Of a stretch of DNA of 44,196 bases, positions 1 through 44,196 are shown piece after piece. Both the position numbers and the translations under genes were made by a program. Below the pieces are notes generated by a model that saw nothing but the letters and a program-made list of their open reading frames with translations, was not told the DNA's origin and did not search any database. Each line of letters opens with the position of its first letter. The first letter of the stretch is position 1. The DNA comes from Chromobacterium piscinae (GTDB lineage: Bacteria > Pseudomonadota > Gammaproteobacteria > Burkholderiales > Chromobacteriaceae), in assembly GCF_021129175.1 (NCBI RefSeq), contig NZ_JAJOHV010000084.1, forward strand, positions 1 to 44,196. The letters are read 5' to 3'.

Positions 1-272
1 GCTTCGGCCAGCGCCGCCTGGCCGCGGCGTCCTTCGCCGGCGGCCAGCCACAGCGCCGCGCCTTTGACCAGCAACACCAGCCAGCAGGCGAAGGCGGCGG
101 CCAGCAAAGCAAACATCACGCCCTTCACCACCGGATCGGCGGCGACGAACATCGCCAGCGGCGACAAACCGGCGTCGGCAGCCGGCTGGGCCGCCAACGC
201 CTGGACGGAATAAAGCGAAAGGCCGCTGCCTGCGATGCCGGGCAACGGCCTGAAAGGAATGCTGGTCTTCAT
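1..272 (-). CDS. exbB: ExbB-type proton channel subunit (N-terminal part, runs off the window)
   Basis: This reading frame is open from an ATG at 272 to the window edge, giving 90 residues. It starts with a signal-like stretch, then a short periplasmic part with SPLAMFVAADPVVKGVM and a long hydrophobic segment (FALLAAAFACWLVLLVKGAALW). This is the usual beginning of the longer ExbB type, in which an extra N-terminal region precedes the first membrane helix. ExbB with ExbD uses the proton gradient to energise TonB for siderophore or haem uptake through the outer membrane. A near-consensus Fur box lies 40-60 bases upstream, which fits iron control. The conserved MotA/TolQ/ExbB domain lies outside the window, so the family call rests on the N-terminal pattern plus the Fur box. 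Confidence 0.75.
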   Translation of the reverse strand, partial: MKTSIPFRPLPGIAGSGLSLYSVQALAAQPAADAGLSPLAMFVAADPVVKGVMFALLAAAFACWLVLLVKGAALWLAAGEGRRGQAALAE

Positions 273-311
273 CAGTGGCTAAGAGTTTGGGTGGAGATGC
301 GCCACTCTATC

Positions 312-330
312 ATTAATGATTATCATTATC
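312..330 (-). promoter_or_regulatory. Fur box upstream of exbB
   Basis: Read on the minus strand this is gataatgataatcattaat, which matches 17 of 19 positions of the Fur consensus GATAATGATAATCATTATC. It lies in the 89-base gap between the ChaN-like gene and exbB, where iron-loaded Fur would block exbB transcription. Confidence 0.85.
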
Positions 331-361
331 AATTAACGGAACAGAAACAATTCCACTTCCT

Positions 362-1204
362 TCATTCACCAGCTTTTGCGGTGTGCCAGACGTAGTCCGC
401 CTGCTCGCGGCCCAGCTCCACGCCCTCTTCGGCCAGCACCAGCACCGTCGCCGGCCGCTCCGGCGCCAGATCGGCCAGATGCAGCGGCGCGCCGATGTCG
501 CGCAGCGCGTGATAGGCGCCGGCGATCAGCATCGCCGGCTTGGGCGCGGCCAGCAGCCGCTCGGCCATGCGGCGGTCGCGCTGCTGCTGCACCGCCAGCA
601 TGGAGGCCATCATGCCCTCATCCATCTTGCCGCCGTGCTCGCCGCGGATCACCTCCTCCAGCCGGCTCGCCGCCCGCGGATCGCGCGAGGCCCGCCCCTG
701 CGGCCTCTCCTTGCTGGCGTAGTAGGCGCGCATCTGCTCCCGGTCCAGATTGGCCGCCAGCAACGGATACGGCGCGCGCAACAAGGTCATCACCAGCTGG
801 CCATATAGCTCCCACGGCCAGCCGCTCTGCCAGGCAACCAGTTCCCTCACCCGCGACGGGCGCACGCTGGGATTGCCTTGCAGCCAGGCTTTCACTTCGT
901 CCACTTTGGGCTGCTGGCCTGGCGTCAGCATTTCAAGCAGCGCGCTGCCCTGCGGCCGGCTTGCGGCCAGGCGCTGCGCCAGCCAGGTTTCTATCCGGTG
1001 GTGGTGGCGGTTATCGTGCTTCTCCCCCACCAGCAGCATCTCCGCCGGCGCCAGCCTGGCCAGCAACTCGTCAGGGCTCAGCGCCTTGCCGCTGGCCGTC
1101 TCCACGATCCGGCCCGCCGGTGGCCCTTCCGGTTCCGCCGCTGGCTGCGCCGCGCAGCCAGCCAGGCTCGCCAGCAATAAAACCGCCGCCATCCATCGCT
1201 TCAT
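362..1204 (-). CDS. ChaN-family haem-binding lipoprotein
   Basis: The predicted product is a 280-residue lipoprotein. The signal peptide ends in a lipobox, LAGC, with Cys17 as the lipidated residue. The body carries the ChaN (DUF399) hallmarks: LLVGEKHDN followed by a His-rich stretch at about residues 58-70, and GAYHALRD near the C-terminus. Family members such as Campylobacter ChaN bind haem at the outer membrane and are iron regulated. I chose the ATG at 1204 because it begins the signal peptide and has a purine-rich GGGAAAG just upstream; an in-frame ATG at 1240 would add 12 charged residues in front. A Fur box lies directly upstream, and exbB follows on the same strand with its own Fur box. 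The haem role is taken from the family, not visible here. Confidence 0.85.
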   Translation of the reverse strand: MKRWMAAVLLLASLAGCAAQPAAEPEGPPAGRIVETASGKALSPDELLARLAPAEMLLVGEKHDNRHHHRIETWLAQRLAASRPQGSALLEMLTPGQQPKVDEVKAWLQGNPSVRPSRVRELVAWQSGWPWELYGQLVMTLLRAPYPLLAANLDREQMRAYYASKERPQGRASRDPRAASRLEEVIRGEHGGKMDEGMMASMLAVQQQRDRRMAERLLAAPKPAMLIAGAYHALRDIGAPLHLADLAPERPATVLVLAEEGVELGREQADYVWHTAKAGE

Positions 1205-1247
1205 GTCTTTCCCGCCTTGCTTTCTTTGCCAAGCCGGCATATTAATT

Positions 1248-1266
1248 GATAACGATTATCAATAAC
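1248..1266 (-). promoter_or_regulatory. Fur box upstream of the ChaN-like gene
   Basis: gataacgattatcaataac matches 15 of 19 consensus Fur positions. It sits in a near-perfect inverted repeat (1245-1263) centred on the g at 1254, just upstream of the lipoprotein gene start. Confidence 0.75.
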
Positions 1267-1295
1267 AACAAGATAGCTGAACTTTACGCGCGGCC

Positions 1296-1330
1296 AAAAA
1301 CAAAGCCGGCTGCGATCAATCGCAGCCGGC
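1296..1330 (-). terminator. Rho-independent terminator of tpx
   Basis: An 11-bp perfect GC-rich stem (1305-1315 with 1320-1330) with a 4-base loop is followed on the minus strand by a T-rich run complementary to 1296-1304. It lies 25 bases past the tpx stop. Confidence 0.85.
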
Positions 1331-1355
1331 CTGTATCGAAACAAAAGGAACGGGC

Positions 1356-1853
1356 TTACAGCGCGGCCAGGGCGGCGTCGTAATCCGGCTCGTCGGCGAT
1401 CTCGCCCACCAGCTGGCTATGCAGCACCTTGTCGCCGGCGTCCAGCACCACCACGGCGCGCGCGGTCAGGCCGGCCAGCGGGCCGGAGGCCAGCTTGACG
1501 CCGTAGGCTTCGGCGAAAGCCGGATTGCGGAAGGTGGACAGCGTGGCCACGTTTTCGATGCCTTCGGCGCCGCAGAAGCGCTTCTGCGCGAACGGCAGGT
1601 CGGCGGACACGCACAGCACCACGGTGTCGCTCAGCGCGGCGGCCTTCTCGTTGAACTTGCGCACCGACATCGCGCAGGTCGGGGTATCCACGCTGGGGAA
1701 GATGTTGAGGATCTTGCGCTTGCCGGCGTAGCTGGCCAGCGACACCTCGGCCAGATCGCCGCCGGTCAGTTGCAGCGCCGGAGCTTGCTCGCCTTTGGAC
1801 GGCAGCTTGCCCGCCACTTCCACCGGATTGCCGCGCAGGGTTACGGTTGCCAT
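1356..1853 (-). CDS. tpx: Thiol peroxidase (Tpx, atypical 2-Cys peroxiredoxin)
   Basis: The 165-residue protein reduces hydrogen peroxide and organic hydroperoxides with electrons from thioredoxin, normally in the cytoplasm or periplasm. The Tpx signature is clear: peroxidatic Cys60 in [14 protein letters not shown] and resolving Cys94 in QKRFCGAEG, the spacing of an intramolecular disulfide. The length equals the normal family length. The ATG at 1853 is preferred because it begins the conserved [11 protein letters not shown]; the frame stays open 44 codons further upstream, but that extension is not Tpx-like. The gene stands alone, with its own terminator. Confidence 0.95.
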
Positions 1854-2127
1854 GTCTTGAATCCTCATCAGGGTTGGAGATGGCGATAGTGTGGAGCAAA
1901 GCGGGTGGAATGCAACCCCGCGCGGCGCATGGTTGTCATCGCTACCGGCCGCCAGCCTACCTTCCCGATGCGCACCAAATTCCAAACTGTTCTAAATGAC
2001 GGAGATTTTTATTTTTATCCGTTATATAAAGTGCAGGTGGCGCCGCTACCGTGGCGCCGCGAATAAGCAATTCGGGACGCGCGCTTACCGGCGTCGTCAA
2101 CTGTCATCGGATTTAAAGGAGTCTCTC

Positions 2128-2571
2128 ATGGCTAGCCAAGATCGCGATCAGAAGTCCGGACTGTTCATCGTCAGCTACAACGTCTTCAAGCCCGGCATAG
2201 CCGGCGGCTACAACCTGCACCTGCAGCTGTCGGTCTATCCGCCGGCCCGCCAGGTCAGCGGCCGCGCCATCATCACCCAGGCGCTGCAGCACCCATTGGT
2301 TTTCGAAAACCCGGTGCAAGGCCACTACGAGGAAAAGAGCGGCGACATCGAACTGTTCCTGAACGGCTTCCGCCTGCCTATCGACCCGGGTTCTCCGCGC
2401 GTCGGCGACTTCCACTTCGACGGCCACCTGAAGGGCGGCTGGCAGGCTGAAAACGGCTCCCGCGCCCGCTACGCCTTCCTGCAGGCCGGCCACTGGATCG
2501 AGGAATACGGCCAAGAGATCCAGCTGTCCGATGAAGTGCGGCAGACCGTCAAAGCGCTGAACCTGCGCTAA
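2128..2571 (+). CDS. DUF1842-like small protein of unknown function
   Basis: This encodes a 147-residue soluble protein with no signal peptide or membrane segment. The start at 2128 is set by a strong AAAGGAG site eight bases upstream; the open frame reaching back to 1996 is low-complexity and not credible. The region [21 protein letters not shown], followed by a segment about [11 protein letters not shown], resembles the DUF1842 family, whose function is unknown. The alternation of short hydrophobic stretches suggests a beta-rich fold. A terminator-like hairpin follows 16 bases past the stop, so the gene is probably monocistronic. The family assignment is from memory of the pattern and is only moderately sure. 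Confidence 0.7.
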
Positions 2572-2587
2572 GCACCCACGTCCGCGC

Positions 2588-2624
2588 AAACCGCCGGCGC
2601 CCCAGGCCCGGCGGTTTGTTCGTC
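2588..2624 (+). terminator. Probable terminator after the DUF1842-like gene
   Basis: A 10-bp perfect stem (2588-2597 with 2608-2617) encloses a 10-base loop and runs into tttgttcgtctt, a modest T-rich tail. Confidence 0.65.
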
Positions 2625-2735
2625 TTCCGCCTGTCCATACGGCCATGGCGATCACGCAAACGGCGCCTGCCGTGCTTGGATGCGGGATCGACAGCGCATG
2701 CGCCCCGCTTGCGTCCTCTCTTCAGGAGATCCGCC

Positions 2736-3440
2736 ATGACCGACTTGCCCGCCGAACTGAACCGCCGCGGCTTCCTGCTCGCCGCAGCCGCCGGCGCCGC
2801 CGCGCTCGCTCTGCCCGCGCTGCCCGGCCTTGCCCACGCCTCGTCAGCGCACACGCTGCCGCCGCTGCCCTACGCCGACAACGCGCTGGAGCCGGTGATC
2901 TCGGCTCGCACCATCGGCTTCCATTACGGCAAGCACCACAAGGCCTATCTCGACAATCTGAACAAGCTGATCGCCGGCCGCGACTACGCCGACCTGCCGC
3001 TGGAAGACATCATCACCCGTTCCTTCGGCCCCGCCGGCGACACCGCCGTGTTCAACAACGCCGCCCAGCTGTGGAACCACACCTTCTATTGGCGCAGCAT
3101 GCGAGCCAAGGGCGGCGGCGTGCCGCCGCAAGGATTGCGGGAAAGGATAGAGGCTTCGTTCGGCAGCGTGGAAGCTTGTAAGCAGCAGCTGGCCGGCGCC
3201 GCCATTTCCCAATTCGGCAGCGGCTGGGCCTGGCTGGTTCAGGACAGCAACAAGCTGAGGGTGGTGAAGACCGGCAACGCCGACAATCCGATCACCTCCG
3301 GCCTGACCCCGCTGCTGAATGTCGACGTCTGGGAACACGCCTACTATCTGGATTACCAGAACCGCCGCGCCGATTACGTCAACGCAGTGCTGGACAAGCT
3401 GATCGACTGGGAATTCGCGCAACGGAACCTAAAAGCCTGA
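2736..3440 (+). CDS. Fe-type superoxide dismutase with a Tat export signal
   Basis: The 234-residue protein converts superoxide to hydrogen peroxide and oxygen. After a twin-arginine leader ([12 protein letters not shown], then an alanine-rich core ending about AHA at residue 35), it has the complete Fe/Mn-SOD fold. The metal ligands are His63 in FHYGKHH, His115 in WNHTFYW, Asp197 and His201 in [19 protein letters not shown] with Gln111 is typical of the iron type. The ATG at 2736 has AGGAG eight bases upstream and starts the leader exactly; the frame is open 40 codons further upstream but that part does not look coding. Export by Tat would deliver a folded, metal-loaded enzyme to the periplasm. 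Most FeSODs are cytoplasmic, so the leader is the unusual part. Confidence 0.9.
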
Positions 3441-3452
3441 GATCCGTCCGGC

Positions 3453-3935
3453 TCAAAGCTGATTGTAGACGCCGCCCAAGGCCCGCAGCACCTCGGAGGC
3501 GGCGTCGAGCGCTTGGTCGTCCATGCTCCGCAGCTCGCGCTCCAGCACCTCGGCCAGCAGGCGTTCGCGCTCTCGGTGGCGCGCAAGGCCCAATTCGGTC
3601 AGCCCCACCAGCACCGAGCGCTTATCCGCCAGCGACTTCGCTTTCTCCACATAGCCCTGCTCGCTGAGGCCATTCACCAATTGGGTGGCGCCGGCGCCGG
3701 TGGTCTCGGTCAATTCCGCCAGCCGCGCCACCGGCAAGGCACCCTCCTCCGCCAATATCCGCAGCACTCTCGCGTGCGACAGCGACAACGCGCCAGCCTG
3801 GCGCGTGGCGCGGCCGCGCAGCCGCGCGTCGGCGGCGCTCAGGCTGTAGGCGGCGCGGCTCAGCCTCGCCAGCGCCTGCTGGCGCGCTTCTCCCGCCTCG
3901 CTGGACAAGGCATCCCCCTGGGGCTTGGTTGACAT
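3453..3935 (-). CDS. MarR-family transcriptional regulator
   Basis: The 160-residue protein has a central winged helix-turn-helix: SLSHARVLRILAEEG, then LPVARLAELTETTGAGATQLVNGLSEQGYV and the wing KAKSLADKRSVLVGLTELG. The D-K-R wing is classic MarR. MarR proteins bind as dimers to palindromes and are usually released by a small molecule. ATG 3935 is chosen because GGAG lies nine bases upstream; an in-frame GTG at 3950 is the alternative. The gene is divergent from the hydrolase gene, and an 18-bp palindrome sits between them. Control of itself and of the hydrolase is therefore likely. The inducer is unknown. Confidence 0.9.
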   Translation of the reverse strand: MSTKPQGDALSSEAGEARQQALARLSRAAYSLSAADARLRGRATRQAGALSLSHARVLRILAEEGALPVARLAELTETTGAGATQLVNGLSEQGYVEKAKSLADKRSVLVGLTELGLARHRERERLLAEVLERELRSMDDQALDAASEVLRALGGVYNQL

Positions 3936-3957
3936 GCGTTCCGACTCCACAATAATA

Positions 3958-3975
3958 TAACTAAGTACTTAGTTA
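3958..3975. promoter_or_regulatory. Likely MarR operator (18-bp perfect palindrome)
   Basis: taactaagtacttagtta is a perfect inverted repeat in the divergent promoter region, 22 bases before the regulator start and 35 before the hydrolase start. Size and symmetry match MarR operators. Confidence 0.75.
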
Positions 3976-4010
3976 ATTTCAGGTACGATCAATCTAACGA
4001 GGTGAAAATT

Positions 4011-5261
4011 ATGTCACGTTCAGAAGCGCAAAGCTGGTCGCTGGACATCGCGCTGGCCCAGGGCGGTTTCGACGCCCTGCATCCGGAGGGCAAAAACACC
4101 CTGCTGCAGCTGGGGCACGATCCGGCCGATTTCGACGCCGTGTTCGAACAAGTGAAAAGCGGCGCGATGCTGCCCAAAGCCTGGGCGGAAGTGGCCGCCC
4201 GCGCCGAACGGCGCGCCGCCCACTACGAGCGCGACGGCTACCGCCGCACCGCCGCCGACCTCTATCTGCGCGCCGCGGTGATGTGGGGCCGCGCGCAGTA
4301 TTCGATCTTCGACACCGCCGATCCGCGCAAGGCCTCCTTGCGCGCGCGCTGCAACCACTGTGTCGAACGCATCGGCGAACTGCGCGGCGGCCAGGTGCGG
4401 CGAGTGGAGATTCCGTTCGAGGGCGGCGCCATCCACGCGCTGCTGCACCTGCCGGACGGCGAAGTCCGCCAGGCGCCGGCCGTGATCCTCGGCCCCGGCA
4501 TGGACATGATCAAGGAAGACTACCTGTACGCCGCCGAGCGCTACTACACCTCGCGCGGCATGGTGGCGCTGTCGATAGAGGGCCCCGGCCAGGGCGAAAG
4601 CCGCGCCGGCGGCCTGACCGTCACCCTGGACAACTATGAGCGAGCCCTGGAAGCCTATGCCGGCTACCTCGCCGGCCTGCCCGAAGTGGACGCAGGCCGC
4701 ATCGGCATGTTCGGCATCAGCATGAGCGGCTACTGGGGACTGCGCGCCGCCGCCGGCGCCACCCGGCTGGCCGCCCTGGCCGCCTACGAAGCGGTGTGCG
4801 GCGACTTCCTCACCATCTTCGAGCGCGCTCAGCCCAGCTTCAAGAAAAACTACATGTATATGAGCGGCTACCGCGACGAGGCCATTTTCGATCGCGAAAT
4901 GCGCGACCGCATGCCGCTGGACGCGATGGCCGCCGACATCCGCATCCCGGTGCTGCTGGGTATCGGCGAGTTCGATGAGCTGACGCCGCTGGAACAGGCG
5001 CTGGCGTGTTACCAGCGCATCCGCGCGCCCAAGGAGATGCGCGTCTACGAAAACGAATTCCACCCGCTGGGCGGCGTGGCGGCGGAAGTCTTCCGCTACG
5101 GCGCGGAATGGCTGGAGCGCGCGCTGTCCAGCGATCCCGCGCTGCGCGAGCCGGGCCGGGATGTGCGCCACTATCTGCGCCGCGACGGCCATATCGGCGA
5201 TGGCAGCGCCGCGCCGGACTGGTGGCAGGGCGCAGACCCGGTGGGCGGACAGCGCGCCTGA
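4011..5261 (+). CDS. Alpha/beta hydrolase of the FrsA / DHPON-hydrolase-like group
   Basis: The 416-residue enzyme has an N-terminal helical cap of about 130 residues, then an alpha/beta hydrolase core. The triad is visible: nucleophile Ser237 in GISMSG, Asp322 in GEFDELTP and His351 in NEFHPLGG. An oxyanion region lies at LGPGMDM. This arrangement resembles 2,6-dihydroxypseudooxynicotine hydrolase and related C-C or ester hydrolases, but the substrate cannot be read from sequence. ATG 4011 is preceded by GAGGTG at 3999-4004, which decides it over a GTG at 4002. It is divergent from the MarR gene, and a haloacid dehalogenase follows 139 bases later on the same strand. Together they look like a small inducible catabolic or detoxification unit. 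Confidence 0.85.
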   Translation: MSRSEAQSWSLDIALAQGGFDALHPEGKNTLLQLGHDPADFDAVFEQVKSGAMLPKAWAEVAARAERRAAHYERDGYRRTAADLYLRAAVMWGRAQYSIFDTADPRKASLRARCNHCVERIGELRGGQVRRVEIPFEGGAIHALLHLPDGEVRQAPAVILGPGMDMIKEDYLYAAERYYTSRGMVALSIEGPGQGESRAGGLTVTLDNYERALEAYAGYLAGLPEVDAGRIGMFGISMSGYWGLRAAAGATRLAALAAYEAVCGDFLTIFERAQPSFKKNYMYMSGYRDEAIFDREMRDRMPLDAMAADIRIPVLLGIGEFDELTPLEQALACYQRIRAPKEMRVYENEFHPLGGVAAEVFRYGAEWLERALSSDPALREPGRDVRHYLRRDGHIGDGSAAPDWWQGADPVGGQRA

Positions 5262-5400
5262 TCCGGCGACGCTCGCGGCGCTCGGCGAAGTTTTGTCGGC
5301 GATGCCAAGCGGCGAGCCGGCGGCTATAAGCATTTGAACGATTGACGCCGTCCGGCCCCATCGCCAGACTGCCTTCATGCCAAAGACATGGAGGCATGTC

Positions 5401-6120
5401 ATGAGCCAGTCTGTTCAGGCCCTGCTGTTCGACGTGTTCGGCACCGTGGTGGACTGGCGCGAGGGCGTGGCCCGCGACGCCGCCGCCTTCCTGCAGCGCC
5501 ATCCCGGCGCCAGGCAGGACGCTTACGCCTTCGCCGACGCCTGGCGCGGCCGCTATTCTCCATCAATGGAAGTGGTGCGCGCCGGCCGCCGCCCGTTCAC
5601 CCGGCTGGACCAGCTGCACCGCGAAAACCTGGCGGCCACGCTGCCGGCCTTCGGCATCGATCCGGCTTTAGTGCCTGAGGATCAGCTGCAATGGCTGAAC
5701 CGCGCCTGGCACCGGCTGGACCCGTGGCCGGACAGCGTGGCCGGCCTGACTCGGCTGAAAGCGCGCTGCATCGTCGCCACCCTCAGCAACGGCAACACCA
5801 GCCTGCTGCTCAATATGGCCAAATACGCCGGTCTGCCCTGGGACGCGATACTCGGCGCCGAAGCGGCCCAGGCCTACAAGCCGATGCCACAGGCCTATCT
5901 GCGAACGGCGGAGCTGCTGGACCTGCCGCCAGAACGGATCTGCTTGGTGGCGGCGCACAACGGCGACCTCGCCGCGGCCCGCCAATGCGGGCTGAAAACC
6001 GCCTTCGTGCCGCGGCCGCGCGAATTCGGCCCGGAACAGCAGACGGATCTGGCCGCGGAGCAGGATTGGGATTGGGTCGCCAATGACTTGATCCAGCTGG
6101 CGGCGCAATTCCAGGCATGA
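5401..6120 (+). CDS. Haloacid dehalogenase, type II (HAD superfamily)
   Basis: The 239-residue protein has the (S)-2-haloacid dehalogenase type II layout. Motif 1 is LLFDVFGTVVDWR with nucleophile Asp11 and Thr15, motif 2 LSNGN with Ser129-Asn130, motif 3 Lys160 in AYKPMPQAY, and the last motif is VAAHNGDLAAA with Asp189. The family displaces halide from 2-haloalkanoic acids through an aspartyl ester; many genomic members have other or unknown physiological substrates. ATG 5401 has GGAGG five bases upstream. The gene lies behind the MarR-controlled hydrolase and could share its regulation, although the 139-base gap leaves room for its own promoter. An inverted repeat follows the stop. Confidence 0.88.
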   Translation: MSQSVQALLFDVFGTVVDWREGVARDAAAFLQRHPGARQDAYAFADAWRGRYSPSMEVVRAGRRPFTRLDQLHRENLAATLPAFGIDPALVPEDQLQWLNRAWHRLDPWPDSVAGLTRLKARCIVATLSNGNTSLLLNMAKYAGLPWDAILGAEAAQAYKPMPQAYLRTAELLDLPPERICLVAAHNGDLAAARQCGLKTAFVPRPREFGPEQQTDLAAEQDWDWVANDLIQLAAQFQA

Positions 6121-6136
6121 ACGCATCGATGACGGC

Positions 6137-6162
6137 AGTAACTGTCCTTTCTGACAGTTACT
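6137..6162. repeat. Perfect 10-bp inverted repeat behind the dehalogenase gene
   Basis: agtaactgtc and gacagttact flank a 6-base spacer. There is no T-run after it, so it may be an operator for the ankyrin gene downstream or a weak terminator rather than a standard intrinsic terminator. Confidence 0.5.
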
Positions 6163-6270
6163 CATATCTGCTCCACCTGACCTTGAGCGTCTAGAATTCC
6201 CCACCTTGCTAACCATGGCTTTCGCCATCGGCCCGCAACTTCGCTCAAACAATTAAAACTGGATCCGTTC

Positions 6271-7305
6271 TTGAAATCACAACTCCGCCTTAAAACGCTC
6301 GCCGCCGCCGTCATCGCTTGCGGCGCTCTGCTGTTGCCTTACCCCGCCGCCGCAAAAGCCAAGACGCTGGAAGACCAACTGCTTGCCGCCTCGATCGCCT
6401 ACGACACCAAGCCTAGCGCCCAGAAACTCGACAAGGTGAAGGCGCTGATCGCCAAAGGCGCCAAAGTCCATTTCGCGCTGTCGCCCACCCAAAAAACGCA
6501 AAACATCTCCCCACTGAATCTCGCGTTGTTTGCCCGCAACTACACATTGGTACAGATCTTCCTGGAACAAAAGCCCGACCTGAATATCCCGGTCTACGAC
6601 GAAGTGCTGGAACAGCCGCTGCTGTATGCGATGAAGCATTCCGACGCGGACAAGCCCAGCGCCGATGACAACAAGATCGTCGCCGCACTGCTGGCCGCCG
6701 GCCCCAATGTCAACGCCTTCGACCATGACGGCGCACTCAGCCCGCTTCTGTTCGCCTCCGGCAATATGCAGCCCTTTCCGGTTCGCGTCGATTGGCAAGA
6801 GGCGCTGCTGAAAGCGGGTGCCCTGCCCAACCAGCAAAACAACGAAGGCAACACCGCTCTGATGTCGACCTCTGCCGGCAACCTGCAGGCGCTGCAACTG
6901 CTGCTGAACGCTGGCGTCGACGCCAAGCTGAAAAACCGCAACGGCGCCACCGCGATGCATTATGTGTGCGAGCGCGACTTCGCGCTGACGGGCAAACCCG
7001 ATCCAGACGCGGAAGCCCGCATCCGCCTGCTGCAAAAGGCAGGCGCCGACATCAACGGCATGGCCAGCCCGGATGCCGACATCCCCCTCGGCCCGCCGCT
7101 GATGGCCGCGATGATCAACAAAAATCCCGACTGCGTGAAAGCGCTGCTGAAATTGGGTGCCGATCCGGATGGCCAAGCCTACGCCAACCCGGCCCACTCC
7201 GTGGAATGGAAGCACGATAAAGCGCCGCTGACCGTACGTGAGGAAGTCCTGTCCGATACCATAGGCATGTACCCGGCCGAACTCGTCAAACTGTTACGCC
7301 GCTGA
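6271..7305 (+). CDS. Secreted ankyrin-repeat protein (first of a tandem pair)
   Basis: The 344-residue product begins with a Sec-type signal peptide (LKTLAAAVIACGALLLPYPAAAKA). The rest is made of degenerate ankyrin repeats; the clearest are GNTALMSTSAGNLQALQLLLNAG, NGATAMHYVC and RIRLLQKAGADING. Ankyrin repeats bind proteins and carry no catalysis themselves. The start is a TTG with only a weak GGAT upstream, but it fits the signal peptide exactly. The neighbour at 7358 has the same plan (signal, LxDQL..A..AY..KPSA.K segment, then repeats), so the pair arose by duplication. A 7-bp hairpin (7316-7335) lies between them. The protein is probably periplasmic; whether it leaves the cell is unknown. 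Confidence 0.8.
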   Translation: MKSQLRLKTLAAAVIACGALLLPYPAAAKAKTLEDQLLAASIAYDTKPSAQKLDKVKALIAKGAKVHFALSPTQKTQNISPLNLALFARNYTLVQIFLEQKPDLNIPVYDEVLEQPLLYAMKHSDADKPSADDNKIVAALLAAGPNVNAFDHDGALSPLLFASGNMQPFPVRVDWQEALLKAGALPNQQNNEGNTALMSTSAGNLQALQLLLNAGVDAKLKNRNGATAMHYVCERDFALTGKPDPDAEARIRLLQKAGADINGMASPDADIPLGPPLMAAMINKNPDCVKALLKLGADPDGQAYANPAHSVEWKHDKAPLTVREEVLSDTIGMYPAELVKLLRR

Positions 7306-7357
7306 TCCCGCCTTTCGCGGCCTTTCGGGGCCGCGTCCCCCCGCTCAGGAAAATCAC

Positions 7358-8359
7358 ATGCATCGCATAGTCAAAACCGCCGCCCTGGCTTGCGCGCTGG
7401 CGCTGACCGGCCAAACCGCCGCCGCCAAGCCCGCCTCGCTGGATGACCAGCTGACCCAGGCCACCTCTGCTTATCTGGACAAACCTTCCGCCAAGAAAAT
7501 GCAGCGCATCCAGACGCTGCTGGCCAAGGGCGCGCGCCCGCACCACGCCCAGACCGGCGAGGGGGACGCCGGCCTCTCCGCCCTGCCTTTCGCGATCGCC
7601 GCGCCCAGCCCGGAACTGGTCCGGCTGTTCCTCGCCCGAAAACCGGATCTGGAAATCCCGGTCACCCGCGAGAATCCGCTGACGCCGCTGCAACTGGCGC
7701 TGGTCGACGACGAGGCCGAGTCGGAAGACATGCTGCAAGTGGTCTCCCTGCTGCTGGCGGCCGGCGCCGACATCAACAACGCCGGCCCCAACCGGCTGGT
7801 CACGCCGGTGATGCTGGCGGCAGGCTACGGCGCCGATCTGAAGCCGCAATCGCTGCGACGCTTGCTGCAAGCCGGCGCCGACGCCAATCGCCCCAATATG
7901 GACAACGCCAGCGCGATCAACTCCATGGCCGCCGGCAATATGGACGCCATCCAGCAGTTGCGGGCCGCAGGCGCCCGGCTGGACAACCGCAGCGACAGCG
8001 GCGAAACCGCGCTGCACCAGGTCTGCTCGCGGCCCGAGGCCGAGCAGGAGCAAGCCGATCCGCAAGCCGGGGAACGCATCCGCCTGTTCAAGACCGCCGG
8101 CCTGAGCCTGAACCAGCAGCCGCCCGCAGCCAACGGCGACTACATCGTGATGCCGCTGGCCGCCGCGGTGGAAAGCGGCAACCGCGACTGCGTCAAGGCG
8201 ATGCTGGCCGAAGGCGCCGATGCCGAGTTGCCGGTATTCGCCCATCTGACGGCGGAGAAAGCCGAGGCGGAAGGCCTGGACAACCCCAGCATCCGCCAAT
8301 ACGTGCAGAACCGCGCAGAAGAGCTGGATGGCGAGATGATGGCGCTGTTCCGCCGCTGA
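7358..8359 (+). CDS. Secreted ankyrin-repeat protein (second of a tandem pair)
   Basis: The 333-residue paralogue of the preceding gene has a signal peptide (IVKTAALACALALTGQTAAA) and then ankyrin repeats such as LTPLQLALVDDEAESEDMLQ, LLAAGADINNAG, LLQAGADANRPN and SGETALHQVCS. It shares with its neighbour the post-signal segment SLDDQLTQATSAYLDKPSAKK and the motif NRDCVKAML near the end. ATG 7358 is preceded by AGGA at a good distance. The two genes are separated by 52 bases and are probably co-transcribed; a strong terminator follows. No catalytic motif is visible. A role in protein-protein contact in the periplasm is inference. Confidence 0.82.
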   Translation: MHRIVKTAALACALALTGQTAAAKPASLDDQLTQATSAYLDKPSAKKMQRIQTLLAKGARPHHAQTGEGDAGLSALPFAIAAPSPELVRLFLARKPDLEIPVTRENPLTPLQLALVDDEAESEDMLQVVSLLLAAGADINNAGPNRLVTPVMLAAGYGADLKPQSLRRLLQAGADANRPNMDNASAINSMAAGNMDAIQQLRAAGARLDNRSDSGETALHQVCSRPEAEQEQADPQAGERIRLFKTAGLSLNQQPPAANGDYIVMPLAAAVESGNRDCVKAMLAEGADAELPVFAHLTAEKAEAEGLDNPSIRQYVQNRAEELDGEMMALFRR

Positions 8360-8378
8360 GTCCGGCATCCGCGCAATC

Positions 8379-8410
8379 AAAACGGGACGGCCTGGCCGTC
8401 CCGTTTTTTA
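8379..8410. terminator. Bidirectional terminator between the ankyrin pair and the mks operon
   Basis: A perfect 14-bp inverted repeat around 8393 begins with aaaa and ends with a T6 run on the + strand; the reverse strand ends in TTTT as well. It serves the convergent ankyrin and condensin operons. Confidence 0.9.
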
Positions 8411-8411
8411 T

Positions 8412-11222
8412 TTACGCCTGCTCGCCGCCATCCACTCGGCGCCGCGTCTGCAGAATCGGCGGCGCCCAGGTTTCGCCCGGCCGCTTCTTGCGGGTGGCCA
8501 GCGTCAGCTCGGACGGGGCGAAGATATTGATGTTGTGGGTGTTGGGCGTGGTGATCAGGTACTGCGCCTCGGTGGCTTTCAGGAAGCCGGCGACCCGGTC
8601 GATGTTGAAGATGTCGAGGTGGGCGAACGGCTCATCGATGAAGACGAAGCCGGACGGATTGGACTCGTCCATCATCAGGCCGATCAGCAGGATCAGCGAC
8701 TTCATCACCTGCTGGCCGCCGGAGGCCTCGCCGTCGTTCATGCCCATCATGCCCTTCTGGTCGAAGTTGAACTTCAGCACCAGGCCGGCCTGGGCCAGCA
8801 CCACATCGTCGTTGGACAGCTGCGGCAGCTCTACTTCCACCTGGATGCCGGCCAGTTCGCCCAGGCGCTTCACATTCTGGCCGTAGGCGCGCACCGTGGC
8901 GCGCAACTTGCCGATATAGGCGGCGCGCGCCTCATCGGTCAGCTCGCGCGAGCGGTCCACCTCGCCCTGGCGGCGCTGGCGCTCGCGGTCGAGCTGGGTC
9001 AAATCCTCCACCAGCTTGTCCTTCAGCGCCAGCACCGAGTCGTCCTGCTCCCAGTCGCCGCTTTGCAGCTTCTCTTCCAGGTAGTTCAGCTGGTGCTTGG
9101 CGTCGGCGGCGGTGTCGAATTCGTCCTCCAGCGACGCCACATGTTCCGGCGCCAGCGCGTCGGCCGACAATCTCTCCGCCCATTCGCGCAGCTCTCCGCT
9201 GAGCCGGCGCAGCTGGCGGCGCGCCAGCTCCACTTCCTGCAGCTTCTGATTGTATTTGGACAGGCTCTCCATCTCGCGCTGGCAAACGCGGTCGTGCGCC
9301 AGCCGCGCATCGCCGTGGCGCTGGTCGGCCGCGTCCTTCTCCGCGCCGGCGTCGGCCAGCGCCGCCCCCTGGCGGGCGATCTCGGCCTCCAGCTCGGCCT
9401 TGCGCGACTCCAGCGCTGAAAACTCGTCGGCGCGGCTGTCCAGTTGGCGGATGGCGTCCATGCCGCCCAGGTACTCGGCCAAGCCCGCCGCCTCGCGGGT
9501 GGCGGCCACCAGCCGCTCCTCGCCGGCCAGGATGCGCACGTTCAACGCCTTCAATTCGTCGCGCACCGCCAGCAGCCGCGACTGCCGCGCCGCCTCGCCG
9601 AAGGCGTACTCATGCATGGGCACGCCGATGTGGCGCGCGCCGCGGCGCTCGCGGAAATAACCGTCGCGGGTGATCCAATCGCCGTCGGCGTTGGCGCCCG
9701 CCTCCGCGTTCTCCACCCGCGTCACGCTGTTCATCTGCCGGTACAGCCATTCCGGCGCGTCGGCGGAGAAGCGCACCACTTCCAGCAGGCTGCCATTGTT
9801 GGCGCGCGGCGGCGCGGCGCGCTCCGGCACCACGAAATGGCGGTAGCGCAGCTTTTCGCCTATCTTCCAGGCCTCGCGGCGATCGGACTCCCTATCCAGC
9901 AGCACCACGTGGCGGTAGCCGCGCAGCAGCGCCTCCACCGCGCCCTGCCAGTTAGAGTCCATCACCTCGACGATGTCGGACAGCATCGCGTGCGGGATGC
10001 CTGCCTCATCCAGCGCCGCCTTGAACTGTCGCACGTCCTCCGGCGAGCGGCCGCGGCCGATCTCCAGCGCTTGCAGATGCTCCGAGCTGTCCTGGCGCTG
10101 TTTTTTCAGATCGCGCAGGCCGTCCTTCAATTGATCCGCCTCGGCGCGCAAGGCGGACAGCTTGTCGGCCAACTGCGCGGCGTCGGCGCCGTACTCCTTG
10201 CCGGCCAGCGCCTGCAGCCGGTCGCGCTCCTTCAGTTGGCCGGCCACGCCGGCGTGTTCGCCCTTGGCCTTCATGAAGGCGTCCTGCGCGGCCTGGCGCA
10301 CCGTTTCCGCCGCACCCCTCGCGTCGGCGGCGCTCACTTCGGCCGCCTTCAGCTTGGCCACCAGGTCCAGCGTGTCGGCATGCTCGGCGCGCGCCTGGTT
10401 CAGCACATGGTAGCCGGCGCGGTAATCGCCCCATTGCTTGCCGAAGGCGGTTTTGGCGTCCAAATAGGCCAGCACCGGCAGCGCCTCGTCGCGCAGGCGG
10501 GCGATGCCAGTCTGCAGCTGCTTCCACTCCAGGTAGCGGTTGGCGCGGCCCTTCATCGCCTCCACCCGCACCTGCAGCGCCTCTTCCTGGCGGCCCAGGG
10601 CCTCCAGCTCCAACTCGGTGGCGCGCTGCTCGTCGCGGGCGCGCTGGTAGTTGTCCAGCACGTCCTTGTCGCCGAACACCTGGAACACCAGGTCCAGCAG
10701 CTGGCGCGGGCTGTATTCGGTCAGTTTGTCGGTGTCGCCCTGCTCCAGCGCCAGCACCTCGGCCACCGCCGGAGTCAGGCCGGCGGCCTCCAGCCGGCGG
10801 CGGTATTCCTGCACGCCCAGCCATTGCGCCTGGCCCTCGGCGTGCTCCAGCGCGATATCGCCATCGAGGATCGCGTAATGGCGCACCCAGTCGCCGCCCT
10901 GCTTCTTGATCCGGCACAGCAGCGTCACCGACTCCGACACGATGGGGAAGAACGGCGTCGGGTACAGGCCGCCGGACGGGCGGCGCGGATTGTCGACCAC
11001 GCCGCGCAGATAGGCGAAGGCTTCCTTGTTGTTGCGCACATAGCGCTTGTAGTCGCGCTTGCCGGAGCATTTGATCGCCAGCAGCGTGCGCATCGCGTCC
11101 AGCAAGGTGGTCTTGCCGGAGCCGTTGGGCCCGATGATGGTGACGATCTGCGCGTCCAGCGGCACGCTCAGCCGCTGCCAGAAGTCCCAGTGCACCATTT
11201 CCACCGATTTCATCTGGAACAT
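8412..11222 (-). CDS. mksB: SMC-like condensin ATPase, MksB type
   Basis: The 936-residue protein has SMC architecture: Walker A GPNGSGKTT at residues 31-39, long coiled coils either side of a hinge-like region (DIVEVMDSNWQGAVEALL, then HVVLLDRESDRRE), and C-terminal signature EASGGQQ (about 832-838) with Walker B FVFIDEP (about 857-863). It is far shorter than MukB and fits MksB. In this family the SMC dimer, bridged by the MksF kleisin with MksE, organises and segregates DNA by ATP-driven loop formation. Its start overlaps the MksE stop by one base (TGATG) and GGAGG lies upstream, so translation is coupled. No TOPRIM nuclease gene (MksG/JetD) follows, since the operon ends at the terminator. 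This favours a chromosome-maintenance role over Wadjet-type plasmid defence. Confidence 0.85.
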   Translation of the reverse strand: MFQMKSVEMVHWDFWQRLSVPLDAQIVTIIGPNGSGKTTLLDAMRTLLAIKCSGKRDYKRYVRNNKEAFAYLRGVVDNPRRPSGGLYPTPFFPIVSESVTLLCRIKKQGGDWVRHYAILDGDIALEHAEGQAQWLGVQEYRRRLEAAGLTPAVAEVLALEQGDTDKLTEYSPRQLLDLVFQVFGDKDVLDNYQRARDEQRATELELEALGRQEEALQVRVEAMKGRANRYLEWKQLQTGIARLRDEALPVLAYLDAKTAFGKQWGDYRAGYHVLNQARAEHADTLDLVAKLKAAEVSAADARGAAETVRQAAQDAFMKAKGEHAGVAGQLKERDRLQALAGKEYGADAAQLADKLSALRAEADQLKDGLRDLKKQRQDSSEHLQALEIGRGRSPEDVRQFKAALDEAGIPHAMLSDIVEVMDSNWQGAVEALLRGYRHVVLLDRESDRREAWKIGEKLRYRHFVVPERAAPPRANNGSLLEVVRFSADAPEWLYRQMNSVTRVENAEAGANADGDWITRDGYFRERRGARHIGVPMHEYAFGEAARQSRLLAVRDELKALNVRILAGEERLVAATREAAGLAEYLGGMDAIRQLDSRADEFSALESRKAELEAEIARQGAALADAGAEKDAADQRHGDARLAHDRVCQREMESLSKYNQKLQEVELARRQLRRLSGELREWAERLSADALAPEHVASLEDEFDTAADAKHQLNYLEEKLQSGDWEQDDSVLALKDKLVEDLTQLDRERQRRQGEVDRSRELTDEARAAYIGKLRATVRAYGQNVKRLGELAGIQVEVELPQLSNDDVVLAQAGLVLKFNFDQKGMMGMNDGEASGGQQVMKSLILLIGLMMDESNPSGFVFIDEPFAHLDIFNIDRVAGFLKATEAQYLITTPNTHNINIFAPSELTLATRKKRPGETWAPPILQTRRRVDGGEQA

Positions 11223-11980
11223 CAGCGAGCCTCCCCGTCGGCCGCGTCGTCAGGCGGCAGGTCAAACAGCGGGCCGGCCGACGCGATGCCGTCGTCCGCG
11301 ATTTCGTCTTCAATCTCGTCGTCGGCGCGCTTGTCCACCAACGCGTCGCGGCCCTCGCGCCGCAGCAGCACGTCGGCCAGCGCGCCCTCGATGATGCGCG
11401 GCGCCAGCTGGGCGTAATCGATCATCAGGTCCAGCATCGGCCCCTCGTCCAGCCAGCGGCTGCGGCGGACAATGAAGCCCAGGTTGACCAGCCGGCCCAG
11501 ATTGGCGGCGAAGCGGGTGCGGCCGCCCAAGGCCTTGCCGAAGTCGGCGTACAGCGCGTCCTCGGAAATGCCGGTGGACACCGTCTCGCCGGTTTCCAAT
11601 GGCTTCTGCGCGCCGAACATATCGCTCTGGCTCTCCTTGCCGGCCTCGACGCGGGCGATTTGCCGCTCGCGCTTGGGCAGGATGATCAGCGCCCACAGGA
11701 TGACCAGCAGCGCCACGCCGTCGCGCGGCAGGCCCAGATTGTTGTTGAGCCAGGCATCGCCCGAGCCGAACACCGGCTCGGTCATTTCCGGCAGCAGCGC
11801 GACGGCGATGTGCTCGGCGTACGGGTTCTCCACCAGACGCAGGCCGACGGCGGCCAGGCTCTTGTCCAGCTCGGCGCGGAAGATATCGTCCAGCAGCGCC
11901 TTGCGCGCCAGCGCGTCGGCGCGCGGCACCACACGGTGCGCCAGCAGGCGGGCGGTGAGGGTTTTGATTTCGTGTTCCAT
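11222..11980 (-). CDS. mksE: MksE-like condensin accessory subunit
   Basis: The 252-residue protein lies between the kleisin-like and SMC genes, the usual order mksF-mksE-mksB. The segment ALLVILWALIILPKRERQ followed by FGKALGGRTRFAANLGRLVNLGFIV fits the tandem winged-helix fold of MukE/MksE proteins. The last 50 residues are acidic and probably disordered. In the complex MksE binds the kleisin and regulates the SMC heads. The ribosome site is weak, and 49 bases separate it from the upstream kleisin stop. The assignment rests as much on operon position as on sequence. Confidence 0.78.
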   Translation of the reverse strand: MEHEIKTLTARLLAHRVVPRADALARKALLDDIFRAELDKSLAAVGLRLVENPYAEHIAVALLPEMTEPVFGSGDAWLNNNLGLPRDGVALLVILWALIILPKRERQIARVEAGKESQSDMFGAQKPLETGETVSTGISEDALYADFGKALGGRTRFAANLGRLVNLGFIVRRSRWLDEGPMLDLMIDYAQLAPRIIEGALADVLLRREGRDALVDKRADDEIEDEIADDGIASAGPLFDLPPDDAADGEAR

Positions 11981-12029
11981 GTCTATTCTTTGCTTGCCCG
12001 CCCGGTATGGCCCGCGCGCGGCGTCTCCA

Positions 12030-13304
12030 TCATTGGCCAGCGCGGCCGCTGTTAGCCACCAGCCTGGCGTCGGACAGCGTCGCCACCTCCGGGTGATCCG
12101 GCGCGATCACGCCGTCGCCGCCCTGCAGGCTGAACGGCAGCTTGGCCAGCGCGGCGACGATGCTTTGGTCGTTGCTGGTTTCCGGGTCGCCGATCAGGGA
12201 CAGCAAGGACAGCCGGTAGGCGGTTTCGTTGTAGCTGCCGGCCAGCACCGCCTGGCTGATGTGGGCGTCGGCCTTGCCGCTCATGCCCAGCTCCAGCAGC
12301 AGGTCGTACATTTCCTCGGCCTCCAGCAGCCGTTCCATTTCCGGCGCGTCGGCCAGCGGCGCGGCCTCGCCGCCCGGCAGCACGTGCTCGCCTGCCTTGG
12401 CGCGCTCGCGCGCCAGCAACTCGAACTCGGCCACGTCGGCCAGCTCGGGCGTCGACAGGAAGGCCGGCTCCGGGCAGATGGACCAGCCGCCCGCCAGCTT
12501 GCCGGCCAGCATGGCCGCGCCCTGGCGGCGCAGCCAGTCGGCGATGTCGGTGGAGGTGAGGCCGGAATTGCCCAGGTGCACGCGTTGCGCGGCCAGTTGG
12601 GCCAGCCGGCGCTCGAAGGTGCCGGCCAGCGCCAGCATCCGGCTTTGCGCCAGCGCGATGGCCTGCGCCTGGTTCAGCACGGTCAGGCTCAGCGTGTCGT
12701 CCTGGGTCAGGCTTCTCACCACCTCGGTGGACTTGGCCACCCAGCGCCACACAGCCTCCAGCCTGTGCTGCGCGGCGCGGATGCGGAATTCGGACTGCGA
12801 CTCCAGCGCTTCTTCGAATTCGGCGTACAGCTCGTTCAGCCGCGCCAGCAAATGCTTCAGCGCCTCGTCCGACACCTGGCCGACGGCTTGTCCGGCCGCC
12901 ACCTGGCTGGCGAGATAGCCCAGCTCGACGTCGTCGCCGGAGAAATCGACCAGCGTCGCCAGGGCCGCCAACGCGACGCGCGCGCCCTCGGACAGCTGGT
13001 AGACGCCGCCGTCGCTGTCGTAGACCAGCAGATCGCCTTCGCGCAGACGCCCCAGAATGGTGGCCAGTTTGGTATCGTTAAGGTAGGAGAAGCGTTGGGC
13101 GATTTCCTGCGGCGTCCACAGCGGCGCCTCGGCGCGGCCGCCCAGCTCTCGCAGCACCAGGAGGCGCATCAGCACTTCCTCGTCGCCGCCGCGGAACAGC
13201 GTGACGAAAACGGACAGATAGCCCCATGCGCCCTGCAGCCGCGACACGGCCTGCAGCGAGCCGGGCTCGATGCCGGGCTGGAAGAAATCGGACAATGAAT
13301 CCAA
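12030..13304 (-). CDS. mksF: MksF-like kleisin subunit
   Basis: The 424-residue protein is first in the condensin operon. Its N-terminal third looks like a winged helix (WTPQEIAQRFSYLNDTKLATILGRLREGDLLVYDSDGGVYQLSEGAR), followed by a helical, coiled-coil-rich middle with many Glu/Gln/Leu repeats and a second small domain at the C-terminus. This is the kleisin plan: the N-domain binds the neck of one SMC and the C-domain the head of the other. The start is a TTG at 13304 with GGAG seven bases upstream; the nearest alternative is another TTG three codons on. No motif is strictly diagnostic, so operon order carries the call. Confidence 0.75.
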   Translation of the reverse strand: MDSLSDFFQPGIEPGSLQAVSRLQGAWGYLSVFVTLFRGGDEEVLMRLLVLRELGGRAEAPLWTPQEIAQRFSYLNDTKLATILGRLREGDLLVYDSDGGVYQLSEGARVALAALATLVDFSGDDVELGYLASQVAAGQAVGQVSDEALKHLLARLNELYAEFEEALESQSEFRIRAAQHRLEAVWRWVAKSTEVVRSLTQDDTLSLTVLNQAQAIALAQSRMLALAGTFERRLAQLAAQRVHLGNSGLTSTDIADWLRRQGAAMLAGKLAGGWSICPEPAFLSTPELADVAEFELLARERAKAGEHVLPGGEAAPLADAPEMERLLEAEEMYDLLLELGMSGKADAHISQAVLAGSYNETAYRLSLLSLIGDPETSNDQSIVAALAKLPFSLQGGDGVIAPDHPEVATLSDARLVANSGRAGQ

Positions 13305-13425
13305 GCGCGCTCCACAAGCTGGGGTGAATCAAAGCGGAGATTGTCCCGGCGGCCCGCCGCTTCGTCAACGCGGCGATGCGTTTTATCCTGGCCGCGAGCC
13401 ATAACAAATCATCAGAGGAGATATC

Positions 13426-14553
13426 ATGCTCACCCGCCACCATCCGCTGCTGTCGCCCAGCCTGGGCAGCCAGCGCGCGCTGACCAGCTTCCACTTCGGC
13501 CAGGAAGGCCGCGGCGAGAAGGTCCACATCCAGGCCAGCCTGCACGCCGACGAACTGCCCGGCATGCTGGTGGCCTGGCACCTGAAGCAGCGGCTGCGCC
13601 AACTGGAAGACGAAGGCGCCATCCTGGGCGAGATCACCGTGCTGCCGGTGGCCAACCCCATCGGCCTGAACCAGAACCAGAGCAGCCGCCTGATGGGCCG
13701 CTTCGAGCTGATGAGCGGGCAGAACTTCAACCGCCACTACCTGCCGCTGGCCGAGCCGGTGTTCGCCGCCGTGCGCCAGCAGCTGGGGGCGGACGCCAAG
13801 GCCAACACCCGGCTGATCCGCGCCGCGATGCGGGCCGAACTGGCCAGACAGCAGCCGCAGACCGAGCTGCAATCGCTGCGCCACACGCTGCAATCGATGG
13901 CCTTCGACGCCGACATCATGCTGGACCTGCACTGCGACAGCCGCGCCGACATCCATCTGTACACCGGCACGCCGCTGTGGGACCAGTGCGAGCCGCTGGC
14001 GCGTTACCTGGGCGTCTGCGCCAGCCTGCTGGCCGAGGACTCCGGCGATTATCCCTTCGACGAGTCCTGCAGCCAGCCGTGGTGGCAGCTGCGCGACTTG
14101 GCCGCCCGGGCCGGGCTATCCGCGCCGATCGAGATGGCCTGTCTGGCGGTGACGATAGAACTGCGCGGCGAGTGCGACGTCAACCTTGAATACGCAGCCA
14201 AGGACGCCGAGGCCATCATCGATTTCCTGCAGCGCCGCGGCGTGATCGCCGGCGACCCGCCGCCGCTGCCGCCGCTGCGCCATCCGGCGACTCCGCTGGC
14301 CGCGTCTGAGGACCTGCTGGCGCCCCACGCCGGCGTGGTGGTGTACCGCGCGGCGGCCGGCAGCCTGCTCAGCCCCGGCGACCTGGTGGCCGACGTCATC
14401 GATCCGCTGACCGACACCGTCACCCAGGTGTGCACCCAGCACGGCGGCGTGCTGTACGCCACCAGCGACCGGCCCTACGCCACCGCGGGCCTCGGCCTGG
14501 CCCGCGTGGCCGGCGACACCGCGTTCAAGAGCGGCAAGCTGTTGACCGCCTGA
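13426..14553 (+). CDS. Succinylglutamate desuccinylase/aspartoacylase-family zinc deacylase
   Basis: The 375-residue member of the M14-like AstE/ASPA family has zinc ligands His40 and Glu43 in ASLHADELPG and His169 in DLHCDS, plus the catalytic Glu245 in VTIELRGECDVN. The C-terminal 90 residues form the usual beta domain (HAGVVVYRAAAGSLLSPGDLVADVIDP). The family removes acyl groups from N-acyl amino acids; a GENERIC member such as this is often labelled a deacylase of unknown substrate. It is not in an ast cluster, so arginine succinyltransferase catabolism is not supported. AGGAG stands upstream of the ATG. The gene is divergent from the mks operon, with 121 bases between them. Confidence 0.88.
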   Translation: MLTRHHPLLSPSLGSQRALTSFHFGQEGRGEKVHIQASLHADELPGMLVAWHLKQRLRQLEDEGAILGEITVLPVANPIGLNQNQSSRLMGRFELMSGQNFNRHYLPLAEPVFAAVRQQLGADAKANTRLIRAAMRAELARQQPQTELQSLRHTLQSMAFDADIMLDLHCDSRADIHLYTGTPLWDQCEPLARYLGVCASLLAEDSGDYPFDESCSQPWWQLRDLAARAGLSAPIEMACLAVTIELRGECDVNLEYAAKDAEAIIDFLQRRGVIAGDPPPLPPLRHPATPLAASEDLLAPHAGVVVYRAAAGSLLSPGDLVADVIDPLTDTVTQVCTQHGGVLYATSDRPYATAGLGLARVAGDTAFKSGKLLTA

Positions 14554-14612
14554 CGGAATTTTCGCCGCCGGCGACGATCCAAACTCTTTTGTTTCGCCGC
14601 CGGATTCCGCTC

Positions 14613-15086
14613 ATGAAAACGCTCGCTCCCCTGCTCTTATCCCTGTCCATCCTGCTGCCGGCCGCGCCGGCCGCCGCCGCGTCCCTGTCCTCGGCCCCCG
14701 CGGCGGAAGCGGTGTTCGCCGAACTGGCGCGCCAGCCCGCCTACCAGGCGGCCTGGATGAGCATGACGGCCGCCGCGAAAGACGCGCCGGAATGGCTGCG
14801 CGAAGCCCGCGCCACCAGCGCGCCCTACCATCCGGCCACCATTGCCGGCAAACGCTACCTGGCCGGCGAGATGTGCAAGCCGCACGATTGCGCCGGCAAC
14901 CGCTTCTTCGGCCTCTTCAGCGCCGACAAACGCCGCGCGATGGGCCTCTTGGTGACGGTGGCCGACGTGCCCGAGGCGGTGGACCATCCGGCCAAGCACG
15001 CCAGCTACCGCTGGCTGGGCAAGCCGGACAAGGAGCAACGCGCCTATCTGATGCAACAACTGAAACAGGACCCGAACTGGAAATGA
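14613..15086 (+). CDS. Inhibitor of vertebrate lysozyme (Ivy) family protein
   Basis: The 157-residue secreted protein has a signal peptide (LAPLLLSLSILLPAAPAAAA) and the Ivy inhibitory loop CKPHDC at about residues 89-94, in EMCKPHDCAGNRFFGLFS. In Ivy this disulfide-closed loop enters the lysozyme active site and blocks it; the protein works in the periplasm and protects peptidoglycan from host or self lysozyme. ATG 14613 begins the signal peptide; the longer open frame from 14430 overlaps the deacylase gene and is not real. The stop overlaps the start of the next gene (ATGA), so the two are translated together. Confidence 0.9.
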   Translation: MKTLAPLLLSLSILLPAAPAAAASLSSAPAAEAVFAELARQPAYQAAWMSMTAAAKDAPEWLREARATSAPYHPATIAGKRYLAGEMCKPHDCAGNRFFGLFSADKRRAMGLLVTVADVPEAVDHPAKHASYRWLGKPDKEQRAYLMQQLKQDPNWK

Positions 15087-15340
15087 AAACGCTGAAACTC
15101 GCTCTCGCCGCGCTGCCGGCGCTGCTCCTGGCCGCCTGCGCGCAAAACCCGCCGCCGCAGCCGCAAGCTGTCGGCATGGCCAATCCGGCCTCGGTCCATT
15201 GCGTGAAACAAGGCGGCAAGCTGCTGCCGCAAAAGGACGCCGCCGGCGGCGAGTACGCGCTGTGCCAGCTGCCCGACGGCCGGACGGTGGAGGAATGGAC
15301 GCTGTTCCGATCGCAGCAGCCAGCCGCGCCGGCGCCGTAA
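15083..15340 (+). CDS. Small DUF333-family lipoprotein
   Basis: The 85-residue lipoprotein has the lipobox LLAAC with Cys19 as the modified residue. The mature part NPASVHCVKQGGKLLPQKD, then YALCQLPDGRTVEEWTLFR, is the DUF333 domain, with its two Cys probably paired. Proteins of this type are often mislabelled haemolysins; their function is unknown. Here translation is coupled by a 4-base ATGA overlap to an Ivy-type lysozyme inhibitor, which suggests a shared role in protecting the cell wall or envelope. That link is inference from position. Confidence 0.88.
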   Translation: MKTLKLALAALPALLLAACAQNPPPQPQAVGMANPASVHCVKQGGKLLPQKDAAGGEYALCQLPDGRTVEEWTLFRSQQPAAPAP

Positions 15341-15401
15341 ACCGACTTACCCACAGCCATCACTCGAATCCGGATTTATCCACAGAGCAGGATGGCGCGC
15401 C

Positions 15402-15436
15402 AAAAAACAAACCCGCCGGCTGACAGCTCCGGCGGG
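15402..15436 (-). terminator. Terminator of the amino-acid transporter operon
   Basis: An 8-bp GC stem (15412-15419 with 15429-15436) is followed on the minus strand by TTTGTTTTTT. It may also slow transcripts arriving from the DUF333 gene on the other strand. Confidence 0.8.
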
Positions 15437-15464
15437 CTTCCTACCCCCTTTGGCAGGGATAGTC

Positions 15465-16232
<768 letters not shown>

Positions 16233-16253
16233 CTAATAAATCCCCAGTATTTC

Positions 16254-16967
16254 TCAGCTCTTGGTCGGATGCAGGTAAGCGAGCCAGCGGGCTTCAGCCT
16301 TGCGGAACAGGCCGACCAGAATAAAGGTGATGCTCAGATACAGCAAGGCCGCCAGACCGAAGGCGTTGAAGGAATCGTACGTTGCGGCGTTGGCGTCGCG
16401 CGCGACCTTCAGGATGTCCGGCACGGTGGCGGTGAAGGCCACGGTGGTGGCGTGCAGCATCAGGATCACTTCGTTGCTGTACGCCGGCAGCGCGCGGCGC
16501 AGCGCCGACGGGATGATCACCCGGCGGTACAGCGTGAACGGGCTCATGCCGTAAGCGCGCCCGGCCTCGATCTCGCCATAGGAAGTGGCCTTGATCGCGC
16601 CGGCGAAGATTTCGGTGGTGTAGGCGCAGGTGTTGAGCGCGAACGCCAGGATGGTGCAGTTGTAGCCTTCGCGGAAAAAGTGGTTGAGGAAGCCCACCTC
16701 GCGCACCACGTCCAGGCTGTACATGCCGCTGTAGAAGAAGATCAGCTGCACGTAGAGCGGCGTGCCGCGGAACACGTAGGTGTACAAGCCCACCAAGCGC
16801 GCCAGCCATTTGATCTTGGACACGCGCGCCACCGCCAGCGGAATGGAGACGACGAAGCCGAAGGCGATGGACAGCACCAACAGCCACATGGTGACGGCCA
16901 GGCCGGACAGGTGGTAGCCGTCGCTCCACAGGAAGGCCCGCCAGTATTGCTGGATGATGTCTATCAT
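16254..16967 (-). CDS. hisM: Basic amino-acid ABC transporter, permease (HisM type)
   Basis: The 237-residue inner-membrane permease has about five helices. The EAA loop EIEAGRAYGMSPFTLYRRVIIPSALRR (around residues 150-176) contacts the ATPase. The segment YTYVFRGTPLYVQLIFFYSG is the conserved entry region of HisM-type permeases. It pairs with HisQ to form the channel for the binding protein at the head of the operon. Its start overlaps the hisQ stop by four bases (ATGA), so translation of the two permeases is coupled and equal amounts are made. Confidence 0.88.
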   Translation of the reverse strand: MIDIIQQYWRAFLWSDGYHLSGLAVTMWLLVLSIAFGFVVSIPLAVARVSKIKWLARLVGLYTYVFRGTPLYVQLIFFYSGMYSLDVVREVGFLNHFFREGYNCTILAFALNTCAYTTEIFAGAIKATSYGEIEAGRAYGMSPFTLYRRVIIPSALRRALPAYSNEVILMLHATTVAFTATVPDILKVARDANAATYDSFNAFGLAALLYLSITFILVGLFRKAEARWLAYLHPTKS

Positions 16968-17653
16968 AGGTCGGCCTCCCGCACGCCGGTGGAATAGCGG
17001 CGCTCCAGCTTCGCCAGCACGAAATTGGACAGCGCGGTCAGCGCTAGGTAGATGGCCCCCGCCACCAGCGTGAAGAAGAACACGCGGTAAGTGCTCTTGC
17101 CGGCGTCGATGGACGCCTTGACCACATCAGCCAGGCCGATGATGGACACCAGCGCGGTGGCCTTCAGCATCACCTGCCAATTGTTGGAGATGCCGGGCAG
17201 CGCGAAGCGCATCATCTGCGGGAACTGCACGCGGTGGAACACCTGCCAGCCGCTCATGCCGTAGGCGATGCCGGCCTCGATCTGCCCCTTGGGCACCGAC
17301 AGGAAGGCGCCGCGCAGCGTCTCGGTGAAATAGGCGCCGTAAATGAAGCCCAGCGTGACGATGCCGGACACGAAGGGATCGAGGTCGATCTGGTCGATGT
17401 GCATCGCCTCGGTGATCTTGTTCATGCCGATCTGCAGGCTGTAGAAGATCAGCAGCATCAACACCAGGTCGGGCACGCCGCGCACCAGGGTGGTGTACAG
17501 CGTGGACACGCCGCCCAGCAGCGGATTGTGCGACAGCTTGGCGCCGGCGCCGACGAGACCGATGACGAAAGCCAGAAGCAGCGACAGCACCGACAGCTCC
17601 AGCGTCACCAGGGTCCCCTGCCAGATAATGGGACCGAATCCATCCAGAAACAT
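16964..17653 (-). CDS. hisQ: Basic amino-acid ABC transporter, permease (HisQ type)
   Basis: The 229-residue permease has a first helix region GFGPIIWQGTLVTLELSVLSLLLAFVIGL, the conserved YTTLVRGVPDLVLMLLIFYSLQ and the EAA loop QIEAGIAYGMSGWQVFHRVQFPQMMR. The form LVRGVPDLVLM is typical of HisQ, in contrast to the FRGTPLYVQ form of the neighbour. Together they form the heterodimeric membrane channel. A stable stem-loop stands between the binding-protein gene and this gene, which usually lowers permease expression relative to the binding protein. Confidence 0.88.
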   Translation of the reverse strand: MFLDGFGPIIWQGTLVTLELSVLSLLLAFVIGLVGAGAKLSHNPLLGGVSTLYTTLVRGVPDLVLMLLIFYSLQIGMNKITEAMHIDQIDLDPFVSGIVTLGFIYGAYFTETLRGAFLSVPKGQIEAGIAYGMSGWQVFHRVQFPQMMRFALPGISNNWQVMLKATALVSIIGLADVVKASIDAGKSTYRVFFFTLVAGAIYLALTALSNFVLAKLERRYSTGVREADL

Positions 17654-17725
17654 ATGTTCCCCTTGTCGAGTGGCCGCCGCTTTCAGCTTATGGCGCTGAA
17701 TGGCGACGGACGCTCCAGATCAATA

Positions 17726-17744
17726 CGCCCCGCAAGGCGGGGCG
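17726..17744 (-). promoter_or_regulatory. Intercistronic stem-loop between hisJ and hisQ
   Basis: A perfect 8-bp GC stem with a 3-base loop and no T-run follows the binding-protein gene. Such structures stabilise the upstream message and attenuate read-through in binding-protein operons. Confidence 0.65.
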
Positions 17745-17789
17745 CATCACAGCGCGGGCGGGCGGACGGGCCGCGCGCCCGGAACGGCA

Positions 17790-18569
17790 TCAGCCGCCGT
17801 ACACGTCGAAGGAGAAGTACTTCTTCTCGATCTTCTTGTAGGTGCCATCCTTCAGCATGTCGGCGATCGCCTTGTCGATGCCGGCCTTCAGATCCTTGTC
17901 TTCCTTGCGCAGGCCGATGCCGGCGCCTTCTCCCAGGGTCTGCGGATCGACCAGGTCCTTGCCGGCGAAGGCGAAGCCCTTGCCCTCAGGCTTCTTCAGG
18001 AAGCCGATGTCGGCCTGCACCGCGTCCTGCAGCGAGGCGTCCAGGCGGCCCGCGGCCAGGTCGGCCAGCACCAGGGTCTGGTTCTGGTAGGGAACCACTT
18101 CCACGCCGGCCGGCGCCCAGTGCTTCTTGGCGTAGGCTTCCTGGATGGTGCCCTGCTCCACGCCCACGCGCTTGCCCTTCAGCGAGGCCGGGGTCGGCAT
18201 CAGGCCGGAGCCGGACTTGGCGACCATGCGGGTCGGGGTGTTGAACAGCTTGGCGGAGAAGGCGATTTCCTTCATCCGGGCTTCGGTCATCGACATCGAC
18301 GACAGCACGCCGTCGAACTTCTTGGCCTTCAGCGCCGGGATCATGCCGTCGAAATCGTTTTCCACCCACACGCACTTGGCTTTCATGCGTTTGCAGATTT
18401 CGTTGCCCAGATCGACGTCGAAACCCACCACCTGGCCGTTCGGCGCCTTGTACTCGAACGGCGCGTAGCTGGCGTCGACGCCGAAGCGGATTTCCTTCCA
18501 GTCTTTGGCGTAAGCCCCCAGGGATGCGGCCATCAGACCCACGGCCAGCGCAGCAAGTGCTTTCTTCAT
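17790..18569 (-). CDS. hisJ: Lysine/arginine/ornithine/histidine-binding periplasmic protein (HisJ/ArgT type)
   Basis: The 259-residue solute-binding protein has a signal peptide (MKKALAALAVGLMAASLGAYA). The mature start KEIRFGVDASYAPFEYKAPNG and GFDVDLGNEICKRM form the family signature. SSMSMTEARMKEIAFSAKLF and RVGVEQGTIQEAYAKKHW follow in the expected order. It captures basic amino acids in the periplasm and hands them to HisQM. It is first in the operon, with a good GAGAAGGAA site just before the ATG. It could equally be called ArgT; the two cannot be separated without ligand data. Confidence 0.88.
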   Translation of the reverse strand: MKKALAALAVGLMAASLGAYAKDWKEIRFGVDASYAPFEYKAPNGQVVGFDVDLGNEICKRMKAKCVWVENDFDGMIPALKAKKFDGVLSSMSMTEARMKEIAFSAKLFNTPTRMVAKSGSGLMPTPASLKGKRVGVEQGTIQEAYAKKHWAPAGVEVVPYQNQTLVLADLAAGRLDASLQDAVQADIGFLKKPEGKGFAFAGKDLVDPQTLGEGAGIGLRKEDKDLKAGIDKAIADMLKDGTYKKIEKKYFSFDVYGG

Positions 18570-18693
18570 TTCCTTCTCCTCATCAATCGTACTGCCTTGT
18601 TGGTATCCGGACGATGCCGGACTTTCTCTCCGGACCGATCCCGCTTGGCCCGCGCCGCCCGGTGCGGCCCCGGCCCAAGCGGCGGCTGCACCA

Positions 18694-18723
18694 GTTATAT
18701 AGTTAGAGTATTTCGTCTAGCAA
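18694..18723 (-). promoter_or_regulatory. Possible sigma-70 promoter for the hisJQMP operon
   Basis: On the minus strand TTGCTA is followed after 18 bases by TATAAC, in a locally AT-rich stretch about 125 bases upstream of the hisJ start. The -35 matches four of six and the -10 five of six positions. Confidence 0.4.
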
Positions 18724-19064
18724 GCCGGATTTCGCCGCTCCGCCGGCCGGGCCCCCGGCTGGCGGATGACAAAACCTGGCGCCTGGTCCCGGACCGGCTC
18801 CTCCCGCCTACGCCGTCGAAGCGGCTGGACAGGAAGGCGCGGCACGGCGCCGGCGGCTTTGTCGGCGGCTCTTCCCGGCTTCGGCTTCGACAAGCAGAAT
18901 TCATGCCACGGCCATCCAGAAGCCCTGGTCTTCCGCGCAATCTCCTGATGACAAAATACAACATCCAATCGACTTGGGAAGTAACGGCGCGTGAAAAGAT
19001 CGGTGTACAGCAAAGCGACATTAATTGCCGAAAATCGGCCGAAACCCCGCACTTTGCCCAAGTG
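18724..19064. other. Long intergenic stretch between hisJ and obgE, no gene supported
   Basis: Together with 18570-18693 this is about 500 bases without a convincing gene. It holds a GC-rich hairpin at 18740-18765 and a more AT-rich segment near 18950-19030. Several overlapping frames are open on both strands, but none has a ribosome site or a family pattern. It may contain the long leader of hisJ. Confidence 0.5.
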
Positions 19065-19102
19065 GAATAAAAAAGCGGGCTGGATATGCATCCAGCCCGC
19101 TT
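19065..19102 (-). terminator. Terminator of obgE
   Basis: A perfect 13-bp stem (19073-19085 with 19090-19102) with a 4-base loop ends on the minus strand in TTTTTATT, 28 bases past the obgE stop. Confidence 0.92.
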
Positions 19103-19130
19103 CTCATAGCAGTTAAATACTGCGATTTCG

Positions 19131-20405
<1,275 letters not shown>

Positions 20406-20417
20406 CTAGAAAGCGAA

Positions 20418-20693
20418 TTATTCGCCGTCTACACCGGTGTACGGAATCACGTTAACGGTCTTGCGCTGTTGCGCGCCCTTAACGGTGAATTCAACGTAGC
20501 CATCAACCTTGGCGAACAGGGTGTGATCCTTGCCCTGACCAACGTTTTCACCAGCGTGGAAGCGGGTGCCGCGCTGACGCACGATGATGGAACCAGCCGG
20601 AATCAGTTCGCTACCGTAAACCTTAACGCCCAGGCGTTTGGCTTCGGAGTCACGACCGTTGCGGGAGCTACCGCCTGCTTTTTTGTGTGCCAT
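20418..20693 (-). CDS. rpmA: 50S ribosomal protein L27
   Basis: The 91-residue protein starts [20 protein letters not shown], the invariant L27 N-terminus that reaches the peptidyl-transferase centre. The rest ([21 protein letters not shown], then [11 protein letters not shown]) is also canonical. It lies 12 bases behind rplU and is translated from the same message. There is no N-terminal extension needing Prp cleavage, as expected outside Firmicutes. Confidence 0.98.
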
Positions 20694-20705
20694 GACTGTT
20701 TATCC

Positions 20706-21017
20706 TTACTTCGAAATCGCGTCGATGCGGATTTCGGTGTAGTTCTGACGATGACCCTGGTGTTTCTGGTAGTGCTTACGACGACGCATCTTGAAGATGC
20801 GGATCTTATCGCCACGACCGTGGGAAACAACGGTAGCCTTAACAGTGGCGCCAGCAATCATCGGCGCGCCAACCACAACCTGTTCACCGTCAGCAATCAT
20901 CAGCACTTCTTCAAGTACGATCTGGCTGTCGACGTCTGCAGGTATCTGTTCTACTTTGAGTTTTTCACCGATGGCAACTTTGTACTGCTTGCCGCCGGTT
21001 TTTATGACCGCATACAT
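20706..21017 (-). CDS. rplU: 50S ribosomal protein L21
   Basis: The 103-residue protein begins [14 protein letters not shown], the standard L21 start, and ends with the basic RNA-binding segment [25 protein letters not shown]21 binds 23S rRNA in the large subunit. ATG 21017 is used: GGAG lies nine bases upstream, and further in-frame ATGs upstream would add unrelated residues. First gene of the rplU-rpmA operon, divergent from ispB. Confidence 0.98.
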
Positions 21018-21211
21018 TCGCATGAGCTCCTGATAAATGAATCCCCCCACGCCTAATGCGCAGGGAACGCGAGACTATACGGGCCGCCCGCCAACTTGTC
21101 AATGATTTCATCGACTTAAGCGGCAAGCACGGCGGCATGGCGGGGGAATGGGCTTTTCTGGTAACATCCAGAGCTTTGGCGTAGCCCTCGCAACGATAAC
21201 TGGTTGAAAAC

Positions 21212-22180
21212 GTGTCCACCCCGCTTTTCCGAACCCTGATAGCCGACGACATGCAGACGGTAGACAGCGTGATCCGCGCCCGCCTGCACTCCGACGTCGT
21301 CCTGATCCGCCAGGTGGCGGAATACATCATCTCCGCCGGGGGCAAACGCCTGCGCCCCATCCTGACCCTGTTGTCGGGCCGCGCGCTGGGCTACCGGGGC
21401 GAGCACCTGTTTGAACTCTCCGCGATGATAGAGTTCATTCACACCGCCACCCTGCTGCACGACGACGTGGTGGACGAGTCCGACCTGCGCCGCGGCCGAA
21501 AGACCGCCAACGCGCTGTTCGGCAACGCCGCCAGCGTGCTGGTGGGCGACTTCCTCTACACCCGCGCGTTCCAGATGATGGTCACCACCCGCAACATGAC
21601 CATCCTGGAAGTGATGGCCGAGGCGACCAACATCATCGCCGAAGGCGAGGTGCTGCAACTCTTGAACATCGGCAACACCGACGTCAGCGAAGACGAATAC
21701 CTGAAGGTTATCCAGTACAAGACCGCCAAGCTGTTCGAAGCCGCCGCCCGCGTCGGCGCGCTGATCGCCGACGCTTCCGCCGAACAGGTGCAGGCGATGG
21801 CCGACTACGGCATGTACCTGGGCACCGCCTTCCAGATCATCGACGACGTGCTGGATTACAGCGGCGACGCCGACACCATCGGCAAGAGCCTGGGCGACGA
21901 CCTGGCCGAAGGCAAACCGACCCTGCCGCTGATCTACGCCATGCGCAACGGCAGCCCGGAAGCCTCCGCGCTGGTGCGCGACGCGCTGGAAAACGCCAAC
22001 CGCGACCGTTTCCACGATGTATTGAATGCGGTACAATCCTGCGGCGCGCTGGAATACGCCAAGAATGAAGCCGTAAAAATGGCCGAACAAGCCATTGCCT
22101 CCTTGCAGAACATTCCCGATTCGGAAGTCCGCCAGGCCCTGATCGAACTGGCCCGCCTATCGGTGGACCGCAGCGCCTGA
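21212..22180 (+). CDS. ispB: Octaprenyl (polyprenyl) diphosphate synthase
   Basis: The 322-residue trans-prenyltransferase makes the isoprenoid side chain of ubiquinone from farnesyl and isopentenyl diphosphates. Both Asp-rich motifs are present: DDVVD at residues 84-88 (in LLHDDVVDESDLRRG) and DDVLD at 211-215 (in FQIIDDVLDY). GGKRLRP at 43-49 binds substrate. The start is GTG 21212, the first codon giving the conserved N-terminal length. The position divergent from rplU-rpmA-obgE is common in proteobacteria. Chain length (C40) is inferred from family and context. The tRNA gene follows 22 bases after the stop. Confidence 0.95.
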   Translation: MSTPLFRTLIADDMQTVDSVIRARLHSDVVLIRQVAEYIISAGGKRLRPILTLLSGRALGYRGEHLFELSAMIEFIHTATLLHDDVVDESDLRRGRKTANALFGNAASVLVGDFLYTRAFQMMVTTRNMTILEVMAEATNIIAEGEVLQLLNIGNTDVSEDEYLKVIQYKTAKLFEAAARVGALIADASAEQVQAMADYGMYLGTAFQIIDDVLDYSGDADTIGKSLGDDLAEGKPTLPLIYAMRNGSPEASALVRDALENANRDRFHDVLNAVQSCGALEYAKNEAVKMAEQAIASLQNIPDSEVRQALIELARLSVDRSA

Positions 22181-22202
22181 CCGCGCCCCAGTTTTCAGTA
22201 GC

Positions 22203-22277
22203 GTCTCCGTAGTTAAATGGATATAACGGCCCCCTCCTAAGGGGCAGTTACAGGTTCGATTCCTGTCGGGGGCACCA
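22203..22277 (+). tRNA. tRNA-Arg (anticodon CCT)
   Basis: It folds as a full cloverleaf: acceptor stem gtctccg with cgggggc (two G-U pairs), a short D arm, a 5-bp anticodon stem gccc c/ggggc with loop ctcctaa giving anticodon CCT, a T stem acagg/cctgt with ttcgatt, and encoded CCA at 22275-22277. It reads AGG codons. tRNA-Arg genes are frequent integration sites, and a phage-type integrase remnant lies directly downstream. Confidence 0.95.
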
Positions 22278-22308
22278 CACCCAGTTCCAAAATTGTCCAA
22301 AGCGTTAC

Positions 22309-22346
22309 AAAAAAGCCGCATCCCACAAGGGTTTGCGGCTTTTTTT
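22309..22346. terminator. Terminator behind tRNA-Arg (bidirectional)
   Basis: aaaaaagccgca pairs with tgcggctttttt around a 13-base loop and ends in T7 on the + strand; the reverse direction has six T. It ends the tRNA transcript. Confidence 0.88.
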
Positions 22347-22349
22347 CAT

Positions 22350-22738
22350 CCAATCACTTCCACCACAGCCCGTTGTAAGCCAGCCAAGCTCACGGATGCC
22401 CAAGGACTCACCCTATGGGTCATGCCCAACGGATCCAAATATTGGCGCCTCAAGTACCGCTTTCTCGGAAAAGAGAAGCTCCTCGCTCTCGGCGTATATC
22501 CTGAAGTCTCTCTGAAAGAGGCCCGACTCAAACGCGACGAAGCGCGTCGCCTCCTCTCGGAAGGCATCGACCCAAGTGCCAAGCGGCAAGAAGACAAGCT
22601 GACCGCCCAAGTTGCTGCGGCAAACAACTTCGAAGCCATCGCCAAAGAATGGCATGCCAGAGAAAGCCATGAATGGAGCGCTGCTCACTCGGTACGGGTC
22701 ATGTCAGCGATGGCAACGCACATCTTTCCCTTTATCGG
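22350..22738 (+). pseudogene. Tyrosine integrase, N-terminal fragment (P4-type, DUF4102 arm-binding domain)
   Basis: The frame encodes the arm-type DNA-binding domain of P4-like integrases: KLTDAQGLTLWVMPNGSKYWRLKYRFLGKEKLLALGVYPEVSLKEARLKRDEARRLLSEGIDP, then the start of the core-binding domain (EWHARESHEWSAAHSVRVMSAMATHIFPFIG). It then runs into the left end of the IS element. The catalytic R-H-R-Y domain is absent; none of it appears on the far side of the IS. The N-terminus is also damaged: no ATG begins the normal start, and the usual RNAKP-type segment seems shortened (STTARCKPAK). A TTG at 22293 would read through the terminator and is not credible. Position directly behind tRNA-Arg is where such integrases normally sit. 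Confidence 0.88.
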
Positions 22739-23774
22739 GGCGCTGTTGCATAAATCCTGAACAGGGCGAGTTTCCCCTTTTCCCAAGCGGACTTATGCCA
22801 CCGCCACCGTGTATGGACGGCCCAGCATGCTGAAACGGTTCAAGATGGCAGCGCGTACTTGCAGCTCTGCCACTTGGCTATCGAAGCGACGGGCCGTCAC
22901 CCTTTCACCCAACCGTTTGAAGCAATGCATCTTGGTTTCCACCAGGCTGCGGCGATGGTAGCCGCTCCAACGCTTCCAGATCGCCCGGCCTAGTCGTTTG
23001 GTCGCCCGCAGGATCTCGTTGCGAGCCAGCACACCCAGCGAGTTTCCTTTCCATGGTTTCGCATTCTTGCGGGTCGGAATGCACCCGATCGCGCCCCGCG
23101 CGGCAATCGCCTCGTGGCATGCCTTGGTATCGAAAACCCCATCGCCGCTCACACAGGCTATCGGCTCATCTGCGGGGATTTGTGCCAAGAGCGAAGGCAG
23201 CATTTGCGCATCGCCCTGGCGGTTATCTGTCACCTCGATGGCGCGGATCTGCAGGGTTTCCGCATCGATGCCCAGATGCACCTTGCGCCACTGCCGGCGA
23301 TATTCCGCGCCATGCTTCTTGGTTTTCCACTCACCTTCGCCCAGCATCTTGATGCCGGTGCTATCCACCAGCAGATGCAGCGCGCCTGAACTTTTCTGAT
23401 AGGGAATTCTGACCTGCAGCGTCTGCTGCCGTCTGGACAACGTGCTGTAGTCGGGGGCGCCCCAGCCTAAGCCGGCCAGCTTGAGCAGACTTTGGATGAA
23501 ACCGATGGTCTGCCGCAAAGGCAGTCCAAACAGGTTCTTGATAGTCAAACAGAACTGAATAGCCACATCGCTATAGGTCTGCGCCCGTCCGCGTTTGCCA
23601 CGAGGAGCGGCCTGCCATGACATGCTCGTGTCCAGCCAAACGGACAGAGAGCCACGTTGGATCAGGGCTTGGTTGTAGGCGTTCCAGTTGGTCGTTCGAT
23701 AGCGTTTTGGAGCGGGCTTGGTCATGCCACTATCCTACCAAGCTGCGGTGGAGAAGGATTTGTGCAACAGCGCC
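22739..23774. mobile_element. IS5-family (IS903-like) insertion sequence, about 1036 bp
   Basis: The terminal inverted repeats are ggcgctgttgcataaatcct at 22739-22758 and its complement with one mismatch at 23755-23774. The single transposase gene lies on the minus strand. No matching direct repeat of 4 or 9 bases is visible in the flanks (left ...tttatcgg, right tgtctatgg...), which suggests an adjacent deletion or recombination after insertion. The element removed or capped the island integrase. Confidence 0.88.
22793..23725 (-). CDS. IS5-family transposase
   Basis: The 310-residue DDE transposase has Asp121 in LLVDSTGIK, Asp195 in SGDGVFDTK and Glu263 in RRSLVETKMHCFKRLGE, the Y-(2)-R-(3)-E-(6)-K arrangement of IS4/IS5-type enzymes. 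The N-terminal NWNAYNQALIQRGSLSVWLD and the phrase VTDNRQGDAQ are characteristic of the IS903 group. The frame is complete, so the element may still be active. It lies inside well-preserved terminal repeats and is transcribed against the defence operon. Confidence 0.95.
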   Translation of the reverse strand: MTKPAPKRYRTTNWNAYNQALIQRGSLSVWLDTSMSWQAAPRGKRGRAQTYSDVAIQFCLTIKNLFGLPLRQTIGFIQSLLKLAGLGWGAPDYSTLSRRQQTLQVRIPYQKSSGALHLLVDSTGIKMLGEGEWKTKKHGAEYRRQWRKVHLGIDAETLQIRAIEVTDNRQGDAQMLPSLLAQIPADEPIACVSGDGVFDTKACHEAIAARGAIGCIPTRKNAKPWKGNSLGVLARNEILRATKRLGRAIWKRWSGYHRRSLVETKMHCFKRLGERVTARRFDSQVAELQVRAAILNRFSMLGRPYTVAVA

Positions 23775-23852
23775 TGTCTATGGTACTTAAAAACCGATTG
23801 AGTGAATTAGTTCAATGGAATGACATGATCGAAAAGATGACATACTGGGCGC

Positions 23853-23885
23853 GCCATGGCAAAATGCCGTTGCATTGAAGCAACG
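23853..23885. promoter_or_regulatory. Cluster of palindromes upstream of the WYL regulator (candidate operator)
   Basis: Three small inverted repeats adjoin: gccatggc (23853-23860), ggca-aaa-tgcc (23858-23868) and cgttgc-6-gcaacg (23868-23885). They lie just before the ATG of a WYL-type regulator; BrxR/CapW-type homologues bind inverted repeats in their own promoters. Confidence 0.45.
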
Positions 23886-23898
23886 CGCTTACCCAATT

Positions 23899-24786
23899 AT
23901 GCCACTTTCGCCCGACTCCTTGAGTCAACTTACCCACAATCAGCGCCAGCGCCTGAGCTACTTGGAATTTTGCCTTTACTTTCTGGGTGAGGTGCGTCGA
24001 GCTGACATGATGGCGCGCTTTGACTGTGCGCCGGCAGTGGTAACGCGAGATATTGCACTGTACCGCCAGTTGGCTGCGGCCAACCTGGAGCTAGACCCGT
24101 CCACCAAAGCCTATTTGCTTGCACCCGGCTTTCATCCACTGTTTGAGCATCGCCTAGAGCAGGTAATGGCCGCGCTGATGCAGGGCGATCCCTACAGCAT
24201 AGAAAGCGTGGGTGGGGCTCTGTTGTCGTGCGACTATCCCGCGCTGCTCAACCGTCCATCACTGACCATCTTGGCTGCAGTCAGCAGGGCGATACGTCTG
24301 CGGCGCTTGTTGAAAGTGCGCTACCACTCTGCCTACAGCGGCGAGCAGGAACGGGTGATTGCGCCACATGCATTGGTAGATAGCGGCCTGCGCTGGCACG
24401 TACGCGCTTACGACCAGTTGCGGCAGCGCTTTATCGACCTAGTGCTTACCCGCATGTTGGCCGTTGAGGTGCAAAATGAGGCCCCCGATCCACAGCAACA
24501 AGCTGAGTGCGATCAGCAATGGCAGCACACCATCACCCTGCAACTGGTGCCACACCCCAAATTACCCGACCCCACCATCGCCACGCTGGATTACGACATG
24601 CGCGACGGCATGCTGTTGCTTACGGTGCGTGCAGCCAATGCCGGCTATTTGCTGCGGCGCTGGTTTGTCGATTGCTCTGCCAATGCCAGTATGGATGATC
24701 CGGCATGTAGGCTTTGGCTAAAGAATAGTCAGTCTATCCAGGGAGCTCAGAGCATGGCAATGGCACCTGGCTACGAGGAAGAGTAG
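23899..24786 (+). CDS. WYL-domain transcriptional regulator (BrxR/CapW-like)
   Basis: The 295-residue protein has an N-terminal winged helix-turn-helix (about residues 15-75, with RRADMMARFDCAPAVVTRDIALYRQ as the recognition part). A WYL domain follows at about 133-190 (VRYHSAYSGEQERVIAPHALVDSGLRWHVRAYD, then FIDLVLTRM), then a C-terminal WCX-like region. Such proteins repress defence operons (BREX, CBASS and others) and are thought to sense a nucleic-acid or nucleotide signal through the WYL pocket. I chose ATG 23899 because the alternative TTG at 23875 lies inside a palindrome that is probably its operator. It precedes the helicase gene by 173 bases, so it may autoregulate and control the whole operon. 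Confidence 0.88.
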   Translation: MPLSPDSLSQLTHNQRQRLSYLEFCLYFLGEVRRADMMARFDCAPAVVTRDIALYRQLAAANLELDPSTKAYLLAPGFHPLFEHRLEQVMAALMQGDPYSIESVGGALLSCDYPALLNRPSLTILAAVSRAIRLRRLLKVRYHSAYSGEQERVIAPHALVDSGLRWHVRAYDQLRQRFIDLVLTRMLAVEVQNEAPDPQQQAECDQQWQHTITLQLVPHPKLPDPTIATLDYDMRDGMLLLTVRAANAGYLLRRWFVDCSANASMDDPACRLWLKNSQSIQGAQSMAMAPGYEEE

Positions 24787-24908
24787 ATGCCAAACAAGGC
24801 AAGGTCACAGTGCAGTGATGATGGGCAAGAGCACTATGTACAGAGCCATGCAGTCGCCGCCTCAAAAGGAATGCAGAGGGCGGCTAGCCAGTGTCAGAAG
24901 AACAGTCA

Positions 24909-24931
24909 CGTGCTGCCTGCAAAGCAGCACG
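24909..24931 (+). promoter_or_regulatory. Hairpin in the leader of the SNF2 helicase gene
   Basis: cgtgctgc pairs with gcagcacg around a 7-base loop, 29 bases before the helicase ATG. It has no T-run. It could affect translation or mark a processing site between the regulator and effector genes. Confidence 0.4.
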
Positions 24932-24959
24932 CAACAACAGCAGTAGTAAGGGAAAGTGA

Positions 24960-27824
24960 ATGCAACTGAGACAAGCCCCTGCGCCTGGCGCACGTGTTTT
25001 GATTCGCGATGAAGAGTGGATCGTTCAGAAAGCCGATATGTGCAGCCTGGGAGGCTGGCAGCTTAGCTGCATTGGGGTATCTGAAACAGTCAGGAACCGC
25101 ACTGCTTTGTTTCTTACCGGGCTGGAGCAGGTCACCATTATTGACCCGGCTAAAACCGACCTGGTGTTCGACGCGTCGCCCACCTTTATGGCTTCTCGGC
25201 TATATGTAGAGGCGCGGCTACGTCAGGCTGCCATTCGCAATGATGCTGTAGTGATGGGGCAGCATGCGGTGATGGATACCATGCCTTTCCAGTTGCAGCC
25301 TGCGCAGCAAGTACTGCAGCAGCTGCGCCCGCGTTTGCTGATTGCGGATACGGTAGGTTTGGGTAAAACGCTGGAAGCCGGCATTCTTACTGCAGAGCTG
25401 GCAAGGCGTGGTAAAGCCCGGCGTATCCTGGTGGTCACCACCAAGAGCATGATGCGCCAGTTCCAGCAAGAATTCTGGAGTCGTTTCACCATCCCGCTTA
25501 CTCGGCTGGACTCGGCAGGTATTCAGCGCATCCGTCGCGATATTCCTACCAACCACAATCCCTTCAACTACTACGACCGTACCATCATTTCGGTCGACAC
25601 CCTCAAGCGGGACAGCGAATACCGTCACTATCTGCAAGAAGCGTGGTGGGACCTCATCATTATCGACGAGGCGCATAACGTCTCTTACAAAGGCAACCGC
25701 ACGCAAAGTAACCGTTTGGCCGAGCTCCTTGCCCAACGCTCGGACGCACTGATTCTGCTAACCGCCACACCGCATAACGGTAAAAAAGAGAGCTTTGCCA
25801 GCCTGATGCGCATGCTGGACCCCACCGTATTGCCGGCGGGTGAGCGTGTTGACTACACCCGTGACGATGTGGGCCACCTGTTTGTGCGTCGCTTCAAGAA
25901 AGACGTGCGCGACCAGATGCAGCAAGACTTCCCGGAGCGCGAAGTCTACCGGCTGGAAACCCAGGCCAGCTCGGCGGAAAACGCGGCCTTCGAAGTCCTG
26001 GCCCGTTTGCGTCTGGCCAGCGATGGCGGAACTCAGCGCGAAGGAGCAATGCTGTTCCGAACCACGCTCGAAAAGGCGCTGTTCTCGTCGCCAGCCGCTT
26101 GCTTGCAAACTCTACGCGAGCGCATGCGACGGGTTGAGAAAAAAGACCCCGCGCATGACGATCTGCCGGCGCTGCGCGAGTTGGAGCAATTGGTTGCCGC
26201 CATCACGCCAGAGAAATTCAGCAAGTTCCAGCATCTGATACGGCAACTCAAGCAAGGGGCAAAGTGGTGCTGGACTGGTGCCGACCCCAGCGACCGTTTG
26301 GTGTTGTTTACCGAGCGTATCGAGACGCTAAAATTCCTGCAAACTGAGCTGCCCAAAGCGCTTGGCCTGGCGGCAGATTCAGTCGCCATTCTGCACGGCC
26401 AGCTACCCGATGTAGAAATCCAGCAGACGGTAGAAAACTTCGGCAAAACCCATTCGCCCCTGCGCTTGCTGATTGCGTCCGATGTGGCATCGGAAGGTTT
26501 AAACCTGCACTACCAGTCGCACCGCCTGGTCCACTTCGACATCTCGTGGTCGTTGATGGTGTTCCAGCAGCGTAACGGCAGGGTCGACCGCTACGGCCAG
26601 ACCAAAACGCCGATGATCGGCTACTTGCTTACGTTGCCGGACAACGAACGCATCCGTGGCGACCTGCGCTATCTGGAAATCCTCATCGACAAAGACGAGC
26701 AGGCCGCCCGCAATATTGGCGACCCGTCAGCCTTCATGGGCCTGTACGACGAGGAACTGGAAGTGGCCGAGGTGGCCGCCGCCATCGAGGGCAAGCGCAC
26801 GGCTGATGAATTTACCGCGCTGCTGGCGCAAGACGACGTCGATCCCTTCGAGTTGCTTTGGTCCAGCACCGTTGACGAAGCACCGGCCTCGGCCGTTACC
26901 ACTTTGCCCACGCCTGCCGCGGCCACCAGCGAGCTGCCCACCTTGTTTAGCGACCACTACCGCTACCTGCGCGACGCCCTGTGTTTGCTGGCCAGCCAGG
27001 CGCCCAAGGAGTTCCCGTCGCTGGACTACGACGACGCCCGCCGCACGCTCAGCTTCCAGCCCGGTAGCGACCTGGCGCAGCGATTGGAGCGCGAGCTGGC
27101 AGACGAAATGCGCCCACACGACAACCAGTTCGCCCTCAGTGCCGACAAGGCCATCATCAACCGCGCCATCGCCGAAGCACGAGATACCAATAGTTGGCCG
27201 CAAGTGCAATACCTGTGGCCGCTGCACCCGGTATCGCAATGGCTGGATTACAAGCTGATGTCCCAGTTCCGCCGCATGTCCGCTCCGGTCATGCGTGTGT
27301 CGAAAGGCCTGCAAGCCGGCGAATCGCTGGTACTGGTGCTGGCGCAAGTGCCCAACCGTCGCGGCCAGGCCATGCTGGCCGAGTGGGTGGCGGTGCAGGT
27401 AGACGCGCGTGGCTACGTAGCCGGCGTTTTGCCCTTGCCCGAGGTACTGCAGCGCACCGGGCTGGCCGACGCGCAACTGGCCAACGATGGCCAGGCACCC
27501 GACACCCGCACCCTGCAGCAAGCCTTGCCCCAGGTGATCGCCGCGGCAGAAGCCCATCTGCGTCCCATCAAACAGGCGTTTGATACCGACTGCCAGCAGC
27601 GCCTCGATAGCGAGCTGGCCAAGCTGCGCACCCTGCAAGACAAACACTTGCAGCAGCTGGCGCTGGATTTCAGCAGCGGTATCGAGCAGGTGAATGCCGC
27701 GCGTCGCAAGCAAAAAGAACACGACACCGCCGACCTGTTCCAGAACTACCAGCAATGGACACGCGACACCCTGCAGCTGGATGACCGCGCCCAATTCACC
27801 ATTGTTGCGGCCTTGATGGCCTGA
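24960..27824 (+). CDS. SNF2-family helicase, DISARM DrmD-like
   Basis: The 954-residue SF2 ATPase has both RecA lobes: Walker A DTVGLGKT at 130-137, DEAH at 236-239, motif III LLTATPHNGK at about 260-270, and in lobe 2 LVLFTERIETLKFL (about 447), ASEGLNLH (about 510) and QRNGRVDRYGQ (about 536-546). The N-terminal region (PGARVLIRDEEWIV) and about 350 extra C-terminal residues fit RapA/DrmD-type SNF2 enzymes that translocate on double-stranded DNA. In class 1 DISARM, DrmD stands beside the methyltransferase, as here: the next gene begins 17 bases later. The predicted role is translocation or remodelling on invading DNA. Membership of DrmD proper against another SNF2 branch needs a phylogeny. 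Confidence 0.88.
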   Translation: MQLRQAPAPGARVLIRDEEWIVQKADMCSLGGWQLSCIGVSETVRNRTALFLTGLEQVTIIDPAKTDLVFDASPTFMASRLYVEARLRQAAIRNDAVVMGQHAVMDTMPFQLQPAQQVLQQLRPRLLIADTVGLGKTLEAGILTAELARRGKARRILVVTTKSMMRQFQQEFWSRFTIPLTRLDSAGIQRIRRDIPTNHNPFNYYDRTIISVDTLKRDSEYRHYLQEAWWDLIIIDEAHNVSYKGNRTQSNRLAELLAQRSDALILLTATPHNGKKESFASLMRMLDPTVLPAGERVDYTRDDVGHLFVRRFKKDVRDQMQQDFPEREVYRLETQASSAENAAFEVLARLRLASDGGTQREGAMLFRTTLEKALFSSPAACLQTLRERMRRVEKKDPAHDDLPALRELEQLVAAITPEKFSKFQHLIRQLKQGAKWCWTGADPSDRLVLFTERIETLKFLQTELPKALGLAADSVAILHGQLPDVEIQQTVENFGKTHSPLRLLIASDVASEGLNLHYQSHRLVHFDISWSLMVFQQRNGRVDRYGQTKTPMIGYLLTLPDNERIRGDLRYLEILIDKDEQAARNIGDPSAFMGLYDEELEVAEVAAAIEGKRTADEFTALLAQDDVDPFELLWSSTVDEAPASAVTTLPTPAAATSELPTLFSDHYRYLRDALCLLASQAPKEFPSLDYDDARRTLSFQPGSDLAQRLERELADEMRPHDNQFALSADKAIINRAIAEARDTNSWPQVQYLWPLHPVSQWLDYKLMSQFRRMSAPVMRVSKGLQAGESLVLVLAQVPNRRGQAMLAEWVAVQVDARGYVAGVLPLPEVLQRTGLADAQLANDGQAPDTRTLQQALPQVIAAAEAHLRPIKQAFDTDCQQRLDSELAKLRTLQDKHLQQLALDFSSGIEQVNAARRKQKEHDTADLFQNYQQWTRDTLQLDDRAQFTIVAALMA

Positions 27825-27841
27825 AGTAAGGAAACCGCCAC

Positions 27842-30800
27842 ATGAGTTTTGCCATTCCCGGCCTGGATAACGCCAACGAGTTTTACAGTCAGCACTACCT
27901 GGACGACATCCTGGAGCGCGACCTCAAGCCGCTGTTCGACAAATGGAAAGAGCAGGGCAACAACAGCCCGCTGGCCAAAGTACGCTCCGCTTCGGGTACC
28001 AATAGCTACTTCCGCGCCCGCGACCGCTTTCTGGCAGAAAAAAAACGCAGCGAACGCCAGGCATTGTTCATCGACCTGGTGCAGCCGCTGCTGGAAGCCA
28101 TCGGTTATGGCCTTTCGCCGCAAGACCTGCCGCTGGTAGAAGGCGAACTACCTGTGCTGGCAGTCTACCGCGACGCTCGTCAGCAACCGTTGCTGGTGAT
28201 CGCCGCCGCCGTGGCCGATCCGGCCGACGACGAAGCCGGCCCGCTGCAGCTGTGCCCGAGCCAGCCTGGCAAGCACGGTAGCGAAGACTGGGAAGAAATC
28301 ATCAGCCGCCGGCTGTTTGCCGACGACCACCCGCCGCGCTGGGTGCTGCTGGTACACCACGACGAATGGCTGCTGATCGAACGCAGCAAATGGAGCCGCA
28401 AGGCCCTGCTGCGCTTTAACCTGCCCGAGCTATTCGGCCCGCGCGACGACCGCGCGCTGCGGGCTTTTGCCGCGCTGGCAGGCGCCGCCTCAGTGCTGCC
28501 CGCCGAAGGCGGTGCAGCCCTACTGGACACCCTGGACGACAGCTCGCACAAGCACGCCTTTGAAGTGTCTACCGACCTCAAATACGCCCTGCGCGAGTGT
28601 ATCGAGCTGATCGGCAACGAAGCCATTCGCTACAAGCGCGAAGTGGCCAAAGAAAAGGTGTTCGACCGCAACGATACCGACCTGGCGGAGCAACTTAGCC
28701 GCGAATGCCTGCGCTATATGTACCGCCTGCTGTTCCTGCTCTATATCGAAGCCCGGCCAGAGCTGGGCTACGCCCCCATCAATGCCCCGGCCTATCTCAA
28801 GGGCTATAGCGTAGAGCACCTGCGCGAGCTGGAACGCACACCGCTGACCACGCCCGAGGCGCAAGACGGCTTCTACTTCCACGACAGCCTCAAGCAGCTG
28901 TTCGACCTGATCTGGCAAGGTTACCCGCGCCGCGATGCCCACGCTGGCCAGATCGACCTGCAAGCCGATGCCGTGCTGGAAACCGGCTTTGCCATTGCCC
29001 CGCTGCAAGGCCATTTGTTCGACCCGGCACAGACCAAGCTGCTGGGCAGCGTACGCCTGCGCAACCGCGTACTGCAGCGCGTTATCGAGTTGATGTCGCT
29101 GTCGCGCAGCGGCAAGGGCAATCGCCGTGGCCGTATCAGTTATGCCACGCTCGGCATTAACCAGCTGGGCGCGGTATACGAGGCGCTGCTGTCGTTCCGC
29201 GGCTTTTTTGCCGAAGAAGAACTGTACGAAGTCCGTCCCGACCCCAAAGGCAAGAAAGCTGCTAGCGCTGACGGCGACGAAGACGCCGACGATATCGACG
29301 ACGCCGGCCTGGACGCTCCCAGTGCCGCCGACAAGAAAAAAGACGCCGTGCTAGACCCGCTGGACGCCGCCTACTTTGTACCGGCCAGCCAGATCCACCT
29401 CTACACCGACGCCGAGCGGCTATTTGGCGGCGAGCCGCGCCGCTATCCCAAGGGCACCTTTATCTACCGCCTGGCCGGCCGCGCCCGCGAAAAATCCGCC
29501 AGCTACTACACGCCAGAAGTGCTCACCCAGTGCCTGGTCGAGCACGCGCTGAAAGAAATCCTGCCCGGCAAATCGGCGGACGAGATCCTGCAGCTCACCG
29601 TGTGCGAACCGGCCATGGGCAGCGCCGCGTTCTTGAACGAAGCCGTCAACCAGCTGGCCGAAGCCTATCTGCAAGCCAAGCAGAAAGAGCTGAGGCAGAG
29701 CATTCCGCACGAGCAGTACGCCGAAGAAAAGCAGCGCGTCAAAATGTACATTGCCGACAGCAATGTGTTTGGCGTGGACTTGAACCCGGTGGCGGTAGAG
29801 TTGGCCGAGGTCTCGCTGTGGCTGAACGCCATCTTCAAGGGCAGCCACGTGCCGTGGTTTGGCCTGCAGCTGTACAGCGGCAACTCGTTGGTGGGTGCCC
29901 GTCGCGATGTGTTCAGCACCGCCCAGCTATCGCCGGGCAAGGGCGATGGTGGCCAGCCGGAACGCGACTGGCGCTGCGCGGTGCCGCGCGCACTCAAGCT
30001 GGTTGACACCCCTGCCAGTACTGATATTTTCCACTTCCTGCTGCCGGCCGAAGGCATGGGCATGGTCTGCGACAAGGTGGTGAAGGCGCTGGAGCCAAAA
30101 GCCGTTGATGATTTCAAGCTTTGGCGCAAAACCTTCTGCGCCCCGCTCAGCCGCGACGAAGTAACCCGCGTGCAAACGCTGGCCGCAGCGGTAGAGCAGC
30201 TGTGGCAGCAGCATGCGGCCGAGCTGGCCCGCGTGCGTGCGGGCACCAGCGACCAGCTGCACGTATGGCCAGACCCTGCGGCCAACCATGCGCCCACCAG
30301 CACCGCGCAGAAAGACGCCATCTTCCAGCGCGAAATGCTCAGCGAAGCGCAAAAAAACGCCAGCCCCTACCGCCGCCTGAAGCTGGTAATGGATTTCTGG
30401 TGCGCGCTATGGTTCTGGCCGCTGGACCAGGCTGCCGAGCTGCCCAGCCGCGAGCACTGGTGGTTTGTGCTAGAGACAGTGCTGCTGGGCAGTGCCAGCC
30501 TGGCCAGCCAACCGGCTACCGATCTGTTTGTCGAAACCCTGCCACAGCAAGGGCTGGACTTCACCCCGGAGCGCGACCGCCACGGCCACGTCGACCTGGC
30601 CGCGCTGATGGCGGCGCTGCCGCAGCTGCAAGTGGCCAACATGGTGGCACAACAACAGCGTTTCATGCACTGGGAGCTGGAGTTTGCCGACCTGTTCAAG
30701 GCGCGCGGCGGTTTTGATGTCATCCTGGGTAACCCGCCGTGGATCAAGGTAGAGTGGAGCGAGCAGTCGCTGCTGTCCGACTTCGACCCGCGTTTTGCCA

Positions 30801-32743
30801 TCCGCAAGCTGTCGGCCAAGCAGACTGCCGACCAGCGCGACGCCGTATTTGCCGCACAGTTGGCCGCACGCGCTGATTATCTGGCTGAGTGCGTGGCGTG
30901 CGAAGGCATGGGGCAGTTCTTGAATGCATGGCAGAACTATCCATTGCTGAAAGGCCAGCAAAGCAATCTGTACAAATGCTTCCTGCCGCTGGTGTGGCGT
31001 GTGGGGGCGGGGGTACAGGCTTTGCTGCACCCTGAGGGCGTGTATGACGATCCGAAAGGGGGGGGCTTGCGTGCAGAGCTATACCCTAGGCTTGCTGCTC
31101 ATTATCAATTTGCCAATGAGCGTTTGTTGTTTGCTGAAGTGGATAATCATACACGTTACAGTATTAACGTTTATGGCCAACGCAAGGCTCAGCCAAAGTT
31201 CATCACCGCGGCTAGTTTACTTGATCCCATCACCCTTAAGAGGAGCCTTGAGCACGCTGGTGGTGGGCAAGTGCCTAGCATGAAAACAGATCAAGGAAAA
31301 TGGGAACTCGCTGGTCATGCTAGCCGGTTGATCGAGGTTGATGCCGCCATGCTTGCCACCTTTGCACAGCTCTACGACGAACCGGGCGCCCCCTGGGTTC
31401 AGGCGCGTTTGCCGGCAGTGCATAGCCGCGAATTGGTGTCGGTGCTAGAAAAGTTTGCCAAGGTGCCGCGTCGCTTGGGGGACTTGCAGGGTGATTACTA
31501 CACGACTGTTTGTTTTGATGAAACCTACGCACAAAGAGATGGGACTATCCGCCGCGGTACCGGCTTTGTCGATAGCCCCGCCGACTTTGTGTTGTCCGGG
31601 CCGCATTTCTATGTTGGCAACCCGCTGAATAAAACCCCTCGCGCTGTTTGTGACACGAACAAAGCCTACGACCAGCTCGACCTCGAAGCCTTGCCCAACG
31701 ACTATCTGCCGCGTAGCAACTACCAGCGTGAATGCGCTACCGACGTCTACCTGGCACGCACCCCGCGAGTGAGCTGGGTAGAGGCGGGGGAGAAAGAGGC
31801 CAAACCGGTGACGGCGTATTACCGTACTATTTCTCGTCGTGGCCTGAGCATTTCAGGGGAGCGCACTTTGCTATCGGCCATTGCGCCAAAAGGTGTTTGC
31901 CACATCGACGGTGTTTTCTCAGTAGCGAGCAAAGATCAAACAGTTATTCCCCAGCTTGCCGGCTTATGGGCTTCTGTACCCTTCGATTTTTTTATCAAGA
32001 GCTCAGGTAAAGGTGACTTCCGTAATTCATTAGCCGAAACAATGGTGATGCCAGAAATGGCTGGTCTGGCTAGTGCACTTCTTGTTAGGACGCTTTCGCT
32101 TAATGCACTGACTAGTAGTTACGGGGAGCTATGGGAGGCAAGTTGGGATGACGCATTCTGCGATGACCAATGGTCCAATCCCGACCCGCGCTTGCCGCAA
32201 GACTTCTTCACCAAGCTGACGCCTGAGTGGCAGCGTAGTTGTGCGCTACGCAGCGACTACGCCCGCCGCCAGGCGCTGGTGGAAATCGACGTGTTGGCCG
32301 CACAGGCGCTGGGGCTAACGCTTGACGAGCTGCTCACCATCTACCGCGTGCAGTTCCCGGTGATGCGCCAGTACGAGCGCGACACCTGGTACGACGCCCG
32401 TGGCCGTATTGTCTTTACCGCCAGCAAGGGCCTGGTGGGTGTAGGCCTGCCGCGAAAGTCCGGCAAGAAAGACGCCGCCTGCAAGCTGATCTTTTCTGAC
32501 ACCGGCAGCGATATCCGTCGCTTGGGCTGGGAAGACATCATGCCCAAGCGCGCCGACGACGGCACGCTGCAGCCGAAAGTGCCGGACGGCACTGTCATCC
32601 AACGCCCGACTATCGACGACACCCAGCCCAGCGGCCCGGTAGAACGCACCATCCAGTACGTCGCCCCCTTCACCCTGGCCGACCGCGAAGCCGACTACCG
32701 CGTGGCGTGGGCGCACTTTGCCAAGGAGCAAGACAATGGGTAA
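27842..32743 (+). CDS. Large N6-adenine DNA methyltransferase (Eco57I/PglX/DrmMI-like)
   Basis: The 1633-residue protein has the SAM-binding motif CEPAMGSAAFLNEAV at about residues 587-601, motif II FGVDLNPVAVELAEVSLWLN at about 645, and catalytic motif IV NPPW at about 964-967 (DVILGNPPWIKVEW). These define a gamma-class adenine methylase of the Eco57I type. About 550 residues precede the catalytic core; I see no clear PD-(D/E)xK nuclease motif there. The region from about residue 1050 to 1440 probably contains the target-recognition domain and has clearly lower G+C than both sides. In DISARM and BREX such enzymes mark host DNA as self. Its stop overlaps the kinase start by 8 bases. At 1633 residues it is longer than most PglX/DrmMI proteins. 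Confidence 0.9.
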   Translation: MSFAIPGLDNANEFYSQHYLDDILERDLKPLFDKWKEQGNNSPLAKVRSASGTNSYFRARDRFLAEKKRSERQALFIDLVQPLLEAIGYGLSPQDLPLVEGELPVLAVYRDARQQPLLVIAAAVADPADDEAGPLQLCPSQPGKHGSEDWEEIISRRLFADDHPPRWVLLVHHDEWLLIERSKWSRKALLRFNLPELFGPRDDRALRAFAALAGAASVLPAEGGAALLDTLDDSSHKHAFEVSTDLKYALRECIELIGNEAIRYKREVAKEKVFDRNDTDLAEQLSRECLRYMYRLLFLLYIEARPELGYAPINAPAYLKGYSVEHLRELERTPLTTPEAQDGFYFHDSLKQLFDLIWQGYPRRDAHAGQIDLQADAVLETGFAIAPLQGHLFDPAQTKLLGSVRLRNRVLQRVIELMSLSRSGKGNRRGRISYATLGINQLGAVYEALLSFRGFFAEEELYEVRPDPKGKKAASADGDEDADDIDDAGLDAPSAADKKKDAVLDPLDAAYFVPASQIHLYTDAERLFGGEPRRYPKGTFIYRLAGRAREKSASYYTPEVLTQCLVEHALKEILPGKSADEILQLTVCEPAMGSAAFLNEAVNQLAEAYLQAKQKELRQSIPHEQYAEEKQRVKMYIADSNVFGVDLNPVAVELAEVSLWLNAIFKGSHVPWFGLQLYSGNSLVGARRDVFSTAQLSPGKGDGGQPERDWRCAVPRALKLVDTPASTDIFHFLLPAEGMGMVCDKVVKALEPKAVDDFKLWRKTFCAPLSRDEVTRVQTLAAAVEQLWQQHAAELARVRAGTSDQLHVWPDPAANHAPTSTAQKDAIFQREMLSEAQKNASPYRRLKLVMDFWCALWFWPLDQAAELPSREHWWFVLETVLLGSASLASQPATDLFVETLPQQGLDFTPERDRHGHVDLAALMAALPQLQVANMVAQQQRFMHWELEFADLFKARGGFDVILGNPPWIKVEWSEQSLLSDFDPRFAIRKLSAKQTADQRDAVFAAQLAARADYLAECVACEGMGQFLNAWQNYPLLKGQQSNLYKCFLPLVWRVGAGVQALLHPEGVYDDPKGGGLRAELYPRLAAHYQFANERLLFAEVDNHTRYSINVYGQRKAQPKFITAASLLDPITLKRSLEHAGGGQVPSMKTDQGKWELAGHASRLIEVDAAMLATFAQLYDEPGAPWVQARLPAVHSRELVSVLEKFAKVPRRLGDLQGDYYTTVCFDETYAQRDGTIRRGTGFVDSPADFVLSGPHFYVGNPLNKTPRAVCDTNKAYDQLDLEALPNDYLPRSNYQRECATDVYLARTPRVSWVEAGEKEAKPVTAYYRTISRRGLSISGERTLLSAIAPKGVCHIDGVFSVASKDQTVIPQLAGLWASVPFDFFIKSSGKGDFRNSLAETMVMPEMAGLASALLVRTLSLNALTSSYGELWEASWDDAFCDDQWSNPDPRLPQDFFTKLTPEWQRSCALRSDYARRQALVEIDVLAAQALGLTLDELLTIYRVQFPVMRQYERDTWYDARGRIVFTASKGLVGVGLPRKSGKKDAACKLIFSDTGSDIRRLGWEDIMPKRADDGTLQPKVPDGTVIQRPTIDDTQPSGPVERTIQYVAPFTLADREADYRVAWAHFAKEQDNG

Positions 32744-33839
32744 TGCAGCAAGAAAGCTGGATGTGATCGAGATACACAATCTTTTTCCGCAAATTAACCT
32801 GCGTTTTGATCTGGAAGAGCAAATCGGTGAGCCCAGTGGTTTTGGCGCTGTATGGCTGGCTTACGACCGCTGGCTGGACCGTGAAGTAGCGTTGAAAATT
32901 AGTCAGACCGACCTAAGCTCCGAGATACTGTTGTGCCGTGACATTGAAGGGCAGACTGTTCGCATTTATGACTATTTTCGCGGTGAGAACGGCTGGCATG
33001 CGTACTCCATGGAGCTACTTCACTCATCGTGGCGCACGCTGTCCAGCTGGATAGAGACTCACCGTTATCGTGAACACGATCTGCAGCATTACTTTGACTG
33101 TCTTGAGGTGATGTACGACGCACTGCGCGGACTGGCAGCGATTCACGGCCGCCCCTATAGCCGTGAAGGGCGGTATGTGCATGCCGACATCAAACCAGCC
33201 AACCTGTTTTTTCTGTGTCAGCCCAAAAAACGCCCGAATACGGTTTTCCGTATGCCTGCGCACCAAGACATGGTGAAAATCATCGATATGGGCATCAGTA
33301 CGCAGCGCGGTGGGTATAACAACGCCGGCACACCCGCCTATGACTACCCGTACAAGCAGGATTGCCGGCCCGGCCATGATTTGTATTCACTCGGGCTGAC
33401 CTTTCTGGAAATGCTGAGCGGCACCTTGCCAACTCACCACACGATGGAGCACAAGACGCGCATCACGACATTTGTAACTGCTGCGAGCTCCGGTAGTGCG
33501 TTTATCGACAACTTGGCGATTGAACTGGCGCGCCAATGTGCCCGGGCGGCAACACAGCTGGCTATCACGGCACGCAGCCTGCTGGCCTGGCTGGATGAGA
33601 AGCTATTTGAGCTCAATGAGGCCAATTTGCTGCTGCTGCGCAGTATTCATCACCATCTGCTCGGGGCAATGAAGAAAGATGAGTTGGCCAGCGCTGCTTT
33701 CCCCTATATGGCAGCTTATTTCGGTTGGAAGAACCAGACAGTTGGCCGCATCGAGTTTCTGAAAGTAATGATTGCCGATATGTACGCGCAAGGCCTGCTG
33801 GTTCGTGACGGTAGTAGTTATCGTTACTTCGTCCGCTGA
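32736..33839 (+). CDS. Compact Ser/Thr protein kinase of the defence operon
   Basis: The 367-residue cytoplasmic kinase has every catalytic element: glycine loop GEPSGFGAV at 31-39, Lys54 in VALK, probable helix-C Glu63, catalytic Asp151 in HADIKPANLFF (HAD replaces HRD), metal-binding Asp184 in DMG (DMG replaces DFG), GTPAYDYPY and Asp215. The N-lobe is short between Lys54 and the hinge. After the kinase fold (ends about 290) the last 70 residues (LLLLRSIHHHLLGAMKKDEL, then IADMYAQGLLVRDGSSYRYFV) look like a winged helix. There is no membrane segment or sensor domain. ATG 32736 overlaps the methylase stop, and the fusion gene follows 38 bases later, so it belongs to the operon. Kinases occur in BREX type 2 (PglW) but not in standard DISARM. 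Confidence 0.88.
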   Translation: MGNAARKLDVIEIHNLFPQINLRFDLEEQIGEPSGFGAVWLAYDRWLDREVALKISQTDLSSEILLCRDIEGQTVRIYDYFRGENGWHAYSMELLHSSWRTLSSWIETHRYREHDLQHYFDCLEVMYDALRGLAAIHGRPYSREGRYVHADIKPANLFFLCQPKKRPNTVFRMPAHQDMVKIIDMGISTQRGGYNNAGTPAYDYPYKQDCRPGHDLYSLGLTFLEMLSGTLPTHHTMEHKTRITTFVTAASSGSAFIDNLAIELARQCARAATQLAITARSLLAWLDEKLFELNEANLLLLRSIHHHLLGAMKKDELASAAFPYMAAYFGWKNQTVGRIEFLKVMIADMYAQGLLVRDGSSYRYFVR

Positions 33840-33877
33840 GTCTGCTATCTGTCGATTTCAAAGAACAGGTTTGTGAC

Positions 33878-36800
33878 ATGCAACCTCTCATCGTCGCCCA
33901 ACAAGTTACCCAGGGTATTGCCGACTTTCTGCGCGCCGCCTTTCCCGCCAGCAGCCCCGGTTTTGCCGGGGTAGTCGAACGCTTTCTTGAGCAGCGTGAC
34001 AATGTGTTCAAGGGGCCGTACCTGAGCATTCCGCTGCCTTTCCGGCAGCAGGCGGGCGAGGCACCGGCTTTTGCGTGGCTACCGGCCGGGTTTATTCCGC
34101 ACGCCCACCAGGCCAAGGCCTTCCGCCGCCTGGCGGGTGACGATGCGCGTTCTACGCTGGTGGCCACCGGCACCGGCTCTGGCAAGACCGAGTGCTTTCT
34201 GTACCCGATTCTGGAGCATTGCCGACTGCAGCATGCAGCAGGCAAGCGTGGCATCAAGGCCGTTATTTTGTACCCGATGAACGCGTTGGCAGGCGATCAG
34301 GCCACCCGGGTTGCGAAGGAGATACTGAAGGCGGGTGCACTGGCCGGGGTGCGGGCGGGCTTGTATGTGGGTGAAACGCCAGAGGTGACGTCGCAGGCGG
34401 TGACCACGCTACCCGATGGCAGCGTGACGGTGATTACCGACCGTGACGAGCTGCGGACCAATCCGCCGGATATCTTGCTGACCAACTACAAGATGCTGGA
34501 CTTCCTGCTGGTACGCGCGGCCGATACCCCGCTGTGGGCGTATCAGCAGCCGGATACCTTGCGTTATCTGGTGGTGGACGAGCTGCATACCTTTGATGGG
34601 GCACAGGGCACCGATTTGGCTTGTCTGGTGCGCCGTCTGAAAGGCCGCCTGGATACCCCGCCGGGACAGCTGGTGTGCGTGGGCACGTCGGCAACCCTGG
34701 GCGACGATGGGGTGGGAGATTTGTTGCGCTTTGCCGGCGATATCTTTGGCGAGGCGATGGATGAAGAGGCGGTGATTGCCGAAGACCGCGTTTCGGTAGG
34801 CGACTACCTGGCCGATGCCGTGATCGAATACATGCAAACCCCGCAGCCGGCCAGCGTGGCTGCGCTGGACCCGGCGCAGTATGGTGATATCGCCAGCTAT
34901 ATCGCGGCCCAGTTTGCCCTGTGGTTTGGCCGCACGGTGACCGCGGCAGAAGTGAGGGAAAAAGCCTGGCGGGAAGCGCTGGGCGTGGCCTTGAGGAGCC
35001 ACTTTGCTTTTCAGAACCTGCTGCGCGATCTGGACCGGCTTGGTAGCAAATCAGTTGTGCTGGAAGACCTGCTGGCCTTGCTGCCGCGCCGCTTGCCGGC
35101 CTTTGACGATGAGTGCTATCCCTTGTTGTGGCTTTCCAGTCTGTTGTCGCTGATTGCTTACGCCCGCAAGCCGGGGCATCAGGACTTCTTTTTGCAAGTA
35201 AAGGTAGAAATCTGGCTGCGCGAGCTGCGGCGCATGGTGGCTCCGCTGTCTTTACAGCCGGCGCTGATGTTCCATGACGATTTGGGCCCTGCTGAAAAAG
35301 AGCACGTTTATCTGCCGGTTATCCACTGCCGCGACTGCCACGCTACCGGCTGGGGCAGCACGGTGCACAAAACCAGCCCCAATCAACTATCTCGTGATCT
35401 GCAGGGCTTTTATAGCGCGTTCTTTGCCGAAGACGTGTCGACGCGGTTTATTTTTCCGCCGAGCGAAAACCCGGACCTACGCGTTTTTGAGCGCAAGCAG
35501 GTGTGCCCGGGATGCGGCACCTTGCACCAGGCTAGCCATACCAGCTGCAGCCATTGTCAGCACGAGGGGCTGCTGCCGGTGGAAATTACTGCCAACCTGC
35601 GCGAGAGCACTAAGAACGGCGCCAAGTACACGCGCTCGCATCACGATTGTCCATACTGCGGCGGCCTCAAGACGCTGAGTATTGTGGGCTCGCAAGCGGC
35701 CAGCCTGGCAGCTGTGATGGTGGCGCAGATGTTTGCGTCACGCTTTAACCCCGACAAGAAGCTGATTGCGTTTTCGGACTCGGTGCAGGATGCCGCGCAC
35801 CGTGCCGGTTTCCTGGCGGCACGAACCTGGCGCCTCAACCTGCGCCCCGCGTTGGCGCAGGTGATTGTTGATGCAGCGCAAACCGGCCTGCCGCTTAGCC
35901 TGGCCGACTTGCCACAGGCTTTCGAGCAACGTTGGCGCACCCAGCTGGGCGATGGCCATTACCTGGCAAATTTCCTGCCACCGGTTCTGCACTGGTTACG
36001 CGATTACGAAACGCTGATGGTCGAGGGCGCGCTGCCTGCCGACAGCGAGCTGCCCAAGCTGATATCGCAAATCATGCCGTGGCTGATTAATGCCGAGTTT
36101 GGCCAGGATGCACGAATCGGCCGCTCCCTGGTGGTAACCGGTACCGCCAGCGTTCAGCCCGACCCGCAAGCGCTGGAGAGCGCGGTCAATTGGCTGTTGC
36201 CGCGTGTGTCGCAAGAGATCGACCCGCTAGCAGGGGTAACTGCCGCCGAAGTGAAGGTGTTTTTGAGTGGCCTGATTGAAACCATGATCCGCGCCGGTGC
36301 CTGGCAAGATGCGGGGCTGGATTTTTACGCCAAGGTGGGCTCTACCCCGTGGCCGTACAAGAGAACACCGTTCCAGTACAAGCTACTGACGAGTCCGCGC
36401 TCGCCGCGCTTTTTGTCGCTGGTGGCATACAAGCAATCGCTGAGTGTTGCGGGTGAAAAGTTATTCCGCGCCTGGGCATTCAAGGCCTTTGCGGCATTGC
36501 ACAGCGTGGCGCTGGGGGCGGATGCCCTGATTATCCCCTTGTACCGTCTGGCGTTAAGAGCGCTGGTAGAGGCCAAGCTTGCAGTAGAGCTGGATGGTGA
36601 CACCACCGAAGAGGTGAGTGTATGGGGTTTGCAGCCTAAAGCCTTCAGAGTGCTGCCAGGGGTAAGCCATTGGCAGTGCGCCAATTGCCACAGCGCAGTG
36701 TTTGCCGCGCACGATGATTCGTTGGCCGGCCAACCTTGCCGCCGGTTGGATTGTCGTGGGCAGTTGGCGGCAGCCGAGCCATTAGGTGACTACTATCGCA

Positions 36801-39800
36801 AGTTGTACTTGAACGCCGATATCCAGCGAGTGGTGGCGCACGAGCATACCGGTTTGTTACCACGCGAAACCCGAGAGCGGGTCGAGCGCAACTTCAAATC
36901 GGACAGCGGCCAACCTGGTGCCATTAATGTGCTGTCCGCTACGCCGACGCTGGAGATGGGTATCGACATCGGCGATTTGTCGTGCACCTTGTTGTGCTCG
37001 GTGCCGCCGCAGCAGGCTAATTATATTCAGCGGGCCGGCCGGGCCGGCCGTAGTACCGGTAATACCTTGCTGATGACGATGGCCACCAGCAAGCCGCACG
37101 ACCTGTACTTCTGGCAAGACCCCAAAGCCATGATTGCCGGCAGTGTGCAGGCACCTGGCGTGTTTCTAAATGCCTCTGCAGTATTGGAGCGCCAGCTTAC
37201 TGCTTTTACGCTGGACTGCTGGGTACGGGAAACCGGCCAAGCGGCACAGATTCCGGCAGAGGTACGCGCGGTATTTGCGGCAATTGAAAAGCAGAACCTT
37301 AGCCGCTTCCCTTACCCCTGGTTGAGCTTCATCGATCAAAACCGCGAAAGCCTGCTGAGTCGCTTTGTCGCGCTGTTCAATACCGGTGCTTTTACCCCTC
37401 TCACACCAGAAACCGTGCAGTGGCTCAGTACCTTCATTGATGGCGGTATCGGAGAAGAAGGATCTTTGCCTTGGAAGCTGGTGCATCGTTTGAGTGGTAT
37501 TGCTAATGATGTAACTGAAATCAAGCGCCAGCGCGACCGCACCGTGAAGGAGGCCGAAAAGCTTCAGGCGCTGGAAGTGTTGGGTGAGGAGCAGCAGGAA
37601 GAACTGGTGCAACTGCAACAGGAACGAATCGCCTTGGCGCGCTTGGTCGGCGCCATTGAGGGCAAGGCCACGCTGAATGTGCTGACGGACGAAGGCTTGT
37701 TGCCCAACTATGCCTTCCCGGAACAGGGGGTGTTGCTGCGCTCCATCATCGTGCGAGATGCCAAGCCGAGTACCGAGCGGCCAGACCCGCTGACTTTTGA
37801 GTATGAGCGGCCGGGTGCTGCGGCCATTACTGAGCTAGCGCCTAATAACACGTTCTACGCTGAGGGGCGCCGGGTGATGGTGAGCCAGGTGGATGTGTCC
37901 AAGATCAAGCCAGAGGCCTGGCGTTTCTGCCGCCAGTGCGCGTACACCGAGCCGCTGTCGTCGGGCGATCATCATCAGAACTGCCCGCGTTGCGGCGATA
38001 CCTTGTGGCGCGATAGTGGGCGCGTGCACGAGATGTTGAGGCTGACAACGGTTTTTGCCCGCACGCTGGACCGAGACAGCCGCATTGCAGACGACAGTGA
38101 CGAGCGTCAGCGCGGGTTTTATGTGCGCCAGGCCTTGGTGGACTCAGCCCCCGAGGCGGTACGGCAAGCATTTGCCGTAGACCAGCCGTCGTTTCCGTTT
38201 GGTTTCGAGTTTCTCGACAAAGTGACATTCCGCGAGGTGAACTTTGGCGAGCAGACGCCAGAGCCAAACCCCATGGTGGTTGCGGGCGAAGAGCTAAACC
38301 GGCCGGGTTTCACGATTTGCCCGGAGTGCGGCACGATTCAGCGCCGGCGCAAAGCGGACGAGCAGTACCGTAACCATGCGGCTTGGTGCAGCCGTCGCAA
38401 GGATGCCGAAGCGAATACGCAGCAGTGTGTGTTTTTGTACCGAGAGTTTACAAGCGAGGGTATTCGCATCTTCCTGCCGGAAGTGGGCTTTACCGATACC
38501 AAAGGCGCGTTGCTGAGCTTTGTGGCTGCGCTGGAACTGGGTCTGACCAAACGCTTCAGGGGGGCGGTGGCTCACTTGCGCATTGCGCTGGATGTACGCA
38601 TGGCGGCAGGGTCTGATCAGCCACGGGCTTATCTGGTGATTTACGACAGCGTGCCAGGGGGGACGGGTTATCTGAAAGAGCTGATGCGAGACCCGGAGCC
38701 CTTGTTTGAGGTGATGTCTCTGGCCTTGCAGTCTCTGGATGCTTGTCCTTGCAACCAGGATGACGAAGCTGATGGTTGCCATCGTTGTGTCTATCGATAT
38801 CACAACAGTAGCGACCGCCACGCTATTTCGCGCCGGGCAGCACAAAAGCTGCTGGGCCAGGCCTTGCAGCATAAGGCGGCGCTCAAGCCGGTAGGCAATT
38901 TGTCCACCCTATCGACCAGTAATGCTTTGCTGGATAGCGTGCTGGAGCAGCGTTTTATTGAAGCGCTGCGGCGTTCGCATGGCGGTACCAAATTCGAATT
39001 GTCCGAATTACTTTTCCGTGGCAAACCGGGTTATCTGGTGAAAGCCAATGGTCGTCGCTGGTGCCTCGAACTACAGGTAAACCTTGGGCCGCAAGATGGG
39101 GTGGTGCTAGCCAGTAAGCCAGACTTTGTGTTCTGGCCAGATGACACTAGTGATGACAAGCCAATTGCGGTGTTTCTGGATGGATGGCAGTACCACAAGG
39201 ATATCATCACCCAAGATCTGGCAAAACGCATGGCGATTGCCAAGAGTGGCAAGTTTTCGGTTTGGACCTTGACCTGGGACGATTTGGAAGAAGCGCTGCA
39301 GGGTAAGCTGCCAGCAACGCCTTCGCCCTGGCCAGCTTTGATTCATGAACAAGCCGCAGCAGGATTGGCCAAGCTATTTAATGTACAGGGCATAGAGCAT
39401 CTGTCTGCCCTCAAGGCTATGCCGGTATTTCAGCAGCTGCATTACCGTTTATATGCCTGCGACCATCAGGCTATGCGCAAGCATGCCTGCGTACTGGGCA
39501 TTGGCCTAATGAAGCCAGAAGGGGATGCAACGCAGTTGGCTGCATTGAAGGTAGGAGACTGGTGGCGGCGCTTGGTCGATCTGGCCTTGCTGCCCGATAC
39601 GCGGCAGTACAAGTGGAGCATGCGTTTACTATGGGGCTCTTGCGGTATGGCCATCGGCCTGGATGCCCCAAGCTTAGGGCATATTCTACAAGGTGGGTCA
39701 AAGCCTTTGCACGAGCCAGTGCTTGTCGTGCAGTGGAAGGATCAGATCGGTTCGGATATTGAGTGCCTGCAGCGGTGGCAACAGCTGTGGCAATGTCTGA

Positions 39801-40198
39801 ATCTGTTGCTGCCCTTAAGGCACCTTTGGATAGGGAATGATGCCATGGTAGGTGTGGACAGCATGCACGCCTGCCCAGCCTTGCACATGAAAGAGGCTGA
39901 CTTGCCTGCTGAGTGGACGGGTGTGGCAGAGGTGTGCGATGCCATTCTCCAGCCATTTTTGGTTACGATGGCGGCACGGCTACCACTACCAGAAGATGGT
40001 TTTGCCTTGCTCAACGACAAGGGACGCGTCATGGCAGAGGCTGAGTTGGCTTGGCCACTGCACAAGGTAGCAGTACTGTTACCTGACAATGATGACCAAG
40101 TGGCAGTCTTTAAGCAGTATGGCTGGCATATATTTGTGCTAAATGATGGTTTTGATGTCGATCAGCTGATTGGACTAATGACGGAGTTGAACGCATGA
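33878..40198 (+). CDS. Giant fusion: DrmA-like helicase + DUF1998 (DrmB-like) + Vsr-like nuclease-fold tail
   Basis: This 2106-residue protein begins with an SF2 helicase: Walker A TGTGSGKT at 97-104, DELH at 234-237, GTSATLG at about 268. Zinc-type Cys pairs follow at 484/487 and 543/546, with SCSHC and CPYCGG after them. Lobe 2 has LSATPTLEMGIDIGDL (about 1018) and QRAGRAGR (about 1051). Further CxxC pairs and a DUF1998 region come next, with its Cys cluster at 1623, 1625, 1634 and 1637 (ACPCNQDD, then DGCHRCVY). The tail from about 1690 carries KPDFVFWP with Asp1749 and VFLDGWQYH with Asp1768 and His1773, resembling Vsr/DUF559-type PD-(D/E)xK folds. In DISARM, helicase (DrmA) and DUF1998 protein (DrmB) are separate genes. 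The stop overlaps the next start (ATGA). Confidence 0.85.
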   Translation: MQPLIVAQQVTQGIADFLRAAFPASSPGFAGVVERFLEQRDNVFKGPYLSIPLPFRQQAGEAPAFAWLPAGFIPHAHQAKAFRRLAGDDARSTLVATGTGSGKTECFLYPILEHCRLQHAAGKRGIKAVILYPMNALAGDQATRVAKEILKAGALAGVRAGLYVGETPEVTSQAVTTLPDGSVTVITDRDELRTNPPDILLTNYKMLDFLLVRAADTPLWAYQQPDTLRYLVVDELHTFDGAQGTDLACLVRRLKGRLDTPPGQLVCVGTSATLGDDGVGDLLRFAGDIFGEAMDEEAVIAEDRVSVGDYLADAVIEYMQTPQPASVAALDPAQYGDIASYIAAQFALWFGRTVTAAEVREKAWREALGVALRSHFAFQNLLRDLDRLGSKSVVLEDLLALLPRRLPAFDDECYPLLWLSSLLSLIAYARKPGHQDFFLQVKVEIWLRELRRMVAPLSLQPALMFHDDLGPAEKEHVYLPVIHCRDCHATGWGSTVHKTSPNQLSRDLQGFYSAFFAEDVSTRFIFPPSENPDLRVFERKQVCPGCGTLHQASHTSCSHCQHEGLLPVEITANLRESTKNGAKYTRSHHDCPYCGGLKTLSIVGSQAASLAAVMVAQMFASRFNPDKKLIAFSDSVQDAAHRAGFLAARTWRLNLRPALAQVIVDAAQTGLPLSLADLPQAFEQRWRTQLGDGHYLANFLPPVLHWLRDYETLMVEGALPADSELPKLISQIMPWLINAEFGQDARIGRSLVVTGTASVQPDPQALESAVNWLLPRVSQEIDPLAGVTAAEVKVFLSGLIETMIRAGAWQDAGLDFYAKVGSTPWPYKRTPFQYKLLTSPRSPRFLSLVAYKQSLSVAGEKLFRAWAFKAFAALHSVALGADALIIPLYRLALRALVEAKLAVELDGDTTEEVSVWGLQPKAFRVLPGVSHWQCANCHSAVFAAHDDSLAGQPCRRLDCRGQLAAAEPLGDYYRKLYLNADIQRVVAHEHTGLLPRETRERVERNFKSDSGQPGAINVLSATPTLEMGIDIGDLSCTLLCSVPPQQANYIQRAGRAGRSTGNTLLMTMATSKPHDLYFWQDPKAMIAGSVQAPGVFLNASAVLERQLTAFTLDCWVRETGQAAQIPAEVRAVFAAIEKQNLSRFPYPWLSFIDQNRESLLSRFVALFNTGAFTPLTPETVQWLSTFIDGGIGEEGSLPWKLVHRLSGIANDVTEIKRQRDRTVKEAEKLQALEVLGEEQQEELVQLQQERIALARLVGAIEGKATLNVLTDEGLLPNYAFPEQGVLLRSIIVRDAKPSTERPDPLTFEYERPGAAAITELAPNNTFYAEGRRVMVSQVDVSKIKPEAWRFCRQCAYTEPLSSGDHHQNCPRCGDTLWRDSGRVHEMLRLTTVFARTLDRDSRIADDSDERQRGFYVRQALVDSAPEAVRQAFAVDQPSFPFGFEFLDKVTFREVNFGEQTPEPNPMVVAGEELNRPGFTICPECGTIQRRRKADEQYRNHAAWCSRRKDAEANTQQCVFLYREFTSEGIRIFLPEVGFTDTKGALLSFVAALELGLTKRFRGAVAHLRIALDVRMAAGSDQPRAYLVIYDSVPGGTGYLKELMRDPEPLFEVMSLALQSLDACPCNQDDEADGCHRCVYRYHNSSDRHAISRRAAQKLLGQALQHKAALKPVGNLSTLSTSNALLDSVLEQRFIEALRRSHGGTKFELSELLFRGKPGYLVKANGRRWCLELQVNLGPQDGVVLASKPDFVFWPDDTSDDKPIAVFLDGWQYHKDIITQDLAKRMAIAKSGKFSVWTLTWDDLEEALQGKLPATPSPWPALIHEQAAAGLAKLFNVQGIEHLSALKAMPVFQQLHYRLYACDHQAMRKHACVLGIGLMKPEGDATQLAALKVGDWWRRLVDLALLPDTRQYKWSMRLLWGSCGMAIGLDAPSLGHILQGGSKPLHEPVLVVQWKDQIGSDIECLQRWQQLWQCLNLLLPLRHLWIGNDAMVGVDSMHACPALHMKEADLPAEWTGVAEVCDAILQPFLVTMAARLPLPEDGFALLNDKGRVMAEAELAWPLHKVAVLLPDNDDQVAVFKQYGWHIFVLNDGFDVDQLIGLMTELNA

Positions 40199-42297
40199 GC
40201 TTGACCCCAAAAATCGCCATATCAGATGACTTTCTGAAGTCATTTGCCGCGGTGCCGCGCTCGCACCAGCAAGCGGTGCTGAATTTTGTTGCCAAGTTTA
40301 GGCAAAATCCTTTGGCCACGGGTATCAATTACGAGCGAATCCATGATGCAGCTGACCCCAACATGCGGTCGGTACGAGTAAACGACAATATCCGTGGCAT
40401 TGTGTTGAAACCGGATGTGGGCAATGTGTATTGCTTGCTGTGGGTGGACCAGCATGACGACGCTTATCAATGGGCAAGGCGACATAAAGTTGCCATTCAC
40501 CCTGAAGTAGGCAGCATTCAGATTTTTTCGGTGGAAGAGGCCGCTGCAGCCAACAATGTGGCGGTTGCAGTTGACCAACCGGCTGGCTTGTTTGCCGGGC
40601 TGAAAGATCGCGAGATTAGGCGCTTGGGCGTGCCTGATGAGATGCTGCCATTGGTACGTGCGGTGGCCAATGACGCAGAGCTGGATTCCTTGCAATCTCG
40701 CTTGCCAGATGAGGCCTACGAAGCCTTGTTTTTGTTCGCGGCCGGTGACTCGCTGGAGCAGGTTCTTCTGGAAATGGAGGCTCAGCAGGAGCCTATCGAC
40801 CCGCATGACTTTAGCGCGGCCTTGGATCGAGATGTGTCGCGCCGACATTTTGTCGTGCTGACGGATGACAGCGACCTTGAGGCACTGCTTGGCGCCCCAC
40901 TTGAGCGGTGGCGAGTGTTTTTGCACCGCAGTCAACGTAAGCTGGTCGAGCGTGACTGGAGTGGTCCGGTAAAAGTAACGGGTGGGGCGGGGACAGGTAA
41001 AACGGTTGTTGCGATGCATCGTGCCGCAAGGCTGGCAAAACAATACGCGGATATTCCCGGGCGGCCAGTGGTGTTCACCACATTTACCAAGACGCTTGCC
41101 GAAGATATCCGGCAGCACCTTGCCTTGCTTTGCAGCCCGCAGGAGTTGGAAAAAATCCAGGTTGTCAACCTGGACCAATGGGCTTCTGGCTTGCTTCGCC
41201 GCTTTGGCTACAAAAGTAATTTGCTGTATAGCGAATCAGAGCGACGGCAGTACTGGAACGCAGCGATGTCGGCACTTTCTGGCAGCGTGGATCTGTCTCC
41301 GACATTTTTGCGTGCTGAATTTGAGCGCGTGGTATTGCCACAAGGTTGTGAGACGGCCGAAGACTATATGCGAGCCAGTCGTATCGGGCGTGGTGGCCAG
41401 CTGAGCCGGCAGCTGCGCAAGGCAATCTGGCCAGTTTTTGCCGAGTATCGTGCCCAGCTACAGGCTGCCCAGTACAAAGAGCCTGAAGAGGCTTTCCGCG
41501 AGGCGGCACAATTGTTGGCAGGCTCTGCTGAGTCGCTCGGCATCCGCGCTATGGTTGTCGATGAGGCCCAGGACATTAGTAGCGCCGCCTTTGAGCTTAT
41601 CCGTATTGCGGTACCGCCGGCAGAGAATGATCTTTTCATTGTCGGTGATGCGCACCAGCGTATCTATCGGCACAAGGTAGTTTTGAGCCGTACCGGTATT
41701 GAGGTACGAGGCCGTAGCAAAAGCCTGAAGGTGAACTATCGGACTACAGATGAAATTCGCCGCTGGGCGTGCGCCCAGTTGGAAGGATGCGACATTGACG
41801 ATCTTGACGGTAACCAGGACTCCTTGCGTGGTTACAAATCGCTAACACATGGCGATTTGCCTGATGTATTGCATAGCACCTCCATACAAGAGGATGCGGT
41901 ACACGTTGGCGCTATCCTCAAAGAGCTTGCTGCAGATGGTATCGATGCTCGCCAAGTGTGCGTGACTGCCAGAACTAATGATGATCTGGATGCGATAGCA
42001 ACTGTGCTGAGACAGGCTAATGTTGCCGTTCACAAGTTGGACACCAATACGGCTGATGATGAAGCTGCTGCTGGTGTACGGCTTTCAACCATGCATCGGA
42101 TTAAAGGCCTGGAATTCAATGTGGTGGTTATTGCGGCTTACAAAGGAGTCGAGGCCTATGCGGCACTTCACAGCCGCGATGAGGATGCTGGTGTTGCGGA
42201 GGAAACAGAGGTGGCAGAGCGCTGCTTGTTGCATGTGGCGGCTACCAGGGCAAAACAGCATCTTTTTGTGTTGAACCGTGTTGCCAACGTTGCCTAG
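40195..42297 (+). CDS. UvrD-type helicase with a RelE/ParE-like N-terminal domain
   Basis: The 700-residue protein has two parts. Residues 1-100 (ISDDFLKSFAAVPRSHQQAVLNF, then SVRVNDNIRGIVLKPD and VYCLLWVDQHDDAYQWARRH) match the RelE/ParE toxin fold. From about 240 a superfamily 1 helicase follows: Walker A GGAGTGKT at 263-270, DEAQD at 456-460, VNYRTTDEIRRWA (motif IV region), STMHRIKGLEF (about 632) and HVAATRAKQHL (about 680). No antitoxin gene is adjacent, so the RelE part may serve nucleic-acid or ribosome contact instead of free toxicity. It is the last gene of the operon, joined by a 4-base ATGA overlap to the giant fusion gene. It probably unwinds or processes DNA intermediates of the system. 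Confidence 0.87.
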   Translation: MSLTPKIAISDDFLKSFAAVPRSHQQAVLNFVAKFRQNPLATGINYERIHDAADPNMRSVRVNDNIRGIVLKPDVGNVYCLLWVDQHDDAYQWARRHKVAIHPEVGSIQIFSVEEAAAANNVAVAVDQPAGLFAGLKDREIRRLGVPDEMLPLVRAVANDAELDSLQSRLPDEAYEALFLFAAGDSLEQVLLEMEAQQEPIDPHDFSAALDRDVSRRHFVVLTDDSDLEALLGAPLERWRVFLHRSQRKLVERDWSGPVKVTGGAGTGKTVVAMHRAARLAKQYADIPGRPVVFTTFTKTLAEDIRQHLALLCSPQELEKIQVVNLDQWASGLLRRFGYKSNLLYSESERRQYWNAAMSALSGSVDLSPTFLRAEFERVVLPQGCETAEDYMRASRIGRGGQLSRQLRKAIWPVFAEYRAQLQAAQYKEPEEAFREAAQLLAGSAESLGIRAMVVDEAQDISSAAFELIRIAVPPAENDLFIVGDAHQRIYRHKVVLSRTGIEVRGRSKSLKVNYRTTDEIRRWACAQLEGCDIDDLDGNQDSLRGYKSLTHGDLPDVLHSTSIQEDAVHVGAILKELAADGIDARQVCVTARTNDDLDAIATVLRQANVAVHKLDTNTADDEAAAGVRLSTMHRIKGLEFNVVVIAAYKGVEAYAALHSRDEDAGVAEETEVAERCLLHVAATRAKQHLFVLNRVANVA

Positions 42298-42494
42298 CCG
42301 GGCGGGTTTAGAACTGGCGACTGATATCGTACCTTGCCTGTCAAACCAATATGAGTAGGTTATGGCCGCAATGACATTCAGCCATTTTGACATAAGTAAT
42401 TTATGAAATAAGTTTATTGTCATTTTGAAAGTACCTGTAATTGCCATTAGATGGCGAAGTGCTATTCGGATAACTTTCTCGATTGAAAAAAATT
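42298..42494. other. AT-rich island tail without a gene
   Basis: About 200 bases of clearly AT-rich DNA separate the last defence gene from the broken sensor kinase. An imperfect inverted repeat, ttgacataag ... ttattgtcat, spans about 42388-42428. I see no terminator with a clear T-run, no tRNA fragment and no coding pattern. The join to host DNA is near 42505. Confidence 0.5.
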
Positions 42495-42983
42495 TCACCC
42501 ATATATCCCCTGCAGCCGGCCGCGCAGCACTGTGACCGGCGTGCGCAGCTCGTGGGCGATGGCGGCGTTCCAGAACGCCTGCTCCTTGGTCATGCGCTGC
42601 AGCTGGTCCGCCAGCGCGTTGAAATCGTCGGCCAGCGCGGCGGCCTCGCGCAAGGAGCGGTCGCCGGCCGCCGCCCGCGCGTCCAGATCGCCCTGTGCGA
42701 CGCGGCGTATGCCCGCCGCCACGGAGTTGAGCGGCACCAGGATGCGGCGCGCCAGGCGCAGGCCCATCACCACCGACAGCGCCAGGCCCGCCACGGTGCT
42801 GGAAATCAGCCACACCCACTCCGGCGCGGTCATCTTCAAGCCCGGCGCGTCGAACTGCACCGGCCAATAGGTCATCGCCACGTAGTAGAAATTGAAGCCG
42901 GTCACCACCACCAGCACGGTCACGCAGAAAGCCATTGTCGCCATCGACAGCGCTATCTGGCGGCTCAGCCCCTCCAGCCTCAT
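42495..42983 (-). pseudogene. Sensor histidine kinase truncated at the island border (BaeS/AdeS-like)
   Basis: The 162 residues left comprise a first membrane helix (about 14-36), a short periplasmic loop (YWPVQFDAPGLKMTAPEW), a second helix (about 57-76), a HAMP linker (RRILVPLNSVAAGIRRVAQGDLDAR) and the H-box with His144 in AAIAHELRTPVTVLRGRLQG. It then reads IYG and stops in AT-rich island DNA. The ATP-binding HATPase domain (N, G1, F, G2 boxes) is missing, so it cannot autophosphorylate. The start at 42983 overlaps the regulator stop by four bases (ATGA) with GGAG upstream, so the gene was the second in a regulator-sensor operon. Wording such as HELRTPVTVLRGRLQG is typical of AdeS/BaeS sensors of RND efflux pumps. 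Confidence 0.88.
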
Positions 42984-43744
42984 TCGCCGCTCCACAATCT
43001 GTAGCCCACGCCGCGGACGCCGGCCGGCATCCCCTCTACGCCCCGCTCTTCCAGCTTCTTGCGCAGCTTGCTGATATGGCTGTCCACCGTGCGCTCCAGC
43101 GTGTCGCCTTCCGGCAGGCAGGCGGCCAGCAGCTCGGCGCGGGAGAACACCCGCCTGGGCGCGCGCGCCAGCTGCGCCAGCAGCTTGAACTCGGTCAACG
43201 TCAGGCTCAGCGCGTGGCGCCGCTGGCCCACCAGCACGGCGGCCTCGTGCTGCTCCAGATCTATCTCGAACGGGTCGGCGCGCAGCACGCGCTGCTCCGC
43301 CTGGCGCGGAGCGGCCATGGAGCGGCGCAGCACCGCCTGCGCGCGCGCCACTACCTCCGCCGGGTTGAACGGCTTGACCACGTAATCGTCGGCGCCGATG
43401 CGCAAGCCCATCAGCTTGTCGATGTCCTGGTCCAGCGCCGTCAGCATGATCACCGGAGTGTCGCCGCGATGGCGGATCTCGGCCAGCGCCTGCCAGCCGT
43501 CGACATGCGGCATCTGCACGTCCAGCAGCACCAAGTCCGGCTTCAGCGCCAGATGCATCTCCAGCGCCTTCCTGCCGTCGGCGGCGTGCGCGCTGCGCAG
43601 ACCGCCGCGCGCCAGATAGGCCGCCAGGATCTCGGCGATTTCGGGTTCGTCTTCGGCTATCAGCACCAGGGCTTGCGCCGCCTGGGCCGCGGGTCGGATT
43701 GTGTCGATCATGCTGCCGGTTTCGCGTTCATTGCGCATCTCCAT
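42980..43744 (-). CDS. OmpR-family response regulator (BaeR/AdeR-like)
   Basis: The 254-residue two-domain regulator has an intact receiver: acidic pair Glu31-Asp32, phospho-acceptor Asp75 in LLDVQMP, Thr102 and Lys124 in VVKPFNP. The winged-helix OmpR output domain follows (ALSLTLTEFKLLAQLARAPRRVFSRAELLAACLPEG, then RTVDSHISKLRKKLEERG and GVGYRLW). The start at 43744 has GGAG five bases upstream; in-frame ATGs at 43738 and 43711 are alternatives. It is divergent from an RND adaptor gene 84 bases away, the AdeRS-AdeABC layout, so it likely controls that pump. Its partner sensor is broken, so its phosphorylation state now depends on other donors or on loss of sensor phosphatase action. Confidence 0.9.
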   Translation of the reverse strand: MEMRNERETGSMIDTIRPAAQAAQALVLIAEDEPEIAEILAAYLARGGLRSAHAADGRKALEMHLALKPDLVLLDVQMPHVDGWQALAEIRHRGDTPVIMLTALDQDIDKLMGLRIGADDYVVKPFNPAEVVARAQAVLRRSMAAPRQAEQRVLRADPFEIDLEQHEAAVLVGQRRHALSLTLTEFKLLAQLARAPRRVFSRAELLAACLPEGDTLERTVDSHISKLRKKLEERGVEGMPAGVRGVGYRLWSGE

Positions 43745-43828
43745 CGAATCTCCATGCTACCACACGGCAATCCCCATCCTGCGCAGGCACACTGCCGCCG
43801 TCCCGAGTTTAAACCCGATGGAGTCCCC

Positions 43829-44196
43829 ATGAATTACCTGCAAGCCTGCCGCTACGGCGGCGCCTGCGCGCTGGCCGTTTCGATACTGGCCGGCTGCACC
43901 CAGCCCGCGCCGCAAGACGCCCCGGCGGCGATTCCGGTGGCTGCCGCCACGCTGGCCCCCGCCCCGCTGCAATTGAGCGACGATCTGCCCGGCCGCGTGG
44001 CCGCGGTGCGCGTCGCGGAAATCCGCCCGCAGGTCGGCGGCATCGTGCTGCGCCGGCTGTTCGAGCAAGGCAGCGAGGTCAAGGCCGGCCAGCCGCTGTT
44101 CCAGATCAACCCGGCCCCGCTCAAGGCGGACGTCGATACCGCAGCGGCGGCCTTGCAGCGGGCCGAGGCCGCGCTGGCGCGCGCCCGCGCGCAAAC
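43829..44196 (+). CDS. RND efflux periplasmic adaptor (AcrA/AdeA-like, N-terminal part)
   Basis: This frame is open from the ATG at 43829 to the window end (122 residues). It has a lipoprotein signal with the lipobox ILAGC (Cys23), then the membrane-fusion start LAPAPLQLSDDLPGRVAAVRVAEIRPQVGGIVLRRLFEQGSEVKAGQPLFQINPAPLKADVDTAAAALQRAE. That is the beta-barrel and lipoyl half-motif followed by the coiled-coil hairpin start of MexA/AcrA-type adaptors. It would link an inner-membrane RND pump to an outer-membrane channel; the pump gene should follow outside the window. GGAG lies six bases upstream of the ATG. Confidence 0.9.
   Translation, partial: MNYLQACRYGGACALAVSILAGCTQPAPQDAPAAIPVAAATLAPAPLQLSDDLPGRVAAVRVAEIRPQVGGIVLRRLFEQGSEVKAGQPLFQINPAPLKADVDTAAAALQRAEAALARARAQ

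Follow-up and report, generated by a model that had tools for sequence, protein, structure and literature searches.

Six consecutive genes in a 44,196-bp stretch of Chromobacterium piscinae DNA (the window) were initially interpreted as a DISARM-related anti-phage operon and, beyond that, as a distinct system assembled from non-canonical parts. The locus raises the question of whether it represents a new defence or a known one that has taken up further genes. The operon type is supported by our analysis, whereas the claim of distinctness gives way: four of the six genes match, in order and family, ARMADA type II (PMC12458937), a system named only in 2025 and correctly brought up in the original prediction. 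We consider it probable, at roughly 70%, that the locus is an ARMADA type II operon with an embedded, exchangeable kinase defence, placed under a WYL regulator and carried on a tRNA-Arg island. What remains new lies in the kinase and its junction, the core being already known.

Organization of the operon

The six open reading frames all lie intact on the + strand, with zero internal stops in the ORF reading of the window:

23899..24786, + strand: WYL-domain regulator that probably controls the operon (Pfam WYL 8.8e-13)
24905..24935, no strand: inverted repeat in the WYL-armA gap, 8-bp perfect arms with 7 nt between, candidate operator or leader hairpin
24960..27824, + strand: armA, SNF2/RapA-type helicase, BrxHII/DrmD-like (PADLOC DrmD 5.3e-96; Pfam SNF2/Helicase_C)
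27842..32743, + strand: armB, PglX-like N6-adenine DNA methylase, 1633 aa (Pfam Eco57I/N6_Mtase)
32736..33839, + strand: Ser/Thr protein kinase of 367 aa embedded in the armB-armC slot (Pfam Pkinase 1.7e-13)
33878..40198, + strand: armC, YprA-family helicase with an MZB/DUF1998-type zinc domain, 2106 aa (PADLOC DruE 2.9e-104; Pfam DEAD, Helicase_C, MZB)
40195..42297, + strand: armD, UvrD/GajB-like helicase (Pfam UvrD-helicase 1.1e-21)

The WYL and SNF2 genes are separated by 173 bp, and the four spacings originally given downstream proved exact on measurement: 17 bp between SNF2 and methylase genes, an 8-bp overlap of methylase and kinase, 38 bp between kinase and helicase, and a 4-bp overlap of helicase and UvrD. 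The proposed families (WYL, SNF2, N6-adenine methylase, kinase, helicase and UvrD) were likewise confirmed by Pfam. The complete set was found again in a second genome, G1006, at a DNA identity of 86-89%; because it recurs there and dN/dS between the two copies is below 0.2 in each of the six genes, the frames are not chance ORFs. The WYL gene of G1006 is 88% identical and occupies the same position, and the inverted repeat is kept in part. Among the matches listed for the 111 loci searched, WYL matches were seen in three other loci only (L052, L097 and L101), and the 1.56 kb read upstream of armA in the relative G991 held none. A promoter scan gave 7 sites vs 7.5 in shuffles, i.e. no excess.

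Correspondence of the core to ARMADA type II

By sequence, armA-armB-armC-armD can be assigned to the ARMADA type II core, with the characteristic succession of a BrxHII/RapA-like helicase, a PglX-like methylase and a YprA-like helicase present in the window. Identity to an E. coli plasmid copy amounts to 46% for ArmA, 47% for ArmB, 38% for ArmC and 47% for ArmD, and 8/8 residues mutated in the E. coli ARMADA work are conserved: ArmA K136 and D236 (same numbering as E. coli), ArmB NPPW N964 and motif-I G593 (E. coli N971 and G605), ArmC K110/D234 (E. coli numbering), and ArmD Walker K269 and D456 (E. coli K266 and D454). In E. coli, defence is abolished on loss of ArmA K136/D236, ArmB N971, ArmC K110/D234 or ArmD K266 and partially lost in ArmB G605 and ArmD D454 mutants, and the four proteins suffice without a kinase (PMC12458937). 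The originally proposed mode of action, in which self DNA is modified and unmodified DNA attacked, is putative for the window operon, although defence in E. coli needs the ArmB NPPW motif (PMC12458937).

Two supposed departures from DISARM turn out to be core genes. What looked like a fusion of drmA and drmB is ArmC, a protein whose best score is to DruE (DruE3; PADLOC 2.9e-104 vs 1.1e-16 for DrmA) and which combines an MZB zinc domain (Pfam 2.4e-11) with DEAD and Helicase_C domains in the same protein. Its C-terminal domain holds invariant E, D, D-G, H, D and R across 30 aligned homologues, a PD-(D/E)xK-like pattern; a PDB sequence search with this putative nuclease end returned nothing relevant, and the ARMADA nuclease end has been predicted to be Vsr-like, not phospholipase-D-like (PMC12458937). 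The UvrD gene, regarded earlier as an addition, is ArmD, found in 87 of 95 non-window loci among the matches listed; seven of the eight loci without it stop within armC or soon downstream of it, whereas L039 alone is long enough yet lacks armD. The designation UvrD/RelE helicase holds firmly for the UvrD part, while the RelE part corresponds to a weak N-terminal profile match (positions 5-92 vs 3-90, E = 0.98) to PDB 1wmi, an archaeal RelE. In the literature, the ArmD N-terminal domain is assigned to RelE (PMC12458937).

Comparison with known defence systems

Gene order, families, tight or overlapping genes and the eight tested residues liken the operon to ARMADA type II of E. coli NCTC 12900 and ATCC 8739 (PMC12458937), from which it differs by the upstream WYL gene and the kinase between armB and armC. 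ARMADA is described with a strict gene order, and 'kinase' is absent from the main text of that description, supplements aside (PMC12458937). The gene-for-gene match to a named system covers the four core genes, with kinase and WYL as extras.

With DISARM class 1 the window shares a DrmD-like SNF2 helicase and a DrmMI-like, PglX-type methylase; unlike class 1, in which drmA and drmB are separate, its helicase and DUF1998-type part form one protein best matched by DruE, and the operon has a UvrD gene. As originally proposed, the full Pfam and NCBIfam lists for the six proteins contain no DrmC, PglZ or BrxC model (the PADLOC lists of four of them cover the best 25 rows, and some further window genes were included in the scans), and the operon is unlike BREX in that PglZ and BrxC were not found among the six. 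The operon resembles Druantia type III in the best score of the 2106-aa protein, to DruE3, but no DruH was seen among the six, and methylase and SNF2 genes are present. The MADS gene set includes the MAD2 methylase and the MAD6 kinase; unlike MADS, the window scores 41.5 bits for MAD6 vs a curated NCBIfam cut-off of 460, and 29.6 vs 720 for MAD2.

The armB-armC junction as a cargo slot

The kinase sits at a junction that is unusually often enlarged. Among the matches listed, 31 of the 64 loci measurable at armB-armC have a gap above 400 bp there, compared with 1/41 at armA-armB and 3/81 at armC-armD (a relaxed count; 1/48 if the ArmC match must reach the C-terminus), and armB-armC exceeds the other junctions pooled (4/122) with Fisher p = 2e-13. 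Two near-copy pairs are included in the 31/64, which becomes 30/62 without them, and the loci form a best-hit, not random, sample: the best 80 of at least 556 confirmed ArmC stretches plus viral, plasmid and class matches. In 30/31 occupied slots the first called cargo frame begins no more than 150 bp from the armB stop, and in 28/31 the last ends no more than 150 bp from armC, again among the matches listed.

Many occupants resemble known defences. Of 27 occupied slots tested among the matches listed, 18 matched PADLOC models at 1e-10 or lower, and for the other nine no match reached 1e-10. The proteins submitted were chosen by eye for the first slots and as the largest + strand frame for 20 further ones, except that the last, not the largest, frame represented L085. 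The PADLOC set covered all but four of the 31 occupied slots (L042, L046, L067 and L095); three of these were run against Pfam, with no match for one, AbiEii for another and Schlafen-AlbA for the third, while the fourth, L067, is nearly a duplicate of L063. Slot contents include GajA+GajB, a CBASS cyclase+effector, ZorA+ZorB, HEC-01+PsyrTA, MkoA and TmtA, with HEC-01 in the slot of L076, as well as toxin-antitoxin type genes (AbiEii, HipA). The flanks are also defence-rich (3/10 control genes, the first ten of 22 flank rows; slots vs flanks p = 0.07).

Slot occupancy requires 18 or more changes along the ArmC tree (63 labelled rows), against a mean of 21.4 after shuffling. Within the tree group of eight that includes the window (11 rows chosen), the kinase is the cargo of the window and G1006 only; other members hold a 222-aa gene, a short frame, HNH+HipA, Schlafen-AlbA, HEC-01+PsyrTA or Leo+HipA.

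Second defences nested in multi-gene defence operons have precedents in HEC genes nested inside Hma clusters (PMC11411939 and PMC12629846, both citing Payne et al. 2024), TgvAB within a type I RM operon (PMC11411939) and BREX loci with backup effectors (PMC12839542). Unlike in these cases, the host operon here is ARMADA II and the insertions concentrate at one junction, an arrangement of which no mention was found in the literature searched, mostly titles and abstracts. Tentatively, and at slightly less than even odds, we suggest that ARMADA II serves as a carrier chassis whose armB|armC seam serves specifically for exchanging and expressing whole second defences, which, translationally tied to the operon, are swapped lineage after lineage as backups for when ARMADA fails; the kinase would then be one such backup, as yet undescribed, and the unread slots would list new systems. 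If true, a single hot junction taking Gabija, CBASS and Zorya genes, HEC-01 and PsyrTA would offer a direct route to new defences and make it possible to examine whether embedded systems are functionally coupled to the operon that carries them. The slot is of greater interest than the kinase variant itself.

The embedded kinase

The kinase retains complete motifs (VALK, HADIKPAN, DMG) and is under strong purifying selection, with a dN/dS of 0.068 vs G1006; its C-terminal tail might form a winged helix. The kinase and ArmC are 93.5% and 92% identical between the window and G1006, and kinase and operon occur together in two genera. PADLOC matches are weak (mad6 1.3e-16, PD-T4-6 5.2e-13), and MAD6 ranks top in PADLOC and NCBIfam with PglW far lower. 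Several models of PD-T4-6, a single-gene defence kinase, match the window kinase and the MkoA of L022 alike, and therefore seem to be general kinase readers. No antitoxin was seen adjoining the kinase.

Broad searches rarely recovered the gene. Among 61 relatives and among 369 class genomes only its own copy appeared; 398 phylum genomes yielded its own copy and G599, and 198 genomes of the G599 family yielded G599 only. Plasmids and phages each gave five weak partial kinase matches, and viral contigs, searched twice, gave none. BLAST against 111 loci returned window copies only, with zero matches in 108 non-window loci, 64 of them covering the junction, among the matches listed. Within ARMADA the kinase recurred in G1006 only, a genome found via armB, and on these searches the kinase was rejected as an ARMADA core part. 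Its description as an addition, outside the published core, is borne out; of the two genes once viewed in this way, the kinase is absent from nearly all related loci searched and UvrD is mostly present.

The homologue in G599 is full-length, 43% identical and outside any ARMADA locus: the other five operon genes are absent from the 20 kb read around it, and an armB search, run without a positive control, found none genome-wide. On this one outside homologue, the kinase may be independent of ARMADA. If the operon works as its E. coli counterpart does, ArmA-D would form a core that stops phage directly without killing the cell, by means of a methylase, helicase motors and a YprA helicase ending in a nuclease. 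Lying as an insertion at the armB-armC junction, the kinase would be read from a shared transcript and most likely adds a second, self-contained layer that, on infection, phosphorylates host or phage targets.

Alternative explanations

The kinase could instead belong to this branch of ARMADA as a genuine subunit or switch, sensing infection or phosphorylating ArmA-D. Kinases go with PglX-type methylases as PglW in Pgl/BREX type 2 and as MAD6 in MADS, where they are proposed to play such a role, and the MAD6 ranking, the 8-bp overlap with armB and the joint retention of kinase and operon in two genera fit this idea; a functional link, too, would predict the joint retention. We nevertheless consider it rather unlikely, since the close relatives G991, G1286, G1098 and G1252 carry armABC(D) with other cargo in place of the kinase, the 108 non-window loci, 64 of them covering the junction, gave no match to it, unrelated known systems occupy the same site, G599 has it outside ARMADA, and E. 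coli ARMADA II defends kinase-free (PMC12458937). The kinase-free E. coli relative and the outside homologue also make the kinase a ready test case.

That all six genes are obligatory parts of a new system, as originally proposed, could draw on their single strand, their tight spacing and their joint repetition in G1006; it is nonetheless highly improbable, given that order, family and tested residues place four of them in ARMADA II (PMC12458937), that the remaining relatives examined have no such kinase and that WYL is confined to three other loci among the matches listed. It is hardly more plausible that the kinase rides along as a passenger with no defence role or is a toxin-like gene held by addiction alone: slots do hold AbiEii and HipA, but such a gene would sit poorly with the low dN/dS and complete catalytic motifs. 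An embedded, exchangeable defence thus remains our preferred reading, with the window copy probably active against phage.

Genomic island setting

Three features lie upstream of the operon:

22203..22277, + strand: tRNA-Arg (CCT), at which the island probably integrated (ARAGORN)
22293..22760, + strand: phage-type tyrosine integrase, shortened N-terminal piece of 155 aa (Pfam Arm-DNA-bind_3 3.4e-26, Phage_int_M 2.8e-8)
22793..23725, - strand: IS5-family transposase adjoining the integrase piece (NCBIfam transpos_IS5_2 4.6e-115)

In E. coli, ARMADA type II likewise lies on a tRNA-associated island that carries a phage-type integrase (PMC12458937). In a search for attachment repeats, no stretch of at least 12 bases from the tRNA 3' region recurred elsewhere in the window. 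A sensor-kinase-like gene lies at the right border of the island, its open-frame lengths being ambiguous as to shortening. That border was placed solely by comparison, using 1.5-kb flanks, with G381, the one genome of 18 compared in which the right flank of the window (42507 on) follows about 690 bp after the tRNA. The tRNA-Arg and its flank are matched in 19/19 same-genus genomes, its own included.

Operon core and genomic context

The operon and the features around it lie in the window as follows.

22203-22277, tRNA-Arg, adjoining the operon stretch, with an integrase piece and then an IS5 transposase after it
22293-23725, integrase frame of just 155 aa at the tRNA-Arg, with an IS5-family transposase alongside
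23899-24786, + strand, WYL gene
24905-24935, inverted repeat (8-bp arms) in the gap from the WYL gene to armA
24960-27824, + strand, armA
27842-32743, + strand, armB
32736-33839, + strand, Ser/Thr protein kinase
33878-40198, + strand, armC
40195-42297, + strand, armD
42300-42990, - strand (read by eye), sensor-kinase-like sequence at the right border, beside an AdeR-like response regulator

Re-measuring the sequence bore out the six open frames and the spacings proposed for them; the kinase likely starts at the ATG at 32736, giving an 8-bp overlap with the methylase stop. ARMADA type II, as described in excerpts of PMC12458937, comprises the BrxHII-like helicase ArmA, the PglX-like methylase ArmB, the YprA-like helicase ArmC and the RelE-UvrD helicase ArmD, in strict gene order. 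Window proteins 2, 3, 5 and 6 match ArmA, ArmB, ArmC and ArmD by family, with 46%, 47%, 38% and 47% BLAST identity to an E. coli plasmid copy (L010). In this copy, the eight residues that the study mutated stand at precisely the positions it gives, and the window conserves every one of them; in the excerpts, six of the changes abolished protection, while those at ArmB G605 and ArmD D454 weakened it. On sequence grounds, the operon core is ARMADA type II. The original prediction of a distinct anti-phage system overstated the novelty, but where the kinase sits pointed to a broader pattern. Two defining features are putative here: a RelE fold in ArmD, with a weak profile match, and a Vsr fold at the end of ArmC, where conserved residues were seen and a PDB sequence search gave no nuclease match. 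One Rhodothermales locus (L039) is long enough to hold armD, yet gave no BLAST match to it.

GC content is lower across the operon region (0.54-0.63 between 22 and 42 kb, versus 0.60-0.69 before it; 2-kb windows). Flanks of the tRNA, 1.5 kb per side, were compared in 18 same-genus genomes; in one of them (G381) the window's right flank follows the tRNA at a distance of about 690 bp. An island of about 20 kb is thus the probable setting of the operon. This island may be unable to excise on its own any more, given the 155-aa integrase frame and the IS5-family transposase beside it. The sensor-kinase-like sequence may have been shortened by the island, its open-frame lengths being ambiguous.

A variable slot between armB and armC

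ArmC relatives were collected from GTDB genome contigs (the best 80 of at least 556 stretches), 19 viral contigs, 3 plasmids of 27 records, and 6 class-genome loci besides the window, of 369 genomes. Where both neighbours were measurable, 31 of 64 loci had an armB-armC junction longer than 400 bp, compared with 1/41 for armA-armB and 3/81 for armC-armD. Six loci in which ArmB was not found within 10 kb upstream (L035, L073, L075, L077, L081, L086), possibly reflecting larger cargo or armB loss, were left out of these counts. Most cargo shares the strand of the operon (103,770 of 117,411 bp in mechanically called frames), and it abuts its neighbours, within 150 bp of armB in 30 and of armC in 28 of the 31 slots.

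Close relatives differ in occupancy, with empty and filled slots paired in L013/L012 (Nostoc), L097/L057 and L098/L023. At least 18 occupancy changes are needed on the ArmC tree; shuffling gave a mean of 21.4, close to this number, and 58 of 500 shuffles came out as low. Turnover is therefore fast. A query with the armB-armC junction from an ARMADA II plasmid copy hit 519 of 5426 complete E. coli genomes. Among the 40 matches listed, 39 had an unbroken junction and one was a short unrelated match. O157:H7 strains are among these 40.

At least one protein from each of 27 of the 31 occupied slots was tested with PADLOC, and 18 of the 27 slots matched at 1e-10 or better.

Table. Cargo with PADLOC matches.
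L076, Pseudomonas dryadis: HEC-01A/B with PsyrT/PsyrA
L054, Desulfobacula: GajA and GajB
L058: CBASS cyclase and phospholipase effector
L031, Amphritea: ZorA2 and ZorB2
L022, Simplicispira: MkoA
L093, L060: TmtA-model proteins
L065: AbiEii
L053: LeoB
L084, L085: NsnB, NsnC
L043: ThsA-type SIR2
L059, L063: Orf5/type IV enzyme and GmrSD-type proteins (PADLOC, Pfam)
L033: PDC-M07A
L061: PDC-M68B
L064: pAgo-model protein, read here as Schlafen-AlbA-like
L019: weak helicase match

The other nine tested slots (L012, L023, L049, L051, L057, L068, L069, L079, L096) had no match at this threshold. In a control set of 10 loci, 3 gave a match with their largest frame downstream of armD. Flanks are also rich in defence genes, and slots and flanks did not differ significantly at this sample size (p = 0.07). 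The Nostoc slot of L012 holds a 185-aa AAA-like frame (13376-13930) without a PADLOC match, which may be a remnant of a larger ATPase.

Defence genes embedded in defence operons are already known (Payne et al. 2024, as cited in excerpts of PMC11411939 and PMC12629846), also in BREX (PMC12839542, in excerpt). The portions of the literature on ARMADA and embedded defences that we covered contained no mention of an ARMADA II slot. The novelty is therefore limited to the variant: embedding as such is known, and the slot in ARMADA II looks new. The pattern of cargo at armB-armC, met through the kinase's place, is worth testing.

The kinase and its relatives

The kinase has a glycine loop, the VALK lysine, HADIKPAN and DMG, and its database matches are weak and of general kinase type. 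The 108 non-window loci, of which 64 span the junction, gave no kinase homologue. An armB scan of the window's family (61 genomes) returned two genomes besides the window: G1006, with all six genes (WYL 88%, ArmA 97%, ArmB 89%, kinase 93%, ArmC 92%, ArmD 92% identity), and G991, with armABCD and another gene, of 222 aa, filling the slot. Against G1006, the kinase has a pairwise dN/dS of 0.068 and is thus maintained. In the same comparison dN/dS peaks in armB (0.177, versus 0.029-0.074 in the other five genes), whose DNA-target specificity is perhaps changing; the inverted repeat between WYL and armA is altered in G1006, with pairing largely kept.

A scan of the order picked out 5 of 399 genomes, including the window and G1006, adding three loci. 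In an ArmC tree of 11 chosen rows the window falls in a starred group of eight, where the kinase occurs in two members, as one clade.

Table. Slot cargo of the other starred members.
G1098: HNH and HipA
G1252: Schlafen-AlbA; armB match ends at residue 1359
G1286: short frame
G991: 222-aa gene
P. dryadis: HEC-01 and PsyrTA
G334: Leo and HipA; armB neither on the contig nor found in the genome

Around the sole distant kinase homologue (G599, 43% identity), the 20 kb read contained no counterpart of the remaining five genes, and a search of that genome for armB gave nothing.

PglW and MAD6 are kinases that may regulate their own defence systems, and in a less likely reading the window kinase would likewise regulate ARMADA; its joint retention with the operon in two genera fits this. 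We consider instead that the kinase probably shares the operon transcript, whose expression the WYL gene probably sets, and acts as a second layer that has a trigger of its own. The core itself, by conservation, should act like E. coli ARMADA II, which in excerpts of PMC12458937 protects directly, without cell death, and needs the Walker motifs of ArmA, ArmC and ArmD and the NPPW motif of ArmB.

In two close relatives, HipA-type proteins precede armC (L112, 4184-5794, with an HTH partner; L150, 11936-13249), a kinase fold unrelated to the window kinase in the same slot. The 222-aa gene in the G991 slot (L143, 9346-10011) has no Pfam match; possibly cysteine-peptidase-like by eye, it is a candidate new defence gene.
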